Shown one piece after another: positions 1 to 64,000 of a stretch of DNA of 64,000 nt. Under the pieces are notes generated by a model. It saw only the letters and a program-made list of their open reading frames with translations. It made no database searches and was not told the origin of the DNA. The stretch comes from Aliihoeflea aestuarii (GTDB lineage: Bacteria > Pseudomonadota > Alphaproteobacteria > Rhizobiales > Rhizobiaceae), in contig NZ_JAAAMK010000008.1 in NCBI RefSeq assembly GCF_024105665.1, positions 62,001-126,000 on the forward strand, read 5' to 3'. A program made the position numbers and the translations under genes. The first letter of the stretch is position 1. Each line of letters begins with the position of its first letter.

Positions 1-735
1 CTCGGCTGCAAAGCCAGTGAACTGGGCGTCGAACAGATCATCGTCGGTGGCGAACCCGGCGGCGGCATTCCCGCCATCCGGGCCAAGATCGAAGCGGCCT
101 GGGGCGCGAAATGCTGTGAGATGCTGGGCGGCACCGATCTGGGTGTGACCTATTGGGCTGAATGCGATGCCCAGTCGGGGATGCATATGGTCAACATGGA
201 CTACATCATTACCGAATTGCTCGACCCCGAAAGCGGAGAAATCATCCCTTGGGAAAAGGGTGCCGAGGGCGAGATGATCTATACCGCGCTCGGCCGTCGG
301 GCGAGCCCGCTCGTGCGATTCCGGTCGGGCGATTACATCGAGGTTCTCGACACCGACTGCACCTGCGGGCGCACCGGGCCCAAGATCCGCTGCACCGGCC
401 GGACCGACGACATGCTGATCGTGCGCGGGGCCAATGTCTTTCCCTCGGCCATCAACAGCGTGATCACCGAGATGGTGCCGGAGACCAACGGCGTCATGCG
501 CATCGTGGCCGATTTCGAGGGTCACACCACGCAGGGCGCGCTGACGGTGATCGTCGAACGCGGTCCCGACCGCGACGCCGCGGATGACCAGGCGCTCAAG
601 AAGAAAATCGAGCAGCGCCTGCGCGATGCCCTTGTCTTCAAGGCCGACGTTCACCTTGTCGCGCCCGACACCTTTGAGAAACCCGGTGCCGCCAAGGTCG
701 CCTTCGTTCTGAGAGAATATCCGGACCTGCCATGA
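1..735 (+). CDS. PaaK-like phenylacetate-CoA ligase family protein, C-terminal part (operon A)
   Basis: The reading frame is open from base 1, so the 5' end lies outside the window. The visible 244 residues match the C-terminal half of the complete paralogue at 46798-48189. Visible features are the GGEPGGG adenylate-binding loop near the start, the family CxCGR segment (CTCGRTGPK) and the C-terminal GRTDDMLIVRG hinge with its AMP-ligase C-terminal domain. The family activates an aromatic or aliphatic acid to its CoA thioester with ATP; the substrate here is unknown. The stop overlaps the next start (ATGA), which indicates translational coupling to the carboxylase. Family is confident, substrate is not. 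Confidence 0.9.
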   Translation, partial: LGCKASELGVEQIIVGGEPGGGIPAIRAKIEAAWGAKCCEMLGGTDLGVTYWAECDAQSGMHMVNMDYIITELLDPESGEIIPWEKGAEGEMIYTALGRRASPLVRFRSGDYIEVLDTDCTCGRTGPKIRCTGRTDDMLIVRGANVFPSAINSVITEMVPETNGVMRIVADFEGHTTQGALTVIVERGPDRDAADDQALKKKIEQRLRDALVFKADVHLVAPDTFEKPGAAKVAFVLREYPDLP

Positions 736-2339
736 CAAGAATGAAATCCCTTCTCGACACCGGGTCCGACGACTTCCGCGCCAACGACGTGTCTTACCGC
801 GAAAAGGTCGATGAACTACATGCCCTCCGGCTCAAACAGCGCGTCGGCGGCCCCGAAAAGGCGCGCAAACGTCATGTGGACAAAGGCAAAATCCTGCCGC
901 GCGAAAGAATTGAAAGGCTGATCGACCCGGGTACACCATTCCTGGAACTCGGCGAGCTGGCCGGGTTGAACAAATATGAAGGCGTGCCACCGGGCGCGGG
1001 CATCATCACGGGCATCGGTGTGATCGAAGGCCGTCAGTGCATGATCATCGCCAATGATGCCACCGTAAAGGGCGGCACCTATTTCGGCATGACTTCCCGC
1101 AAGCATGTGCGCGCCCAGAAGATCGCATGGAAGAACCGTCTGCCCGTCATCACCCTCGTGGATTCCGGCGGTGCCTTCCTGCCGGATCAGGAAAACATCT
1201 TTCCTGACGAAGGCCAGTTCGGGTCCATCTTTCACCAACAGATCGGCATGTCGGGCGATGGTGTGCCGCAAATCGCCGTGGTCATGGGGCCCTGCACCGC
1301 GGGTGGCGCATATATTCCCGCGCTCTGTGACGAAGTGGTGATCGTGCGCGGTCAGGGCTTTATGTATCTGGGCGGACCGGAATTGACCTTTGCCGCAACC
1401 GGCGAAAAGGTCGAAGCCGAAGAACTGGGTGGCGGCAAGATGCATTCGTCGGTGTCGGGCGTGACCGACCATCTGGCCGAGGATGACGCCCACGCCCTGG
1501 CCATCACCCGCGAGATCGTCAGCCATCTGGGCGAAAAGCCCCGGCCCCGCAAGACGCCCGCCGCGCCGCGCCCGCCGGCCTATCCGGTCGAGGAAATCTA
1601 CGGCATTGTCAGCCGCGATCCCAGGGTGCCGACAGACAACCGCGAGATCGTCGCGCGGCTGGTGGACGGCAGCGATTTTCACGAATTCAAGCCGCTTTAT
1701 GGCGACACGATCATGACCGGCTGGGGGCGCATCCACGGCCACGAGGTCGGGATCATCGCCAATACAGGCGTGCTTTTCGTCGAAGCCGCGCTGAAGGCGA
1801 CGCATTTCATCAATCTCTGCGTCCAGCGTGATATTCCGCTGCTGTTCCTGGCCGATGTGAACGGCTTCATGGTGGGCCGCGAGGTCGAGCAGATGGGCAT
1901 TGCCAAGGCCGGTGCTAAAATGATCACGGCCATGTCTTCGGCCCGGGTGCCGAAATTCACAATCATCACCGGTGGCTCTTACGGCGCGGGATACCTGGCG
2001 ATGCTGGGCCGCCCGTTCCAGCCGGACGCAATGTTCGCCTGGCCGACGGGACGGTCGGCAATCATGGGGCCGGAACAGGCCGCCAGCGTGCTGGCTCAGG
2101 TCCGCGCGCAGATCAACGAACGCGAAGGCAAAAGCTGGACCCCCGAGGAGGAGGAAGCCTTCAAGGCACCGATCCGCAAGGAATACGAAGATTTTCAGGG
2201 GGCCTATAATTTTGCTTCCAACCTTTGGATCGACAGCGTGATCGAGCCCTGTGAGACCCGTGACGTCATGGCGCTGATGCTGGATGTAACATCGCGCAGA
2301 CCCAAGGTCGAAACCAACTTCGGCGTGTTCAGGATGTGA
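732..2339 (+). CDS. Acyl-CoA carboxylase, carboxyltransferase (beta) subunit (operon A)
   Basis: A 535-residue carboxyltransferase with the tandem crotonase-like fold of methylcrotonyl-, geranyl- and propionyl-CoA carboxylase beta subunits. The two oxyanion-hole glycine segments are visible: GPCTAGGAYIP near residue 186 and GGSYGAGYLAM near residue 414. It should transfer carboxyl from biotin on the downstream alpha subunit to an acyl-CoA. Its length and closeness to the MCC/GCC beta type, together with the HMG-CoA-lyase-like gene downstream, favour carboxylation of a 3-methyl-2-enoyl-CoA (inference). The ATG overlaps the ligase stop. By a hand count, roughly 240 of the first 270 residues match the operon B paralogue at 45194-46801. 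Confidence 0.93.
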   Translation: MTRMKSLLDTGSDDFRANDVSYREKVDELHALRLKQRVGGPEKARKRHVDKGKILPRERIERLIDPGTPFLELGELAGLNKYEGVPPGAGIITGIGVIEGRQCMIIANDATVKGGTYFGMTSRKHVRAQKIAWKNRLPVITLVDSGGAFLPDQENIFPDEGQFGSIFHQQIGMSGDGVPQIAVVMGPCTAGGAYIPALCDEVVIVRGQGFMYLGGPELTFAATGEKVEAEELGGGKMHSSVSGVTDHLAEDDAHALAITREIVSHLGEKPRPRKTPAAPRPPAYPVEEIYGIVSRDPRVPTDNREIVARLVDGSDFHEFKPLYGDTIMTGWGRIHGHEVGIIANTGVLFVEAALKATHFINLCVQRDIPLLFLADVNGFMVGREVEQMGIAKAGAKMITAMSSARVPKFTIITGGSYGAGYLAMLGRPFQPDAMFAWPTGRSAIMGPEQAASVLAQVRAQINEREGKSWTPEEEEAFKAPIRKEYEDFQGAYNFASNLWIDSVIEPCETRDVMALMLDVTSRRPKVETNFGVFRM

Positions 2340-2349
2340 GGAGCGAACC

Positions 2350-4356
2350 GTGAAAATCAAGACGCTTCTGATCGCCAACCGCGGCGAAATTGCCTGCCGG
2401 ATCGCGCGCACTGCGCGGGCAAGCGGTATCATTCCCGTCGGCGTGCATTCGCAGGCCGACGTCAATGCCCTGCATGTCCGCGAGATTGGCAAATCTGTCT
2501 GTATCGGCGCCGGACCTGCATCCCAGAGCTATCTGAAAATCGACGCGGTGATTGCCGCTGCGCAATCAGTGGGCGCGGATGCGATCCATCCCGGTTATGG
2601 CTTTCTGGCCGAAAACCCCGATTTTGCTCGTTCGGTCGAAGCCGCCGGCATGATCTTCATGGGGCCGACGCCGGAAACGCTTGAACGTTTCGGCGACAAG
2701 GCCAGCGCCAAAGAGGCCGCCGTGGCGGCCAGCGTCCCGGTGATTTCGGGCGCCGAAGGTGCGCGGTCCGATCCCGAGCAGATTGCCGAGGAGGTGCGCC
2801 AAATGGGCCTGCCGGTGCTGCTCAAGGCGGTCGGCGGCGGTGGTGGGCGCGGACAACGGCTCGTCACTGACGAGACCACGCTGGTCGAGGACATCGAAGG
2901 CGCGCTGCGCGAAGCAAAATCCACCTTCGGCTCCGAAGGGCTGCTGTTGGAGCGTTTCCTGCCCGAGGCGCGCCATGTTGAAGTGCAGATCGCAGGTGAC
3001 GGCAAGGGCCATGTGGTGCATCTGTTCGAACGCGATTGCACGCTTCAGCGCCGCCACCAGAAGGTCATCGAGGAAGCCCCGGCCTGGGGTCTGCCCCGAA
3101 CGCTTCTGGACGACATCGCACGCGACGCGGTGCGCTTGGGCGAAACGCTGGACTATCGCGGGCTGGGCACGGTCGAATTTCTGGTCGCGGGTGGCGAGTA
3201 TTTCTTCCTTGAGGTGAACCCGCGCATTCAGGTGGAACATCCCGTCACCGAAGCGATCACCGGGCTGGACCTTGTCGCGCTTCACCTGCGGATTGCCGAA
3301 GGCGCGGGCCTTGGACTGGTGCAGGACGATCTGACGATCAACGGCCACGCGGTCGAGGCGCGGCTTTACGCCGAAGATCCGGCGATGCAATTCGCCCCGT
3401 CGACGGGCACGCTCTCCACGCTCAGCCTGCCATCGGGCCTGCGCATCGACAGCGGCGTCGAAGAAGGCGATGCCGTCACGCCCTACTACGACCCGATGAT
3501 CGCCAAGCTGATCGTGCACGCGCCCGACCGGGAAACCGCATTGGCACGTCTAGCCACGGCGCTTGATCATGTCGCGGTCGAAGGTGTCGAAACCAATCGC
3601 GCCTTTCTGACGGCGCTGGCGCGAAACCATGAATTCGAACGGATGCAGGTGCATACCCGCTGGATCGACGGCAGGCTGGATGAGCTGACACAGGCACCCG
3701 GCCTGACCCGCCCAGATCTGTGGAAGGCGACCGCTGCCATTCTCTTCGTGACCCAGTCGCGCAGCGACACAGACGCCAATCCCTGGACCAACCGTGATGC
3801 CTTTACCGGCTGGCGGCTTGGACTGGGCGGCGATGCGATTGAAGCGGGGCAGCGCGTGACGCTTACCGATTCTGACGAGGTATCCGAAGAACTGCGCGTC
3901 AGTCCTGTCAAACCGGGTGCCAAGTACACCATCCGTTCGGAGAAAGGCGAGGCGCTGATACTGTCGGCACGTGAACTGACCCCGGGCCGTTGGCGTGTCG
4001 GCGAAGGCGACACCGTCCATCTGATCGACGCGCGCCTGCACGCGGGCGTGATCGAACTGGATACGCCCGAAGGCCGCCTGGTCTTTCGGCCCGCCGCGCC
4101 CCTTGCCTTTGCCGGCGGCGATGCCGCGGCGGATCGCGCCGTGACCTCTCCGCTGACCGGCATGATTGTCGAAATCAAGGTCTCCGACGGTCAGAGCGTG
4201 GCCGAAGGCGACGTGGTCGCGGTCATGGAATCCATGAAACTCGAAATCTCGATCCGGGCGGCCGCGGCCGGGATCGCCAGCAATATATCCGTCTCGAATG
4301 GGGACATGGTCGATCGCGGCCAGGTCATCGCCGAGATCCTGCCATCCGAGGAGTGA
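2350..4356 (+). CDS. Acyl-CoA carboxylase, biotin carboxylase/BCCP (alpha) subunit (operon A)
   Basis: A 668-residue alpha subunit. The biotin carboxylase domain fills about residues 1-450, with an ATP-grasp glycine loop (GGGGGRGQRL) near residue 162. A linker follows, then a C-terminal biotinyl domain with the attachment motif VMESMKLE (biotinylated Lys about residue 630). The start is GTG, ten bases after the carboxyltransferase stop and preceded by GAGGAGCG; the same GTG start and spacing occur in operon B. It carboxylates its own biotin with ATP and bicarbonate. Domain order and length match MccA/AtuF/LiuD-type subunits; the acyl-CoA is unknown. Confidence 0.93.
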   Translation: MKIKTLLIANRGEIACRIARTARASGIIPVGVHSQADVNALHVREIGKSVCIGAGPASQSYLKIDAVIAAAQSVGADAIHPGYGFLAENPDFARSVEAAGMIFMGPTPETLERFGDKASAKEAAVAASVPVISGAEGARSDPEQIAEEVRQMGLPVLLKAVGGGGGRGQRLVTDETTLVEDIEGALREAKSTFGSEGLLLERFLPEARHVEVQIAGDGKGHVVHLFERDCTLQRRHQKVIEEAPAWGLPRTLLDDIARDAVRLGETLDYRGLGTVEFLVAGGEYFFLEVNPRIQVEHPVTEAITGLDLVALHLRIAEGAGLGLVQDDLTINGHAVEARLYAEDPAMQFAPSTGTLSTLSLPSGLRIDSGVEEGDAVTPYYDPMIAKLIVHAPDRETALARLATALDHVAVEGVETNRAFLTALARNHEFERMQVHTRWIDGRLDELTQAPGLTRPDLWKATAAILFVTQSRSDTDANPWTNRDAFTGWRLGLGGDAIEAGQRVTLTDSDEVSEELRVSPVKPGAKYTIRSEKGEALILSARELTPGRWRVGEGDTVHLIDARLHAGVIELDTPEGRLVFRPAAPLAFAGGDAAADRAVTSPLTGMIVEIKVSDGQSVAEGDVVAVMESMKLEISIRAAAAGIASNISVSNGDMVDRGQVIAEILPSEE

Positions 4357-4360
4357 TGAA

Positions 4361-5320
4361 ATGAGCGACTTTCCCAAATTCGTAGAATTTCGTGAAGAAG
4401 GCCCGCGTGAGGGTTTTCAGATCGAAAAGAAGATTTACCCGATCGAAGAGCGGATCGAACTGATCGACATGCTCAGCGAAACCGGCTTGAAACGCATTCA
4501 GGTCGGCAGCTTTGTCAGCCCGAAATACGTTCCTCAGATGGCGGACACCGGCGAGTTGTTCCAGCGTATCAAGCGCAAACCGGGCGTGAACTACACATCG
4601 CTGTGGCTGAACGACAAAGGGTTTCGCAAGGCCCTGACCGCGCATGAGGTCGATATCGACCCGCGTCTGCTGTTCTATCCTTCCGAAGCATTCGCCCAAT
4701 CGAACAACAATTGTTCCTCGGCCGAGATGCGGGAAAAACAACGTGACTGGGTCCGTCTTTACAAGGAAGAGGGATATACCGTCGACGCGGCCTATGTGAT
4801 GACCGCTTTCGGCTGCAACCTCGAGGGCCCCATCCCCCAAGAACGCATCTTGGACGATTTCCGCTTTATCCTTCAGCTATGCGAAGAAGAGAACATCCCC
4901 GTGCCGATCCTCGTGGTCGCCGACACCATGGGTTGGGGAAACCCCGAGGCGGTCAAACGGATGATCGGCGCCCTGCGCGAATTGGCGCCCGAGGCGCGCA
5001 TCGGTATGCACATCCATGACACACGTGGGCTGGGGATCGCCAACGTTTATGCGGCCCTGTCGATGGGCGTGGACATGTTCGAAAGCTCCGTCGCCGGTCT
5101 TGGCGGCTGTCCTTTCGCGGGCCACGGCCACGCGCGCGCCGCAGGAAATGTCTGCACCGAGGATGCAGTGTTCCTGTGTCACGAGCTCGGCATCGAAACC
5201 GGCATTGATCTGGACAAGCTGATCGCAGCGGCGGTCAAAGCAGAAGAGATCATCGGTGTGCCGCTCATGGGCCGGGTCATGCACACCGGCGGGTTGGACA
5301 AATACCGCAAGTCACGCTGA
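4361..5320 (+). CDS. HMG-CoA-lyase-like (DRE-TIM metallolyase) protein with altered catalytic acids (operon A)
   Basis: A 319-residue TIM-barrel protein. I chose the ATG four bases after the carboxylase stop, preceded by GAGGAG, rather than a longer frame overlapping the biotinyl domain. HMG-CoA lyase landmarks are present: GPREGFQ (residues 14-20), SFVSPKYVPQM, the metal-binding HIHDTRG and the Cys loop SSVAGLGGCPF. Against human HMG-CoA lyase, Arg41 is kept (R16) but Asp42 is Glu (E17) and Glu72 is Gln (Q47); the Cys of the GGCP loop and the His-x-His pair are retained. It probably cleaves, or forms, a C-C bond in a branched hydroxyacyl-CoA. The substitutions argue against simple HMG-CoA cleavage. 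Confidence 0.85.
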   Translation: MSDFPKFVEFREEGPREGFQIEKKIYPIEERIELIDMLSETGLKRIQVGSFVSPKYVPQMADTGELFQRIKRKPGVNYTSLWLNDKGFRKALTAHEVDIDPRLLFYPSEAFAQSNNNCSSAEMREKQRDWVRLYKEEGYTVDAAYVMTAFGCNLEGPIPQERILDDFRFILQLCEEENIPVPILVVADTMGWGNPEAVKRMIGALRELAPEARIGMHIHDTRGLGIANVYAALSMGVDMFESSVAGLGGCPFAGHGHARAAGNVCTEDAVFLCHELGIETGIDLDKLIAAAVKAEEIIGVPLMGRVMHTGGLDKYRKSR

Positions 5321-5332
5321 GGGAGCAAGAAG

Positions 5333-6247
5333 ATGACAAAAGCACTTGACGGAAAGGTCGTTCTGGTCACCGGGGCCGGCGGTGGGATCGGGCGTGATAT
5401 CGCCTTGATGGCAGCTACCGAAGGCGCCGCCGTGGTGGTCAATGATCTGGGCGCATCCCTGAAAGGCACCGGTCAGACAGAAACTGCGGCGCAGAAAGTC
5501 GTCGAAGAGATCAGGGCCGCTGGGGGCGATGCCATTGCCGATGGCGGCTCTGTCACCGATCCCGATGCCGCGCGCGCGATGATCGAAGCCGGGGTCAAGG
5601 AATTCGGTCGCATCGACGCGGTGGTAAACAACGCCGGCATTCTGCGCGACGGTTACTTCCACAAGATGACCTATGAGGATTTCGACGCGGTGGTGAAGGT
5701 CCATCTTTATGGTGCCTTCAATACCAGCCGCGCGGCCGCCGACTATTTCCGCGAACAGGAAAGCGGCGCGCTCGTGCACATGACCTCGACCTCGGGGCTG
5801 ATCGGCAATCTGGCGCAGGCGAATTATTCGGCGGCAAAGCTGGGCATCGCGGCCTTCTCGAAATCGGTAGCGCTCGACCTGAAACGCTGGAACGTGCGGT
5901 CAAACTGCATCGCGCCCTTCGCCTGGAGCCGGATGATATCGTCGATCAAGACCGACACGGAGGAACAGAAGGCGCGGGTCGAGAAGGTCAAGAAGATGAC
6001 CCCCGCCAAGGTCGCGCCGATGGCCTGTTACCTGATGAGCGACCGCGCGGCGGATGTGTCGGGGCAAATCTTTGCAGTGCGGATGAACGAGATATTCCTG
6101 TTCAACCAGCCCCGCCCGCTCCGGTCCGTCCACTCCGGTGACGGCTGGACCGCCGATGAAATCGCCGAGCGCGCCATTCCCGCGCTCAAATCGCAATTCA
6201 CACCGCTCGAAGTTTCGGCGGATGTCTTTTCGTGGGATCCGGTCTAA
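5333..6247 (+). CDS. SDR family 3-hydroxyacyl-CoA dehydrogenase, MFE-2/HSD17B4-like (operon A)
   Basis: A 304-residue short-chain dehydrogenase. It has TGAGGGIG (residues 13-20) for NAD(P), NNAG (99-102) and catalytic Tyr165-x3-Lys169. The long C-terminal extension and the GASLKGTG region resemble the dehydrogenase domain of peroxisomal multifunctional enzyme 2, which oxidises (R)-3-hydroxyacyl-CoA. That fits a partner of the FAS1/MaoC-type hydratase at the end of the operon, whose family usually makes (R)-hydroxyacyl-CoA (inference). GGGAGC precedes the ATG. The TAA overlaps the next ATG (TAATG). Confidence 0.88.
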   Translation: MTKALDGKVVLVTGAGGGIGRDIALMAATEGAAVVVNDLGASLKGTGQTETAAQKVVEEIRAAGGDAIADGGSVTDPDAARAMIEAGVKEFGRIDAVVNNAGILRDGYFHKMTYEDFDAVVKVHLYGAFNTSRAAADYFREQESGALVHMTSTSGLIGNLAQANYSAAKLGIAAFSKSVALDLKRWNVRSNCIAPFAWSRMISSIKTDTEEQKARVEKVKKMTPAKVAPMACYLMSDRAADVSGQIFAVRMNEIFLFNQPRPLRSVHSGDGWTADEIAERAIPALKSQFTPLEVSADVFSWDPV

Positions 6248-7041
6248 TGGGAAAACGCAAAGAAAAAATCAGCTCCGACATTGCCTGGAGCACCCCCGAC
6301 AAGATCTGCGTGCGCGGGCTCGACTTGCCGAACGAAATCCTCGGCCACATGAACCTGGGCGATCTGGCCTTTCTGCAATTGACGGGCCGCAAGGCCACGC
6401 TCGAGGAAAGCCGCGTCTTCAACGCCATCATCATCACCCTTGTCGAACATGGCATCACGCCATCGGCCCTGGCGGCGCGGATGACCTATATGGGGGCGCC
6501 GGAATCGCTTCAGGCGGCTGTGGCGGCTGGCTTGTGTGGGCTGGGCACCGTCTTTGTCGGTTCTATGGAAGGTGCCTCGAAAATGCTTTACGAGGCACTG
6601 CCACAGGACAAGTTGGGCACCGGTGTCGATCTGGATGCGCTGGCCGTCGAGACGGTGGAAAAATTCCGCGCCCGCAAGATGATCGTGCCGGGGCTCGGAC
6701 ATCCGGTGCACAAGCCGGTCGATCCGCGCACACCTCGCCTGTTCCAGATCGCTGCCGAGAACGGCAAGTCCGGTGAATACATCGAGTTGATCCAGAAAAT
6801 TCAGGCCGTTGCCGAAGAAAAATCGGGTAAGATGCTGCCGATTAACGCCACCGGGGCGATCGGAGCAATCTGCTGTGAATTTGGCTTCCCCTGGAAGATC
6901 GTGCGGGGCTTTGGCGTCATGGCACGCGCCATCGGTCTGGTCGGTCATATCCTCGAAGAGAGCGAAAACCCGATTTCCTATGAGCTTTGGCAGCGTGCCG
7001 AGCAGGAAATTCTTGAAACGTCGGGTTCAGGAGCGAAGTAA
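6247..7041 (+). CDS. Citryl-CoA-lyase-like protein, citrate synthase fold, catalytic Asp replaced (operon A)
   Basis: A 264-residue protein of the citrate synthase superfamily, like the C-terminal citryl-CoA lyase domain of ATP-citrate lyase. The start is the ATG overlapping the SDR stop. The two family histidines are present in EHG (His68) and GLGHPVHK (His152). The loop that carries the third catalytic residue, NVDG in ACLY, reads NATG here (Thr202 for Asp), and the operon B paralogue is identical at this site. The family makes or breaks C-C bonds next to a CoA thioester. The missing Asp suggests altered chemistry or a non-catalytic role. Fold is confident, reaction is not. Confidence 0.82.
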   Translation: MGKRKEKISSDIAWSTPDKICVRGLDLPNEILGHMNLGDLAFLQLTGRKATLEESRVFNAIIITLVEHGITPSALAARMTYMGAPESLQAAVAAGLCGLGTVFVGSMEGASKMLYEALPQDKLGTGVDLDALAVETVEKFRARKMIVPGLGHPVHKPVDPRTPRLFQIAAENGKSGEYIELIQKIQAVAEEKSGKMLPINATGAIGAICCEFGFPWKIVRGFGVMARAIGLVGHILEESENPISYELWQRAEQEILETSGSGAK

Positions 7042-7044
7042 CCG

Positions 7045-8208
7045 ATGCAGACGTCAGCCCCAGACACTCACACCGATCTGCGCGACGCCTTGCGCGCACT
7101 TTGCGCGCAGTTTCCGCCAGAATATCATCGCAAGTTCGGCGAGGATGAAACCTACCCCGAGGAATTCGTCGATGCGCTGACCCGCGAGGGCTGGCTCGCC
7201 GCGATGATCCCAGAAGAATACGGCGGCTCGGGTCTGGGCCTGACGGAAGCCTCGATCATCATGGAGGAGGTGAACCGCTGCGGCGGCAACGCGGGCCATT
7301 GCCACGGGCAGATGTACAATATGGGCACGCTGCTGCGGCATGGTTCGGAGGAGCAGAAACAGAAATATCTGCCCGGCATCGCCAGCGGCGAATTGCGCCT
7401 GCAATCCATGGCCGTGACCGAACCGACCACCGGCACCGACACCACCAAACTGAAGACCACGGCGGTGAAAAAGGGCGACCGGTATGAGATCAATGGCCAG
7501 AAGGTCTGGATCAGCCGTATCCAGCATTCCGACCTGATGATCCTGCTGGCACGCACCACGCCGCTGGCCGAGGTCAAGAAGAAATCGCAGGGCCTGTCGA
7601 TCTTCATGGTCGATCTGAAAGAGGCGATCGGCAACGGCATGGAGGTCCGCCCCATCGCCAATATGCCCGGCCACGAAACCAATGAAGTGTTTTTCGACAA
7701 CCTGGAAATCCCCGCCGAGAACCTGATCGGGACCGAGGGGCGCGGATTTTACCATATTCTTGACGGGCTGAACGCCGAACGTACCCTGATTGCGGCGGAA
7801 TGTATCGGTGATGGATACTGGTTCGTCGACAAGGCCCGCACCTATGCCGGCGACCGCATGGTCTTTGACCGCCCCATCGGCCAGAACCAGGGCGTGCAAT
7901 TCCCTATCGCCAGGTCCTATGTGAACATCGAGGCCGCCAATCTGATGCGCTTTGAAGCCTGCAGGCGGTTCGATGCTGGGCTGGATTGCGGAGCACAGGC
8001 GAATATGGCCAAGCTGCTGGCTTCGGAGGCCAGCTGGGAAGCGGCCAATGCCTGCATCCAGACCCATGGCGGCTTCGGTTTCGCACGGGAATACGATGTC
8101 GAGCGCAAGTTCCGCGAGGCGCGCCTCTATCAGGTCGCCCCGATCTCGACCAACCTGATCCTGTCATATGTCGGAGAACATATCCTCGGCATGCCAAGAT
8201 CGTTCTGA
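7045..8208 (+). CDS. Acyl-CoA dehydrogenase (operon A)
   Basis: A 387-residue flavin acyl-CoA dehydrogenase with N-terminal helical, middle beta (TEPTTGTDT) and C-terminal helical domains. The C-terminal position that holds the MCAD catalytic Glu376 (YEGT) reads QVAPIST, with no Glu. An acid is available in LNAERTLIA (Glu245), where isovaleryl-CoA dehydrogenase has its catalytic Glu254. This hints at a branched or bulky acyl-CoA substrate (inference). GGAG lies upstream of the ATG. It would make the enoyl-CoA used by the carboxylase. The operon B paralogue is at 39317-40480. Confidence 0.9.
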   Translation: MQTSAPDTHTDLRDALRALCAQFPPEYHRKFGEDETYPEEFVDALTREGWLAAMIPEEYGGSGLGLTEASIIMEEVNRCGGNAGHCHGQMYNMGTLLRHGSEEQKQKYLPGIASGELRLQSMAVTEPTTGTDTTKLKTTAVKKGDRYEINGQKVWISRIQHSDLMILLARTTPLAEVKKKSQGLSIFMVDLKEAIGNGMEVRPIANMPGHETNEVFFDNLEIPAENLIGTEGRGFYHILDGLNAERTLIAAECIGDGYWFVDKARTYAGDRMVFDRPIGQNQGVQFPIARSYVNIEAANLMRFEACRRFDAGLDCGAQANMAKLLASEASWEAANACIQTHGGFGFAREYDVERKFREARLYQVAPISTNLILSYVGEHILGMPRSF

Positions 8209-8219
8209 AGGCCAGGATT

Positions 8220-9059
8220 ATGGGTGAGATCGACCTTGACGCGCTGGCGCCCTGGCTGGGACGCACCGAGACTAAAGAAGACGTTCTGACGGAGGGGCTG
8301 ATCGACAAATTCCGCGCCACGCTCGGTCCGCATCTTTGGGACGGATCAGGCGATGTCCCGCTGGGAATTCATTGGTGCATTTCCCTTGATACCGTGCCAG
8401 CGACCGCCCTGTCAGAAGACGGCCATGCCGCAAGGGGTGGATTCCTACCCCCTGTCCCGCTGCCCGCCCGGATGTGGGCCGGCGGCGATGTTAAACATAT
8501 CGCGCCGCTGAAAATCGGCGAAACCATCACCCGGCGCTCTTCGATCAGGGATATTGTGGCCAAGCAGGGCCGTAGTGGACCATTGGTGTTTGTGACCGTC
8601 GAACATGAGTATCTGAGTGGCAACCGGCTTTGTATCCGGGAGCAGCAAACGATCGTTTATCGTGAGATTTCCACCCCCCGCACGGGCGAGAGCGCAGCTG
8701 ACGCGGGTGACCCCACCACGCTTAGATCGACGCTGACACCGGATCCTGTTCTTCTGTTTCGCTATTCGGCGCTGACGTTCAATGCCCATCGCATTCACTA
8801 TGATTACGTCTACGCCACCGAAACCGAAGCCTATTCCGGGCTTGTTGTGCATGGCCCATTGCAGGCCACGCTGCTTCTGAATCTGGCGGCGGATGCGTTG
8901 AAAACATCGCCCCACCGGTTTTCGTTCCGCGGCCTCGCGCCACTCACCCTGCCCTGCGAATTGCAACTGCACAATGAAGAGACCGGCACCTCCGGGACAG
9001 TCTGGTGTCAGGATCAAAACGGTCTTCGAAGCTTTTCCGCAGAGTACGCGGCTGTCTGA
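8220..9059 (+). CDS. FAS1-type/HTD2-like (double hot-dog) enoyl-CoA hydratase (operon A)
   Basis: A 279-residue protein of the family that includes mesaconyl-C4-CoA/3-methylfumaryl-CoA hydratase and mitochondrial HTD2. The start is the ATG eleven bases after the ACAD stop; a longer overlapping frame was rejected. An N-terminal FAS1_DH_region-type hot-dog (GGFLPPVPLPARMWAGG) is followed by a MaoC-type half with FNAHRIHYD around residues 187-195, typical of the hydratase His/Asp site. It should hydrate a 2-enoyl-CoA, possibly the carboxylated dioyl-CoA from the carboxylase, replacing the crotonase-type hydratase of leucine degradation (inference). It is the last gene of operon A. Confidence 0.85.
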   Translation: MGEIDLDALAPWLGRTETKEDVLTEGLIDKFRATLGPHLWDGSGDVPLGIHWCISLDTVPATALSEDGHAARGGFLPPVPLPARMWAGGDVKHIAPLKIGETITRRSSIRDIVAKQGRSGPLVFVTVEHEYLSGNRLCIREQQTIVYREISTPRTGESAADAGDPTTLRSTLTPDPVLLFRYSALTFNAHRIHYDYVYATETEAYSGLVVHGPLQATLLLNLAADALKTSPHRFSFRGLAPLTLPCELQLHNEETGTSGTVWCQDQNGLRSFSAEYAAV

Positions 9060-9088
9060 TCGGTTTCCTTTGGTAGCGGATTCAGTTG

Positions 9089-9117
9089 TTGACCAATTTT
9101 TCAAACATCTGTTAGGC
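9089..9117 (+). promoter_or_regulatory. Putative promoter with overlapping TetR-type operator
   Basis: A weak sigma70-like pair, TTGACC (9089-9094) and TTAGGC (9112-9117) with a 17-base spacer, precedes the liv operon. The imperfect inverted repeat CAAAC-ATCT-GTTAG (9102-9115) overlaps the -10. It has the same 5-4-5 form as sites at 51390 and 59951. A repressor bound here would block transcription. The repeat is visible; the promoter and regulator assignment are inference. Confidence 0.5.
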
Positions 9118-9182
9118 TGCGCGGAGAGACTTGGTAAAATAGACCAGGCAAACCTCTGAATTAAGAGGTGGGAGGAGGAACG

Positions 9183-9275
9183 ATGCGAGGAAAACTCGTA
9201 ACCAACGGAAAACCGTGCGGTCAGGCTATGCGTGCCTCCATGAGGTGTTGGGGAAAAGCACGGGTTGTAACATGA
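9183..9275 (+). CDS. 30-codon upstream ORF coupled to the ABC ATPase gene
   Basis: A small ORF with a near-perfect ribosome binding site (GGGAGGAGG just before the ATG). It encodes 30 residues rich in Arg, Lys and Gly and ends in a TGA that overlaps the ATG of the ABC ATPase at 9272 (ATGA). That ATPase gene has no good ribosome binding site of its own. The arrangement suggests translation starts at the short ORF and re-initiates on the ATPase gene. No family is recognised for the peptide. Confidence 0.5.
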   Translation: MRGKLVTNGKPCGQAMRASMRCWGKARVVT

Positions 9276-10051
9276 CCACGAATAACGGGCACGTATCGTC
9301 ACCGCTTGCGGTGCGTGGCGCAACTTTGAAATTTGGCGGTGTGACCGCGCTCGACGATGTGAGCATCTCCGTGGCCGACGATGAATTGCTTGCAATTATC
9401 GGTCCGAATGGTGCCGGAAAAACATCACTTCTGAACGTGACTGCGGGCTTCTACCGTCCGCAGAAGGGCCGTGTCGAATTGTCCGGGCAGGACGTGACCG
9501 GCCTGCGTGTTGACCAGATCGCCCGGCGCGGTCTGGCGCGGACGTTTCAGGGCACCCATCTTTTTGCCGGGCAGACGGTGGTGGAAAACATTATGATCGG
9601 CCGCCACATGCTGATGAAATCGAATGTAGTCCAGGCCTTTTTCCAGTTCGGTCCCGTGATGCGCGAGGAATCGGAACATCGTGAAGCCGCAGAGGAGATC
9701 ATCGATTTTCTCGAGATCGAGGCAATCCGCAACCGGCCCGTGGGCACGTTGGGGTATGGGTTGCGCAAGCGTGTCGATCTGGGCCGTGCATTGGCGCAGG
9801 AACCGTCGATCCTGCTGATGGATGAACCGATGGCCGGCATGAACTCGGAGGAAAAAGAAGACCTGGCGCGCTTCATTCTCGATGTGCGCGAGGCGCGCAA
9901 GATTCCGGTAGTTCTGGTGGAGCACGACATGGGCGTCGTGATGGACCTTGCCGACCGGATCGTGGTGCTGGATTTCGGGCGGGTCATCGCCGAAGGCACC
10001 CCGGAAGAAATCCAGAAGGACCCGGCTGTCATAAAGGCATATCTGGGGTAG
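9272..10051 (+). CDS. livG: ABC transporter ATP-binding protein, LivG-type
   Basis: A 259-residue ABC ATPase of the branched-chain amino acid uptake (HAAT) class. Walker A is GPNGAGKTS, the Q-loop region reads RTFQGTHLF, and Walker B is ILLMDEPMAGM followed by the H-loop VEHD. The signature segment (LGYGLRKRVDLGRAL) departs from the usual LSGGQ, reading GYGLRKR where LivG commonly has AYGxQRR. The chosen ATG overlaps the stop of the 30-codon upstream ORF; a GTG at 9215 would extend the frame but is less likely. It pairs with LivF to power the LivHM permease. Given the operon, the solute is likely a carboxylic acid rather than an amino acid (inference). Confidence 0.92.
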   Translation: MTTNNGHVSSPLAVRGATLKFGGVTALDDVSISVADDELLAIIGPNGAGKTSLLNVTAGFYRPQKGRVELSGQDVTGLRVDQIARRGLARTFQGTHLFAGQTVVENIMIGRHMLMKSNVVQAFFQFGPVMREESEHREAAEEIIDFLEIEAIRNRPVGTLGYGLRKRVDLGRALAQEPSILLMDEPMAGMNSEEKEDLARFILDVREARKIPVVLVEHDMGVVMDLADRIVVLDFGRVIAEGTPEEIQKDPAVIKAYLG

Positions 10052-10055
10052 CGGC

Positions 10056-12053
10056 ATGGTCAAACAACGGACAGCAATGGTCTTTTCGGACCCAGCAGTG
10101 ACACATAGCGAAACCCTGCCGCAGGTTTTGCTCGCGCGAGCGACATCCACACCGACCAACCTCGCCGAACGGCACAAGCGCCTGGGCATCTGGCGTGAAT
10201 TCACCTGGGCCGATGTTCTTGACAGGGTTCGCGCCCTGGCTCTCGGGTTGGAGAACCTGGGCTTGTCGGCTGGCGAATCCGTCATGATGATTGGCGAAAA
10301 CGAACCCGAACATTTCTGGGCTGAATACGCCGTCCAGTCGTTAGGCGGCAAAGTCCTGTCTGTCTATCCGGATCAAAACGCTGAAGAGATTCTGTATCTG
10401 GCCGAAGACTCGCAAACGCGGGTTTTTCTGGCGCAGGATCAGGAGCAGGTCGATAAATGCATCGAGATTGCGGGCAAGTACTCGGGCGCCCTGGCGGTCG
10501 TTTACTGGGACGATTCCGGTCTGTGGGGCTATGATCATCCCCTGTTGCATTCGTTTGAAAGTGTGAGCGCGGCAGGGCGTCAGATCCACGCCAAGGAACC
10601 CGCCAGATTTGAAGAACACGTAAAACGTGGACGGGCGGACGATACCGCCTTGCTGTCCTATACTTCGGGGACCACGGGAAAACCCAAGGGCGTTGTCATC
10701 AGCCATCGCTACCTGTTCGACAATTGCTCGCGGGTGATGGGGGCAATCGAAATCGCGCCGGGCACCGAATACCTGACCTACATTTCGCCTGCCTGGGTCA
10801 CGGAACAGATTTTCGGCCTGTCGATCGGTTTGATCGCGCCCATGGTCGTCAATTTTCCCGAAGGCCCTGAAGACGTACTGACCAACATTCGCGAACTGGC
10901 GGTTGATGCACTGGTGTTCAGTCCGCGCCAGTGGGAAAACCTCGCCTCCATCGTTCAGGCCCGGATGCTGGGCGCGGGCAAGTTCCGCAATGCGATGTAC
11001 AATTGGGGCATGAAGGTTGGCCGCAACGTTTACGTCGAGCGGCTGGAAGGGCGTAGCCCCAGCCTTGCCGCACGCCTGCAGCTTCCCTTTGCCGAAGCTC
11101 TGGTGCTGCATCACCTGCGCGACAATCTTGGCCTTGGTAAGGCCAAAAACGCAATGAGCGGCGGCGCCCTGATGGCACCTGACGTCTTTCGTATGTTCCA
11201 CGCGATGGGGGTTAAGCTGCGCAACGTGTATGGCGCGACCGAAATCGGCCTTCTGACCGCGCATGTCGGCGAAAGCTATCAGCTGGAAACCAGCGGCAGC
11301 TGGATGCAAAGCAACACGAACTACGGCGAACCGCTGGAATACAGGGTCTCGGACGAAGGGGAGCTTCAGGTGCGTGGCGGATCGGGCTTCGGCGGCTATC
11401 ACGGCAAGCCCGAAAAGACCGCAGAGGTGCTGACCGAAGACGGTTGGTACAAGACCGGTGATGCGGTCTCGATGACCGACGACGGCGAGCTATTGTTCTT
11501 TGACCGTGTCAAGGACATGCGCCGCCTGGCAAACGGTCACAGCTATCCGCCGCAGTTCATCGAAACGCGGTTGCGGTATAGCCCCTTCATCAAGGACCTC
11601 ATGACATTGGGCGACGAACGCCGGAATTTCGTCAGCGCGCTTATCAATATCGATATGGAAGTTCTCGGGCGTTGGGCGGAAGAGAACAAGATCAGCTTTT
11701 CGACCTACACCGATCTGTCGCAGAAACCCGAAGTTCTGGACCTTATCAAAGGCGAAGTGGCGCGCATCAATGCGCTCCTGCCCGAAGGCTCGCGCGTGGC
11801 ACGTTTTGCGAATTTTCCCAAGGAACTCGACCCGGATGAAGGCGAGTTGACCCGCAGCCGAAAGCTTCGCCGGGCCTTTCTGGAGGAACGGTATGCCAAG
11901 CTCGTCGAGGCGATCTATGCTGGCGATGACGAGACAGATCTCGAAATCGCTGTGACCTATCAGGACGGTCGTCAAGGCGTTCTCAAGACCACGGTTCGCG
12001 TGTCGGATGTTGAAAACGCATCGAAGGCTGCCAAGCGGCAGTCCAAATCTTAA
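10056..12053 (+). CDS. Long-chain-type acyl-CoA synthetase (AMP-forming) within the liv operon
   Basis: A 665-residue adenylate-forming enzyme of the long-chain fatty acyl-CoA synthetase type. The AMP-binding P-loop is YTSGTTGKPKG, the A5 motif is YGATE, and GDAVSMTDDGELLFFDRVKD carries the A7/A8 hinge. It begins five bases after livG; an alternative ATG lies at 10077. Ligases of this type often sit between livG and livH genes, consistent with trapping the imported acid as its CoA ester at the membrane (inference). The specific acid is unknown. Confidence 0.9.
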   Translation: MVKQRTAMVFSDPAVTHSETLPQVLLARATSTPTNLAERHKRLGIWREFTWADVLDRVRALALGLENLGLSAGESVMMIGENEPEHFWAEYAVQSLGGKVLSVYPDQNAEEILYLAEDSQTRVFLAQDQEQVDKCIEIAGKYSGALAVVYWDDSGLWGYDHPLLHSFESVSAAGRQIHAKEPARFEEHVKRGRADDTALLSYTSGTTGKPKGVVISHRYLFDNCSRVMGAIEIAPGTEYLTYISPAWVTEQIFGLSIGLIAPMVVNFPEGPEDVLTNIRELAVDALVFSPRQWENLASIVQARMLGAGKFRNAMYNWGMKVGRNVYVERLEGRSPSLAARLQLPFAEALVLHHLRDNLGLGKAKNAMSGGALMAPDVFRMFHAMGVKLRNVYGATEIGLLTAHVGESYQLETSGSWMQSNTNYGEPLEYRVSDEGELQVRGGSGFGGYHGKPEKTAEVLTEDGWYKTGDAVSMTDDGELLFFDRVKDMRRLANGHSYPPQFIETRLRYSPFIKDLMTLGDERRNFVSALINIDMEVLGRWAEENKISFSTYTDLSQKPEVLDLIKGEVARINALLPEGSRVARFANFPKELDPDEGELTRSRKLRRAFLEERYAKLVEAIYAGDDETDLEIAVTYQDGRQGVLKTTVRVSDVENASKAAKRQSKS

Positions 12054-12068
12054 AGGAGGTCGGCGACA

Positions 12069-12953
12069 ATGGTCTATTTCATCAATGACATCATTACCGG
12101 GGCTTTGATCGGCCTTCTGTATTCGCTGGTGGCCATGGGCTTTGTTGTGATTTATCGCGCCAGCAAGGTGTTCAACTTCGCGCAGGGCGAGCTTGTGATC
12201 ATCGGCGGGTTCATCGTCTGGTTCACAACGATGCAAGCGGGGCTTAGCCTTTGGTTGTCGATACCCCTTTCGCTGGTTCTGGCCGGGCTGGTCGGGTACG
12301 CAATCGAACGGATTTTCCTGACAAAGCTGATCGGTGAATCGGTTTTCTCGATGGTCATGGTCACCGTCGGTCTTCTGATCCTGCTGCGCGGTCTGGTGCT
12401 GCTTGTGTTCGGTCCCGCCGTGCGGCCCTTCCCGATCATTTTCCCGCTGAAACCCTTGTTCCTCGGCGACATGTTGATCCCGATGAACCTCCTGATAGGC
12501 GGGATCATCACCATTGTCGCCGCCGTCGGCCTGTCGTGGTTCTTCAACCGGACCCGGTCCGGCCTGCGGATGACCGCCGTGGCGGAAGACCACGTCGTGG
12601 CCTCCTCGATGGGCATTTCGGTGAAAGGCTCGATTGCCTTTGCCTGGGTTCTCGGGGCAATCCTGTCCACAATTGGTGCGATGATCTTTCTCAGCGGCAA
12701 ATCGCTGACCTTCCTGGCCTCGGATATCGGGTTCGCGGCCCTGCCGGTGGCGCTGTTTGCCGGGCTGGAATCCATCGGCGGGCTGATCCTTGCGGGCGTG
12801 ATTATCGGCATCGTCCAGAGCCTGACAACCAACTATCTTGACCCGCTGATCGGAGGGTCACTGGGCAGCGTTGTCCCCTATATCATCATGCTTGCCATTC
12901 TGCTGATCCGACCGACCGGCCTGTTCGGCTGGCGCACAATTGAACGGGTGTAA
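12069..12953 (+). CDS. livH: ABC transporter permease, LivH-type
   Basis: A 294-residue hydrophobic protein with about eight membrane segments. It has the early LivH hallmark (GLLYSLVAMGFVVIYRASKVFNFAQGE), which includes the FNFAQGE motif. It is preceded by a full AAAGGAGGT ribosome binding site, so high expression is expected. It forms the inner-membrane channel with LivM, which starts three bases after its stop. Confidence 0.93.
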   Translation: MVYFINDIITGALIGLLYSLVAMGFVVIYRASKVFNFAQGELVIIGGFIVWFTTMQAGLSLWLSIPLSLVLAGLVGYAIERIFLTKLIGESVFSMVMVTVGLLILLRGLVLLVFGPAVRPFPIIFPLKPLFLGDMLIPMNLLIGGIITIVAAVGLSWFFNRTRSGLRMTAVAEDHVVASSMGISVKGSIAFAWVLGAILSTIGAMIFLSGKSLTFLASDIGFAALPVALFAGLESIGGLILAGVIIGIVQSLTTNYLDPLIGGSLGSVVPYIIMLAILLIRPTGLFGWRTIERV

Positions 12954-12956
12954 TCC

Positions 12957-14009
12957 ATGGACCCTTCCGGCGTATTCCCGACAAGCTATCGCAGTGACAG
13001 ACGTTTGATCCGAACGCGCTGGCAGTTTCTGGCCCTCGTCGTATTCATGGCTCTACTGCTGTTGGCGCCTTACCTGGTGAGCAGCCGTATCATCGCTATC
13101 CTGAATATGATGATGATCAGCGCCGTCATCGCCGTCGGGCTTCAGATCTGCACCGGCTATGCGGGCCAGATCAACCTGGGTCAGGCGGCTTTCATGGGGG
13201 TCGGGGCCTATACGGCCTCGATACTGGCCTCGAAGACCGGCCTTACGTTTCTGCTGACCATTCCTCTGGCCGGGCTCTCGGCTGCGCTGTTCGGCTTTCT
13301 CTTTGGCTTGACCGCGGCGCGGATCAAGGGGTTCTATCTGGCACTGACCACGATTGCAGCTCAGTTCCTGTTCCACTTTGCCGTATTGAACCTGCCGTCT
13401 ACCTGGCTGGGTGGATCGAACGGTATCACCGTGCCCCCGGCCGAGCTTTTCGGGCTGCGATTTGTCAGCGAATCTTCGCAGTTCTATCTGAATTTCGCGG
13501 TCACCGCGATCATGGTGGCGGGCGCGTTCGGGATCGTTCGGTCACGCTTCGGCCGTGCCTTCGTGGCGGTCAGGGATGATGACGTGGCCGCGGGTATAAT
13601 GGGGATCAATGTCGCGGCCACAAAGGCAAATGCCTTCCTGATCGGCGCTTTCTATGCGGGCGTCGGCGGGGCGCTTTGGGCCTATCTGATCCGCTTCGTG
13701 GGGGTAGACCAGTTCACCCTGTTTCACTCGATCTTCTTCGTCGCGATGATCATCGTCGGCGGGATGGGTTCAATCGTGGGGGCCCTGATCGGCGTCTTCA
13801 TTATCCGCATCATCCAGGAAATTATCGCGACGGTCGGCCCCAATATCGCCGACTCGGTATCATTCCTTGGCGGTGACATCGTGTTCGCTGGCATGAATGT
13901 CGTTCTTGGCGGCGTGATCGCATTGTTTATGATCCTCGAACCCAAGGGGCTGATGCACCGCTGGAACATCCTGAAGTCGTCATACCGTATCTGGCCGTTT
14001 CCTTACTGA
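12957..14009 (+). CDS. livM: ABC transporter permease, LivM-type
   Basis: A 350-residue permease with around ten hydrophobic segments and the LivM hallmark GYAGQINLGQAAFMGVGAY near residue 65. The segment GMGSIVGALIGVFII near the C-terminus is also typical. The N-terminal cytoplasmic tail is longer than in minimal LivM proteins. It is the second permease half of the importer. Confidence 0.93.
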   Translation: MDPSGVFPTSYRSDRRLIRTRWQFLALVVFMALLLLAPYLVSSRIIAILNMMMISAVIAVGLQICTGYAGQINLGQAAFMGVGAYTASILASKTGLTFLLTIPLAGLSAALFGFLFGLTAARIKGFYLALTTIAAQFLFHFAVLNLPSTWLGGSNGITVPPAELFGLRFVSESSQFYLNFAVTAIMVAGAFGIVRSRFGRAFVAVRDDDVAAGIMGINVAATKANAFLIGAFYAGVGGALWAYLIRFVGVDQFTLFHSIFFVAMIIVGGMGSIVGALIGVFIIRIIQEIIATVGPNIADSVSFLGGDIVFAGMNVVLGGVIALFMILEPKGLMHRWNILKSSYRIWPFPY

Positions 14010-14043
14010 GAAATAGAGCGGCTCTAAACCTGGGAGGAAGAAT

Positions 14044-15282
14044 ATGACTTACCAATCGAATCGAGGTCTTCGCGGCTTTCTGGCTGCGGCTGCCTTGGCG
14101 GCCGCGGCGACCATGCCTTTGAAGGCGCAGGCCGAAGAGACCTATAATCTGGCCCTGCTGTCGGACTTTTCCGGCCCTTATGCTGACATCATGCCCATTC
14201 TGGCCGGCGGACGTGAGGCTGTGTTCACCTGGTGGAATGAAACCCGCGGCAAGGAACTTGGCGTCACGCTGAACTACAAAAACTACGAAACCCGCTATGA
14301 CGCGGCACAGGTGGCAAGTCTCTGGCCCGGGATCAAATCGGAACTGGACCCGATTGCGGTTGTCGGCCTCGGCGGGCCCGACGTCGCGGCCCTTTCCGAA
14401 CGCCTGCCGGAAGACAAAATCCCGATGTTCATGGCCACAGCGGCCTACGGTTTTGCCTGGCAACCGGATGCCTGGATTTTCAACCCACGCCCGACCTATT
14501 CGCACGAAAGTGTCGGCTTTCTGAACTGGATGCGTGAACAGCGCGGCGGAGACGAACCGCTCAAGGTTGCGATCCTCGCCTCAGAAGCATCGCCTGCCTA
14601 TGTCGACATGGCAAAGGGCATTGAACTCTATGCCGAAGAGCACCCCGAGGAGATCGACCTCGTCGAGGTCATCTATACCGAAGTTCAACCCACCGATCTG
14701 ACGGGGCAAATGCGCCGCGTTGTACGAGCCGGGGCCGAGGTGCTGGTAATCCAAACGAACACCTCTATCGTGGTTGCCGCGAAACGTGGGCTGCAGGCCA
14801 ACGGGGCGAACATCCCGATCATGATGAGTTCGCATAACGGGCTTCCAGCCTCGGGTAGCGCGCTTGGCGGGCTTGAGCAAATGGAGGGGGACTTTGAAGC
14901 CTACGGCATGGTGATTGCGGCCGATGAGGACACTCCCGCGCGACAATTCTACGAGACATTGGTTGCCGATTACGGACTCGAAGCACCTTGGAACGTCGTG
15001 ACCGCAATGGGCGTATCTCAGGGTCTCTATACCGTGACCGTGATCGATCACGCGATCGAGGCGAACGGCGCCGAGGGCCTGACCGGAGAGATGGTACGTG
15101 AGGCGCTTTTTGCCAAACCGATCACCACCGAAGAAACCCATGGGTTCCTGCCGACCTTGTCCTTTACGCCAGAAGCACCGTTCCCATTGGAAGGCCTCAA
15201 AGTGAATGTGGGCACCGTCAAAGATGGGAAAATCACCACCGCGGCAACGGGTGTCGACGTTCCGCAAGTTGAGAAATGGTGA
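14044..15282 (+). CDS. livK: Periplasmic substrate-binding protein, LivK-type (Peripla_BP_6)
   Basis: A 412-residue binding protein with a Sec signal peptide: a basic start, a hydrophobic AAAALAAAATM core and a likely cleavage after AQA at about residue 30. The mature part starts ETYNLALLSDFSGPYAD, the usual type I periplasmic-binding opening. TGGGAGGAAGAAT precedes the ATG. It delivers the solute to LivHM. Proteins of this subgroup near ligases and acyl-CoA dehydrogenases often bind aromatic or aliphatic acids rather than amino acids, so the ligand is open. Confidence 0.9.
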   Translation: MTYQSNRGLRGFLAAAALAAAATMPLKAQAEETYNLALLSDFSGPYADIMPILAGGREAVFTWWNETRGKELGVTLNYKNYETRYDAAQVASLWPGIKSELDPIAVVGLGGPDVAALSERLPEDKIPMFMATAAYGFAWQPDAWIFNPRPTYSHESVGFLNWMREQRGGDEPLKVAILASEASPAYVDMAKGIELYAEEHPEEIDLVEVIYTEVQPTDLTGQMRRVVRAGAEVLVIQTNTSIVVAAKRGLQANGANIPIMMSSHNGLPASGSALGGLEQMEGDFEAYGMVIAADEDTPARQFYETLVADYGLEAPWNVVTAMGVSQGLYTVTVIDHAIEANGAEGLTGEMVREALFAKPITTEETHGFLPTLSFTPEAPFPLEGLKVNVGTVKDGKITTAATGVDVPQVEKW

Positions 15283-15290
15283 ATTAATCC

Positions 15291-15312
15291 GGGCGCCGCA
15301 GTCGCGGCGCCC
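15291..15312 (+). terminator. Strong intra-operon hairpin between livK and livF
   Basis: A perfect 9-bp GC stem (GGGCGCCGC, loop AGTC, GCGGCGCCC) lies nine bases after the livK stop. No T-run follows, so it is unlikely to be a full rho-independent terminator. A 3'-stabilising or attenuating hairpin that raises the binding protein over the ATPase is plausible, as in other periplasmic-binding-protein operons (inference). Confidence 0.55.
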
Positions 15313-15337
15313 GTTCTGATCCTTAGCCCCGGGCAAT

Positions 15338-16135
15338 ATGACCATGCTGGAACTCAACAACGTAGAGGTGACATATTCCGACGTCATCCTGGCGCTCAAA
15401 GGCGTGTCCATGACAGTCCGTGCGGGACAATGTGTTGCTCTGCTCGGTGGCAATGGCGCAGGAAAAAGCACGACGCTTAAAGCCATCTCGGGAACGCTCA
15501 AATCCGAGGATGGAACCGTTTCGGCGGGGTCCATCGTTCTGGACGGAACTCCCATTCAGAACATGGAAGCCTCGGAAGTCGTGAAGAACGGTCTCATCCA
15601 TGTGATGGAAGGGCGGCGCGTTTTGCGGCATCTGACGTCAGAGCAAAACCTGATCGTCGGCGGGCACATGGTGCCCAACTCCGCCGAGCTGAAAAAGCGC
15701 CTGGACCATGTTTACACCTTGATGCCCCGGCTTGCGGACCTGCGCAACCGCACCTCTGGCTTCATGTCTGGTGGCGAACAACAACTGCTGCTGATCGGCC
15801 GGGCCATGATGGCCAGCCCCAAGATCATCGCGATCGACGAACCGTCGTTGGGATTGGCCCCGATGATGGTCCGGGATGTTTATGAAGTGCTCAAGCAGCT
15901 CAAGTCAGAAGGCACGACCTTCTTCCTGGTCGAACAAAACAGCGCCGCGGCGCTATCGATCGCCGACTATGCCTATGTGATGGAGAACGGCCGGATCGTG
16001 ATGGACGGCCCTGCCGACAAGCTCGCTGACAACGAGGACATCAAGGAATTCTATCTCGGCGTAACCGCATCGGGCGAGCGCAAAAGCTATCGAGATATCA
16101 AACACTATCGCCGCCGGAAGAGATGGCTGGGATAG
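15338..16135 (+). CDS. livF: ABC transporter ATP-binding protein, LivF-type
   Basis: A 265-residue ATPase with Walker A LLGGNGAGKST, signature region SGGEQQLLLIGRAMM and Walker B IIAIDEPSLGLAP followed by VEQN, the Gln/Asn variant typical of LivF. The C-terminus carries an extra basic tail (SYRDIKHYRRRKRW). The start could be 15338 or the ATG at 15344; neither has a strong ribosome binding site. It completes the five-part importer. Confidence 0.92.
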   Translation: MTMLELNNVEVTYSDVILALKGVSMTVRAGQCVALLGGNGAGKSTTLKAISGTLKSEDGTVSAGSIVLDGTPIQNMEASEVVKNGLIHVMEGRRVLRHLTSEQNLIVGGHMVPNSAELKKRLDHVYTLMPRLADLRNRTSGFMSGGEQQLLLIGRAMMASPKIIAIDEPSLGLAPMMVRDVYEVLKQLKSEGTTFFLVEQNSAAALSIADYAYVMENGRIVMDGPADKLADNEDIKEFYLGVTASGERKSYRDIKHYRRRKRWLG

Positions 16136-16147
16136 AAAGGAGCGAAG

Positions 16148-16936
16148 ATGAGTAACCTGCTTTCCATCAAAGGTCGTACCGCATTTGTAACCGGAGCGGG
16201 GCAAGGCGTTGGTCGGCAAGTCGCGCTTTATCTGGCGGAACACGGAGCCGGTGCCATCGTTGTCAACGATTTTCACGCCGAACGGGCCGAAAGCGTTGCC
16301 GCGGAAGTGGAGGCAGCGGGTGCAAAGGCTCTGCCGCTCGCCTTCGACGTCTCGGATTTCGACGCGGTTGGCGCGGCGTTTGCCGAAACGCAGACCACAT
16401 TTGGCGGCGTGGATATTCTGGTCAACAATGCGGGCAACGCCGGGCCGACATCGCGGCTCGACGATCTGGTCCCTTTTTGGGAATCCGATCCCGATGAATG
16501 GCGCCGCTGGATGGCCACCAATTTCGATGGGGTGCTGAACTGCACCCGTCACGCCATGCCGTTGATGGTTAACAGTGGCTATGGGCGCATTGTGACCGTC
16601 ATTTCCGACGCCGGCCGTGTCGGTGAACCGCATCTGGCGGTTTATTCCGGGGCCAAGGCCGGTGCGGCCGGCTTCATGCGGGCAATTGCAAAGGCCGGCG
16701 GCCGGTTCGGGATCACCGCGAATTGCGTCGCCTTGGGGGGCACAAGAACTCCGGCTGTCGCCGACCTGATCCCGGATGCAAAGACCGAGAAGCGGGCATT
16801 GTCGCAATACGTGATCCGCCGTCTGGGCGAGCCGGAAGACCCCGCCGGAATGATCCTGTTCCTCTGCTCGGATGCTGCCAGCTGGATCACCGGACAGACC
16901 TATCCAGTGAATGGTGGGTATTCGTTTGCCTGCTAG
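16148..16936 (+). CDS. SDR family oxidoreductase
   Basis: A 262-residue classical SDR: TGAGQGVG cofactor motif near residue 16, NNAG near residue 95, and YSGAK with catalytic Tyr and Lys. The C-terminal GQTYPVNGGYSF is the common FabG/BKD-like ending. GAAAGGAGCGAAG gives a good ribosome binding site. It is the last gene of the liv operon and converges on the CaiB gene 25 bases away. It probably oxidises a hydroxyacyl-CoA intermediate (inference). Confidence 0.85.
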   Translation: MSNLLSIKGRTAFVTGAGQGVGRQVALYLAEHGAGAIVVNDFHAERAESVAAEVEAAGAKALPLAFDVSDFDAVGAAFAETQTTFGGVDILVNNAGNAGPTSRLDDLVPFWESDPDEWRRWMATNFDGVLNCTRHAMPLMVNSGYGRIVTVISDAGRVGEPHLAVYSGAKAGAAGFMRAIAKAGGRFGITANCVALGGTRTPAVADLIPDAKTEKRALSQYVIRRLGEPEDPAGMILFLCSDAASWITGQTYPVNGGYSFAC

Positions 16937-16961
16937 AGTAGACATCGACCAACCGCCGCCT

Positions 16962-18065
16962 CTAGGTGGCGTCGTCCGAAAAAACGCTGTCATTATCTGC
17001 CCCGAGTTCAGGGGGCAGATTCGGTGTTGCGGTTTCGAAGCCATCAAATTTCAACGGCTGGACAATAAAAGTCTCGGCCTTGCCGCCGTCATGCGTAATC
17101 TTGCGCAGCAGCTGGCGCGCACGCACATGGGGGTCGTCCAACGTTTCGACCAGGGAATTGACCGGACCCCATGGCACCCCCGCCTTATCCAGAAGGTCGC
17201 CCCATTCGGCGCGCGTCTTGCCAACCAGAATCGCCGCGATTTCTTCGCGCAGCGCGGCCTTGCGGGCGACACGGTCGCGGCCTGTCAACGGCGCAAGATC
17301 CGCCCTGTCGATCACATCGCAGAACGGTTTCCAGAACCAGTCCTCATGCGCGATGGACAAGGTCAAGAGCTTGCCGTCTTTGCAGGTGAACACGCCATAG
17401 CCCGGCTCGGCGATAAATTCGCCCAGCGGTGTTCCATTGGCGGCGGGAACGAGGAATGCGGTCAACATCGAAACCACCGCATCCGACATGGACACGTCCA
17501 CGTAACGCCCCTGCCCTGTGCGCTGGCTCGACACCACCGCCGACAGGATTGCGATCGCCGCGAACAACGCCGCGCCAACATCCGCAAGGGGGATCGGCGG
17601 CACAGGGCCGGGCTGCTTTGCATCGGCCTGATCGGCCAGCAAACCGCCAACCCCTTCATAGCTCAGGTCATGGCCAGCCCTGTCACGATAGGGGCCGTCC
17701 TGCCCGTAACCCGAAATCGATACATAAACCAGCCGCGAGTTGACACTACGCATGTCCTCGAAACCGGCACCCAAGGCCGCAAGCTTGCCAGGGCGGAACC
17801 CTTCGACGATGACATCCGATTCCTTGGCCAGTTCGCGAAACCGTGCCAGCCCCTCGGCCGATTTCAGATCCAACGCAACGCTGCGCTTGCCTCGGTTCAG
17901 TGCCCGGAACAAGGGCGGAAATTGCCGGGCCGGATCACCGATGCCCGGGCGTTCAATCATGATCACCTCGGCTCCCATGTCGGACAACAGCATTGTGGCA
18001 TAGGGACCGGGAAACTGTTCGGCAAGGCTGAGGATTTTCAGGCCGGCCAGGGGTGCAGTGCTCAT
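16962..18065 (-). CDS. CaiB/BaiF family protein, alpha-methylacyl-CoA racemase-like
   Basis: A 367-residue family III CoA-transferase-fold protein. It has GHDLSYEGVGG and PLADVG, the segments that carry the catalytic His and Asp in alpha-methylacyl-CoA racemases such as mycobacterial MCR. True CoA-transferases keep a single catalytic Asp in a different context. The start ATG follows GGAGATTGAT; the longer frame upstream has no signal. Racemisation of 2-methyl branches before dehydrogenation would fit the neighbouring beta-oxidation genes (inference). It is divergent from the enoyl-CoA hydratase gene. Confidence 0.8.
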   Translation of the reverse strand: MSTAPLAGLKILSLAEQFPGPYATMLLSDMGAEVIMIERPGIGDPARQFPPLFRALNRGKRSVALDLKSAEGLARFRELAKESDVIVEGFRPGKLAALGAGFEDMRSVNSRLVYVSISGYGQDGPYRDRAGHDLSYEGVGGLLADQADAKQPGPVPPIPLADVGAALFAAIAILSAVVSSQRTGQGRYVDVSMSDAVVSMLTAFLVPAANGTPLGEFIAEPGYGVFTCKDGKLLTLSIAHEDWFWKPFCDVIDRADLAPLTGRDRVARKAALREEIAAILVGKTRAEWGDLLDKAGVPWGPVNSLVETLDDPHVRARQLLRKITHDGGKAETFIVQPLKFDGFETATPNLPPELGADNDSVFSDDAT

Positions 18066-18178
18066 ATCAATCTCCAGTTCTTTTGTTTTCCACGTGCGGG
18101 TCCGCCCGAGTGCAGCGTAAATCGCCGCAAAAGACAAGGCGAAAAACCAATAATATGTATAATTATCAGGAGCTTAGC
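18066..18178. promoter_or_regulatory. Divergent promoter region between racemase-like and hydratase genes
   Basis: A 113-base intergenic stretch that must hold both promoters. The right part is AT-rich, with a near-palindromic AATAATATGTATAATTAT around 18147-18165. This could serve as a -10 region or operator for the hydratase operon. No copy of the CTAAC-type repeat was seen here. Confidence 0.35.
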
Positions 18179-18967
18179 ATGAGTGAGGCAAAGCAGACGC
18201 TATTCGTTGAGCGGGTCGCAAAAACTGAATGGATTACCTTCCAGCGCACCGAACAGCTCAACGCAATGTCAACGCAGATGCTGCGCGAGATGGCGGCAGC
18301 ACTGGAATCGGCGCTGGCCGACGATGGGGTGCGTACAATTGTCCTGACCGGCTCTGGCCGGGCATTCTGCGCCGGTGCCGATCTGAAAGAAGTTGCTGGC
18401 GCCAAACATGCACCAGGCGAGCCGGATCTTCTGGATCTTGTCGATCACACGTTTGGGCTTATGCGACATGGCCCGAAACCGGTGATCGCCGCAGTGAACG
18501 GGCTGGCGATGGCGGGCGGTTTGGAAATGGTGATGGCCTGCGATCTGGTCTTTGCCGCCGAAAGCGCGCAACTGGGCGACGCACATTCCAACTTTGGCGT
18601 CTTTCCCGGGGCCGGCGGTGCGGCGATCCTGCCGCGTAGGATTGGCCTGAACCGCGCGAAATACCTGCTGTTCTCGGGCGAGAACGTTTCGGCACGGGAC
18701 ATGATGGACTGGGGACTGGTGAACAAGGTCGTCGCGGACGAAGACCTGCGACAAGCGGTGCAGGCCTTTACCGACAGGCTGGCAGAAAAAAGCCCGGCGG
18801 TCTTACGCCGCATGAAGACGGTTTCCAATCGGTCGCTGGACGTGGACGAAACCGCCGCGCTTTCCGAAGAGATGCTGAACCTGCGCGCGCACATGCGATC
18901 CTGGGACATGCACGAGGGTCTGTCGGCGTTCAATGAAAAACGAAAACCGCAGTTTCGCGGATACTAG
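18179..18967 (+). CDS. Enoyl-CoA hydratase/isomerase (crotonase) family protein
   Basis: A 262-residue crotonase. It has the oxyanion-hole segment GRAFCAGADLKEV, the second segment NGLAMAGGLEMVMACD, and a C-terminal HEGLSAFNEKRKPQF. A second crotonase Glu is not obvious: the stretch reads FPGAGGAAILPRRIG, so hydratase versus isomerase activity is undecided. AGGAGCTTAGC precedes the ATG, chosen over an upstream frame that crosses the divergent promoter. It forms an operon with the thiolase and ACAD downstream. Confidence 0.88.
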   Translation: MSEAKQTLFVERVAKTEWITFQRTEQLNAMSTQMLREMAAALESALADDGVRTIVLTGSGRAFCAGADLKEVAGAKHAPGEPDLLDLVDHTFGLMRHGPKPVIAAVNGLAMAGGLEMVMACDLVFAAESAQLGDAHSNFGVFPGAGGAAILPRRIGLNRAKYLLFSGENVSARDMMDWGLVNKVVADEDLRQAVQAFTDRLAEKSPAVLRRMKTVSNRSLDVDETAALSEEMLNLRAHMRSWDMHEGLSAFNEKRKPQFRGY

Positions 18968-18983
18968 GTCAGGAGGACAAACG

Positions 18984-20222
18984 ATGCAGGACATTTACAT
19001 CGTTGGCATCGGGATGACGCCGTTCGGAAAGTTCCGGGACAAAACCATCAAGGACATGACCGGCGAGGCCGTCGCCGCCGCGCTTTCCGATGCCCGAGTG
19101 ACGGCAGATCGTATCGACGGCGCATTCTTCTCGAACGCGGTGCAGGGCCACATGGAGGGCCAGCACATGATCCGCGGCGAAATCGCGCTGCGTGAAATGG
19201 GCATTCAGGGCATTCCGGTGGTGAATGTCGAAAACGCCTGCGCCAGCGCCTCGACCGGGTTCAAACTGGCAGTCGATTTCCTCAAGGCCGGCAATGGCGA
19301 CTGCTGTCTCGCCGTGGGCGCCGAAAAGATGTATTCTGACGACCGTGCGTTGATGTTTTCGGCCTTCGACAGCGGCTGGGACGTCAGCAACAGCGAAGAG
19401 GTCGCGCAACGGCTGGCCGATCTGGGTGCAGGGGTCGAGGAACCCGAAGGATCGAAATCGCCCAAGCCCTACAGCGTGTTCATGGATGTCTACGCAGGCT
19501 TCGCCCGGCTGCACATGAAGACCTTTGGCACAACTCAGGAACAGTTCGCCGCCGTCGCCGCCAAGAACCATGCGCATTCCGTGCATAATCCACTGGCGCA
19601 ATACCGAGAAGCCATGAGCGTCGATCGGGTATTGGCCGCGCCGCCGATCACCTATCCGCTGACCCTGCCGATGTGCGCCCCGATCTCGGACGGGGCCGCT
19701 GCGGCCGTTTTATGCACCGGCGAGGGGATAAAACGTCTGGGCCTAGATCCCGCGCGCGCGATCAAGGTCAAGGCCGCGATCCTGCGCTCGGGCACCGATC
19801 GTCCGCCGGAAGATTACAAGAACCACCTGACCCGGCTTGCCGCGCTTGAGGCCTATGAACAGGCCGGGATCGGCCCCGAGGATATATCGGTGGCCGAAGT
19901 GCATGACGCCACGGCCGTGGGCGAAGTGATCCAGATCGAGAACCTCGGATTTGTCGAATTCGGCGAGGGCGGTCCCGCCAGTCTGCGCGGCGAGACAAAG
20001 ATCGGTGGACGCATTCCGGTGAACCCCTCGGGCGGGTTGGAATCCAAGGGCCACCCGGTCGGTGCCACAGGGATAGGGCAGGTTTTCGAACTGGTCACGC
20101 AACTACGCGGCGAAGCTGGCGCGCGTCAGGTCGAAGGGGCAAAGAACGCCATCGCCGAAAACGGCGGGGGGTTGCACGGGGTAGAAGAAGCGGCCGCCTG
20201 CGTCACCATTCTGGGCCGTTGA
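18984..20222 (+). CDS. SCP-x type thiolase-like protein
   Basis: A 412-residue thiolase-fold protein of the sterol-carrier-protein-x/lipid-transfer type. The nucleophilic Cys lies in NACASAS, and the His motif is GGLESKGHPVGATG. The C-terminal loop reads ENGGGLHGVEEAAACVTIL, without the usual CGGG pattern of degradative thiolases. AGGAGGACAAACG is an excellent ribosome binding site. It probably cleaves a branched or bulky 3-ketoacyl-CoA, as SCPx thiolases do (inference). Confidence 0.85.
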   Translation: MQDIYIVGIGMTPFGKFRDKTIKDMTGEAVAAALSDARVTADRIDGAFFSNAVQGHMEGQHMIRGEIALREMGIQGIPVVNVENACASASTGFKLAVDFLKAGNGDCCLAVGAEKMYSDDRALMFSAFDSGWDVSNSEEVAQRLADLGAGVEEPEGSKSPKPYSVFMDVYAGFARLHMKTFGTTQEQFAAVAAKNHAHSVHNPLAQYREAMSVDRVLAAPPITYPLTLPMCAPISDGAAAAVLCTGEGIKRLGLDPARAIKVKAAILRSGTDRPPEDYKNHLTRLAALEAYEQAGIGPEDISVAEVHDATAVGEVIQIENLGFVEFGEGGPASLRGETKIGGRIPVNPSGGLESKGHPVGATGIGQVFELVTQLRGEAGARQVEGAKNAIAENGGGLHGVEEAAACVTILGR

Positions 20223-20238
20223 AACAAGGAGACGAACC

Positions 20239-21405
20239 ATGGAAAACGTGATCGCCGCCGCTCAGGCAATCTATACAGATGAGCAACGCATGTTGCTGGA
20301 AAACTTCCGCAAGATGGCCGAGGCAGAGTTCGCGCCGCTGGCCGAGAAATACGAGAACCTCGGCCACCCCCCCGATGCGAAAACCCTGAAGTCCCTGTTC
20401 GCCAAGGTCGAGGAATTCGGGCTGATCAGCGGCCTGATCCCCGAAGAGGACGGCGGTGCCGGAATCGACCGCATGACCTATGGCATCCTATACGAGGAAC
20501 TGGCCCGGATATGGGCCGATCTGGCAATCGCGGTGCTGATTCAGGGTCATGCCGTGTTCGCGGTCAACCTCTTGGGAAATGTGGCGCAGAAAGAGGCCTA
20601 TCTGAAGCCGCTCCTGCGCAGCGAACGGATCTGTGCCACCTGTATTTCCGAACCAGAGGTCGGTTCGAACGTACGCGAGGTCAAGACACGTGCGGACCGC
20701 GAGGGCGATAAGATTTTCGTCACTGGCCAGAAGCTCTGGATTTCCAATGGGGCCCAGTCGGATTTCGCCATCGTTGTCTGCAATCTGGACGACGGTATTT
20801 CCATGGTCATCGTCGACCGCGATACCGGCAACTACGAGAGCCGCGAATTGCGCAAGCTGGGGCTTGTCGGTGCATCGACCTGCGAATTGTTTTTCGACCG
20901 TGCCGAAACCAGCGCTGACCATGTTCTGGGTAATGCAGGCGGCGGCCTGTTCCAGACATTGAAACTGTTTGAGAGCGCTCGCGTGTTTGTCGGCCTGACG
21001 AGCATTGGCATAGCGCAGGCGGCGTTGGAATGTGCCGTCAAATATGCGCAGGATCGCCAACAACATGGTAAGCCGATCGGCGGGCACCAGTTGATTCAAG
21101 GCTACCTGGCCGACATGGCCACGCACCTGGATGCCGCGCGCCTGTTGTGCCAGCGCGGGCTGCAACTTCTGGACCTGGGCGTGCGCTGTGACACCCAGAC
21201 CTCGATGGCGAAATGGTATGCAACCGAAATGGCCGTCGAAATCGCCGGCAAAGCGGTGCAGATCCACGGCGGCAACGGCATCACCAAAGAGTTCCCCGTT
21301 GAACGGCACTTCCGCAATGCAAAGGTCATGCCGATTCCCGATGGCACCACCGAAATCCAAAAACTGGTCATCGGGCGCAACCTGACCGGGCTTAACGCGT
21401 TCTGA
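20239..21405 (+). CDS. Acyl-CoA dehydrogenase
   Basis: A 388-residue acyl-CoA dehydrogenase with the middle-domain motif TCISEPEVGSN and the C-terminal segment GGNGITKEFPVERHFRNAK. At the MCAD Glu376 position the sequence is IPDGTTEIQ, an Asp in place of Glu. It ends the crotonase-thiolase-ACAD operon and converges with the minus-strand ACAD at 21490. The 84-base gap between them contains a GC-rich imperfect inverted repeat but no clear terminator. Confidence 0.88.
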   Translation: MENVIAAAQAIYTDEQRMLLENFRKMAEAEFAPLAEKYENLGHPPDAKTLKSLFAKVEEFGLISGLIPEEDGGAGIDRMTYGILYEELARIWADLAIAVLIQGHAVFAVNLLGNVAQKEAYLKPLLRSERICATCISEPEVGSNVREVKTRADREGDKIFVTGQKLWISNGAQSDFAIVVCNLDDGISMVIVDRDTGNYESRELRKLGLVGASTCELFFDRAETSADHVLGNAGGGLFQTLKLFESARVFVGLTSIGIAQAALECAVKYAQDRQQHGKPIGGHQLIQGYLADMATHLDAARLLCQRGLQLLDLGVRCDTQTSMAKWYATEMAVEIAGKAVQIHGGNGITKEFPVERHFRNAKVMPIPDGTTEIQKLVIGRNLTGLNAF

Positions 21406-21489
21406 AAAGGGCCTTGGCCGCCCCACCGTCGGCGCTCGTCAGCGTCGAGGGTGGGCACGACCCGGAGTGATCGCGATACGGGCGAAGAG

Positions 21490-22653
21490 TCAGTAGGACT
21501 TGGGCATCCCCAATGCCTTCTCGGCCACGTAGGAGAGGATCAACTCCTCGCTGACCGGCGCGATGAAGTTCAGTACGCTTTCGCGAAAGTAACGCTCGAC
21601 GTGGTATTCCTGCGCGAAGCCAAAGCCGCCGTGGGTGCGCACCGCGCGGAATGCCGCTTCGTAGGCCGCCGAGCCGGCGAGGTTGCGCGCGGTATTGGCC
21701 TCCAGCCCGCAGGGCTTGCCCTGATCGTAAAGCGTGGCGGCTTTGTAGGTCATCAGTTCCGCCGCCTGAAGGCGCATCCACACCGAGGCCAGCGGATGCT
21801 GGATCGCCTGGTTCTGGCCGATTGGACGGTCGAAGACGACGCGTTCGCGCGCATAGGCGGCCGCCTTTTCCAGTACGTACATCCCAAACCCGACCGCAGC
21901 CGCGGCGACAATGATCCGCTCGGCATTCAGCCCGTGGAGCAGGACCTTGAAACCCTCACCTTCCGCGCCGATGCGGTCCTCTTCGGGCACCTCCAGCCCA
22001 TCAATGAAGATAGCGTTGGAGTCGACCGCCTTGCGGCCCATCTTGGCAATTTCATGCACGTCGATCTTGCTGCGGTCGAAATCGGTGTAGAACACTGACA
22101 TGCCGTCGGTCGGTCGCTCGCAGTCCTCGATGGGCGTGGTCCGGGTCACCAGCAGGATGTGATCTGCGCGCTGTGCGGTCGAGGTCCAGACCTTGCGCCC
22201 GTTGACCACATACCCACCGTCTTCGCGTCGGCGCGCAAAGGTCGAGATATGCGTGGTATCAAGGCCGGCGTCCGGTTCGGTTACGCCGAAGCAGGAGCGG
22301 TGCTCTCCGCGGATCAGAGGCGGCAGCATTCGAGCCTTCTGTTCGTCGGTGCCGAAGCCGACCACCGGTTGCAGCCCAAAGATATTGATATGCACCGCGG
22401 AACTGGCCGCCGCGCCGTAACGCCCGATCTCCTGCATGACCAGCGATGCCTCTGTGATACCCAGGCCCGATCCGCCATACTGCTCTTCCATCGTGACGCC
22501 ATAGAAACCGCCCTTTGCGATCTCGGCCGCAAAATCTTCGGGGAAGGTCCCGGTTCGTTCGCGTTCCAGCCAGTAGGCATCGTCGAAACGCGAGCAGATC
22601 CTGGCCACCGCGTCGCGGATGGCCCGTTGCTCTTCGGTGAGATCGAAATCCAT
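21490..22653 (-). CDS. Acyl-CoA dehydrogenase
   Basis: A 387-residue acyl-CoA dehydrogenase starting MDFDLTEEQRAIRDAV. The ATG follows GAAGGAGTGATCGC. The middle domain has GVTEPDAGLDTTH. There is no Glu at the MCAD Glu376 position (IAPVSEELIL), but GLNAERIIVA offers an acid at the isovaleryl-CoA dehydrogenase site. It lies four bases after the GntR gene, so the two are co-transcribed with the CaiB gene. By eye it resembles the operon A/B ACADs in its ending (ALGMPKSY). Confidence 0.9.
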   Translation of the reverse strand: MDFDLTEEQRAIRDAVARICSRFDDAYWLERERTGTFPEDFAAEIAKGGFYGVTMEEQYGGSGLGITEASLVMQEIGRYGAAASSAVHINIFGLQPVVGFGTDEQKARMLPPLIRGEHRSCFGVTEPDAGLDTTHISTFARRREDGGYVVNGRKVWTSTAQRADHILLVTRTTPIEDCERPTDGMSVFYTDFDRSKIDVHEIAKMGRKAVDSNAIFIDGLEVPEEDRIGAEGEGFKVLLHGLNAERIIVAAAAVGFGMYVLEKAAAYARERVVFDRPIGQNQAIQHPLASVWMRLQAAELMTYKAATLYDQGKPCGLEANTARNLAGSAAYEAAFRAVRTHGGFGFAQEYHVERYFRESVLNFIAPVSEELILSYVAEKALGMPKSY

Positions 22654-22657
22654 GCGA

Positions 22658-23533
22658 TCACTCCTTCTTCTGACGTGGGTGTGGTTCGCCCGAATGCTCG
22701 GGCGGGGCGGGTTCCGCCATATGCGGGCGCCAGGAGCCGGGATCTCCTGTGGCGAGATTGCCGAACTGGCGCTCGGCGGAAAAGACGTCGCTGCGGATCT
22801 GCACGAGGTGAGCCATGACCGGGCGGCCTTCGGGATCGAACAAGCGCGAGACCACATGGGCCACCGGCTCGCTGAGGGTGATGCCCAACAGGTGCGCGGT
22901 GGCGATGTCGGCCCGAACGATGGTGATGATCTGGTCGCCCGACAGATCCGTCATGCCGGTGTGGTCGCGCAGCAGTTGCGAATATAGCTGCGTTTCGTCA
23001 GCGCCCTCGGGCAGCATCTCGAAATAGCGTTGCGGCAGCCACAGATCGACCAGCGAATACGGCTGCTGCCCGGCGTGATGGCGCTTGCGCACATGAACCA
23101 GCGGCGTTTCCATCCCCGTCAGGTCGCGGCCAAGATCGGGAAGCTCCTTACAGGGCGCACGCGACAATATATCTATACGCACCTGTGCCCCGAGCGTCAG
23201 CGGATCGTAGGCGGGCGCACGTGGCTCGCTCTCCTCGGCCGCCGCAGTCACGAAGGTGCCCAGTCCGCGCGTGCTGTCGATCATGCCCTCATTGCGCAGA
23301 ACCCCAAGAGCCTGGCGGACGGTTTCGCGCGCCAGGCCGTATTCGTCGCGCAGGGCCGGAAGGGTTGGCAACTGGCTGTGTATGGGCCAATCGCCGCAGC
23401 GAATCTTTTCGCGAAATAGGCTTGCGAGCTTGAGATACAAGGGGATGCCGTCACGCTGCCGAAGCAGTTCCCTGGCCGAGCCTTCCTCCGGGCGGGGACA
23501 GTGGCCGACGCCGGTGGTCCGGGTGCCGCTCAA
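22658..23533 (-). CDS. GntR family transcriptional regulator, HutC/UTRA type
   Basis: A 291-residue regulator. A winged helix-turn-helix (LPTLPALRDEYGLARETVRQAL) sits near residues 55-80, followed by a UTRA-like ligand domain (QLYSQLLRDHTGM, VAHVVSRLFDPEGRPV). The frame begins with TTG overlapping the CaiB stop (TTGA); about 25 unstructured residues precede the DNA-binding domain, so a later start is possible. It probably controls this operon and the divergent TRAP transporter, responding to a CoA ester or acid (inference). Confidence 0.85.
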   Translation of the reverse strand: MSGTRTTGVGHCPRPEEGSARELLRQRDGIPLYLKLASLFREKIRCGDWPIHSQLPTLPALRDEYGLARETVRQALGVLRNEGMIDSTRGLGTFVTAAAEESEPRAPAYDPLTLGAQVRIDILSRAPCKELPDLGRDLTGMETPLVHVRKRHHAGQQPYSLVDLWLPQRYFEMLPEGADETQLYSQLLRDHTGMTDLSGDQIITIVRADIATAHLLGITLSEPVAHVVSRLFDPEGRPVMAHLVQIRSDVFSAERQFGNLATGDPGSWRPHMAEPAPPEHSGEPHPRQKKE

Positions 23534-24789
23534 GGCTGGTCGCCGGACCGAGGCACCGCTCCTGTCAGACCGTCGTTTACCGACGAGTCCTGCTCGGGTT
23601 GCACAACGACACCGGCCTTTATCAGTTGAGCAACCCTTTCCGGTGAGAAGCCGAACTCTTCCAGGATCGCCGTGCCCTGTGCGCCAAGGGCAGGTGCCGG
23701 AAGATCGGGGCCCATCTCGACGCCGCGCATCGTATAAGGGCTTCGGACCCGGCGCATCGGCCCCTGCTGGGGATGGTCATAATCTTCTATCAGGCCAACG
23801 GCGCGGACATGCGGATCGTCGGGCAGGTCCTCCATCGCCATCACTGGGGCATTGGGAATATCGAGGGCATCGAACAGCGCCTGCCACTCTGCGGTGGTCC
23901 GCTGCGGCAGGATATGCGTTACAACAAGTTCATAGAGTTCGGGAAAATGCCGCTGTGCGGTCGCCGCGTCGGTCATCATGGGGCCGTCGGCCACGTCGTC
24001 GCGACCCACAGCACGCAGAAACCGCTGCCATTGATCGAATTTGTAGATCCCGTGCGCGATGAAACCGTCGCTGGTTTGCGCTGGTTTGCGGAATGGACTC
24101 ATGACCCGCGCATAGCCGAACCCGCCTTCCGGAGGCCGGAAGGCCGCCCCGTTGAAATGCTGGCTCAACATCACCGATATCATCGTTTCGAACATCGGCG
24201 TTTCGATGTAGCACCCTTCGCCGGTGGTGCGCTGCCGGAACAGGCCGGCCAGCATCGCCTGACCCAGCGCCAGCCCGGTGATCTTGTCGGCGGCCACCAT
24301 CGGCACAAAGGCGGGGGCACCTGCGTTGCGCCCGTTGGCCTCGGCCAGACCCGACCGGGCCTGAATCAGGTCATCGAAGGCGGGCAAGTCGGCATAGGGC
24401 CCGTCCTGCCCGAACCCGATCGCGGCGCAGTAGACGATGCGCGGATTGACCTCCCGCACGGCGTCATATCCAAGACCCAGCCGCTCGATCGCAGGCACTC
24501 GCATATTGTGAACCACGATGTCCGCCTGACTCAGCATCTCCAGCAGCGCCGCACGCCCTTCGGGGGATTTGAGATCAAGCGCAATGCTGCGTTTGTTCCG
24601 GTTCACCGCCATCCACTGAGCGGTCATACCCGGCACGCGCGAGGCGCCGAGGCGCCGATAATAGTCGCCTTCCGGCGCTTCGACCTTGATCACATCAGCG
24701 CCGAAATCGCCCAGGAACTGGGTGGCGTAGGGGGCCAGGAGAATATGGCCCAGCTCTACCACGCGCACCCCGTCGAGCATTTGAAACAT
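23530..24789 (-). CDS. CaiB/BaiF family CoA-transferase
   Basis: A 419-residue family III CoA-transferase. It begins MLDGVRVVELGHILLAPYATQFLGDFGADVIKVE from the second Met region; I take the ATG at 24789. The acyl-accepting Asp is expected in FDDLIQARSG, where formyl-CoA transferase and CaiB have theirs. The ribosome binding site is part of a run of nine G (24794-24802 on this strand). It may activate the acid imported by the divergent TRAP system using a CoA donor (inference). Confidence 0.88.
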   Translation of the reverse strand: MFQMLDGVRVVELGHILLAPYATQFLGDFGADVIKVEAPEGDYYRRLGASRVPGMTAQWMAVNRNKRSIALDLKSPEGRAALLEMLSQADIVVHNMRVPAIERLGLGYDAVREVNPRIVYCAAIGFGQDGPYADLPAFDDLIQARSGLAEANGRNAGAPAFVPMVAADKITGLALGQAMLAGLFRQRTTGEGCYIETPMFETMISVMLSQHFNGAAFRPPEGGFGYARVMSPFRKPAQTSDGFIAHGIYKFDQWQRFLRAVGRDDVADGPMMTDAATAQRHFPELYELVVTHILPQRTTAEWQALFDALDIPNAPVMAMEDLPDDPHVRAVGLIEDYDHPQQGPMRRVRSPYTMRGVEMGPDLPAPALGAQGTAILEEFGFSPERVAQLIKAGVVVQPEQDSSVNDGLTGAVPRSGDQP

Positions 24790-24880
24790 GATTCCCCCCC
24801 CCGGCACCGGATCGGCTGCACCGACCGCACGCTACAAAAGACTAAAAGACTGTATTGCTAGTTTTTTTGCACGGGGAGCG

Positions 24881-24908
24881 TTGACATGCAAGGGGGCCTT
24901 GCTAAGTT
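24881..24908 (+). promoter_or_regulatory. Putative sigma70 promoter for the TRAP operon
   Basis: TTGACA at 24881-24886 and TAAGTT at 24903-24908 with a 16-base spacer lie in the 209-base region between caiB (-) and dctQ (+). The left part (24835-24870) is AT-rich with a repeated AAAAGACT and probably holds the caiB promoter and the GntR operator. Inference from sequence only. Confidence 0.45.
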
Positions 24909-25007
24909 TGGCGCCACAATGAGGCTAAGGCGGCTCGTTTCCGGCGTGGAAATCGCCGATGGAAATGGCCCGAAATAGCGCCAAAAAAAAGGGGGGGGGT
25001 GGCCGCA

Positions 25008-25601
25008 ATGGAACCGCCGAAGAAAAGGGGGGGCGCGCGCGGCCTGTTGGCCGTTTCGCGGGGGCTGGCCGTGCTAGAGACCGGGTTTGCGGCGCTGGCC
25101 TGTGTCGCACTGGCGGTGATCATGCTGATCGTGGTCGTGGATGTTGCGATGCGCTACGCGCTTTCGATGCCACTGGGCTGGTCCTACGACCTGATCGGTC
25201 TCTACCTTGTGGTCACGGTATTCTTCCTGATGCTGCCCGACACACTCCATCATCACGGGCACGTGGCAATCGATCTGTTCCAAAACATACTTCCGCGACG
25301 GGTTCGCCATCTGGGGCAGGCGGTGGGCTATGCTGCAGGGGCAGTTGTCATGGCGCTGATCGCGTTCGAGGCCTGGGGCCGCTTCCAGAGCGCCTATGCC
25401 GGGCAGGACCGGATCGCCGCGCTGGTCCCATGGCTGACCTGGCCGGCCTATCTGGTCGTCCTGATTGGCACCGCGCTGCTGACGCTGCGCCTGATCTACC
25501 GGGTGGTCGGGCACGCGTTTTCCATCTTCTCGCGCCACGATCTGGTTGAAATGCCGCCCCCGCCCGAGACCACCGCGCTCCAAGGGGAGGACGTCCTGTG
25601 A
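25008..25601 (+). CDS. dctQ: TRAP transporter small permease, DctQ-type
   Basis: A protein of about 197 residues with four hydrophobic segments, the size and layout of DctQ/TRAP small subunits (PF04290). A GTG at 24999 would add three residues. A run of A8G9 (24983-24999) forms the ribosome binding region, and a G7 tract (25027-25033) falls within the first ten codons. The TGA overlaps the next GTG start (GTGA), coupling it to the large permease. Confidence 0.88.
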   Translation: MEPPKKRGGARGLLAVSRGLAVLETGFAALACVALAVIMLIVVVDVAMRYALSMPLGWSYDLIGLYLVVTVFFLMLPDTLHHHGHVAIDLFQNILPRRVRHLGQAVGYAAGAVVMALIAFEAWGRFQSAYAGQDRIAALVPWLTWPAYLVVLIGTALLTLRLIYRVVGHAFSIFSRHDLVEMPPPPETTALQGEDVL

Positions 25602-26884
25602 CGGTGGCTCTGGTAATTGCGCTTCTGGCCGGGCTGCTTGTGATCGGGCTGCCGGTGGCCTTGGCAATGGCGATTTCGGGGTCTGTAGGGCTCTATCTGT
25701 TCGGCGGCATGGCGGTACTGGGCGGCATCCTGAAGACTGCACCCCTAAGTACCGCGAATTCCTACGAAATCATCACCATCCCGATGTTCATCCTGATGGC
25801 CGAATTCGTGATCATCTCGGGCGTGGCGCAAGATCTCTTTCGCGCTGCAACCATTTGGGTCGGCCGTCTCCGCGGCGGCCTGGCCATGGCTACCGCGGTA
25901 GCCGGGGCGGGCTTTGGCGCGATCTCGGGGTCGAGCACGGCAGCGGCGGCAACGCTGGCATCCACTTCGATCCCGGCGATGATCGACGAAGGCTACGACC
26001 CCAAGCTGGCCAGCGGCGTCGTGGCGATTTCGGGCACACTGGCGATGTTGATTCCGCCATCTGTGGCGCTGATTCTCTATGGGATCATTGCCGATGTCTC
26101 GGTCGGACAGCTGCTGGTGGCGGGGGTGATACCGGGGATTCTGGTCGCTCTGACCATCATGGCCACGGTCGCGGTTCTGGTGCGGATTGATCCCTCGGTC
26201 GCGCCTGCCGGCCAGCCTTACAGCTTTCGCGATAAATTTGCGTCGCTGTCGCGTGTCGGGCCAATGCTGCTGCTGTTCCTGGCCGTCACCGGCACGATCT
26301 ACTCGGGCATTGCCACGCCGACCGAGGCATCGGGGATCGGCGCCTTCGGCGCGATGCTGCTGGCGCTGCACGAGCGCAAACTGGGATTCAGCCAAGCCTG
26401 GGGTTGCCTGAGACGGGCGGCGCAGACCACCTGCATGATCCTTTTCGTGATCCTCGGCGCGCATATCTTTGGCTATTTCTTCACCCTCACGCGGGTGACC
26501 AACGATTTGACCCAATGGATCGGCGGCCTTGGTATTTCGCCGATGGGGGTGATGGTGGTGATCCTGATCATCTACGTCTTTCTGGGTGCCTTCATGGACC
26601 AGATCGCCATCCTCATCCTGACGGTGCCGGTGCTTTTGCCGCTGGTCCTGTCGCTGGGCTTCGACCCGATCTGGTTCGGGGTGATCGTCGTGGTGACGGC
26701 CGAGGTCGGCATGGTCACTCCGCCGCTGGGCATGAATGTCTTTGTGGTGGCCCGATATACCCGGCGACCCTTGGGCGAAATCTTTCGCGGGACGTTTCCG
26801 CATGTTCTGGCGCATTTGCTGGTGATCGCGTTGCTCACTGCATTTCCCGTGCTGGTGCTGTGGCTGCCCTCGACAATGAACTGA
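25598..26884 (+). CDS. dctM: TRAP transporter large permease, DctM-type
   Basis: A 428-residue, strongly hydrophobic protein with about twelve membrane segments. It has the DctM hallmarks FGAISGSSTAAAATLASTSIPAM (residues ~105-130) and GVVAISGTLAMLIPPSVALI. The C-terminal TPPLGMNVFVVARYT is also typical. The GTG start overlaps the dctQ stop. It is the sodium-coupled channel of the importer. Confidence 0.94.
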   Translation: MTVALVIALLAGLLVIGLPVALAMAISGSVGLYLFGGMAVLGGILKTAPLSTANSYEIITIPMFILMAEFVIISGVAQDLFRAATIWVGRLRGGLAMATAVAGAGFGAISGSSTAAAATLASTSIPAMIDEGYDPKLASGVVAISGTLAMLIPPSVALILYGIIADVSVGQLLVAGVIPGILVALTIMATVAVLVRIDPSVAPAGQPYSFRDKFASLSRVGPMLLLFLAVTGTIYSGIATPTEASGIGAFGAMLLALHERKLGFSQAWGCLRRAAQTTCMILFVILGAHIFGYFFTLTRVTNDLTQWIGGLGISPMGVMVVILIIYVFLGAFMDQIAILILTVPVLLPLVLSLGFDPIWFGVIVVVTAEVGMVTPPLGMNVFVVARYTRRPLGEIFRGTFPHVLAHLLVIALLTAFPVLVLWLPSTMN

Positions 26885-26946
26885 CGACGTCGGCCTGCGC
26901 AATAGCGCCAGTCCATAACCCTAAAAGACAGGAGGAGAATGAAATC

Positions 26947-27993
26947 ATGACCAGAATATCCAAATTCCCATCGCCCTTACGGACAGCGGGCTGGGCCCTG
27001 AGCGTTGCCTTGCTACCGCTCGCCGTGCAGCCGGTTGCAGCGCAGGAGATCGAACTGCGCGCGGCCGACAGCCTGCCCACCGGCCATTACATTGCCCAGA
27101 GCCTGATCGAACCTTTCATGGAACGGGTGAGCGAGCGGACCGGGAAAACCGAGTTCGCGTACTTCCCGGCTCAGCAACTCGGCAAGGCCAAGGACCTGCT
27201 CTCGCTGACCCAGACCGGCGTGACCGATATCGGCTATGTCGGCCCCTCCTATGTCAGCGACAAGATGCCCCTTTCGGCGGTCGGGCAGTTGCCCGAGGCG
27301 TTTTCGACGTCGTGTGAGGGCACGATGGCCTATTGGGAGATCGCCAAGCCCGGCGGCGCGCTAGACCAGGCCGAATTCGCGCCGAACGGCGTGCGCCTGC
27401 TGATGGCGATGGTGCTGCCGCCCTACAACCTGCTGACGTCGAGCCGTGAGATCACCGGTTTGGACAGCATGGACGGCCTGAAGATCCGCAGCACTGGCGG
27501 CGCGCTTGACCTGACCGTCCAGAAAATCGGCGGCGTGCCGGTGCAGATGCCGGCGCCCGAAGTGCGCGAGGCGCTGTCGCGCGGGACGATCGACGCCGGG
27601 CTCTTCCCCTATCCCAGTGTCACCCCTTACGGAATGGAAACATTCCTTGACTGGGGTACGCAGGGGATGAACTTTGGTTCCTTTGTCGCGACCTACGTGA
27701 TCAGGCAGGAAAAGTGGGACAGTCTGCCCGAAGACGTCCAGCAGGCGATCACCGAGATCGGCGAAGATTTGACTAGGGAAGGATGCGAAACTGCCGACCG
27801 CCAGAACCTTGAAGTCAAGCAGCAGATCGCCGAGGCGGGCGTGACCTTCGTTGACCTGCCCGCCGGAGATGTCGAAAAGCTGAACCAGATCCTGTCGACG
27901 GTTGGGTCCGAATGGGCCGAGCAACTCGATGCCCAAGGCAAGCCCGGAACCGAGATCCTGGAAGCCTTCCGGTCCGCGCTGAAAAGGAACTGA
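26947..27993 (+). CDS. dctP: TRAP transporter solute-binding protein, DctP-type
   Basis: A 348-residue periplasmic protein. It has a signal peptide (basic start, ALSVALLPLAVQ core) with cleavage expected near VAA-QE, residue 33. The DctP-family core LKIRSTGGALD carries the Arg that usually salt-bridges a substrate carboxylate. AGGAGG lies upstream of the ATG. The large-subunit gene precedes it, an order often seen in roseobacters. The ligand is an organic acid of unknown structure. Confidence 0.92.
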   Translation: MTRISKFPSPLRTAGWALSVALLPLAVQPVAAQEIELRAADSLPTGHYIAQSLIEPFMERVSERTGKTEFAYFPAQQLGKAKDLLSLTQTGVTDIGYVGPSYVSDKMPLSAVGQLPEAFSTSCEGTMAYWEIAKPGGALDQAEFAPNGVRLLMAMVLPPYNLLTSSREITGLDSMDGLKIRSTGGALDLTVQKIGGVPVQMPAPEVREALSRGTIDAGLFPYPSVTPYGMETFLDWGTQGMNFGSFVATYVIRQEKWDSLPEDVQQAITEIGEDLTREGCETADRQNLEVKQQIAEAGVTFVDLPAGDVEKLNQILSTVGSEWAEQLDAQGKPGTEILEAFRSALKRN

Positions 27994-28008
27994 TACCAGA
28001 TCGTGGTC

Positions 28009-28030
28009 GGCCCGGCTCCTGTGTCGGGCC
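28009..28030 (+). terminator. Possible terminator hairpin after dctP
   Basis: GGCCCG (28009-28014) pairs with CGGGCC (28025-28030) sixteen bases past the dctP stop. The loop is ten bases and no T-run follows, so this is a weak candidate. Confidence 0.3.
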
Positions 28031-28568
<538 letters not shown>

Positions 28569-28664
28569 AATGGGCGGAGCCGGAAGCTTGGGACAGGCGG
28601 GTCCGGTTGGCCGCGAACCGATCCTGGCCAGCCGGGCACCGGCTGCCCGCCTGGCCTGGTTCCG

Positions 28665-29241
28665 TCAGGCGTCGGCGCGCGGAAGGCGGATTTCGGACAG
28701 AACCTCCTCCGTGTGCTCGCCCAGCCGCGGTGGCAGCCGGCGCACCCGGCCGGGGCTGTCCGAGAACTGGACCGGTATCCGGAGCGTCACGACGGCGCCC
28801 TCTGTCGGGTGCTCGTGGCGCTCGAAATACCCGGTTTGAACCAGATAGGGATCAACCAGCAGATCCTCCAGGCTGTTGGCCGGTCCATTCGGCACGTCGG
28901 CCGCGTCGAACCGGCGGCGCCACTCGGCGGTTGTATTCCCCGCGATTGCCTCGGCGAGGAACCAATATAACTAGTCAATGTGATCGGTGCGCAACTCTGC
29001 TGTGGCAAATCGTGGATCGTCGCGCAGCTCGGGCCGGCCTATGGCGTCGAAGAGACGCAGCCACTGGTTGTCCATCGCCGCCATCACACAGATGTGCCCG
29101 TCCTGCGTTGGATAAGGCCGATGATGGGGCGAGAATACCCGGCTGTAACCCATGCCCAGATCGGGCCGGTCGAGCGTTGCGCCCCAGAGATGCTCGATCA
29201 GATTGAAGTTGACCATCGCATCCATCATCGGCACGTTTACC
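28665..29241 (-). pseudogene. CaiB-family remnant cut by a transposon and carrying an in-frame stop
   Basis: About 190 codons of the C-terminal half of a CaiB/BaiF protein: YSRVFSPHHRPYPTQDGHICVM, then the ending LEDLLVDPYLVQTGYFERHEHP. One amber codon interrupts the frame (RTDHID-stop-LYWFLAEA, about 28974), with the same frame continuing on both sides. The N-terminal half is missing where the TniABQ transposon end begins at 29242. The break point and the stop are both visible directly. Confidence 0.85.
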
Positions 29242-29344
29242 TGTCGCTTGGCATTTAAATGCAAGAATGCGGTGGTTTTGCCCGAGTTAGGCACTTAATC
29301 GTGAGAATCCCTGCAGCCAGATTCTCAAATTAACTGCATTTGCC
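29242..29344 (+). repeat. Left transposon end with transposase-binding repeats
   Basis: Three copies of a roughly 19-base motif: the terminal copy at 29242-29268, GGCACTTAATCGTGAGAAT at 29290-29308, and a third in the opposite direction at 29321-29344 (ATTCTCAAATTAACTGC). Multiple spaced repeats are typical of TnsB/TniA binding ends. Confidence 0.75.
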
Positions 29345-30191
29345 TAGAAGCTCGCAGCGTGCCGGCTTGAGCTATCATGTTCTCTGCGGCGTCAGAGAAT
29401 CGGGCCCGGTTGTCGCCCATCATGTGCCCACGCAGCATCCGGAGCATTTCCGGGCCGGCGCGCTCGACGATCGCAACGCCGGCCAGCAGAGCCGGCCGCA
29501 TATCAAGCGGCAGGATCGGCTTTGCAGGTGTGGGCAGATTCTGCAATTGCTTGGCAACGACATGGTCGAGATCGGGAATGATGGCGCCGAGCACCCGGTA
29601 GCGCCAAAGCTCATGCTCGCGCGGTAGGGGCCAGATCACTCGCCGCATCAACAGAAGCCGGGCGATTTCGGTCGCCGATGTCCAGGTTCGAATACCGCGT
29701 TCGGCTTCGTCGTCGAGCAGCTTTTCACCCCGCAGAGCCGCACGGTGATTTTGCCGGAAAGGGGAGGGAAGTTCATCTTTGCCGAACCCTCGTAGTAGTG
29801 TTCCGCAATGCGCGCAGGTAATCCGCCACCCCAGCAGCTGGTTTCGCAGGATTGGCGCTGGTTCCGCGCTACCGGGGCTGCAACGTGCACAGGTCTGTGC
29901 CGGCCTCGCGGCGATTAGTCGATGCGACGACTTCGGCACATTGATGAAGGTCATTCGACGTAAAACAGCCGGTTTGGCGGCGAAAATACTGGCGAGGCGG
30001 ACTTCCTGATCGCCGCTCAGATGGAGATCGACTGCTCGCAATGAGGAGGCCTCCGGCAGGCAATGCTGGAGCATGACGAGCGGCGGGACCGCGTAGAAGG
30101 CGGCATGGCGACTGATCCAGGACGACAGAAGCTCGTCAGGGTAGGGCGGCAATCTCACCGGCAACTGCCGTGGCGGCGCGGTCTCCGTCAT
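29325..30191 (-). CDS. tniQ: TniQ family transposition protein
   Basis: A 288-residue TniQ/TnsD-family protein. The N-terminal PYPDELLSSWISRHA matches the TniQ domain opening. A CxxC pair (CARC, CAHC) suggests zinc binding. The frame ends inside the left-end repeats. TniQ helps select the target in Tn5053- and Tn7-like elements. Its start overlaps the tniB stop. Confidence 0.85.
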   Translation of the reverse strand: MTETAPPRQLPVRLPPYPDELLSSWISRHAAFYAVPPLVMLQHCLPEASSLRAVDLHLSGDQEVRLASIFAAKPAVLRRMTFINVPKSSHRLIAARPAQTCARCSPGSAEPAPILRNQLLGWRITCAHCGTLLRGFGKDELPSPFRQNHRAALRGEKLLDDEAERGIRTWTSATEIARLLLMRRVIWPLPREHELWRYRVLGAIIPDLDHVVAKQLQNLPTPAKPILPLDMRPALLAGVAIVERAGPEMLRMLRGHMMGDNRARFSDAAENMIAQAGTLRASRQMQLI

Positions 30192-31069
30192 GCGAACGCC
30201 GCCTCGGCCTCGAACTCCGGCTCCCAGTTTTCGACAGCTTCGTCTGCAATATGCTCTTGTCCGCGTTCGATGGCGTCAACCGCGAGATCGTTGATCATGT
30301 GGAAGATGCTGGCGGTAATGCCCTCGGTTATCTGCAGAATCCGTCGCAGTGATTTCGGCGTGAGAACCGAGGGTCGACGCAGTGGCGTATTGCGCAGGAT
30401 CGACGCCACCAGCGTCTCGAACTGCTCGTTCGCCGCCCACCTGCTCAAGGTGAACTGCTCAAACCGGCGTGCAAGCTGGACGTCGCCACCGATCGCCTCG
30501 CGCGCCTCGTTAACGCCGAAGCAGACCAGGGAGATCTGCAGACGATTGCTGAGGAAACGCAGCGTGTTCAGGACAATGCGCTGCTCGCGATAGGATCCGG
30601 CGAGAATGTTGTGCACTTCGTCGATCACCAGCACCTGAACACCAATGGCCTCCATGATGCGTAGCGCCGCTTGTTCCATCTGGGCGATGTCGGCGCGTGG
30701 CCTTTGTGGTGCGCCGAGAAGGGTGAGCAGTTCGGCGTAGAACCGCCGCTCGCCGGGCCGGCTCGTCATCTCCATGGCCAGAACGGGTGTCTTCAGCGTA
30801 CCCGTCACCGGGTTGAAGCACGGCGGGTGTTCGTCCCGGAACCGCTTCATCATCATGGTCTTGCCCATGCCACTGTCGCCATAGATCGCGACAGAAGGCA
30901 TGCGTGTGCCGCGTGGATGGTCGAGGAGCCGGCTCAGCCGATCGAGCGCCTGCTTGGCACGTGGGTAGAGCACCCATCGGCGCGATCGTATCGCGCGAAT
31001 GCGCCGCTCGTCAGGTTCGGCAAGCAGTGCGCCGGCGCCGGCGGTCAGGTGGGAGATTTGATCGCTCAT
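30188..31069 (-). CDS. tniB: TniB family AAA+ transposition ATPase
   Basis: A 293-residue AAA+ ATPase with Walker A GDSGMGKT (residues 64-71) and Walker B VLVIDE (146-151). It corresponds to TniB/TnsC, which joins target DNA to the transposase. It lies 13 bases after tniA and overlaps tniQ by four bases (ATGA). Confidence 0.92.
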   Translation of the reverse strand: MSDQISHLTAGAGALLAEPDERRIRAIRSRRWVLYPRAKQALDRLSRLLDHPRGTRMPSVAIYGDSGMGKTMMMKRFRDEHPPCFNPVTGTLKTPVLAMEMTSRPGERRFYAELLTLLGAPQRPRADIAQMEQAALRIMEAIGVQVLVIDEVHNILAGSYREQRIVLNTLRFLSNRLQISLVCFGVNEAREAIGGDVQLARRFEQFTLSRWAANEQFETLVASILRNTPLRRPSVLTPKSLRRILQITEGITASIFHMINDLAVDAIERGQEHIADEAVENWEPEFEAEAAFA

Positions 31070-31082
31070 GTTTCACTCCAGC

Positions 31083-32696
31083 TCATTCTGTATCCTCAAC
31101 AAAGGGTACAGGTTTGCTGGAGTCGACGCCGCGGAGCGAGCCCAATCCCCGGTCATCCACCTTCGATTTCGAAGAAGCCTTCCCGCGTCGCGCAGCCGCC
31201 GTCTTATTGGTTGCCGCCTGGACCAATTCTCGCTGCGCGACGGCGGTGTGGACGATGGCGCGGGTGTCGACTTCGCGACGGCCCTTTGCACGTAAGGTAC
31301 GCCGGGCGGTGAGTGCCTCGTGCAGCGTTATCGAGGGCAGGGTCACGTCGGCATAACGGGCCTCGACGAAGTTTCCAGATGGCCGCCGGACGAAGATGCG
31401 CGCCATGTCGCGCGGATCGTATTTTACGAGTAGGCGCCGGTCAGAACGTCCGACGTCGGCGCTCAATGCCGGCGACCAGTAGCGCAGTTTGAACAGATGA
31501 ATCCCGTCAGGCATCAACGTCCGCTCCTGCTCCGGCAGGAACGTCAGCCAGAAGCGCATTCGATCTTGCGGGAACCGAAGCGGGATTTCGCCCTCGTGCT
31601 CCCGCCACACCGCGATCGGCGGTCGACCCAGACTGCTGTGGATCGATTGATGATAAGCGCCGACAATGTCGAGAGCGATGTAGCGCTCGAGCTCCCTCAG
31701 AGTCAGTGCCGCATGTCGCTTCGAGTCATAGGCGCCCAACTCCTGTTCGTGGCTGAACGTTGTTCCGGGCAGGAGATGCAGCCTGCCCATCTGAGTGCCG
31801 ATCAGGCGCTCGATATGACCGCCGAAACGCGGCTCACCGGGTGGCCGCCACTCGATCGCGATGCCCGCGTCCTGGCACCCTCGCTTGAAGGCCCGGCTTC
31901 GGAAGTCGGCACCATTGTCAACATGCACCATGTCCGGCAGACCGGCGACGGGCCAGGGCTCCGTTATCTCGCGCTCCCGCAGCCATGCCGATTTGTCGAA
32001 GACGGAGTGTAGCAGGCACATGCTGGTGGACAGGCGGGACGGCGCATCCATCGTGAGATAAAAGCCGGTCACCATCCGGCTGCAGACATCCATAGCCAGC
32101 GTCAGCCATGGCCGTCCGATAGGCTGCCGCGTCTCCTCGTCAACGACAAAGATGTCTGCCTTGGTATGGTCGATCTGGACCACTGCCAGGGGACGGGAGA
32201 CCTCGAATGATCCGGGGACGGCCGTTGTCGCCTTGACGATTTTCTGTTCGCCACGCCGATTTGCGCGCTTCTGCAGGTCGATGTCCTTCACGCGGGCGAC
32301 GATCGTTCGGCGATGTGGCGGCTTCAGCCCGACCGTAATACAGTTCGTCTGCACGTCCCGCACCAACTGCGAGATCGTCGGTCGGGTCCGCTTCAAGTAG
32401 AGCTTTTTGATTGTCTTGCTAACGATCTCTTCCCGTTTCTCGTCCAGCGTACGATGACCCACAGGACGTCCGCGCTTGCGATCGACAAGAGACAGAACGG
32501 TCCCACCGACGCGGAACAGCTTGATCAGCCGGTAGGCCGTCGCCTGGCTCACATCCATCTCGGCAGCGAACCCCGAAACGTTTGCCGCGGTCGTGCCGTC
32601 AGGATTGCGCCTCAGGAATTCACGGAGCGCATCTGCCCTTCGGCAAGCTTCATCCCAAAGCGCTTCGTCGATCTCATCAGGGAACCGATCGCTCAT
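31083..32696 (-). CDS. tniA: TniA (Mu-type DDE) transposase
   Basis: A 537-residue transposase with an N-terminal helix-turn-helix region and a retroviral-integrase-type core. The DDE residues are visible: Asp176 (VVQIDHTKAD), Asp260 (VHVDNGADF) and Glu296 (GGHIERLIG), with a 35-residue gap between the last two. A Mu-type C-terminal beta domain follows. The gene appears intact, so the element may still move. Confidence 0.93.
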   Translation of the reverse strand: MSDRFPDEIDEALWDEACRRADALREFLRRNPDGTTAANVSGFAAEMDVSQATAYRLIKLFRVGGTVLSLVDRKRGRPVGHRTLDEKREEIVSKTIKKLYLKRTRPTISQLVRDVQTNCITVGLKPPHRRTIVARVKDIDLQKRANRRGEQKIVKATTAVPGSFEVSRPLAVVQIDHTKADIFVVDEETRQPIGRPWLTLAMDVCSRMVTGFYLTMDAPSRLSTSMCLLHSVFDKSAWLREREITEPWPVAGLPDMVHVDNGADFRSRAFKRGCQDAGIAIEWRPPGEPRFGGHIERLIGTQMGRLHLLPGTTFSHEQELGAYDSKRHAALTLRELERYIALDIVGAYHQSIHSSLGRPPIAVWREHEGEIPLRFPQDRMRFWLTFLPEQERTLMPDGIHLFKLRYWSPALSADVGRSDRRLLVKYDPRDMARIFVRRPSGNFVEARYADVTLPSITLHEALTARRTLRAKGRREVDTRAIVHTAVAQRELVQAATNKTAAARRGKASSKSKVDDRGLGSLRGVDSSKPVPFVEDTE

Positions 32697-32728
32697 GGCA
32701 GGCTCGCGAGGAAAACATAACGAGTCTC

Positions 32729-32854
32729 ATTCTCACATTAAGTGGCAAAAGCCAATGGGCATTATCGAATTAACTGCCCATTCGCAAATTAAGTGCCGGC
32801 GTAAGCATCTGAGATCATTGAAGCATGATTCTCATCATTAAGTGCCGAGCGACA
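32729..32854 (+). repeat. Right transposon end with transposase-binding repeats
   Basis: Four related repeats in one orientation: ATTCTCACATTAAGTGGC (32729-32746), ATTATCGAATTAACTGCC (32761-32778), ATTCGCAAATTAAGTGCC (32780-32797) and the outermost ATTCTCATCATTAAGTGCC (32828-32846), which runs into GAGCGACA at the tip. They are inverted relative to the outer left-end copies. Confidence 0.8.
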
Positions 32855-34303
32855 GCGCCCTCGACGGTGCGTGAGACGCTGCGAAGGGTTGAGGCTGCCG
32901 GACTGAGCTGGCCGCTGGGTGATGACATCACCGACACCGACCTGGAAGCCGCGCTTTACAGGGCGGCCGGCACGAAGACGGGTCACCGCCGCAGCGTCGA
33001 GCCCGACTGGGCGCATGTGCATCGCGAGTTGAAGCGCAAGCATGTGACGCTGCAGATCCTTTGGGACGAATATATCGAGCGCCATCCCGACGGTTACCGA
33101 TACAGCCGTTTTTGTGACCTCTACAGGGGGTGGGCGGCGAACCTGCCGGTGACGATGCGCCAGAACCATGGCGCGGGCGAGAAGCTGTTCGTCGACTATG
33201 CCGGCGACACGGTGACGGTGGTCGTCGATCGGTTGAGGGGCAAGACACGCCAGGCGCATCTGTTCGTGGCGGTGCTGGGTGCATCAAGCCTGTCCTACGC
33301 GGAGGCGCGCTGGAGCGAGACGCTGGCCGACTGGCTGGGCTGTCACGTCAACGCGCTGGAAGCCATTGGCGGCGCGCCGGCGCTGCTTGTTCCCGACAAC
33401 GCCAAGGTCGCCGTCATCAAGGCCTGCCGCTACGATCCCCAGGTCAACCGGAGCTATGCCGGGATGGCCGATCACTACGGCAGTTCGGTGTTGCCGACGC
33501 GGCCGCGCCGGCCACGCGACAAGGCGAAGGTCGAGGCCGCTGTGCGGATTGTCGAGCGGTGGCTGCTGGGTCGTCTGCGGCACCGCGTGTTCCATAGTCT
33601 TGCCGAGGTCAACGCGGCGATCGGCGAGTTGCTCGCCGATCTCAATGACCGCCGGGTTCTGCGCCGGGTCGGGCGCACACGGCGTCAGTTGTTCGAGGAG
33701 ATCGACCGTCCGGCACTGCGGCCGCTGCCGGCGACGCGATATGTCTATGCCGAATGGCGCGTGCGGCGCGCCGGGCTCGACTATCACGTCGAGATCGACC
33801 GCCACTACTACTCTGTGCCTTGGCGCTTCGCGCGCGAGCAGATCGAGGCTCGCATCACTGCCACCACCATCGAGCTGTTCCGCAAGGGCGAGCGTATTGC
33901 CGCTCACATGCGCTCCAGCGGCAATGGCCGGCACACCACGGTTCCCGAGCACATGCCGTCCTCGCACCGCCGCTTCGCCGACTGGACGATCGAGCGGATC
34001 ACCAGGGAGGCCTCCGCGATCGGCCCGGACGCGGCCCTTTTGTGCGAGAAGATTCTGGCCGAGCGGCCTCATCCCGAACAAGGCTTCCGCGCCTGCCTCG
34101 GCATCATCCGACTGGTCAAGGGGTTCGGCCGCGAGCGCGTCAACGCCGCGTGCGGCCGCGCGCTGGAGATCGGCGCGCGCACCTACGGCTCCGTCCGTTC
34201 CATCCTCGACAACCATCTCGACCGGGCCTCGGCATCAGGACCACAGCCGTCACGCGATCCCATCGACCATCCCAACATCCGCGGTTCCCGCTACTACCAC
34301 TGA
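32825..34303 (+). pseudogene. istA: IS21-family istA, 5' end replaced by a transposon end
   Basis: The 492-codon frame is an IS21 transposase from TVRETLRRVEAAGLSWPL onward, with the integrase core (LFVDYAGDTV, PALLVPDNAKVAV, RDKAKVEAAV) and the typical IstA C-terminal domain. The first ten or so codons, including the ATG, are encoded by the right end of the TniABQ transposon. The N-terminal helix-turn-helix seen in related IstA proteins is therefore mostly missing. The fused frame is open but is unlikely to give a functional transposase. Confidence 0.8.
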
Positions 34304-35195
34304 AGGAGAAGGCAATGCTCGCACACCCCACCCTCGACCGCCTCAACGACATGGGCCTGACCGGAATGGCCAGAGCGTTCAATGAACTGGCCGCCAATGC
34401 CGAGGCCGAACGGCTCTCGCATGCAGAATGGCTGGCGCTGCTGCTCGACCGGGAATGGAGCTGGCGCCACGACCGCAAGCTTGCAGCCCGCCTGCGCTTC
34501 GCCAAGCTGCGCCATCAGGCAGTCCCCGAGGATGTCGACTATCGCGCCGACCGCGGCCTCGACCGGACCCTGTTCGTCAAGCTGATCGCCGGCGACTGGA
34601 TCGATGCCCATGACAATCTGGCCATCTGCGGGCCGTCGGGCGTGGGAAAGAGTTGGCTTGCCTGTGCGATCGGCCACAAGGCCTGCCGTGACGACCGCTC
34701 CGTCCTCTACCAGCGTGTCCCGCGTCTGTTCGCCAATCTCGCGCTCGCAAGAGGCGACGGCCGCTATGCGCGTCTGCAGCGCACGCTCGCCCGCGTCCAT
34801 CTGCTGATCCTCGACGATTGGGGTCTGGAGCCGCTCGACAACCAGGCCCGCCACGATCTCCTCGAAATACTCGAGGATCGCTACGGACGGCGCTCCACCA
34901 TCATCACCAGCCAACTGCCCGTGTCGGCCTGGCATGACGTAATCGGAAACCCAACCTATGCCGACGCCATCCTGGACCGCCTCGTCCATAACGCGCATCG
35001 CATCGATCTGACCGGCGACAGCATGCGCCGGAAGGAAGCCCGAAATGCTTGACTCGGACCCCTGACGAAAGGACAACTCAAACTGCCAGCCAGGCCCCGG
35101 CCCCAGGGGGCGAGATCATCTCGGAATCCGGGGGCGCAATCAAATCGGAACAAAGGGGCGGCTTCGTCGGAATCGGCACGCCGACACACCATACG
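32855..35195. mobile_element. Truncated IS21-family element
   Basis: The istA remainder, istB and the right end of an IS21-type insertion sequence. The left end is lost at the transposon boundary (32854/32855). On the right, three repeats of the form GGGG(G)CGnnATCA..TCGGAA at 35106-35127, 35130-35151 and 35155-35173 look like IS21 transposase-binding sites. The exact right boundary, somewhere around 35175-35195, could not be fixed. Confidence 0.7.
34315..35052 (+). CDS. istB: IS21-family helper ATPase IstB
   Basis: A 245-residue AAA+ ATPase with Walker A GPSGVGKSWLA and Walker B LLILDDWGLEPL. GAAGGAGAAGGCA precedes the ATG, eleven bases after the istA stop, the normal IS21 arrangement. It is intact, but its partner istA is truncated. 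Confidence 0.93.
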   Translation: MLAHPTLDRLNDMGLTGMARAFNELAANAEAERLSHAEWLALLLDREWSWRHDRKLAARLRFAKLRHQAVPEDVDYRADRGLDRTLFVKLIAGDWIDAHDNLAICGPSGVGKSWLACAIGHKACRDDRSVLYQRVPRLFANLALARGDGRYARLQRTLARVHLLILDDWGLEPLDNQARHDLLEILEDRYGRRSTIITSQLPVSAWHDVIGNPTYADAILDRLVHNAHRIDLTGDSMRRKEARNA

Positions 35196-35640
35196 TCTGA
35201 CTTGCCTGCAACCAGGCATGCTGCAGCCGGTTCTGGACAATGTCGAAAAAGGCCTGCTCCTCCATTGTCCGCCGTGCGGCAGGATCGTGCCGATCAGGGC
35301 ATGAAGTATCCTGCACCACATAGGTGAGACCCTGACGTTCCGCGTAAGCGATCGCAGCCTCGCGGGTCGGGAAGCTGAGTTCTACCTGGGTGAGCGTGTC
35401 CCTGGAGCCGGTATAGCCCATCAGTGGCTCGATGAAGGGCGCACTCCGGCGCTCGAACGATAGCCGCCAGGCCCGACGAGGCCGTGCGGATGTCATCGCC
35501 GACCGCGCCGGCCTGTAAATGCGCGCAACCGCATCGCGCGGGAAAGTGGAGCGTCCGAAGGACAACGCGAAAGAACCGACCGGACAATTGTCGTTGTCGG
35601 GCCGGTGATTGTTCGCCGTGGGAACCGTATTGTTGTGCAT
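35140..35640 (-). CDS. NDUFS4-like (ETC complex I subunit conserved region) protein, 3' end altered
   Basis: A protein of about 166 residues with the core RIYRPARSAMTSARPRRAWRL and the stretch TREAAIAYAERQGLTYVV, matching the NDUFS4/21-kDa complex I accessory family common in alphaproteobacteria. I chose the ATG at 35640 because GCGAGGGA precedes it. The last dozen or more codons run into the IS21 end repeats, so the native C-terminus is probably replaced. It follows the hsp20 remnant on the same strand; its role outside complex I is unclear. Confidence 0.65.
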   Translation of the reverse strand: MHNNTVPTANNHRPDNDNCPVGSFALSFGRSTFPRDAVARIYRPARSAMTSARPRRAWRLSFERRSAPFIEPLMGYTGSRDTLTQVELSFPTREAAIAYAERQGLTYVVQDTSCPDRHDPAARRTMEEQAFFDIVQNRLQHAWLQASQTYGVSACRFRRSRPFVPI

Positions 35641-35705
35641 AGTTCGTGTTTCCCTCGCAAGAGAAGGAGATGCTGGAGGCGGCCAGACCGCCTCCAGCAC
35701 CGTAG

Positions 35706-35930
35706 TCAGTGCTTGCCGTTGATGGCGATGCGCTTCGCCTTCGCCTGCGCACGCTCGGTCTTGGGCAGGGCGACGGTCAGCACGCCATTCTTGAAATCGG
35801 CGCTGACCTTGTCGTCCTCGACCTCGTAGCCGAGTGGTATGCGGCGCTCAAAGCGGCCGTAGAAGCGCTCCGAGAACTGACGGTCCTTGTCCTCGGTCTC
35901 GGAATAGGGCGTAAAAATCGCCCTCAGCAA
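35706..35930 (-). pseudogene. Small heat-shock protein (Hsp20) remnant
   Basis: 74 codons covering only the C-terminal part of an alpha-crystallin domain: FERRIPLGYEVEDDKVSADFKNG then VLTVALPKT and a short basic tail. Hsp20 proteins are about 140-170 residues, so the N-terminal half is missing. The break is within the 85 bases before the IS5-family element, suggesting loss linked to that insertion. Any translated product would lack most of the fold. Confidence 0.75.
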
Positions 35931-36015
35931 GGCGTCTAGGCTTGCATGACGTTCTTTTCGTTCGGGTCCATTGCGATCAGGCAGGACAAGCTCATGAGCA
36001 GACGCCAGGGCGCTA

Positions 36016-36897
36016 GGCCGTGTGGACGAATTTGATCAAGCATGGTCCCGCTGCGAAGCTGACGATGGATCGATAGTTACGGGCGGTTTTCTCGCACCGC
36101 AGGGCGACGCGCTTGAAGCGTTTGACGACGCCGATGCCCTGTTCGATGCGAGCGCGAGCCCTGTAGAGGACCTTTGCGAAGAAAGCGGGCTTGTCCTTCT
36201 CGTTGGCCTTGTAGGGAATGACCGGGGCGATGCCTCTGCTCGTGCGGCGGCCCGGTTCGCCTTGCTGGCATAGCCTTTGTCGCCGATGGCGGCGCGGGGC
36301 ACGATGTCCGGCCCGATGTCGAGGAGGATGGGGAAGTGCGGCGCGTCGCCTTTCTCGCCGCCAGTCAGGTCGAAACCGATCATGGTTCCCGATGCATCTG
36401 ATTTGACATGGATTTTCGTCGTGAACCCGCCCCGCGAGCGGCCGAGCGCTTGACCCTGCTGCCCCCTTTTGCGCCGGCCGCTGAGACATGGGCACGCACG
36501 ATGGTGCTGTCGAACATCTGGATCTCTGGATCAGATGCGCCGATGTGCTCATCGAAGCCAGCGTGTCGAAGAAGGCCTCGAACACGCCCGCCTTGCTCAG
36601 CCGGTCGAAGCGCTTCCACACGGAATTCCAGGGACCGAACCGCTCCGGGAGCGCACGCCAGCGCACGTTCTCCACCCTGAAGAAGTGCATCGCTTCCAGG
36701 AACAGCCGGTCGTCCGCCGCCTTGCGCCCGCGTCGCGGCAGGCAGGCCCGGAACACCTCCAGCGTGTGCGCCCAATCTGCTTCCGTCATCCTTGTGGACA
36801 TCGCCGACCTCCAGAATCAGTCGGCTATCTATGAATCAGACCGGATTCCGCGACGGAACCCTCAAACCTATATCTGAGTCAATTCGTCCACACGGCC
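36016..36897. mobile_element. IS5-family (IS427-like) insertion sequence
   Basis: An 882-base element bounded by inverted repeats GGCCGTGTGGACGAATT at both ends, with TA on each outer side as a likely 2-bp target duplication. It encodes one DDE transposase on the minus strand, spread over more than one frame. Size, TA target and layout match the IS427 group. Confidence 0.8.
36019..36801 (-). pseudogene. IS5-family transposase, frame-disrupted
   Basis: Protein similarity crosses three frames. The N-terminal part (HTLEVFRACLPRRGRKAADDRLFLEA) is in one frame to about FFDTLA. It then shifts to the frame encoding FDEHIGASDPEIQMFDSTIVRAH. It shifts again at an A4G5 run (about 36460-36468) into the frame with TTKIHVKSDASGTMIGFDLTGG, and finally returns near ARARGIAPVIPYKANEKDKPAF. 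The A4G5 shift fits the programmed -1 frameshift of this group. The others look like mutations, so the gene is probably dead. Confidence 0.7.
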
Positions 36898-37009
36898 TAA
36901 CAGCGGGGTGAACCACACAAATTGAGGAAGACCCCCAGACCTTCAACACAGTCTGATTGGGTTCGACATTCGTATCCAGTGGTGCCGAAGTAAGAAGAAC
37001 AGCAGTCAA

Positions 37010-38398
37010 TCAGCGAAGCAGCGATCCGATCTCATCGAGTGAAGCAACCGACCAAAGTTTGCGGGAGACGCGAGTCCACCCATCGCCATCGAGGGCGCCA
37101 CCATACTGTGCTAGAGTACGCGCTTTTTTTTCGATCTCGTCGCGCGTCAAGGTGTTACCGGGGTCTCCTTTCGGCTCGTCGACACGGGCTGTCAAAACCG
37201 TCCCGCCTCGTATCGTTACCGATACTTTCCCCATCCAGGTGGCCGGGTAGTTCTGCTCCACTTCCGGGTCGAAGATCATGTCGACCCTTCGCATGAGCTC
37301 TCGGACCGCTTCATCCTCCAGGACCGTATCGAATTCGTCCAACCCGGCGCGCCGATGCACGGCAATGAGCCCCAGCGTAGCAGGCATCGAGAATTTCGCC
37401 TGATGCACAGTGGCGGGCCGCACGACCGACCCCAGCACGTCGATTGCCGCCTGGTGAACGTGAGCGGTGACATGCTGAATATCATCGGCGCGCAGATCGT
37501 GCTCATGCAGAATTTTTAGCAAAGCGTCGGCGGCAGGGTGCGTGTGGCGGCATGACGCATGAAACTTAAAGGAGGTCTCGGCGAGCGCCCATCTCACACC
37601 AAGACCAGCTGTGATTTTTGCGGGGTCGCAGTTTCGTGACATTCCTGCGCCCATGCCTTGTTCCCCCTCCAAGATGCGACGTGCGCCGGTAAACCCCCGC
37701 GCTGCGAGACTTGCTGCAGTCATCCCGTTGGCTGCAGCCTTCCCGGTGTGGAGCTGCTTGGAGTCGGCGGCGTCTCTGAGAAACTCCCATACACCCGCGG
37801 CCTGGGTTCCGGCCGAGCCGAAAGCATTGAGCATCTGCTCAGAGCCCAACCCAAGCAGCCGGCCAGCAGCAGCGGCCGCAGCGAGAGTGCCCGCGGTTCC
37901 CGTGGTGTGAAAGATCTTGTAGTGCGGAAGGCCCAGATATTCGCCGGCGCGAATGCCTGTCTCATAGCCGGCGACGCATGCCGTCAGGAAGTCGCGGCCA
38001 CTTGCGCCGATATTCTGGGCCACGGCCAGTGCGGCGGGAAACACCACCGCCCCCGGATGGAACACTGAACCATTGTGCACATCGTCCTGCTCAGAGACGT
38101 GCGAAGCGGCAGCGTTAACCATCGCGGCGAATAGCGGTGAGGTCATGCGGCCCGAGATGAGCACTTCTGACCGGCCATGGTTGGGGCCCATTTCCTTGGC
38201 GAAATCGTCAACCGCAAGGATCGCGTGATGGCGTGCGCCTGAAAGCGCCGATCCGGCCCAATCGACAAAGAGGTCTACGCACCGTTCGACGACATGTTCG
38301 GGAATATCCCGTATGGACAGCGCTGACGCGAATTCAGCCAGTTCGGCAGTGCCATGTTCGCCAGAACGCTTCCGGCTCGTCTCCGTTCCGCTCAACAT
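37010..38398 (-). CDS. MmgE/PrpD family protein (operon B extra gene)
   Basis: A 462-residue member of the family containing 2-methylcitrate dehydratase and cis-aconitate decarboxylase. Family-like stretches include ASHVSEQDDVHNGSVFHPGA, KQLHTGKAAANGMTAASLAA and KFHASCRHTHPAADALL. The first Met lies 34 bases after the hydratase stop, so it is the last gene of operon B; operon A has no counterpart inside the window. It might dehydrate or decarboxylate a citrate-like tricarboxylate or a related acid. The reaction is not predictable; many family members are uncharacterised. Confidence 0.85.
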   Translation of the reverse strand: MLSGTETSRKRSGEHGTAELAEFASALSIRDIPEHVVERCVDLFVDWAGSALSGARHHAILAVDDFAKEMGPNHGRSEVLISGRMTSPLFAAMVNAAASHVSEQDDVHNGSVFHPGAVVFPAALAVAQNIGASGRDFLTACVAGYETGIRAGEYLGLPHYKIFHTTGTAGTLAAAAAAGRLLGLGSEQMLNAFGSAGTQAAGVWEFLRDAADSKQLHTGKAAANGMTAASLAARGFTGARRILEGEQGMGAGMSRNCDPAKITAGLGVRWALAETSFKFHASCRHTHPAADALLKILHEHDLRADDIQHVTAHVHQAAIDVLGSVVRPATVHQAKFSMPATLGLIAVHRRAGLDEFDTVLEDEAVRELMRRVDMIFDPEVEQNYPATWMGKVSVTIRGGTVLTARVDEPKGDPGNTLTRDEIEKKARTLAQYGGALDGDGWTRVSRKLWSVASLDEIGSLLR

Positions 38399-38432
38399 CT
38401 TCTCCCGTGAATTCGATCGTTCGTTAAAGCGA

Positions 38433-39272
38433 TCAGGACTGATATGTGCCTTGCATTGTTCTCAGTCCGTCGGCTGTCTCGCACCACACCGTGCCTTCGG
38501 TCGGCGTCCCCTGTTGGCACAGCATCAACATCTTGCCGCTATAGCATGGCGCCAAGCCCCGATAGCTGAAAACTGCCGGTATGCGGCCACATGCCTTCGC
38601 GGCCAGATTGATGAGTAATGTAGCCTGCAGCGGCCCATGAACCACCAGGTCTGGATAGCCCTCGATTTCGCAGGCATAGGGACGGTCGTAGTGGATACGA
38701 TGGCCGTTGAACGTCATTGCTGAATAGCGGAACAGCAAAATGGGATCGGGCGTCAGGACCTCCTGCACGCGCTTTGCCGCCTCGGGCGGAACAGCGGGCG
38801 CGGGCCCGGGCACCGTGCTTGCCCGATAAACAATGTTCTGGGTCTCGACAACCGCGGTTTCGCCGTCAGCGACATATTTGTGCTTGACCGCAACCAACAC
38901 CAGCGGGCCACTGCGCCCTTGTTTCAGGGTCACATCGGCGATGACCGACCGGCGCTTGACGGTTCCCAGCGCAGGCAGCGGCCTCAGATGCCGCAACTCG
39001 CCGCCGGCCCACATGCGCGAAGGCAGAGGCACAGGAGGCATAAAGCCGCCCCGGGCCGGGTGTCCGTCCGCTCCAAGCGTCTCGAAATCGGCTGGAGGCA
39101 GTGTGAGGCACCAGTGGAGGCCCAGTGGTCCGTGCCCTGCCTCGGCGGGCGCGAGCCACCGGCCCAAGGTCGCGCGGTACCGTGCCAGCAGTACGTCGCT
39201 AATGGTTTCCGAAGCGCTCTCCTCAGTGCCGATCCAGCCTCGCAGATGATCGATGTCGACTTCGGTTGTCAT
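38433..39272 (-). CDS. FAS1-type/HTD2-like enoyl-CoA hydratase (operon B)
   Basis: 279 residues, the same length as the operon A copy at 8220-9059. It keeps GGFMPPVPLPSRMWAGG and the hydratase segment FNGHRIHYD. The ATG follows GGGAAGAGCGCGG. Divergence from the operon A copy is greater here than in the carboxylase genes, especially in the N-terminal 60 residues. It should hydrate an enoyl-CoA in the same pathway position. Confidence 0.85.
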   Translation of the reverse strand: MTTEVDIDHLRGWIGTEESASETISDVLLARYRATLGRWLAPAEAGHGPLGLHWCLTLPPADFETLGADGHPARGGFMPPVPLPSRMWAGGELRHLRPLPALGTVKRRSVIADVTLKQGRSGPLVLVAVKHKYVADGETAVVETQNIVYRASTVPGPAPAVPPEAAKRVQEVLTPDPILLFRYSAMTFNGHRIHYDRPYACEIEGYPDLVVHGPLQATLLINLAAKACGRIPAVFSYRGLAPCYSGKMLMLCQQGTPTEGTVWCETADGLRTMQGTYQS

Positions 39273-39316
39273 CCGCGCTCTTCCCGTTCCAGATTGCCGC
39301 GCCAGCACGAGGCGCC

Positions 39317-40480
39317 TCAAAACGACCTTGGCATGCCGAGGATGTGTTCCGCGACATAGGACAGGATCAGGTTGGTCGATATCGGCGCCACCTGGTACAG
39401 ACGGGTTTCGCGAAACTTGCGTTCCACATCGTACTCCCGGGCGAACCCGAACCCGCCATGGGTCTGGATGCATGCATTGGCCGCCTCCCAGGACGCATCG
39501 GCGGCAAGCAGCTTGGCCATGTTGGCCTGCGCCCCGCAATCGCCGCCGGAATCGAAGCGGCGGCAGGCTTCGAAACGCATCAGATTGGCTGCCTCGAGGT
39601 TGACGAAAGCCTTGGCAATTGGGAACTGCACTCCCTGGTTCTGGCCGATGGGCCGGTCGAACACGATCCGCTCCCCCGCATAGGCGCGGGCTTTATTAAT
39701 GAACCAGTAGCCGTCGCCGATACATTCCGCAGCGATCAGGGTGCGCTCAGCATTCAAGCCATCCAGGATATGATAAAAGCCGCGCCCTTCCTCACCGATC
39801 AGGTTCTCTTCTGGGATCTCGAGCTCATCGAAGAAAACCTCGTAGGTTTCGTGCCCCGGCATGTTCGCGATCGGGCTTACTCTCATGCCATTGCCAATCG
39901 CCTTTTTCAGATCGACCATGAAGATCGACAGGCCCTGCGCCTTGCGCTTGACCTCATTGATCGGCGTCGTGCGCGCCAGCAGGATCATTAGGTCGGAATG
40001 CCGGATTCGGCTGATCCAGACCTTCTGACCGTTGACCACATAGCGGTCGCCCGTCTTGACCGCGGTGGTCTTGAGCTTGGTAGTATCGGTGCCGGTGGTG
40101 GGTTCGGTCACGGCCATTGATTGCAGCCGCAGTTCGCCGCTGGCGATGCCGGGCAGGTATTTCCGCTTCTGCTCTCCCGATCCGTGCCGCAGGAGCGTGC
40201 CCATGTTGTACATCTGGCCGTGGCAATGGCCAGCGTTGCCGCCCGAGCGGTTGATCTCCTCCATGATGATCGAGGCCTCGGTTAGCCCTAGCCCCGAGCC
40301 GCCATATTCTTCGGGGATCATCGCGGCAAGCCAGCCCGCGCGGGTCAGCGCCTCAACAAACTCTTCGGGGTAGGTCTCATCCGCACCATGCTGGCGGTGA
40401 TATTCGGGTGGGAATTGCGCGCAGAGCGCGCGCAGCGCCGCGCGCAGATCGTCATGGTTTTCGGGGGCGGAGGTCTGCAT
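39317..40480 (-). CDS. Acyl-CoA dehydrogenase (operon B)
   Basis: 387 residues, equal in length to the operon A ACAD at 7045-8208 and nearly identical by eye through the central domain (MAVTEPTTGTDTTKLKTT). The same absence of Glu at the MCAD site (QVAPIST) and presence of LNAERTLIA hold. It starts three bases after the citryl-CoA-lyase-like stop. Confidence 0.9.
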   Translation of the reverse strand: MQTSAPENHDDLRAALRALCAQFPPEYHRQHGADETYPEEFVEALTRAGWLAAMIPEEYGGSGLGLTEASIIMEEINRSGGNAGHCHGQMYNMGTLLRHGSGEQKRKYLPGIASGELRLQSMAVTEPTTGTDTTKLKTTAVKTGDRYVVNGQKVWISRIRHSDLMILLARTTPINEVKRKAQGLSIFMVDLKKAIGNGMRVSPIANMPGHETYEVFFDELEIPEENLIGEEGRGFYHILDGLNAERTLIAAECIGDGYWFINKARAYAGERIVFDRPIGQNQGVQFPIAKAFVNLEAANLMRFEACRRFDSGGDCGAQANMAKLLAADASWEAANACIQTHGGFGFAREYDVERKFRETRLYQVAPISTNLILSYVAEHILGMPRSF

Positions 40481-40483
40481 TCG

Positions 40484-41287
40484 TCACCTAGCTCTGTGCG
40501 CGCCAGTGCCGCTAGTCTCCAGGATCTCCTCTTCAGCGCGCTGCCATATTTCGTAGGAAATCGGATTTTCGCTCTCCTCGAGGATATGGCCCACCAGCCC
40601 GATCGCGCGTGCCATCACCCCGAAGCCACGCACGATCTTCCATGGGAAGCCGAACTCGCAGCAGATAGCGCCGATTGCGCCGGTGGCGTTGATCGGCAGC
40701 ATCTTGCCTGACTTATCTTCGGCCACGGCCTGAATTTTCTGGATCAGCGCGACATATTCGCCGGACTTGCCGTTCTCGGCCGCAATCTGGAAAAGCCGCG
40801 GCGCGCGGGGATCGACCGGCTTGTGCACCGGATGGCCCAGCCCCGGCACGATCGCCTTGCGGGCGCGGAATTTTTCGACCGTTTCAGCGGCGATAGCATC
40901 CAGATCTGCGCCGGTGCCCAGCTTGTCCTGCGGCAGTGCCTCGTACAGCATCTTTGAGGCGCCTTCCATCGAGCCGACGAACACCGTGCCCAACCCACAG
41001 AGCCCCGCCGCGACTGCGGCCTGAAGCGATTCCGGCGCGCCCATATAGGTCATGCGCGCGGCCAGGGCGGACGGCGTGATACCATGTTCCACGAGCGTGA
41101 TGACGATGGCGTTGAATACCCGGCTCTCGTCGGGCGTGGCCTTGCGGCCCGTCAACTGGAGAAACGCCAGATCGCCGAGGTTCATGTGGCCCAGGATCTC
41201 GTTCGGCAGGTCGAGTCCGCGCACGCAGATCTTATCGGGTGTGCTCCAGCCGATATTCGACGTAATTTTTTGTTTGCGCTTGCTCAT
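40484..41287 (-). CDS. Citryl-CoA-lyase-like protein, catalytic Asp replaced (operon B)
   Basis: 267 residues. The ATG overlaps the SDR stop (ATGA), so a TTG three bases earlier was rejected. It shares the EHG and GLGHPVHK histidines and the NATGAIGA loop with the operon A copy, including Thr where the citrate synthase/ACLY family has catalytic Asp. Conservation of that change in two diverged copies argues against random decay. It is very similar to the operon A protein except at the C-terminal tail. Confidence 0.82.
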   Translation of the reverse strand: MSKRKQKITSNIGWSTPDKICVRGLDLPNEILGHMNLGDLAFLQLTGRKATPDESRVFNAIVITLVEHGITPSALAARMTYMGAPESLQAAVAAGLCGLGTVFVGSMEGASKMLYEALPQDKLGTGADLDAIAAETVEKFRARKAIVPGLGHPVHKPVDPRAPRLFQIAAENGKSGEYVALIQKIQAVAEDKSGKMLPINATGAIGAICCEFGFPWKIVRGFGVMARAIGLVGHILEESENPISYEIWQRAEEEILETSGTGAHRAR

Positions 41288-42201
41288 CAAACCGGATCCC
41301 AGGAAAAGACGTCCGCCGAAACTTCAAGCGGCGTGAAATGCGACTTGAGCGCGGGAATGGCATGCTCGGCGATCGTTTCGGCGGTCCAGCCGTCGCCGGA
41401 ATGCACGGAACGCACCGGCCGCGGCTGGCTCATCAGGAAGATCTCGTTCATCCGAACGGCAAAGATCTGGCCCGAGATCTCTGCGGCCTGATCGCTCATC
41501 AGATAGCAGGCCATCGGCGCGACCTTGGCGGGCGTCATCTTCTTGATCTTATCGACCCGCGCCTCCTGTTCCGGCGTGTCGGTCTTGATCGAGGAAATCA
41601 TCCGGCTCCAGGCGAAGGGCGCGATGCAGTTGGACCGCACGTTCCAGCGTTTGAGGTCGAGCGCGACGGATCTCGAAAAGGCCGCAATGCCCAGTTTGGC
41701 CGCCGAATAGTTCACCTGGGCGTAATTGCCGATCAGGCCCGAGGTCGAGGTCATGTGCACCAGCGCGCCGCCTTCCTGCTCGCGGAAATAATCAGTCGCG
41801 GCGCGCGAGGTATTGAAGGCGCCGTAGAGGTGTACTTTCACCACCGCATCGAAGTCCTCGTGGCTCATCTTGTGAAAGAAGCCGTCGCGCAGGATTCCGG
41901 CATTGTTCACGACTGCATCGATGCGGCCGAATTCCTTCACGGCGGCCTCGACCATGGCCCGGGCCGCGTCCGGGTCGGTTACGCTGCCGCCATCGACGAT
42001 GGCGTCGCCACCGGCGGCCTTGATCTCGTCCACCACCGTTTGCGCAGCAGTGAGAGTGTGGCCAGTACCCTTCAGTGACGCGCCCAAATCGTTGACTACG
42101 ACCGACGCTCCCTCGGCTGCCGCCATCAGCGCGATCTCGCGGCCGATCCCGCCGCCCGCGCCAGTGACCAGCACGACCTTTCCGTCCAGCGTTTTTCCCA
42201 T
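41287..42201 (-). CDS. SDR family 3-hydroxyacyl-CoA dehydrogenase, MFE-2-like (operon B)
   Basis: 304 residues, the same length as the operon A SDR. It has TGAGGGIG, NNAG and NYSAAK with catalytic Tyr and Lys, and the same long C-terminal extension ending in ADVFSWDPV. GAGGAGATTGAT precedes the ATG. It is positioned between the two lyase-like genes, as in operon A. Confidence 0.88.
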   Translation of the reverse strand: MGKTLDGKVVLVTGAGGGIGREIALMAAAEGASVVVNDLGASLKGTGHTLTAAQTVVDEIKAAGGDAIVDGGSVTDPDAARAMVEAAVKEFGRIDAVVNNAGILRDGFFHKMSHEDFDAVVKVHLYGAFNTSRAATDYFREQEGGALVHMTSTSGLIGNYAQVNYSAAKLGIAAFSRSVALDLKRWNVRSNCIAPFAWSRMISSIKTDTPEQEARVDKIKKMTPAKVAPMACYLMSDQAAEISGQIFAVRMNEIFLMSQPRPVRSVHSGDGWTAETIAEHAIPALKSHFTPLEVSADVFSWDPV

Positions 42202-42211
42202 ATCAATCTCC

Positions 42212-43171
42212 TCATTTCGCCTTGCGAAACTTGTCGAGTCCGCCGGAATGCATCACCCGGCCCATCAGGGGCGCGCCGATGATCTCTTCGGCCTTGACCG
42301 CGGCGGCGATCAGCTTGTCCAGGTCGATGCCCGTCTCGATGCCCAGCTCGTGGCACAAAAAAACCGCGTCCTCGGTGCAGACATTGCCTGCGGCGCGGGC
42401 GTTGCCGTGGCCGGCGAAGGGGCAGCCGCCAAGGCCGGCGACCGAGCTTTCGAACATATCCACCCCCATCGACAACGCCGCATGGATGTTGGCGATGCCC
42501 AGCCCGCGCGTGTCGTGAAGATGCATTCCGATGCGCGCCCCGGGCGCAAGCTCGCGCAGGGCGCCGACCATGCGCTTGACCGCCTCTGGGTTGCCCCAGC
42601 CCATCGTGTCGGCGATCACGAGGATAGGTACCGGAATATCCTCTTCCTCGCAAAGTTGGAGGACAAAGCGGAAGTCGTTCAGGACCTGCTCCTGCGGAAT
42701 CGGTCCCTGCAGGTTGCAGCCGAACGCGGTCATCACATAGGCCGCATCGACGGTGTAGCCCGCTTCCTTGTAGAGCCGCACCCACTCGCGCTGCCGCTCG
42801 CGCATCTCCGCTGAGGAGCAGTTGTTGTTTGCCTGTGCGAAAGCTTCAGACGGATAGAATAAAAGACGCGGGTCGATATCGACTTCATGCGCGGTCAACG
42901 CCTTGCGGAACCCCTTCTCGTTCAGCCAGAGCGAGGTGTATTTCACACCGGACTTGCGCTTGATGCGCTGGAACAGCTCGCCCGTATCAGACATCTGCGG
43001 CACGTATCTGGGGCTGACGAAGCTGCCCACCTGGATGCGCTTCAGTCCTGTATCGCTGAGCATGTCGATCAGTTCGATCCGCTGTTCGATCGGGTAGGTC
43101 TTGCTTTCGATCTGAAAGCCCTCGCGCGGGCCCTCTTCACGAAACTCTACGAACTTGGGAAAATCGCTCAT
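42212..43171 (-). CDS. HMG-CoA-lyase-like protein with altered catalytic acids (operon B)
   Basis: 319 residues, equal to the operon A copy. The ATG overlaps the carboxylase stop. GPREGFQ and KRIQVGSFVSP show the same Glu-for-Asp and Gln-for-Glu substitutions at the human Asp42 and Glu72 positions. HLHDTRG (HIHDTRG in copy A) and GGCPF are kept. The loop GCPFAGHGNARAAGN is a few residues longer than the human GCPYAQGASGN loop in both copies. Confidence 0.85.
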   Translation of the reverse strand: MSDFPKFVEFREEGPREGFQIESKTYPIEQRIELIDMLSDTGLKRIQVGSFVSPRYVPQMSDTGELFQRIKRKSGVKYTSLWLNEKGFRKALTAHEVDIDPRLLFYPSEAFAQANNNCSSAEMRERQREWVRLYKEAGYTVDAAYVMTAFGCNLQGPIPQEQVLNDFRFVLQLCEEEDIPVPILVIADTMGWGNPEAVKRMVGALRELAPGARIGMHLHDTRGLGIANIHAALSMGVDMFESSVAGLGGCPFAGHGNARAAGNVCTEDAVFLCHELGIETGIDLDKLIAAAVKAEEIIGAPLMGRVMHSGGLDKFRKAK

Positions 43172-45183
43172 GCCTGTTCCTTTTCGGGTGGTATGATCTC
43201 GGCGATCATCTGACCGCGATCCACCATCATGCCTTTGGACACCGCAACATTCGCGGCCATGCCGGAGGCAGATGCCTTGATGGAGATCTCGAGCTTCATT
43301 GATTCCAGGACCGCTACGACATCGCCCTCCGTTATCGCGTCGCCTTCGGACACTTTGACGTCGACGATCATTCCGGTTAGTGGCGAGACGACGATCCTTT
43401 CGGCAGCGCTGTCGCCGCCGGCCGAGGCCAAGGGTGGTGCCGGGCGGAAGACAAGCCGGCCCGGCGCAGCGTCGATCTCGATCACCTCGGAATGAAGGCG
43501 CGCGGTTGCCATGTCTACCGTCTCGCCACGCGCCACGCGCCACCGGCCCGGCGCGATCTCACGGCAGGAGAAAGTGAGGGCGGTACCGTCGCTGCCGTAG
43601 ACCGTGTAGGTGTCGCCGGAGCGGACCGGACCGACGCAGAGCTCCTCAAACCTTCCCGCTGCGTCGGTCAGCATCACGCGCTGGCCCGCCTCCATTGCGT
43701 CGCCGCCAAGGCCGAGCCGCCAGTTGGTAAAGAGGTCGCGGTTCGACCAAGGTTCGGCGGCGCCGTCTGAGCGCCCGCGGGTGACGAAAAGCACCGCTGC
43801 CATGGCCTTCCAGAGCCGGGCGCCCGGCACTTTCGCCGCCGCGGTCAGATCGTCCAGCCGCTCGTCGATCCAGCGGGTGTGGACGTTCATTTTCCCGAAA
43901 TCGGCGTTGCGGGCGAGCGCGGCGAGGAAGGCGCGGTTGGTCTCGACGCCTTCGACCGCGACATGATCCAGCGACAGCGCGAGCCGCGCCAGCGCTGTCT
44001 CGCGGTCGGGCGCGTGGATGATCAGCTTGGCGATCATCGGATCGTAGTAGGGGGTGACGGCATCGCCTACCTCGACGCCGCTGTCGATGCGCAGACCGTC
44101 GGGCAGGCTCAACGTGGTCAGCGTGCCGGTGGAAGGAGCGAATTGCATCGACGGGTCCTCGGCATAGAGCCGTGCCTCGATGGCGTGACCGTCAATCGTC
44201 AGATCGTCTTGCTTCAGGCCAAGGCCCGCACCCTCGGCAATACGCAGATGCAACGCCACGAGGTCGAGCCCGGTGATCGCCTCGGTCACGGGATGTTCCA
44301 CCTGGATGCGCGGGTTCACCTCGAGGAAAAAATAATCCTCGCCCGCCACCAGGAACTCCACCGTGCCGAGCCCGCGGTAGTCGAGCGTCTCCCCCAGCCG
44401 CACGGCGTCCTGGGCGATCCGTTCGAGCAGGTCGCGGGGCAGCCCCCAGGCGGGGGCTTCCTCGATCACCTTCTGATGCCGGCGCTGCAGCGTGCAATCG
44501 CGCTCGAAAAGATGCACGACGTGGCCCTTGCCATCGCCGGCGATCTGCACCTCCACATGGCGGGCCTCGGGGAGGAACCGTTCCAGCAGGAGACCTTCCG
44601 AGCCGAAGGTAGACTTCGCCTCGCGCAGCGCACCCTCGATGTCGGTCATCAGGGTCTTTTCGTCTGCCACCAACCGCTGTCCACGTCCGCCGCCGCCGCC
44701 CACGGCCTTGAGCAGCACGGGCAGCCCCATCCGGCGCACTTCGGCGGCGATTTGATCGGGATCGGACAGGGCGCCCGCGGCGCCCGAGATCACCGGCAGG
44801 CCGGCCGCGATGGCGGCATCCTTGGCGCTGGCCTTGTCGCCGAACCGTTCCAGGGTTTCCGGCGTCGGTCCGATGAAGATCAGACCGGCGGCCTCGACCG
44901 CGCGGGCGAATTCGGGGTTCTCGGCGAGGAAACCGTAGCCGGGATGGACGGCGTCGGCCCCGGTGGCCTTCGCCGCGGCCAGCACGGCGTCGATGCGTAG
45001 ATAGCTTTCCGAGGCCGGCCCGCCGCCGATGCAGATCGAGTGGCCGATCTCGCGCACGTGGAGCGCGTTTACGTCGGCTTCGGAATGTACGGCGACAGGC
45101 CGGACGCCCCGTATCCGCGCCGTGCGGGCGATCCGGCAGGCGATTTCGCCGCGGTTGGCGATGAGAAGCGTCTTGATCTTCAC
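43168..45183 (-). CDS. Acyl-CoA carboxylase, biotin carboxylase/BCCP subunit (operon B)
   Basis: 671 residues. The start is GTG at 45183, ten bases after the carboxyltransferase stop and after GAGGCGG, exactly as in operon A; a longer frame into the upstream gene was rejected. The ATP-grasp loop GGGGGRGQRL and the biotinyl motif VLESMKLE are present. Its stop overlaps the HMG-CoA-lyase-like start. Confidence 0.93.
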   Translation of the reverse strand: MKIKTLLIANRGEIACRIARTARIRGVRPVAVHSEADVNALHVREIGHSICIGGGPASESYLRIDAVLAAAKATGADAVHPGYGFLAENPEFARAVEAAGLIFIGPTPETLERFGDKASAKDAAIAAGLPVISGAAGALSDPDQIAAEVRRMGLPVLLKAVGGGGGRGQRLVADEKTLMTDIEGALREAKSTFGSEGLLLERFLPEARHVEVQIAGDGKGHVVHLFERDCTLQRRHQKVIEEAPAWGLPRDLLERIAQDAVRLGETLDYRGLGTVEFLVAGEDYFFLEVNPRIQVEHPVTEAITGLDLVALHLRIAEGAGLGLKQDDLTIDGHAIEARLYAEDPSMQFAPSTGTLTTLSLPDGLRIDSGVEVGDAVTPYYDPMIAKLIIHAPDRETALARLALSLDHVAVEGVETNRAFLAALARNADFGKMNVHTRWIDERLDDLTAAAKVPGARLWKAMAAVLFVTRGRSDGAAEPWSNRDLFTNWRLGLGGDAMEAGQRVMLTDAAGRFEELCVGPVRSGDTYTVYGSDGTALTFSCREIAPGRWRVARGETVDMATARLHSEVIEIDAAPGRLVFRPAPPLASAGGDSAAERIVVSPLTGMIVDVKVSEGDAITEGDVVAVLESMKLEISIKASASGMAANVAVSKGMMVDRGQMIAEIIPPEKEQA

Positions 45184-45193
45184 TGTCACCGCC

Positions 45194-46801
45194 TCACATC
45201 CTGAACACGCCGAAATGGGTTTCGACCTTTGGTCGCCGTGAGGTGATGTCGAGCAGCAGCGCCATGACCTCACGGGTCTCGCAGGGCTCGATCACGCTGT
45301 CGACCCAGAGGTTCGAGGCGAAGTTGTAGGCGCCCTGGAAATCCTCGTATTCCTTGCGGATAGGCGCCTTGAAGGCCTCTTCCTCCTCCTTCGTCCATGT
45401 CTTGCCCTCGCGCTCGTTGATCTGGGCGCGCACCTGGGCCAATACGCTCGCCGCCTGTTCCGGCCCCATGATCGCAGCGCGGCCGGTCGGCCAGGCGAAC
45501 ATCGCGTCGGGCTGGAAGGGGCGGCCCAACATGGCCAGGTATCCTGCTCCGTAAGAACCCCCGGTGATGATGGTGAACTTCGGCACCCGCGCCGAGGACA
45601 TGGTGGTGATCATCTTGGCGCCCGCCTTGGCGATTCCCATCTGCTCGACCTCGCGGCCCACCATGAAGCCGTTGACATCGGCCAGGAACAGCAGCGGAAT
45701 ATCGCGCTGCACGCAGAGATTGATGAAATGCGTGGCCTTCAGCGCCGCTTCGACGAACAGCACGCCGGTATTGGCGAGAATCCCCACCTCGTGCCCGTGA
45801 ATGCGGCCCCAGCCGGTCATCAAAGTGTCGCCGTAGAGCGGTTTGAACTCGTGGAAATCGCTGCCGTCGACCAGCCGCGCCACGATCTCGCGGTTCTCGG
45901 TGGGTACTTTGGGGTCCCGGCTGACGATGCCGTAGATCTCTTCTACCGCGTAGGCCGGGTCGCGCGGCGACGCCGGCGTCTTGCGCGGGGAGTGCTTCTC
46001 GCCCAGGTGCTTGACGATTTCTCGCGTAATGGCGAGCGCGTGGGCGTCGTCCTCGGCGAGATGGTCGGTCACGCCCGAGACCGAGCAGTGCATCTTGCCG
46101 CCGCCGAGGGTCTCGTTGTCGACCTTCTCCCCAGTGGCGGCGAAGGTGAGTTCCGGCCCGCCGAGATACATGAAGCCCTGGCCGCGCACGATGACCACCT
46201 CGTCGCAAAGCGCCGGGATATAGGCGCCGCCGGCGGTGCAGGGGCCCATGACCACGGCGATCTGCGGCACGCCGTCGCCCGACATCCCGACCTGGTTGTG
46301 AAATATCGAGCCGAACTGGCCCTCGTCGGGAAAGATGTTCTCCTGGTCAGGCAAAAACGCGCCGCCGGAATCGACCAGTGTGACGACCGGCAGGCGATTG
46401 GCCCAGGCGATCTGCTGGGCGCGCACGTGCTTACGGCAGGTCATGCCGAAATAGGTGCCGCCCTTCACCGTGGCGTCGTTGGCGATGATCATGCAGTGGC
46501 GGCCCTCAATCACGCCGATGCCAGTGATGATGCCCGCGCCGGGCGGCACGCCGTCGTACTTGTCGAGCCCGGCGAGTTCGCCGAGCTCGAGGAACGGCGT
46601 GCCCGGGTCGATCAGCCGCTCGACGCGCTCGCGCGGCAGGAACTTGCCCTTCTTCACGTGGCGCGCCCGTGCGCTTTCCGGCCCGCCGACGCGTTGGCTG
46701 AGCCGCAGCGCGTGCAGCTCGGCCACTTTGGCGCGGTAATGCGTGTCATTGGCCCGGAAGTCTTCCGACCCGGTGTCGACCACGGATTTCAGCTTCGTCA
46801 T
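45194..46801 (-). CDS. Acyl-CoA carboxylase, carboxyltransferase subunit (operon B)
   Basis: 535 residues, identical in length to the operon A subunit. GPCTAGGAYIP and GGSYGAGYLAM are conserved. The ATG overlaps the ligase stop (ATGA), the same junction as in operon A. The two beta subunits match at roughly nine in ten positions over the N-terminal half by eye, so they probably share a substrate class. Confidence 0.93.
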   Translation of the reverse strand: MTKLKSVVDTGSEDFRANDTHYRAKVAELHALRLSQRVGGPESARARHVKKGKFLPRERVERLIDPGTPFLELGELAGLDKYDGVPPGAGIITGIGVIEGRHCMIIANDATVKGGTYFGMTCRKHVRAQQIAWANRLPVVTLVDSGGAFLPDQENIFPDEGQFGSIFHNQVGMSGDGVPQIAVVMGPCTAGGAYIPALCDEVVIVRGQGFMYLGGPELTFAATGEKVDNETLGGGKMHCSVSGVTDHLAEDDAHALAITREIVKHLGEKHSPRKTPASPRDPAYAVEEIYGIVSRDPKVPTENREIVARLVDGSDFHEFKPLYGDTLMTGWGRIHGHEVGILANTGVLFVEAALKATHFINLCVQRDIPLLFLADVNGFMVGREVEQMGIAKAGAKMITTMSSARVPKFTIITGGSYGAGYLAMLGRPFQPDAMFAWPTGRAAIMGPEQAASVLAQVRAQINEREGKTWTKEEEEAFKAPIRKEYEDFQGAYNFASNLWVDSVIEPCETREVMALLLDITSRRPKVETHFGVFRM

Positions 46802-48189
46802 GGCAGATCGGGGTACTTTCTCAACACGAAGGCCACTTTGGCCGCGCCCGGCTTTTCGAAGGTGTTGGCATCGACGATCCGGACATCGGCCCGGAACACC
46901 AGGGCGTCGCGCAGGCGCTGCTCGATCTTCTTCTTCAGGTTCGCGTCACCATCTCGGTCGCGGTCGGGACCGCGTTCGACGATGATCTTCAGTGGTTCTT
47001 GCGTGGTGTGGCCCTCGAAATCGGCCACCACACGCATCACGCCGTTCGTTTGCGGCACCATCTCGTTGACGATGCTGTTGATCGCCGAGGGAAACACGTT
47101 GGCCCCGCGCACGATCAGCATGTCGTCGGTGCGCCCTGTGCAGCGGATCTTGGGACCCGACCGGCCGCAGGCGCAGGTCGTGCCCAAGACCTCGATGAAA
47201 TCGCCAGAGCGGAAGCGCACCAGCGGGCTCGCCCGGCGGCCGAGGGCGGTGTAGATCATCTCGCCACTGGCGCCCTCCGCCCAAGGGATGATCTTGCCGG
47301 TCTCGGGATCGAGCAGTTCGGTCAAAACGTAGTCCATGTTGACCATGTGCATGCCCGACTGCTGGTCACACTCGGCCCAGTAGGTCACGCCCAGGTCGGT
47401 ACCGCCCAGCATCTCGGTGCACTTGGCGCCCCACAGTTTTTCGATCTTGGCGCGGATCGCCGGAATGCCGCCGCCCGGCTCCCCGCCGACGACGACTCGT
47501 TCCACGCCCAGTCTGCTCGCTGGAACGCCCAGCACCTCTTCGGCCTTTTCGGCCAGGTGGATCACGAAATTCGGCGCCCCGACGACGCAGCGCGGGCGCG
47601 TGTCGGCGCAGGCGCGCAGGAGCCGGTCGGCGCCGCCGTCGGCTCCCACCGGCACGTCGATGGAGCCCATATATTGCAGGCCTTGCATCACCGGGATGCC
47701 GCCTACGAAGCCCTTGGCGAGCGAGAAGGCGTGCAGCACCATGTCGCCGGGCCGCACGCCGTTGGCGAAGAAGCAGCGCGCCGTCATCTCGTGCCACATC
47801 TCGGCATCGGATTCTGTCAACGCCACGTAGGAGGGGCTGCCGGTCGTCCCCGAGGACGCCTGCATCTGGATGATGTCTTCCACGGGCGCGGCGCGGTGGC
47901 GGCCGAAAGGCGGCTCGGCCGACAGGCTTTCGCGTATCTCGGTCTTGTAGGTGAAGGGCAGCCTCTGCAGATCCTCAATGGTGCGGATCTCATCGAAATC
48001 GATGCCGGCCGCATCGAACTTGTCTTGGTAGAAGGGCGAGTTGGCCTTGAGATAGGCCATCTGCTCGACCAGCCGCTCCTCCTGGATGCGGCGCACCTCG
48101 TCGAGCGGCATACCCTCGATCTCGTGCCAGAACCGGTCGTTGGCCTTCGCGCCGGCATCGGCCCGCCGGAAGCGCATTCCGTGTTGCAT
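46798..48189 (-). CDS. PaaK-like phenylacetate-CoA ligase family protein (operon B, complete)
   Basis: 463 residues. The nucleotide-binding motif is ASSGTTGSPS (residues 111-120), the adenylate loop is GGEPGGGIP, and the C-terminal GRTDDMLIVRG is present. CACGRSGPK carries the family Cys pattern. GGGAGGAAAGC precedes the ATG. It is the first gene of operon B proper, 24 bases after the ACAD at 48214. It represents the full-length form of the partial ligase at the window start. Confidence 0.92.
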   Translation of the reverse strand: MQHGMRFRRADAGAKANDRFWHEIEGMPLDEVRRIQEERLVEQMAYLKANSPFYQDKFDAAGIDFDEIRTIEDLQRLPFTYKTEIRESLSAEPPFGRHRAAPVEDIIQMQASSGTTGSPSYVALTESDAEMWHEMTARCFFANGVRPGDMVLHAFSLAKGFVGGIPVMQGLQYMGSIDVPVGADGGADRLLRACADTRPRCVVGAPNFVIHLAEKAEEVLGVPASRLGVERVVVGGEPGGGIPAIRAKIEKLWGAKCTEMLGGTDLGVTYWAECDQQSGMHMVNMDYVLTELLDPETGKIIPWAEGASGEMIYTALGRRASPLVRFRSGDFIEVLGTTCACGRSGPKIRCTGRTDDMLIVRGANVFPSAINSIVNEMVPQTNGVMRVVADFEGHTTQEPLKIIVERGPDRDRDGDANLKKKIEQRLRDALVFRADVRIVDANTFEKPGAAKVAFVLRKYPDLP

Positions 48190-48213
48190 GCTTTCCTCCC
48201 TGGGTTTTCGCGA

Positions 48214-49374
48214 TCAGTACGACCGCGGCAGACCCATTACCTTCTCGCCAATAAAGCTGAGGCACAGTTCACGGTTCACCGGCGCGGTGCGTAGCAGGCG
48301 CACCAACGGATAAAGCTCGTACAGCCCGGTATCTTCCGTGAAACCCGACCCGCCATGCGCCTGAAGGGCGGCGTCCACGGCTTCGATCCCGGCCTCGGCG
48401 GCGGCATATTTCGCCATGTTCGACGAGGCGCCGGCCGAAAGCTTGTTGTCGAATTCCCAGGCCGCGCGGCGGGTCATCAGGCTCGCCATTTCCACGGCCG
48501 TGTGGGCCTTGGCCAGCGGATGCTGCACGCCCTGGTGCGCGCCGATCGGCTGACCAAAGACGTTGCGCTCGCAAGCATAGGCCACTGCCTTCCGTAGGGC
48601 GAACCGGCCAATGCCGCAGCAAAGCGCCGCCAGGATGATGCGTTCGGGATTGAGCGAATCGAACAGGATCGAAAAGCCGTCGTCCACCTCGCCCACGACA
48701 TCCTCGGGACCGAGATCCACCTCGTCGAAGAACAGCGTCCATTGTTCTTCCGGGAGCGGGATTGAAACCTTCACCCGCTGCATTTCTACGCCGTTCTTCT
48801 TCAGGTCCACGGCGAACAGGGTGAAGCCGTCGGTCTTGCGGGAGACCTCGGTGTGAGGCTTGGTGCGCGCCACCACGAGGCAGTAGTCGGAGACGTCGGC
48901 GCCGGTGATGAAGGTCTTTTCCCCCGTTAGCGCAAAACGGTTGCCCTTGCGCCTGGCAAGCGTCGTGGCCTTGATCGTGTTGGACCCGGCGCCCGGTTCG
49001 GTGATCGCGAAGCAGAACTGGATCTCGCCCCGGCACGCGGCCGGCAGGAGTTCCCTGCGGTGGAACTCGGTCCCGTGGCTGGCGATATGCGCCAGCGACA
49101 TGGTGGGGCCGACCACCATCATCAGGAGCGGGATGCCGTGGTTCGCCGTGCCCTCCATGAAGAGCGCCATCTCGGTCATGCCGAGACCGGCGCCGCCATA
49201 TTCCTCGGGTACCATGATGCCGAGAAAGCCGTCCTCGGCGATCTGCTGGAACATCTCTTTGGGAAAGGCGTGCCGGCGGGCGTGATCCAGCCAGTAGGCG
49301 TTGTCGAATTTCTGCGCGAGCTGGGCGCCGTAATCGTAGATCTGGCGCTGCTCATCGTTGAGCGTGAAGTCCAT
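48214..49374 (-). CDS. Acyl-CoA dehydrogenase
   Basis: 386 residues beginning MDFTLNDEQRQIYDYGAQ; an upstream frame extension overlapping the hydratase was rejected. AITEPGAGSNT is the FAD/substrate segment. The C-terminal YPLVRLLRTAPVNRELCLSF lacks Glu at the MCAD position, while SLNPERIILA has an acid at the isovaleryl-CoA dehydrogenase position. It lies in line with operon B and is probably co-transcribed. Confidence 0.9.
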   Translation of the reverse strand: MDFTLNDEQRQIYDYGAQLAQKFDNAYWLDHARRHAFPKEMFQQIAEDGFLGIMVPEEYGGAGLGMTEMALFMEGTANHGIPLLMMVVGPTMSLAHIASHGTEFHRRELLPAACRGEIQFCFAITEPGAGSNTIKATTLARRKGNRFALTGEKTFITGADVSDYCLVVARTKPHTEVSRKTDGFTLFAVDLKKNGVEMQRVKVSIPLPEEQWTLFFDEVDLGPEDVVGEVDDGFSILFDSLNPERIILAALCCGIGRFALRKAVAYACERNVFGQPIGAHQGVQHPLAKAHTAVEMASLMTRRAAWEFDNKLSAGASSNMAKYAAAEAGIEAVDAALQAHGGSGFTEDTGLYELYPLVRLLRTAPVNRELCLSFIGEKVMGLPRSY

Positions 49375-49388
49375 TCCCGCACCTCTTG

Positions 49389-50168
49389 TCAGGCTTTGAA
49401 GGCCGGCGCGCGCCGGCTTTCGAATGCGTCCAGCCCTTCGGCCACGTCGTCGCTTCGTAGCGCACGCACGGCAGCGTCGCGCTCCAGCCGCATCTGCTGG
49501 TCGAGGCCCATGTCGGCGCCTTCGCGTGCCAGGCGCTTCATCTCGGCAATGCCGGGCCGTGAGCGGGTGGCGATCGTCAGGCAGTAGTTTAACGCCTCCT
49601 GGCGCAGCTCTTGGTCCAGTACGACGTAATTCACCAGTCCGGCTTGCTTCGCCTCTGCCGCCGTCAGCCAGCGGGCCGAGAACATCAGATCGAGCGCCCG
49701 GCGCAAGCCAATCAGCCGGGTCAGCCGCTGGCTGCCGCCCCAGCCAGGGATCAGCCCGAACTGCGCGTGCTGGTCGCCGAACTGAGCGCTTTCCGCAGCG
49801 AAACAGACATCGCAGGACAGCATCAGCTCGAGCCCGCCGGCCAGGCAAAGGCCCTGCACCGAGACGACCACGGGGAGACGGCTCTGTTCCAGCCTGCGAA
49901 GCCCTTCCATCCCAAAGGCGATGAAGTGGTCCAGCGTCTGCGCATCGCTCATCTTGCCTTTCACCTCGGTCAGGTCGGCGCCGGTGCAGAAGTGCTTTCC
50001 CTGTGCGCAGATCAGGATCGAGCGGATGTCGCGGTCGGCCTCAAAGCTTTCGCGGGCCCTGGAGATACACTCGTGGACCTCCAGCGAAAGGCAGTTGAAC
50101 TTGTCGGGGCGGGCGAGCTCGATAATGCCGACGCTGCCCTCGGCGCTGACATTGACGGGAACGCTCAT
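49389..50168 (-). CDS. Enoyl-CoA hydratase/isomerase (crotonase) family protein
   Basis: 259 residues with GKHFCTGADLTEV and QGLCLAGGLELMLSCD oxyanion-hole segments and FGLIPGWGGSQRL, which resembles the usual crotonase stretch but lacks an obvious catalytic Glu there. The ATG overlaps the stop of the preceding ACAD gene (ATGA), and 14 bases separate it from the next ACAD. It probably hydrates or isomerises the product of one of its ACAD neighbours. Confidence 0.88.
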   Translation of the reverse strand: MSVPVNVSAEGSVGIIELARPDKFNCLSLEVHECISRARESFEADRDIRSILICAQGKHFCTGADLTEVKGKMSDAQTLDHFIAFGMEGLRRLEQSRLPVVVSVQGLCLAGGLELMLSCDVCFAAESAQFGDQHAQFGLIPGWGGSQRLTRLIGLRRALDLMFSARWLTAAEAKQAGLVNYVVLDQELRQEALNYCLTIATRSRPGIAEMKRLAREGADMGLDQQMRLERDAAVRALRSDDVAEGLDAFESRRAPAFKA

Positions 50169-51346
50169 CTCGCGCCTCCCTTGGCCTTCTTGTCGTATTG
50201 CAGCGCCATGCGGCCGACCTTCTCGCGCGCGATGACGAGCTTCTGGATTTGCGCGGTACCGTCGCCGATCTGCAGGCCCAGAACATCGTTGTAGCGCTGA
50301 TGGTGAGGCAGGTCGGTGGTGTAGCCGTAGTGGCCATGCAGGATCAGGCACTGATAGATGATCTCGCACGCGGTTTTCGGCACGTACCACTTGCACATCG
50401 CCGCCTCCTTGGTGTGCGGCAGGCCGCGGTCGCGCAGATCGAGCGTGTAGTAGCAAAGCTGTCGCATCATGGTAAGCTGCGTTTCGGCCTCGGCCAGCGG
50501 GAAGCTGACCCCCTGATACTGCGCCAGCGGCGCACCAAAGGCTTCGCGTTCCTGCACATAGGTCCAGGTCTCGTCTACCGAGGCCCGCGCCGCGCCCAGA
50601 CATTCCAGCCCGATCAGCGCTCGGGAATAGTCGAAGCCAGCCATGATCGTGCCGAAGGCACGATCCTGCTCGGCCATCAGGCATTGGGAGGGGACGAAGA
50701 CGTCGTCAAAGAAGACCGAACCGCGCCCCACGGGCTTGGTCCCGATGTCGTCGAAATGCGTGCGGTTGATGCCATTTTCATTCAGGTCCACGAGGAACGC
50801 ACTGACGCCCCGCGATCCGCCCTCGGGATCGCCGGTACGGGCAAAGACCACCGCCGCGTCGGCCTGCGCGGCAAAGCTCATCGACGTCTTCTCGCCGTTC
50901 AGCCGCCAGCCGTTGCCGGATTTGGCGGCCCTGAGTTGCAGGTTCGCCGCGTCCGATCCGCCGCGCGGCTCGGTCAATCCCAACCCTATCACCGCCTCAC
51001 CCGCCGTGACGCGGGGCACCCATTCCTTGGCGATGTCGGGCAAGGCGTGTTTCGCGACCATGCCGCCCATCAGCGACCCCAGAAGCTGGATGTAGCTGAC
51101 ATTGAAATCGGCGCGCGCGATTTCCTCGACGATCAATCCGGCCGTGACGGAGCTCTCGCCCAACCCGCCGAACTCCTCGGGCAGATCGGCGCCGATCAGC
51201 CCAAGCGCCCCCATCTCCTTGATGAGCCCGCGATCCATCACGTGCTCGGTTGCCCGCTTCTGATAGCTCTCGGCCAGCTTTTCACGTGCGAAACGCTGTG
51301 CTGTCTCTCGAAAGGCCTGCTGGTCATCTGTCGGTTGAAACTGCAC
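50165..51346 (-). CDS. Acyl-CoA dehydrogenase (Asp-type active site)
   Basis: 393 residues. The GTG start follows GGGAGGGCTATCA. The middle domain has GLTEPRGGSDAAN. At the MCAD Glu376 position the sequence is IGDGTAQIQKLVIARE, an Asp in place of Glu. By memory this resembles cyclohexanecarboxyl-CoA-type dehydrogenases, but that is only a suggestion. It is the first gene of the minus-strand run leading into operon B and diverges from the flavoenzyme at 51440 across the operator at 51390. Confidence 0.87.
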   Translation of the reverse strand: MQFQPTDDQQAFRETAQRFAREKLAESYQKRATEHVMDRGLIKEMGALGLIGADLPEEFGGLGESSVTAGLIVEEIARADFNVSYIQLLGSLMGGMVAKHALPDIAKEWVPRVTAGEAVIGLGLTEPRGGSDAANLQLRAAKSGNGWRLNGEKTSMSFAAQADAAVVFARTGDPEGGSRGVSAFLVDLNENGINRTHFDDIGTKPVGRGSVFFDDVFVPSQCLMAEQDRAFGTIMAGFDYSRALIGLECLGAARASVDETWTYVQEREAFGAPLAQYQGVSFPLAEAETQLTMMRQLCYYTLDLRDRGLPHTKEAAMCKWYVPKTACEIIYQCLILHGHYGYTTDLPHHQRYNDVLGLQIGDGTAQIQKLVIAREKVGRMALQYDKKAKGGAR

Positions 51347-51377
51347 GTGATAGCCCTCCCGAGCCTGTGAATCTCAC

Positions 51378-51406
51378 TTCCCAAAGAACCTAACAAACGT
51401 TAGAAT
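51378..51406. promoter_or_regulatory. Perfect inverted-repeat operator in a divergent promoter
   Basis: CTAAC-AAAC-GTTAG at 51390-51403 is a perfect 5-4-5 inverted repeat within the 93-base gap between the minus-strand ACAD and the plus-strand flavoenzyme. A possible -10 for the plus strand, TAGAAT (51401-51406), overlaps it; the -35 is weak (TTCCCA, 51378-51383). The repeat is the strongest of three similar sites in the window. Confidence 0.6.
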
Positions 51407-51439
51407 ACTTGGCAAGATGCAATGGGAGGTAACGTGGAT

Positions 51440-53473
51440 ATGTCCGACAGGCGCGGAAGAACCTTCGAGAAATTGCTGTCCCCGATCCGGGCAGGCGTCC
51501 ACGATCTGCGAAACCGGGTCATTATGGGCTCGATGCACACGCGGCTTGAAACCGAACCCAACGGTATCGAAAGACAGGTCGCGTTCTATCGTGAACGCGC
51601 GCACGGCGAAGCGGCAGTCATCGTGACTGGCGGTTTTTCGCCCAACGCCGAAGGCATGTTCGATCCGGAAGGTCCGCGGCTCGACGATCCGCAGCAGGCG
51701 CTGAACCTCAAGCCGATTTGCGATGCAGTCCATCAGGAAGGCAGCCTGATTTGCGCGCAGATCTGCCACGCGGGGCGTTATGCCAAGTTTGAAGGTTGCG
51801 TGGCACCTTCGCCGATTCGGGCGCCGATAAACCGGTATTCCCCGCGCGAGATGAGCGAGCAGGATATTCTGCACACCATTGACGATTTCGCCCAGGCAGC
51901 GCTCAACGCGCAATCTGCCGGTTTCGATGGCGTCGAAATCATGGGCTCCGAAGGCTATCTCATTAATGAATTCACCGTGACCCACACCAACAAACGCGAG
52001 GACGAGTGGGGTGGCAGCGCCGACAACCGGCACCGCTTCGCGGTCGAAATCGTGCGCGCGGTGCGCGACCGCTGCGGACCGGATTTGCTGGTCATCTACC
52101 GTATTTCGGCGGCCGATCTTGTCGAGGGCGGCGCGCCCGCCGAAGAGATCGCCGCGCTCGCCCGCAAGATTGAGGCCGCCGGCGCCGACATTCTGAACAC
52201 CGGAATCGGCTGGCACGAGGCGCGCGTGCCAACCATCGCTTATCCGGTGCCGCGTGGCGCCTGGCGGAAGGCGGCGGCCAACGTGAAGGCGGCGGTGTCG
52301 ATCCCGGTGGTGGCCTCGAACCGAATCAATACCCCCGAGGTCGCCGAGGACATCCTGGCCTCGGGAGATGCCGACATGGTCTCGATGGCGCGGCCCTTCC
52401 TCGCCGACCCTCATTTCGTGAAGAAGGTGCGCGAGGGTCGGGCCCATGAGATCAACACCTGCATCGCCTGCAATCAGGCATGTCTGGATTTCATCTTCTC
52501 GGACCGTCCGGCAAGCTGCCTTGTCAATCCGCGCGCCGGCCGCGAGACGGAATTCCGTGACACGCCGAGCGAGACCTCGAAGAAGGTGGCGATCGTCGGC
52601 GGCGGGGCGGCGGGTATGGCCACGGCCGCCGAGGCCGCGCGGCTTGGGCACGCGGTCACGCTTTTCGAGGCAGAGAACCGGCTGGGCGGGCAGCTCAACC
52701 TGGCACGTGCGGCCCCGGGCAAGCACGAGTTCGACGAAACGCTGCGTTATTACACCGCTCAGATGGACAGGCACGGCGTCACCCTGCGGCTGGGCTGTCG
52801 CGCCACTGCCGACGATCTTGCCGGGTTCGACCATGTGGTGATCGCCTCAGGCGTGACCCCTCGCATTCCGGGCATTCCGGGCATAGATCATCCCAAGGTC
52901 GCCACCTATGCCGAGATCCTCTGCGGCGCACGGGAGGCGGGACAGACCGTGGCCATCATGGGCGCCGGCGGGATCGGCCATGACGTGGCCGAATTCCTTG
53001 TCACCCATCCGGCTGAGGCTAACGAGAACGCGGCCTTTTTCGACACGTGGGGTGTGGACGGACAGTTCAGGAACGCCGGCGCGCTGGCGGGCGATCCGCT
53101 GGCCGCGGTGCCTGCAAAGCGCAAAGTGGTGATGCTCCAGCGCAAGACGAGCAAGCTGGGACAGGGACTTGGCATTTCGACCGGCTGGATCCTGCGCAAC
53201 GCATTGCGCAAACACGGAGTCGAGACCTTAGCGGGTGTGGCTTATGAGCGTATCGACGATGAGGGGCTCCACATTATTTTGGACGGCGAGACAAGAGTTA
53301 TCGCCGCCGATACGATCGTTCTCTGTACGGGACAGGAACCCGAGCGGACGCTGGCCGAGGCGCTTGCGGCCCGTGGCATTTCCGCCACGATGATCGGCGG
53401 TGCGGCCGAGGCGGCTGAACTCGATGCGCTGCGTGCGATCGATGAAGGAGTGCGCCTCGCCCAGTCTTTGTGA
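51440..53473 (+). CDS. 2,4-dienoyl-CoA reductase-like flavin/iron-sulfur oxidoreductase
   Basis: 677 residues in two parts. Residues 1-330 form an old-yellow-enzyme FMN barrel. A [4Fe-4S] cluster motif C-x2-C-x3-C-x11-C (CIACNQACLDF) follows, then FAD/NAD(P)-binding Rossmann domains (VAIVGGGAAGMATA). This is the FadH/trimethylamine dehydrogenase layout. I chose the ATG at 51440; a GTG at 51434 and an ATG at 51422 are alternatives near the same GGGAGGT site. It probably reduces a dienoyl- or enoyl-CoA, or a ring C=C. It is coupled to the downstream ligase. Confidence 0.9.
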   Translation: MSDRRGRTFEKLLSPIRAGVHDLRNRVIMGSMHTRLETEPNGIERQVAFYRERAHGEAAVIVTGGFSPNAEGMFDPEGPRLDDPQQALNLKPICDAVHQEGSLICAQICHAGRYAKFEGCVAPSPIRAPINRYSPREMSEQDILHTIDDFAQAALNAQSAGFDGVEIMGSEGYLINEFTVTHTNKREDEWGGSADNRHRFAVEIVRAVRDRCGPDLLVIYRISAADLVEGGAPAEEIAALARKIEAAGADILNTGIGWHEARVPTIAYPVPRGAWRKAAANVKAAVSIPVVASNRINTPEVAEDILASGDADMVSMARPFLADPHFVKKVREGRAHEINTCIACNQACLDFIFSDRPASCLVNPRAGRETEFRDTPSETSKKVAIVGGGAAGMATAAEAARLGHAVTLFEAENRLGGQLNLARAAPGKHEFDETLRYYTAQMDRHGVTLRLGCRATADDLAGFDHVVIASGVTPRIPGIPGIDHPKVATYAEILCGAREAGQTVAIMGAGGIGHDVAEFLVTHPAEANENAAFFDTWGVDGQFRNAGALAGDPLAAVPAKRKVVMLQRKTSKLGQGLGISTGWILRNALRKHGVETLAGVAYERIDDEGLHIILDGETRVIAADTIVLCTGQEPERTLAEALAARGISATMIGGAAEAAELDALRAIDEGVRLAQSL

Positions 53474-53505
53474 ACAACGAGGATCGATTGCCAGGGAGGA
53501 GCATC

Positions 53506-55035
53506 ATGCTGCCGGAGGTGGCCCGCGCCGGGCGGGCAGATGTCTATTCGATGTTTCGCACGAGAGCGCGCGAGCAACAAGATGCGCTTGCGCTCGAGAA
53601 CGGAGAGATAAGACACAGCTACGGCACCCTTCTGGGCCGTGTGGACCGTCTCGCTGCGGTGCTTCTGGCGCGGGGGGTAAAGACCGGGGACCGGCTGGTG
53701 ATCCTGTCGCACAATCGCGCCGAGTACCTTGAACTGCAACTGGCCGCCGCCGGGATCGGGGCGATCGTCGCCTGTTTGAACTGGAGGCTGGCCGCGCCGG
53801 AGCTCAAGCACTGCATCGACCTGGTTGAACCGGTTCTGGCCGTGGTCGAGCCAGAGTTGCGCGCGGCCTTGGACGCGGTCTCGCACCTGCCGGTTCTGGA
53901 AATCGGCCCCGACTGGGAGGCCGCACTGGCTGGAGCAGAGCCCGATCCGCGCATCGACGCGCTGGTGAATGACGTGGAGGCGGGGCTGACCATCCTCTAC
54001 ACCTCCGGCACCACGGGGCTGCCCAAGGGCGCACTCATCAGTCATCGCGCCCATATCGCGAGTGCCATGGTTTTTGCGGCGCAGCTCGCGCTCCAGCCTG
54101 ATGACGCCTTCATCGCCTGGGCGCCGATGTTCCATATGGCGTCGACCGACCATGCGCTAGCCACGATCTTGCGCGGTGGCCCCGTGGTGATGGTCGATGG
54201 GCTGCAGCCGGCGGTCATCAATGAGGCGCTGAGCCGCCACAAGGTCGGCTGGTTCATAATGATGCCGGGCGCGATCGACGCCTTCATCGCGGAACGTCGC
54301 GCCAATCCTCTGCCGATCAGAGGCGTCAGGGTCTGCGGCGCTATGGCCGATCTGGTGCCGCCGCATCAGATTGCAGAACTCACGTCGCTGATCGGCGCGC
54401 CCTATCTCAACTCCTTCGGCGCGACCGAAACGGGGCTGCCGCCGGCCACGGCCGAGCTGATCCCGGTGGGCGTCGCGCCGAAACGTCTGTCGAAGCGCGC
54501 CAGCGCCTTCTGTGAGGTGCGGCTGGTCGATCCGGAGGGGCGCGAGGTGGCGGATGGAACGCCCGGAGAAATGGCCGTGCGCGGCCCCACGCTATTTTCC
54601 GGGTACTGGAATGCCGACGAGACCAACGCCCGCGACTTTCGCGGTGGCTTTTTTCATATGGGCGATGTCTTCCGCCGCAATGCGGACGGCACCATCGACT
54701 TCGTGGACCGCGCCAAGTATCTCATCAAGTCGGGTGGGGAAAACGTTTATCCAGCCGAGATCGAGCGGGTGCTGCTGGCGCATCCGCAGGTGACCGATGC
54801 CGCTGTCGTAAAGGCCGGGGACCTGCGCTGGGGCGAACGCCCGGTGGCCTTTGTGGCACGGCACGTCGACGGCCCCGATGCCGACGAGCTGATGCGGCTT
54901 TGCCGCGAGCAACTGGCCGGCTATAAGCGGCCGCGCGAGATCCGCTTCATCGCTTCCGAAGACTTCCCGCGCTCGACCAGCGGCAAGATCCAGCGCCACG
55001 TCCTGGAGACCTGGATCGAGCGCGAGGCCAGCTGA
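53506..55035 (+). CDS. AMP-dependent acyl-CoA ligase
   Basis: 509 residues of the class I adenylate-forming family (fatty acid/benzoate/cyclohexanecarboxylate-CoA ligase type). The P-loop is YTSGTTGLPKG, the A5 motif is FGATETG, and the hinge/catalytic Lys region is GGENVYPAEIE with STSGKIQRH at the C-terminus. The ATG at 53506 has an excellent GGGAGGAGCATC; an earlier GTG overlapping the flavoenzyme stop would add twelve residues. It is in an operon with the flavoenzyme under the 51390 operator. Confidence 0.9.
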   Translation: MLPEVARAGRADVYSMFRTRAREQQDALALENGEIRHSYGTLLGRVDRLAAVLLARGVKTGDRLVILSHNRAEYLELQLAAAGIGAIVACLNWRLAAPELKHCIDLVEPVLAVVEPELRAALDAVSHLPVLEIGPDWEAALAGAEPDPRIDALVNDVEAGLTILYTSGTTGLPKGALISHRAHIASAMVFAAQLALQPDDAFIAWAPMFHMASTDHALATILRGGPVVMVDGLQPAVINEALSRHKVGWFIMMPGAIDAFIAERRANPLPIRGVRVCGAMADLVPPHQIAELTSLIGAPYLNSFGATETGLPPATAELIPVGVAPKRLSKRASAFCEVRLVDPEGREVADGTPGEMAVRGPTLFSGYWNADETNARDFRGGFFHMGDVFRRNADGTIDFVDRAKYLIKSGGENVYPAEIERVLLAHPQVTDAAVVKAGDLRWGERPVAFVARHVDGPDADELMRLCREQLAGYKRPREIRFIASEDFPRSTSGKIQRHVLETWIEREAS

Positions 55036-55053
55036 AACCTGCCTCGACTGCGC

Positions 55054-55509
55054 CTATCCGCTGACACCCGTCCGTCCGAACAGCGCCATCAGCGTACCGG
55101 TCATCGTGGCGACCAGCTTCTCCGCCCCGCCCTTCAGCGCATGGGCGCGCGCCTCGCAGATGGTGAGGGTGCGACCCGGTTTGACCACCTCGGCCTGGAA
55201 GCGGAAGCACTCGCCGTCGGCTGGGTTGAGGAGGTTGATTTTGAACTCTACGGTCAGCACCGCCGCTTCGGCCGGCATCAGCGAGAAGGCGGCGTAGCCG
55301 CAAGCGCTGTCGAGCGCTGTCGAGACGATGCCGGCGTGAACGAAGCCGTGCTGCTGGGTCAGCGCGTCGTTGTGCGCCATCTCCAGAACGATGCGCCCGG
55401 GCGACAGGTCGGCAATGGTGATGCCCAGCGTGTGCATCACCTTCTGGCGTCCGAAACTGTCGCGCACGCGTGCGTCGAATTCGGGGTTCTTCGGCTCGAA
55501 ACCGGGCAT
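55054..55509 (-). CDS. PaaI-like hot-dog thioesterase
   Basis: 151 residues of the PaaI/HGG hot-dog family, with HGFVHAGIVSTALDSACGYAA as the active-site helix. GAGGAGCAGACAGGCC precedes the ATG. Proteins like this hydrolyse stalled acyl- or hydroxyphenylacetyl-CoA to free CoA. It converges with the ligase gene and lies downstream of the AraC gene on the same strand. Confidence 0.87.
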   Translation of the reverse strand: MPGFEPKNPEFDARVRDSFGRQKVMHTLGITIADLSPGRIVLEMAHNDALTQQHGFVHAGIVSTALDSACGYAAFSLMPAEAAVLTVEFKINLLNPADGECFRFQAEVVKPGRTLTICEARAHALKGGAEKLVATMTGTLMALFGRTGVSG

Positions 55510-55526
55510 GGCCTGTCTGCTCCTCG

Positions 55527-56267
55527 TCAGGGATCGATGAGCAGTCTTAGGCGGGTTTCGAGTCCCTGATCTTGGAAGAAACGGCCAGAGGGCCGCGCGC
55601 GGGCAAGGCGGCGGAGCACGCCCGGTGGGGCGTCGGCGAAGGCGCGGCAGGCGGCCGACATGTGCGACTGGTCGTAGTACCCTGCATCGAGCGCCAGTTC
55701 GCTTAACGCCTGATCGCGCGCCGCAAGCCCGTCCAGCAGGGTCCGGAAACGCCGGGTGGCGGCGAGCCGCCGTCGCGACATGCCGGTGGTCGCGCGGACG
55801 CAACGCCGTTCACTTCGCGCGCTGGCGGGGGCGGAGTGGCTGCCGGAGAAGGTCAGGTCGCAGGCGAGCTGGTCGAGTGCCGCAACAAGCGGCGCCCAGG
55901 CCTCACCGTTCCCCGCCACTGCCAGAAGAGCAAGGGTCAGCGCGTCCAGATTACCTTCGGAGGGGAGAAGGTGGGGCGCGGCGTGGAGGCGCATTCCGGC
56001 GATCGCGCCCTCGAAGGGCGCGCGGCGCGGGTTGAAGGCGGGGCGGGGCGGTGCAAGGTCGAGGCGCGGGCGGGGGCCGCGATCGGCTCCGCCGCGCAGC
56101 GTCAGGGAAAGCGTAAAGAGATCGGTGGCGAAGCGGCCAGTGCCGGGACCCGACAAGAAGCCGCAATCGCAGTAGACGAAGAAATGGTCAATCTGGGCGG
56201 GGGCCCTGGCAGGCGGCGCGAGCTCGAGATAAAGCGGCGCGGGCGCCGCCTTATCCGACGTAGGCAT
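55527..56267 (-). CDS. AraC family transcriptional regulator
   Basis: 246 residues. The C-terminal AraC helix-turn-helix pair is visible: MSRRRLAATRRFRTLL and the second-helix region YYDQSHMSAACRAFADAPPG. The N-terminal half is a poorly conserved sensor rich in Pro, Arg and Ala. The frame extends further upstream, but the ATG at 56267 avoids a long overlap; it still overlaps the 3' end of the NmrA-like gene by 17 bases. Its targets are unknown. Confidence 0.75.
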   Translation of the reverse strand: MPTSDKAAPAPLYLELAPPARAPAQIDHFFVYCDCGFLSGPGTGRFATDLFTLSLTLRGGADRGPRPRLDLAPPRPAFNPRRAPFEGAIAGMRLHAAPHLLPSEGNLDALTLALLAVAGNGEAWAPLVAALDQLACDLTFSGSHSAPASARSERRCVRATTGMSRRRLAATRRFRTLLDGLAARDQALSELALDAGYYDQSHMSAACRAFADAPPGVLRRLARARPSGRFFQDQGLETRLRLLIDP

Positions 56268-57105
56268 GCCTGTTCCCGGCCACAAAGTCGCGGAAGCGGC
56301 GCGCCGGGCGGCCGAGCACCTCGCTGACCGTGGTCTCAATGCCGGCGAGATAGCCCTTGGCTGCGAGCGAGGCCAACTCCACCATGGCGGCGGCGACGTC
56401 GGGGTGCATGCCGTTCGCAATCATGTGCGCCTTGGCCTGATTCGGCGGCAAGGAGGCGCATGTCACCGCGCGGCCTGTCGCCTCGCTGAGGAGAGAGGCG
56501 ATCTCCTCGCCGGTCAACGCCTCAGCGCCCGTCAGGCCATAGGCCTTGCCAGCATGGCCCGCGCCAAGCAGCGCCTCGACCGCCACATCGGCGATGTCAC
56601 GGGCGTCGACCCACGCCACCGGCCCACCCAGATCGTCATAATAGACGCCATCGGAGACGATGTTTTCAGCCTGCCACAGAAGGTTTTGCATGAAATAGGT
56701 GGGCTGAACCAAGGTCCAGTCCATGCCGCTGTCCTTCAGCAGTTCCTGGCTTTCGGAATGCCACATCCCGAAGGTCAGCCGCGCCCTGGGCGAAGCACCG
56801 AGTCCGGTGGACATGACCACATGGCGCACGCCCGCCGCCTTGGCCGCGGCGATGGCATTGGCCTTCCAGCGGCGCATGTCCTGATGCGGCGGCGTCACGA
56901 GATAGGCCTTCTCCGCTCCTTGGCAGGCGCGTTCCAAAGCGTCGCGGTCGCCGAAATCCGCCACGGCGGCATCACAACCCTTCGCCACCAGCGCCGCAGC
57001 CTTCGCAGGCTGGCCGGTGACGGCACGCAGCCTCGCGCCCCTGGTGAGCAGCGCTTCCACCAGTGGCGCGCCGGTGGTGCCCGTGGCTCCGAAGACCGTG
57101 ATCAT
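56251..57105 (-). CDS. NmrA-like NAD(P)-binding (atypical SDR) protein
   Basis: 284 residues starting MITVFGATGTTGAPLVEALL, with the GxTGxxG cofactor motif of NmrA/QOR2-type atypical SDRs. No YxxxK catalytic pair is obvious, so it may act as a redox sensor or quinone/isoflavone-type reductase. The ATG overlaps the stop of the upstream ligase (ATGA). Function in this island is unknown. Confidence 0.8.
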   Translation of the reverse strand: MITVFGATGTTGAPLVEALLTRGARLRAVTGQPAKAAALVAKGCDAAVADFGDRDALERACQGAEKAYLVTPPHQDMRRWKANAIAAAKAAGVRHVVMSTGLGASPRARLTFGMWHSESQELLKDSGMDWTLVQPTYFMQNLLWQAENIVSDGVYYDDLGGPVAWVDARDIADVAVEALLGAGHAGKAYGLTGAEALTGEEIASLLSEATGRAVTCASLPPNQAKAHMIANGMHPDVAAAMVELASLAAKGYLAGIETTVSEVLGRPARRFRDFVAGNRHAYVG

Positions 57106-59039
57106 GGCTTGTCCTTTCTCAGGGCCGCGATGGCCTCCATCGTTTCGGGATTGCTGATCGAGGAGAGGTCGCCCGGATCCTCGTCCAGGAAGGCGGCGCG
57201 CACGATCCGGCGCATCGTCTTCATGCTGCGGGTCTTGGGCAGCGCCTCGACGAAATGGATCTCGCTCGGGCGGAAGGGCCTCGAAACCACCTCGCCGACG
57301 CGGTCCTTGAGCTGCTCGACGAGCCTGTCATCGGGCGTCACACCGGGCGCCGTGACGCAGATGCAAATCACCGTTGTACCCTTTATGGGGTCGGGGACGG
57401 GTATCGCCGCTGCATCCACAACTTTCCCCGTTTCGGTCAGCGCCGCCTCGATCTCCGGTGGCCCGATGCGCTTGCCGGCAATGTTCAGCGTGTCGTCGGA
57501 ACGGCCGAGGATAATCCAGGTGCCGTCCGGATCGCGCCGCGCCCAGTCGCCATGGCGCCAGATGCCGGGAAACGTGGACCAGTAGGTGTCGAGATAGCGC
57601 TTTTTGTCGCCCCAGATCGTCGGCGTCAGCCCCATCGGCGGCTGGGTGACGACCAATTCGCCGACCTCGCCCGGCGCAGCCTCGCTGCCGTCCACGCGCA
57701 GCACCTTGGCACCGACGCCCAGCGCCTGACCCGAAAAGCCACCCGGCTTCACCTCGTGAAGTACGGTCGAGGTAAGAATTGCGCCAAAGAGCTCGGTCCC
57801 ACCCGAAATGTTGAGCGGTACCGCGTGGTGCCGGCAGATATGCTCCAGGTGCCAAAGCCAGGCATCTTCGGTCCAGGGCTCTCCGGTCGAGGCGACGATA
57901 CGCAGTGCGGAAAGATCGTACCCCCGCAGCGGCGCGGGATCCTGCGTCATGAATTGCCGCACCAGCGTTGGGGCAACGCCCATATGAGTAACTTTGTTCT
58001 CGGCGGCCAGCCGCAGTAGGCGGAAGGGATCGCCCGGCATCGAGGGCGCTCCTTCGGCGAGCACCAACGTGGCGCCCGCAAGCAGCACCGAAATCAGCGT
58101 GAGGGGTCCCATCACCCAACCCATGTCCGTCATCCAAAGATGCCGATCATCGGGCTTTAGATCGAGACACAGCAGAAAATCGGCCGTGGCCTTGGCCTGT
58201 ACGCCCAAATGCGTGTGAACCACCCCCTTGGGCTTGCCGGTGGTGCCCGAGGTGTAGGCGATGACCAGCGGTGCGTCGGTCTCCACCGGATGCGCCCGCC
58301 GCGTCGCGTCGGCCTTAGCGACGGTTTCCTCCCAGTCGAGATCGCGGGCCGGATCGGCCACTGGGCCGCCGAAGCGCCGCAGGCTGAACACCGTATGCAC
58401 CGAGGGCACCTCCGCCAGTGCCTCGGCCAGGATGGCTTCCATCCAGACCGGCTTGCCCCGCCGGGGCGTCGCATCCGCAGTCAGTACGGCAACGGCACGG
58501 GCGTCGTTCAGGCGGGTGACGATGGCATGCGGCGCAAACCCGGAAAATAGCGGGACCGCTACGGCGCCCAGCCGCGCGATGCCCAGAAGCACGGCCTCGA
58601 TTTCGGGGATCATCGGCATGTAGATGCCGACGCCCTGGCTGGGCCTCACCCCACGCGCCGAGAGGGCGGAGGCAACGCGCGCGGCTTCCTCGGCAAGCCG
58701 GGAATAGCTCCATTGCTGGCGGCTGCCGTCTTCGCCCACCCAGTCGATCGCTGTCTTATCGCCGAGCCCCTTCTCGATGTGCGCGTCGAGACAAGTTTCG
58801 GTAAGATTCAGTGCGCCGCCGATTCCCCAGCGGATGTTCTCCGGTCCGTCGCCGATCTCGCGCAGACGGTCGTACGGGCGGGCGAATCGAATGCAGGTGA
58901 GGCCGAGAATCTGCGTCCAGAACCAATCTGGGTCTCGGTCTGCGCGTTCGACCAATTTCTCGTAGTTCGCAACGCCACAACGGTCCATGAATGCCGCGAG
59001 CGTACTTGTTTCCTTGATGGTTTGGTCGGCCTCGAACAT
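57102..59039 (-). CDS. Acetyl-CoA synthetase-like acyl-CoA ligase
   Basis: 645 residues with the ACS-type N-terminal region (WFWTQILG), the P-loop YTSGTTGKPKGVVHTH, GGTELFG, the catalytic GKRIGPPEIEAAL hinge and the C-terminal KTRSMKTMRRIVRAAF motif carrying the acetylation-sensitive Lys of Acs enzymes. It probably activates a short or branched acid. It lies downstream of a terminator and so has its own promoter within 59040-59055 or reads through. Confidence 0.88.
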   Translation of the reverse strand: MFEADQTIKETSTLAAFMDRCGVANYEKLVERADRDPDWFWTQILGLTCIRFARPYDRLREIGDGPENIRWGIGGALNLTETCLDAHIEKGLGDKTAIDWVGEDGSRQQWSYSRLAEEAARVASALSARGVRPSQGVGIYMPMIPEIEAVLLGIARLGAVAVPLFSGFAPHAIVTRLNDARAVAVLTADATPRRGKPVWMEAILAEALAEVPSVHTVFSLRRFGGPVADPARDLDWEETVAKADATRRAHPVETDAPLVIAYTSGTTGKPKGVVHTHLGVQAKATADFLLCLDLKPDDRHLWMTDMGWVMGPLTLISVLLAGATLVLAEGAPSMPGDPFRLLRLAAENKVTHMGVAPTLVRQFMTQDPAPLRGYDLSALRIVASTGEPWTEDAWLWHLEHICRHHAVPLNISGGTELFGAILTSTVLHEVKPGGFSGQALGVGAKVLRVDGSEAAPGEVGELVVTQPPMGLTPTIWGDKKRYLDTYWSTFPGIWRHGDWARRDPDGTWIILGRSDDTLNIAGKRIGPPEIEAALTETGKVVDAAAIPVPDPIKGTTVICICVTAPGVTPDDRLVEQLKDRVGEVVSRPFRPSEIHFVEALPKTRSMKTMRRIVRAAFLDEDPGDLSSISNPETMEAIAALRKDKP

Positions 59040-59055
59040 TACGGATCTTCTGACC

Positions 59056-59083
59056 TAAAAAAGGGGCCGCACAGAATGCGGCC
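59056..59083 (-). terminator. Rho-independent terminator after the SDR gene
   Basis: On the minus strand a perfect 7-bp stem GGCCGCA-TTCTG-TGCGGCC (59083-59065) is followed by CC and six T (59061-59056 region). It lies 53 bases after the SDR stop and separates that gene from the ligase downstream. Confidence 0.75.
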
Positions 59084-59136
59084 AGGTGGGGAGGAAACCT
59101 TGACATCGTTTGGAACCGGAAAGCACCGCCGGGCTG

Positions 59137-59898
59137 TCAACCGTGCATTGACAGCCCGCCCGATACGGAAATGACTTGTCCGGTGATGAAACCGGCATCG
59201 TCCGAGGCGAGGAAACACACAATCCCGGGATAGTCCGTCGGCTGGGCGAGACGTCTCATGGGGATTGCCCGTTTAAGGCCTTCCGCAATCTTCTCTCCGG
59301 CTTCGCCCTTGGCGACTTCTGCGAATAGCGGGGTGTCTGTCGGACCGGGCGCGACCGCGTTGAGCTGAATGCCCTTGCGGGCCAGTTCCCGCGCGACGGT
59401 TTTGGTAAAGGAAATGATGCCACCTTTGCAGGCCGAATAGACCGCCTCGCCCGAGGAGCCGACGCGGCCCGCATCCGAACTGATGTTCACGACGCGGCCG
59501 GACCCATTCCTTACCATGCCCGGAAGAACAGCATGATGCATGTGAAGAGGGCCGTAGAGGTTGATGTCTATGATCTTCTTCCACAGATCAAGATCGGTCT
59601 CGAGGAACGGCTTGATCTCATCCCATCCGGCGTTGTTGACCAGAACGTCGATCGGCCCGCCGGCCTCGAACTCGGCCACTGCGGCGTCCACTGCCTTGCG
59701 GTCGGTGATGTCGACGGTGTAAGCACGCGCCTTGCCGCCTGCATCTTCGATCGTTCCGACGGTTTGCCGGGCACCTTCTTCATTGAGGTCGAAAACCGCA
59801 ACCTCGGCTCCTTCCTCGGCGAAGCGGGTGCAGATCGCCCGCCCGATTCCGCTTCCGCCACCCGTGACGATTACTCTCTTGCCTTTCAGTCCGCGCAT
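59137..59898 (-). CDS. SDR family oxidoreductase (3-hydroxyacyl-CoA dehydrogenase-like)
   Basis: 253 residues: TGGGSGIG cofactor motif near residue 12, VNNAG, and YSACK with catalytic Tyr and Lys. It ends GQVISVSGGLSMHG. GGAGAAACGGGA precedes the ATG at 59898; the longer frame upstream crosses the operator. By eye it resembles 2-hydroxycyclohexanecarboxyl-CoA dehydrogenase or BadH-type SDRs, which is only a suggestion. It is divergent from the tandem-TetR gene. Confidence 0.85.
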   Translation of the reverse strand: MRGLKGKRVIVTGGGSGIGRAICTRFAEEGAEVAVFDLNEEGARQTVGTIEDAGGKARAYTVDITDRKAVDAAVAEFEAGGPIDVLVNNAGWDEIKPFLETDLDLWKKIIDINLYGPLHMHHAVLPGMVRNGSGRVVNISSDAGRVGSSGEAVYSACKGGIISFTKTVARELARKGIQLNAVAPGPTDTPLFAEVAKGEAGEKIAEGLKRAIPMRRLAQPTDYPGIVCFLASDDAGFITGQVISVSGGLSMHG

Positions 59899-59950
59899 TC
59901 CCGTTTCTCCGTTTGCCGGTGTCGCAAGCACCGTGGAATGACCGCGCATT

Positions 59951-59964
59951 CTAACGCTTGTTCG
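59951..59964. promoter_or_regulatory. TetR-type operator between SDR and tandem-TetR genes
   Basis: CTAAC-GCTT-GTTCG, an imperfect 5-4-5 inverted repeat, lies 53 bases upstream of the SDR start and 48 bases upstream of the TetR start. Together with its flank (ATTCTAACG.TTGTT) it matches the 51390 site read on the other strand. Likely autoregulatory (inference). Confidence 0.6.
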
Positions 59965-60011
59965 AATTACCTCAACTGATAAACTGATGTCCAGCGTCGA
60001 AAGAGAGATCC

Positions 60012-61319
60012 ATGGAAGAAATCCTCCCCCACAGCCCCGGCGACGAGCCATACGGGAAATCGGTGCAGACACGTCGCGCGATCCTCCTGGCGGCGGCGAA
60101 GCTGTTTAGCAAAGAGGGATACAACGCGACCACCATGCGGCGGATCGCCGAGGCGGCGAACCTGGAAGCCGGTAGCATCTACTATCATTTCGGCTCGAAG
60201 GATCAGATCCTGGACGAGGTCCTCGATATTGGGGTTAGACAACTCTACGAGCAAATTCGGGGGATCGTCGAACGGTCGGCGGCGGAAGGTGACCCATTCC
60301 GGAAAACGTTCGCGCAGCTTGTCGACACTCACCTTTGTTTCCTTTTGAAAGAGAGTGATTTCACTTCGGCGAATATCAGGAACTTCCCTATGCTGTCGGA
60401 CAAGCGCCGCAAAGCGCATCGTCCCTTGCGAGAGGCCTATGCGCAGCTCTGGCGATCATTCTTGCAGCACCATCAGGACGATCTGCGTGGTGACATCTCG
60501 GTCACCCTGGTCAGCCAGTTCATCCTCGGAGCTATGAACTGGACAGCGGAATGGTACGACAGCGAACGTTATCCGGTCAGTCTGCTATCGGAACGCTTGT
60601 CGAAACTGCTGCTCGACGGCATGTGCACCAAACGTGGCGGAACGGTCAGAGAATCGCTCGAATCTCTTGACTTGACAGATGGACTCGAACCAGCGGGGAA
60701 GGCCGAACGAACCCGCCATCAAATCCTTCGCACGGCCGCGCGAATCTTGCGAGAGAGCGGCTACAAGGCCGCGACGATACGACGTGTCGCATCGGAAGCG
60801 GGCCTTGAGGCAGGCAGCGTCTACTACCATTTCGGCTCGAAGGAGGAAATTCTCGATGAGGTGCTCGACCTGGGCCTGCGTGATCTCTTGAACGGCGTCA
60901 GCCATGCGGCCGCCATATGGCCGAACAAGGAAGATCATAGAAACCGGATCGCGACCGCGATCGCGACGCACATGGCATATTTGTTCCGTGCCAGCGAGTT
61001 TACCTCCGCCAACATCCGCATCTATGGGATGCTGCCGGAAGGGATCCGCTCGCGCCATCGGCCTGTTCGACACCAATACGCGAAGGTCTGGGATCGGCTG
61101 TTGCGCGAGGCGCAGACGGCCGGAGCCTTGCGCTCCGACATCAAGGTGGTTCCGCTACGGCAGGCCATGCTGGGCGCGCTGAATTGGACGGTCGAATGGT
61201 TCGATCCCGGCAAGGGCGACCAACGCGGATACTATACGCTTTCAGCTTTCACGGATCTGCTCATCAAAATGCTGCTGGACGGTATTTCGGCCAACGGCTC
61301 AGCCCCGAAGATCACATAA
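60012..61319 (+). CDS. Tandem (double-domain) TetR family regulator
   Basis: 435 residues, about twice the usual TetR length, made of two complete TetR units. The first DNA-binding domain is residues ~18-66 (LEAGSIYYHFGSK, 51-63) and the second ~231-277 (LEAGSVYYHFGSK, 265-277). Each is followed by its own helical ligand domain, with matching segments FTSANIRNFPML/FTSANIRIYGML and GAMNWTAEWYD/GALNWTVEWFD. It would fold as an intramolecular pseudo-dimer. It sits next to one of three shared inverted repeats and is the likely regulator of this regulon. Ligand is probably a CoA ester (inference). Confidence 0.9.
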   Translation: MEEILPHSPGDEPYGKSVQTRRAILLAAAKLFSKEGYNATTMRRIAEAANLEAGSIYYHFGSKDQILDEVLDIGVRQLYEQIRGIVERSAAEGDPFRKTFAQLVDTHLCFLLKESDFTSANIRNFPMLSDKRRKAHRPLREAYAQLWRSFLQHHQDDLRGDISVTLVSQFILGAMNWTAEWYDSERYPVSLLSERLSKLLLDGMCTKRGGTVRESLESLDLTDGLEPAGKAERTRHQILRTAARILRESGYKAATIRRVASEAGLEAGSVYYHFGSKEEILDEVLDLGLRDLLNGVSHAAAIWPNKEDHRNRIATAIATHMAYLFRASEFTSANIRIYGMLPEGIRSRHRPVRHQYAKVWDRLLREAQTAGALRSDIKVVPLRQAMLGALNWTVEWFDPGKGDQRGYYTLSAFTDLLIKMLLDGISANGSAPKIT

Positions 61320-61343
61320 TCGGGGCGCGAAGAATAGCATGCC

Positions 61344-61745
61344 TCAGACCAATAGAAAATGATACAACCCTTCGGCCACCGGCCGGGAGGCGTCATCCTG
61401 CCAACAGGCCGTCCGCACGCTTGCCATGCGCTTGCCCTTCCGCGTCACTGTGGCTTCGGCCATCAGGGCCCCTCTGACCGCCGGGCGCAAGTAGTCAACC
61501 GTCAGATTGATCGGCTTGGGTGGCTGCAGATCGGGACCATGGCTTACGCTGATCGCGGCGACCGCCTCCATGAAGCTCGCGATGATTCCGCCATGGTAGT
61601 ATTCCATGATCGGATTTCCGATCAGTCGTTCGGCGAACGGCATCGTCGCGGCCGCATGCGTTTCAGCAAGCTCGGTGATCATGAAGTCGAGAAACTGGAA
61701 GAACGGTACTTTCCTGAGCTGCTGAGTTGCGAGATCCGGCGTCAT
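61344..61745 (-). CDS. PaaI-like hot-dog thioesterase
   Basis: 133 residues of the hot-dog thioesterase family (YYHGGIIASFMEAVAAI active-site segment, NLTVDYLRPA). Its start overlaps the stop of the next PaaI-like gene (ATGA). A pair of small hot-dog genes like this is common in beta-oxidation operons and may form a heteromer. Converges with the tandem-TetR gene. Confidence 0.85.
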   Translation of the reverse strand: MTPDLATQQLRKVPFFQFLDFMITELAETHAAATMPFAERLIGNPIMEYYHGGIIASFMEAVAAISVSHGPDLQPPKPINLTVDYLRPAVRGALMAEATVTRKGKRMASVRTACWQDDASRPVAEGLYHFLLV

Positions 61746-62227
61746 TTGGAGGACCTGCTTTGCGTCATTGCATCGAAAATGCTGACCTCGCCCCGTGTGA
61801 GCGCAAAACTGGCGGCGCCACGGGCCACTTCGGCCTGATCCGGCTCATCGAACCAGATCCTGCCCGAATTGAACGCGATATGCCGGGTCTGCCGAATGCA
61901 TTCTGCGCGCACCATGACGTCGGCCCGCGATTTCGCCGGGCGCAGATAGTCGACGCGGAGGTCGAGTGTCGCCATGCTGCTGATCCCGTCGATCGCCACG
62001 AAATTCGCTAGTCCGAACACGCTGTCCAGAAGGGCCGTTAACACCCCGCCATGCAGCAGGGTTTTGACCTCGTCGGCGCAGAAAGAGGGGTTGAACGGCA
62101 TCCTAACCAGAACGCCATCAATCGCCACCTTTTCAATCTTCAGGTTCATCTCGGTAATCAGACCACGTCCGCGATGGTTCCACATCCTGGCGATCTGATC
62201 TAGTTTCTTCTGGTCCGGATGGGTCAA
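61742..62227 (-). CDS. PaaI-like hot-dog thioesterase
   Basis: About 161 residues. The hot-dog segment is LLHGGVLTALLDSVFG, followed by DLRVDYLRPAKS. The start is uncertain: I took the TTG at 62227 because similarity seems to begin near THPDQKKLDQIAR; ATGs at 62185 and 62290 are alternatives, the latter overlapping the hydratase gene. It is in an operon with the hydratase upstream and the shorter thioesterase downstream. Confidence 0.75.
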   Translation of the reverse strand: MTHPDQKKLDQIARMWNHRGRGLITEMNLKIEKVAIDGVLVRMPFNPSFCADEVKTLLHGGVLTALLDSVFGLANFVAIDGISSMATLDLRVDYLRPAKSRADVMVRAECIRQTRHIAFNSGRIWFDEPDQAEVARGAASFALTRGEVSIFDAMTQSRSSK

Positions 62228-62243
62228 CTGTAAGGCCGATCTG

Positions 62244-63047
62244 TCAGTCGCCAAAGAATGCAGGTTTTCGTTTCTCGAGGAACGCGGCAAGAGCTTCGTG
62301 GTGGTCCTTGGTCTGGTGCATCAGTGCCTGGTACGCGGCGGCGGTATTCAGGAAATCCGGCAGGTCCATGCGTTCGGCATTGCGCATCAGCCGCTTGGCG
62401 ACGCGCAGTGCGCGGGGCGGCTTGGCCGCAATTACGGCCGCTCGCTCCCGCGCCCGCGCCATGAGATCGCCATGCGGCACCACCTCAAGCACCATTCCTA
62501 GCTCCACCGCCTCCTCGGCCCCGACCATCCGTCCAGTGAATGTCAGTTCGGCCGCTTTCTGGTGACCGAGCCGCCGCAGTAGGAACCAGGTACCTGCGTC
62601 GCCAGGAATGATTCCGAGGTTCAAGAACACCTCGCCGAATTTTGCCTTCTCCGATGCGATGCGCATGTCGCACATCATCGTCAGGTCGCAGCCCGCGCCC
62701 ACGGCCGGGCCGTTGACAGCCGCGATCGTAGGTATGTCGAGATTGTAGAGCGCGAGCGGTATCCGCTGAATGCCGGTGATGTAGCTGTCCGCCGCGGCCA
62801 GCGGATTCTTGCGGAACACGCTTTCGGGGTCCGACATTTCCTTGATATCGCCGCCGGCGCAGAAGGCCGGGTCTGCGCCGGTCAGGATCATGACACTCAC
62901 CCCGGGATCGCGCTGCGCCTGGTCGAACGCGTCGAGCAGCCCCGCGATCATCTCATTGCCGGTGACGGGATTGCGCCTGTCGGGGTCGTTGAGCGTCACC
63001 GTTGCGATGCGATCGGCAATCTCGAGCAGGACGACGGATTCACTCAT
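62244..63047 (-). CDS. Enoyl-CoA hydratase/isomerase (crotonase) family protein
   Basis: 267 residues. Oxyanion-hole segments are DPAFCAGGDIKEM and NGPAVGAGCDLTMMCD. The stretch LGIIPGDAGTWFLLRRLG has Asp where classical hydratases have catalytic Glu, as in many isomerase-like members. The ATG follows GGAAAGA and overlaps the SDR stop by eight bases. It is part of the minus-strand operon entering from beyond the window end. Confidence 0.88.
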   Translation of the reverse strand: MSESVVLLEIADRIATVTLNDPDRRNPVTGNEMIAGLLDAFDQAQRDPGVSVMILTGADPAFCAGGDIKEMSDPESVFRKNPLAAADSYITGIQRIPLALYNLDIPTIAAVNGPAVGAGCDLTMMCDMRIASEKAKFGEVFLNLGIIPGDAGTWFLLRRLGHQKAAELTFTGRMVGAEEAVELGMVLEVVPHGDLMARARERAAVIAAKPPRALRVAKRLMRNAERMDLPDFLNTAAAYQALMHQTKDHHEALAAFLEKRKPAFFGD

Positions 63048-63897
63048 TCTTTCCGTCCCCCCGCTGACGCTCCTGGAACATGTCACGATGGATCATGTCG
63101 CGGGCGTCGTGGCCCATGTGCAGGGTTTCTCCCCCGTCCACATACACATCCTCGCCGGTAATGAAGGAACCGAGCCTGGAGGCAAGAAAAATGATCGTCC
63201 CCGCGACGTCTTCCGCCGCCCCCATGCGGTTAAGAACTGACCGGTTTAGCTCGTGCCATTTTTCCGGCGATATCGGGTAGCGGCCGAGCGCCTCTGTCTT
63301 GATCGTACCGGGAGCTACGCAGTTCAGGCGGATGCGGTATTCACCCCATTCGGCGGCAAGCGTCTTCATCAAGCCTGTGACGCCTGCGCGCGCGGCAACG
63401 GTATGGGCGAAGCCCGTCAGTGCGGTGCGGGTCGAGATCGCGGTTACGAATACGATCGAGCCGCCGTTCTCGAACATGAAGTGGTCGGCGGCGGCGCGCG
63501 TCATCTGCCACGAGCCGATCAGATTGTTGCGGATAACCGCCTCGAACCCTTTGTTGGTGATGTCGCGGGCGGCGGCGATATACTGGCCGCCGGCATTGTT
63601 CACAAGCACGTCGAGCCGACCGTAGTGATCTTTGATCTTCAGCATTGCCGACTCGACGCTCTTCTCGTCGCGAGTGTCGCCCGGCACGACGAAGGCTTCG
63701 CCCCCCATCGCGCGGATCATCTCGGCGGTTTCCCGAAGCGGCTCCTCGCGACGGGCGAATAGCGCCAGTCTGGCCCCGCAGGAAGCCATTTCGAGCGCTG
63801 TGGCGCGGCCCATGCCGGAGCCCGAGCCGGTCACGAGAGCCACCTGACCTGCCATGAGGTCGGGGGCGTAACGGCTCTGCACTTGTTTTTCTGCCAT
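63040..63897 (-). CDS. PECR-like SDR (trans-2-enoyl-CoA reductase type)
   Basis: 285 residues with TGSGSGMG and NNAGGQYIAAA. Where classical SDRs have YxxxK the sequence is THTVAAR-type: HTVAARAGVTGLMKTLAAEWG. Peroxisomal trans-2-enoyl-CoA reductase (PECR) has a closely similar AARAGV segment, and 2,4-dienoyl-CoA reductases also lack the standard pair. It therefore probably reduces an enoyl- or dienoyl-CoA rather than oxidising an alcohol. The C-terminal MGHDARDMIHRDMF tail is unusual. Confidence 0.82.
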   Translation of the reverse strand: MAEKQVQSRYAPDLMAGQVALVTGSGSGMGRATALEMASCGARLALFARREEPLRETAEMIRAMGGEAFVVPGDTRDEKSVESAMLKIKDHYGRLDVLVNNAGGQYIAAARDITNKGFEAVIRNNLIGSWQMTRAAADHFMFENGGSIVFVTAISTRTALTGFAHTVAARAGVTGLMKTLAAEWGEYRIRLNCVAPGTIKTEALGRYPISPEKWHELNRSVLNRMGAAEDVAGTIIFLASRLGSFITGEDVYVDGGETLHMGHDARDMIHRDMFQERQRGDGKNE

Positions 63898-63907
63898 GTA
63901 CCAGGCC

Positions 63908-64000
63908 TCAGTTCTTCAGAAGTTCGCCGGAGATGATGAGTTTGCGCACCTCCTGCGTACCCGCACCCACCTCGAGTACCCGGCCCGTCCGATAGAGGCG
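63908..64000 (-). CDS. Acyl-CoA dehydrogenase, C-terminal end (partial)
   Basis: Thirty codons at the window edge, open to the right. YRTGRVLEVGAGTQEVRKLI is the standard C-terminal active-site segment of isovaleryl-CoA-type ACADs, with Gly-Ala in place of the MCAD Glu, and the frame ends GELLKN. The gene continues outside the window and probably heads this operon. Confidence 0.8.
   Translation of the reverse strand, partial: RLYRTGRVLEVGAGTQEVRKLIISGELLKN

Follow-up and report, generated by a model that had tools for sequence, protein, structure and literature searches.

Two xenologous versions of a predicted acyl-CoA carboxylase/lyase cluster on a probable plasmid of Aliihoeflea aestuarii

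The Liu pathway brings together an MCC-type carboxylase pair, an acyl-CoA dehydrogenase and an HMG-CoA-lyase family protein, and the same combination occurs in two operons (A and B) within a 64,000-nucleotide stretch of Aliihoeflea aestuarii contig NZ_JAAAMK010000008.1 (the window). These operons differ from the Liu set in having a PaaK-like ligase, a MaoC/FAS1-type hydratase and an added citryl-CoA-lyase-like (CCL-like) protein and SDR, in carrying Glu for Asp42 and Gln for Glu72 (human numbering) in the HMG-CoA-lyase-like (HMGL-like) protein, and in sharing the genome with other carboxylase and HMG-CoA lyase genes. The Atu pathway, as outlined in PMC4847356, has its logic in common with the route predicted here, in that a beta-methyl-enoyl-CoA is carboxylated at the gamma carbon, hydrated and then cleaved by a lyase, but neither operon has an AtuA-type lyase and the carboxyltransferase is closer to MCC (590.8 bits against MCC beta, 3u9r) than to geranyl-CoA carboxylase (430.4 bits against the beta subunit, 5ikl). 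AtuA was not among the genes scanned in the window around both operons; it is found at L012:4285-6312, in another cluster of the same plasmid. The cyclohexanecarboxylate (Ali/Bad) pathway is echoed by a dehydrogenase upstream of operon B that is close to TIGR03207, whereas the carboxylase and the two lyase-family proteins set the locus apart from it, and in a model scan of three hydratases the 25 top-scoring models of each did not include BadI. Itaconate degradation (Ict-Ich-Ccl) uses a CitE-type lyase; here gene 8 matches itaconyl-CoA hydratase (8khg) and belongs to its sequence family, but the locus has a lyase from the citrate-synthase family and also encodes a carboxylase. The monoterpene island of Castellaniella defragrans is catabolic and includes acyl-CoA dehydrogenases, a 2,4-dienoyl-CoA reductase, an acetoacetyl-CoA synthetase and a 'citrate lyase', but its Table 1 has no carboxylase or HMG-CoA lyase (PMC4109377). 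Literature searches within one open-access library brought up no paper describing the present gene set, in agreement with the remark of the earlier note that no characterised pathway has exactly this set.

That note had described eight genes in the same order in operon A (window 1-9059, + strand) and operon B (38433-48189, - strand). The shared order is present as described; the number is nine in both copies, since a further acyl-CoA dehydrogenase gene, ACAD0, precedes the ligase, and the rest of the set stands (Table 1). The operons are colinear and orthologous in DNA and protein alignments, with 80.4% DNA identity over 8,209 columns (BLASTN; window 21-8208 versus 47512-39317). Protein identity between A and B is 93% for the CCL-like protein, 92% for ACAD0 (over 376 aa), 91% for the carboxyltransferase (said earlier to differ at about one residue in ten), 90% for the HMGL-like protein, 89% for ACAD7, 88% for the SDR, 84% for the ligase, 79% for the biotin carboxylase and only 50% for gene 8, the FAS1-like hydratase. 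Five protein pairs do have the equal lengths reported for them (535/535, 319/319, 304/304, 387/387 and 279/279), and the biotin carboxylase (668 versus 671 aa) and the CCL-like protein (264 versus 267 aa from ATG) are unequal. Both copies likewise have the ATGA overlap between ligase and carboxyltransferase genes, the GTG start, and a gap of 10 bases whose letters differ from copy to copy. ACAD0 of operon A is missing its first ~10 codons.

Table 1. Features of the window, with positions counted from its first base.
Feature	Position	Strand	Remark
Segment A, in-window part	1..29243		whole starts at L011:8184, 1,817 bases before window
A: PaaK-like acyl-CoA ligase, 3' part	1..735	+	complete gene 463 aa, start L011:9344, 657 bases before window
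A: carboxyltransferase (535 aa)	732..2339	+	PDB relatives found for B twin
A: biotin carboxylase + biotin carrier (668 aa)	2350..4356	+	GTG start
A: HMG-CoA-lyase-like (319 aa)	4361..5320	+	from MSDFPKF
A: SDR dehydrogenase (304 aa)	5333..6247	+	
A: citryl-CoA-lyase-like (264 aa)	6247..7041	+	from ATG; NATG replaces NVDG
A: acyl-CoA dehydrogenase ACAD7 (387 aa)	7045..8208	+	
A: FAS1-DH/MaoC-type hydratase, gene 8 (279 aa)	8220..9059	+	from MGEIDLD
Segment A transporter + beta-oxidation block	9215..21405	+	homologous to block missing from cluster B (77%)
CoA-transferase gene inside that block	about 16962-18065	-	
Tn with TniQ, TniB, Mu/rve-type transposase	29254..32842		right edge of segment A
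IS4/5-family transposase	36013..36801	-	at low-coordinate edge (36935) of DNA shared with M. sediminum
MmgE/PrpD-family gene	37010..38398	-	after operon B
B: gene 8 hydratase (279 aa)	38433..39272	-	itaconyl-CoA-hydratase-like
B: acyl-CoA dehydrogenase ACAD7 (387 aa)	39317..40480	-	
B: citryl-CoA-lyase-like (267 aa)	40484..41287	-	
B: SDR dehydrogenase (304 aa)	41287..42201	-	
B: HMG-CoA-lyase-like (319 aa)	42212..43171	-	
B: biotin carboxylase + biotin carrier (671 aa)	43168..45183	-	GTG start
B: carboxyltransferase (535 aa)	45194..46801	-	
B: PaaK-like ligase (463 aa)	46798..48189	-	
B: acyl-CoA dehydrogenase ACAD0, ninth gene (386 aa)	48214..49374	-	from MDFTLN
Enoyl-CoA hydratase/isomerase	49389..50168	-	upstream of operon B; start set from 780-bp annotated relatives
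Acyl-CoA dehydrogenase	50165..51346	-	close to cyclohexanecarboxyl-CoA dehydrogenase (TIGR03207)
2,4-dienoyl-CoA-reductase/old-yellow-enzyme-type flavoenzyme	51422..53473	+	conserved divergent neighbour
AMP-dependent acyl-CoA ligase amp2 (521 aa)	53470..55035	+	
Acetyl/acetoacetyl-CoA-synthetase-like ligase (645 aa)	57102..59039	-	under cut-offs of both models
TetR-family regulator	60012..61319	+	two TetR_N matches

The two lyase-family proteins depart from their namesakes at the active site. The HMGL-like protein has the Cys signature AGLGGCP and the motif GPREG in all 73 orthologues and RIQVGSFVSP in 71 of them (2 unmatched by the pattern). Asp42 and Glu72 are catalytic in HMG-CoA lyase, and the other homologue in the genome has the canonical RDG and FEATSF motifs. 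The CCL-like protein falls in the NCBIfam citryl-CoA lyase subfamily NF004868 (355.1 bits, cut-off 193) and matches PDB 6hxp (E 2e-32), but has NATG (matched by the pattern in 83 of 85 sequences and recognised on inspection in another, L100) where the solved citryl-CoA/ATP-citrate lyases shown have NVDG, the Asp of which is catalytic in citryl-CoA lyase. Loss of this Asp is not special to the operon's protein, as the Asp is seen in just 3 of the 49 listed members of the wider family. As both proteins are without residues that would be catalytic in the enzymes they are named after, the assignment of the lyase steps may be wrong; the invariant active-site changes in the HMG-CoA lyase homologue point directly to a different chemistry at the C-C bond, which is open to enzyme assay. 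Among the remaining enzymes, the carboxyltransferase (B twin) has AccD1 and MCC beta among its best PDB relatives, gene 8 is of the FAS1-DH/MaoC type with 8huc (E 2.8e-58) and 8khg (1.9e-57) as its only PDB matches, a crotonase-family gene stands upstream of ACAD0, and ACAD7 has an isovaleryl-CoA-dehydrogenase-like Glu position. The upstream dehydrogenase, which has no second copy in the genome at E <= 1e-60, scores 529.8 bits with TIGR03207, under the cut-off of 575.35, and 237 bits with the next model.

From these families, the conserved order of the core and the separate carboxylase set and HMG-CoA lyase elsewhere in the genome, we infer that the cluster degrades an acid with a beta branch, which may be alicyclic or isoprenoid, by a Liu/Atu-like route. 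In this scheme the PaaK-like ligase would form the CoA ester and the dehydrogenases the 2-enoyl-CoA, to which the biotin enzyme would add CO2 at the gamma carbon and the MaoC-type hydratase water at the beta carbon. The resulting tertiary alcohol would be split by the HMGL-like protein, the CCL-like protein or both into acetyl-CoA and a keto acid, which would be re-activated and then thiolysed.

One alternative is that the operon is a redundant leucine/isovalerate (liu) operon, as its MCC-type carboxyltransferase and biotin carboxylase pair, with AccD1/MCC as nearest PDB relatives, its HMG-CoA-lyase family protein and the Glu position of ACAD7 would allow. However, the operon's HMGL-like protein does not have the canonical active site, a liu operon would not include the PaaK-like ligase, the CCL-like protein or the MaoC-type hydratase, and contig C1 has another carboxylase set (a 52% carboxyltransferase with a biotin carboxylase and an acyl-CoA dehydrogenase nearby) with a canonical-motif HMG-CoA lyase 90 kb away. 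We infer that these C1 genes serve leucine, and consider a second liu operon improbable. The 'citryl-CoA lyase' gene, well above its family cut-off, could also suggest CO2 fixation by a variant of the reverse citrate cycle, but with NATG in place of NVDG, catabolic neighbours and no citryl-CoA synthetase annotated in the Sulfitobacter alexandrii operon, this is highly improbable. We regard as a tentative possibility an oxygenase-free alicyclic-acid route, in which the carboxylase would act on the ring carbon beside a double bond and the HMGL/CCL-like lyase would cleave the ring or side chain. The conserved upstream gene hints at such a substrate, the PaaK-type ligase and the dienoyl-CoA-reductase-type enzyme are consistent with it, and the annotation of the S. 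alexandrii stretch includes no oxygenase; on the other hand, the TIGR03207 score is under its cut-off, BadI is absent from the 25 top-scoring models of three hydratases, and the Nitratireductor thuwali plasmid has a ring-hydroxylating dioxygenase near the cluster.

The two operons reached this genome by different routes. Ks between A and B is 0.81-1.14, so that their divergence is old, and Ka/Ks is 0.045-0.138 for genes 0-7. In a tree built on four proteins, A lies among Roseobacteraceae (clade of 45 rows, support 94) and is identical in those proteins to Sedimentitalea and Lutimaribacter, and B lies in a clade of 6 rows (support 100) as sister to Mesorhizobium sediminum (support 98), to which it is 97.3% identical over 18.2 kb. 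These relatives identify cluster B as the Rhizobiales version. Segment A, the 31,060 bp that carry operon A (junctions placed at C24:60184 and C24:91243 by a single assembly), has 99.98% identity with plasmid NZ_CP018081 of the distantly related marine bacterium Sulfitobacter alexandrii, and because the two differ by only 5 mismatches and 1 gap we conclude that it is a recent arrival in this Rhizobiaceae host. The contig with both operons also has repC, and the replicon is probably a plasmid of RepABC type; a replication gene on the contig and a near-identical copy on the plasmid of another order are what a plasmid-borne transferred cluster would have. On sequence comparison, then, A and B are xenologous versions of one widespread catabolic cluster, their genes being orthologous and not of unrelated origin.

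Equal gene order, overlaps and lengths and the inverted orientation on one contig could also reflect local duplication and inversion within the plasmid, followed by divergence. We reject this explanation, as the tree separates A and B, A is far closer to the Sulfitobacter plasmid over 31 kb than to B, and B is far closer to M. sediminum than to A. Thus, of the two origins proposed earlier, second acquisition stands and an old duplication is wrong for this genome, because the copies fall in different clades and A arrived recently. Selection had also been invoked to explain the retention of the pair, for which A is too recent to tell and has its first gene cut by a transposon; the low Ka/Ks suggests that the two lineages were under selection before the copies came together. 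Another possibility is that segment A comes from contaminating Roseobacteraceae DNA and was wrongly joined to the host plasmid in the assembly, given the transposable elements that bound it on both sides and its near-identity to a plasmid of another order. This is quite improbable: the listed contamination is 0.03, and the left joint lies at a Tn3 inverted repeat within ACAD0 that is absent from the compared roseobacter copy (L044). Repeat-driven misassembly in particular is thought unlikely because both flanking transposons are single copy in the assembly.

Segment A adjoins cluster B, between the Tn3-family transposon, whose ~34-bp inverted repeats (97%) end inside ACAD0, and the TniB/TniQ-type element, a stretch that adjoins cluster B in relative G326 (99.8%). 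It is without cluster B's upstream dehydrogenase and hydratase and without the native ACAD0 start, and operon A may therefore be unexpressed. What it does carry is a block of genes for a liv-type ABC transporter, acyl-CoA synthetase, SDR, enoyl-CoA hydratase, thiolase and acyl-CoA dehydrogenase. Cluster B is without the homologous block that four relatives (G060, G326, M. sediminum and N. thuwali) have on that side; the same four retain the MmgE/PrpD-family gene, and G326, the closest to B (98.4%), is among them. A direct repeat of 373-408 bp (94-95%) lies on either side of the block in G060, G326 and M. sediminum; the window retains a single copy of this repeat, and the amp2 3' end with its downstream sequence (54736-55142) matches both ends of the missing block. 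We rejected the idea that the block lies between two paralogous ligase genes, as the second copy repeats the ligase 3' end only. Cluster B would thus have lost the block by recombination between the ~400-bp direct repeats, although such repeats may also arise from an insertion in the relatives, and loss is favoured by parsimony only. Segment A would now supply the missing block to cluster B, with its operon having arrived as a passenger.

We place a probability of about 0.6 on the reading that the plasmid has two xenologous cluster versions, that B lost its block and A supplies it, and that the cluster encodes a Liu/Atu-like route. It is rather unlikely that the cluster encodes a new route that degrades an alicyclic or cyclic-terpenoid acid without an oxygenase, with carboxylation of ring or branch, an altered HMGL homologue and an Asp-less citrate-synthase-fold protein breaking C-C bonds at a fully substituted carbon, and interorder plasmid travel with broken versions patched by imported homologous blocks. 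The near-identical copy in another order is a clear example of an entire catabolic segment having been transferred recently, and the A/B pair, with one block missing, illustrates how clusters of this kind may break and be repaired.

A search for the gene order in other genomes found the core widely, with copies that split into A-side and B-side clades. Of 66 loci that could be assessed, 62 have the seven core genes in order, and one of the 66 is without ACAD7 only. Relatives of the CCL-like protein are encoded in 201 stretches of a named genome collection, and plasmids of marine bacteria, a number of which came from algae, carry near copies of the cluster. Marine bacteria commonly have this gene set, and an acid-degradation route not yet described may therefore be common in the sea. 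The phenanthrene cluster of Sagittula MA-2 was discarded as a match, as it sits on plasmid p6 (PMC11705938) and the operon on p5. The annotation of the plasmid cluster in Sagittula MA-2 likewise includes the TetR-family regulator, and in S. alexandrii an 'acetate--CoA ligase family protein' adjoins another, 43% CCL-like gene.

The two operons were as the earlier note described, inverted and colinear, except that the note had counted eight genes, and we found a ninth, an acyl-CoA dehydrogenase gene (gene 0, ACAD0), ahead of the PaaK-like ligase gene (gene 1) in both copies. Operon A extends leftward beyond the window, where the remainder of the ligase gene and one further gene lie. Genes 1-7 of the two operons were 80.4% identical in DNA; protein identity was 79-93% for genes 0-7, with Ks values of 0.81-1.14 and Ka/Ks of 0.045-0.138. 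The gene 8 products (FAS1-DH/MaoC-type hydratases) were only 50% identical beside neighbours at about 90%, with saturated synonymous sites, and this gene was absent from some related loci. Gene 8 thus either evolves faster or is exchanged.

Coordinates of features in the window, elsewhere on contig C24 and at related loci (L011 lies left of the window, L012 and L013 right of it)
Feature	Location	Strand
Tn3-family transposon	L011:3083-8186	
Segment A	L011:8184 (1,817 bases ahead of the window) to window 29243	
Operon A	window 1-9059	+
Gene 8, operon A	window 8220-9059	+
Transporter/beta-oxidation block, segment A	window 9302-21405	
Cluster B, aligned to M. sediminum and G060	window 36935-55142	
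Cluster B, aligned to G326	window 35205-55147	
Operon B	window 38433-48189	-
Gene 8, operon B	window 38433-39272	-
Single repeat stretch, cluster B	window 54736-55142	
repC	C24 44234	
atu-like cluster	L012:4285-9910	
Fourth carboxylase cluster	L012:18485 to L013:13994	
Second CCL-like gene, roseobacter	L102 ~2447-3211	
Dioxygenase pair, N. thuwali plasmid	L169:34910-36678	

With the citryl-CoA-lyase-like (CCL-like) protein (gene 6) of operon B as query, the named genome collection gave 201 relatives, the best 80 of which were retained as loci. Four concatenated proteins from the 68 of these loci that had all four, plus A and B (56 rows once identical rows were removed), were used for a tree built by a quick method with a midpoint root, whose support values are not bootstrap values. 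Operon A, identical in these proteins to Sedimentitalea nanhaiensis and Lutimaribacter pacificus, fell in a 45-row clade (support 94), chiefly Roseobacteraceae and Paracoccaceae with three rows from other families. The sister of operon B was Mesorhizobium sediminum (98), within a clade of 6 rows (100), chiefly Rhizobiales.

A match to the CCL-like protein at E ≤ 1e-100 was found in 6 of 394 genomes of the host's family, probably the Rhizobiaceae, the host counted, and in none of the four congeners listed; only the host had two. Although 35 of 385 genomes of the host's class matched at E ≤ 1e-30, only the host and G686 (92%) exceeded 45% identity, and among 398 genomes of the phylum 18 matched, the nearest after the host being G1132 (71%) and G1089 (58%). 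Counting copies by locus in 29 genomes (28 picked from the 80 loci, and the host itself) gave two at ≥91% in the host and in Chachezhania antarctica, and a second at 76% in Paracoccus sp. M683. In C. antarctica there is a full A-type operon as well as a remnant with genes 5-7 only (L058, L076). Roseobacter genomes with an A-type cluster (L043-L046, L102) have, ~28 kb downstream of it, another CCL-like gene (43% identical), which is absent in the host.

Operon A lies in a 31,060-bp piece (segment A). Against the Sulfitobacter alexandrii plasmid NZ_CP018081, typed as conjugative in PLSDB, this piece showed 5 mismatches and a single gap. In the stretches compared, the Sedimentitalea, Lutimaribacter and Salipiger pentaromativorans copies were near-identical out to the two ends of segment A. 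When the opening 24 kb of the window was compared with a plasmid collection, 112 records matched some part of it and 28 covered at least 80%. The window spans bases 62001-126000 of contig C24, which is 198.3 kb long; the genome totals 4.1 Mb over 25 contigs. Because C24 carries a repC gene, it is probably a RepABC plasmid itself. On the left, segment A ends in a ~34-bp terminal inverted repeat (97%) belonging to a Tn3-family transposon that contains transposase and resolvase genes; the transposon end replaces about the first 10 codons of ACAD0. The dehydrogenase and hydratase genes found upstream of ACAD0 in the roseobacter copies were missing from the 8.2 kb read on that side, and the host genome held no copy of this dehydrogenase (E ≤ 1e-60) besides that of B. 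The right end adjoins transposition genes (TniQ, TniB and a transposase), a stretch that also adjoins cluster B, operon B with its neighbours, in the relative G326 (99.8%). Both elements occurred once each in the host genome.

Cluster B was 98.4-98.5% identical to that of G326, its closest relative, 97.3-97.4% to those of M. sediminum and G060 (a genome of the host's family), and 96.2% to that of a Nitratireductor thuwali plasmid. All four carry a liv-type transporter and beta-oxidation block beyond the ligase and dienoyl-reductase genes, and in M. sediminum, G060 and G326 a 373-408-bp direct repeat (94-95%), which comprises the ligase gene's 3′ end and the sequence after it, lies on both sides. 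The window has one such stretch and lacks the block there. Insertion of the block in the relatives is the alternative, but because G326 has it, the simpler reading of these alignments is that the window's cluster B lost it. Segment A holds a homologous block, 77% identical, which may make good that loss; loss from B after redundancy arose fits as well. The clusters of G060 (L164, L165, L017) and M. sediminum (L107, L016) were 99.95% identical over 32,187 bp, which points to closely related genomes or to another recent transfer of the cluster. On the N. thuwali plasmid, the B-type cluster has a ring-hydroxylating dioxygenase pair nearby.

Of the 80 loci, 66 had enough flanking sequence for gene order (same strand, ≥50% identity) to be counted. 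Genes 0-8 were in full order in 45 and genes 0-6 in 62; the remaining four lacked the SDR gene (2) or were remnants (2). The variable tail is gene 8 and ACAD7 (gene 7). The wider cluster includes a divergent dienoyl-CoA-reductase-like gene and the upstream dehydrogenase and hydratase, the dehydrogenase being close to cyclohexanecarboxyl-CoA dehydrogenase (529.8 bits, below the cut-off of 575.35; next best 237). The transporter block comes after gene 8 in A-type clusters and lies on the opposite side in B-type clusters. Searches of an open-access paper library turned up no account of the gene set.

In the HMG-CoA-lyase-like (HMGL-like) protein (gene 4) the Cys signature is retained, as is the HxHDT motif, but all 73 of 73 orthologues have GPREG in place of GPRDG, and 71 of the 73 have Gln replacing Glu in RIQVGSF, the other two not being matched by the pattern. 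The altered positions correspond to Asp42 and Glu72 (human numbering), which have catalytic roles in HMG-CoA lyase. The CCL-like protein has NATG at the place of NVDG in the citryl-CoA and ATP-citrate lyases of solved structure that were compared; since an Asp could be seen in just 3 of the 49 relatives listed (two of the three without a clear motif), its absence is not peculiar to this operon. ACAD7 has Pro at the FadE3 Glu position and GLNAER in 70 of 71, an arrangement known from isovaleryl-CoA dehydrogenase, and gene 8 matched itaconyl-CoA hydratase. The gene set fits the breakdown of a beta-branched acid by a Liu/Atu-like scheme and gives a hint that the substrate is alicyclic; the steps, the substrate and the choice of lyase are inferences. 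It is unlikely to be simply a second liu operon, since a further set of carboxylase genes is present on contig C1 of the host, together with an HMG-CoA lyase gene with the canonical motifs (RDG and FEATSF).

Contig C24 has four acyl-CoA-carboxylase clusters. Two lie right of the window. One is atu-like and encodes AtuA, a biotin carboxylase and a carboxyltransferase (44% identical to that of B); the fourth cluster has a carboxyltransferase 48% identical to that of B and genes resembling a liv-type transporter.
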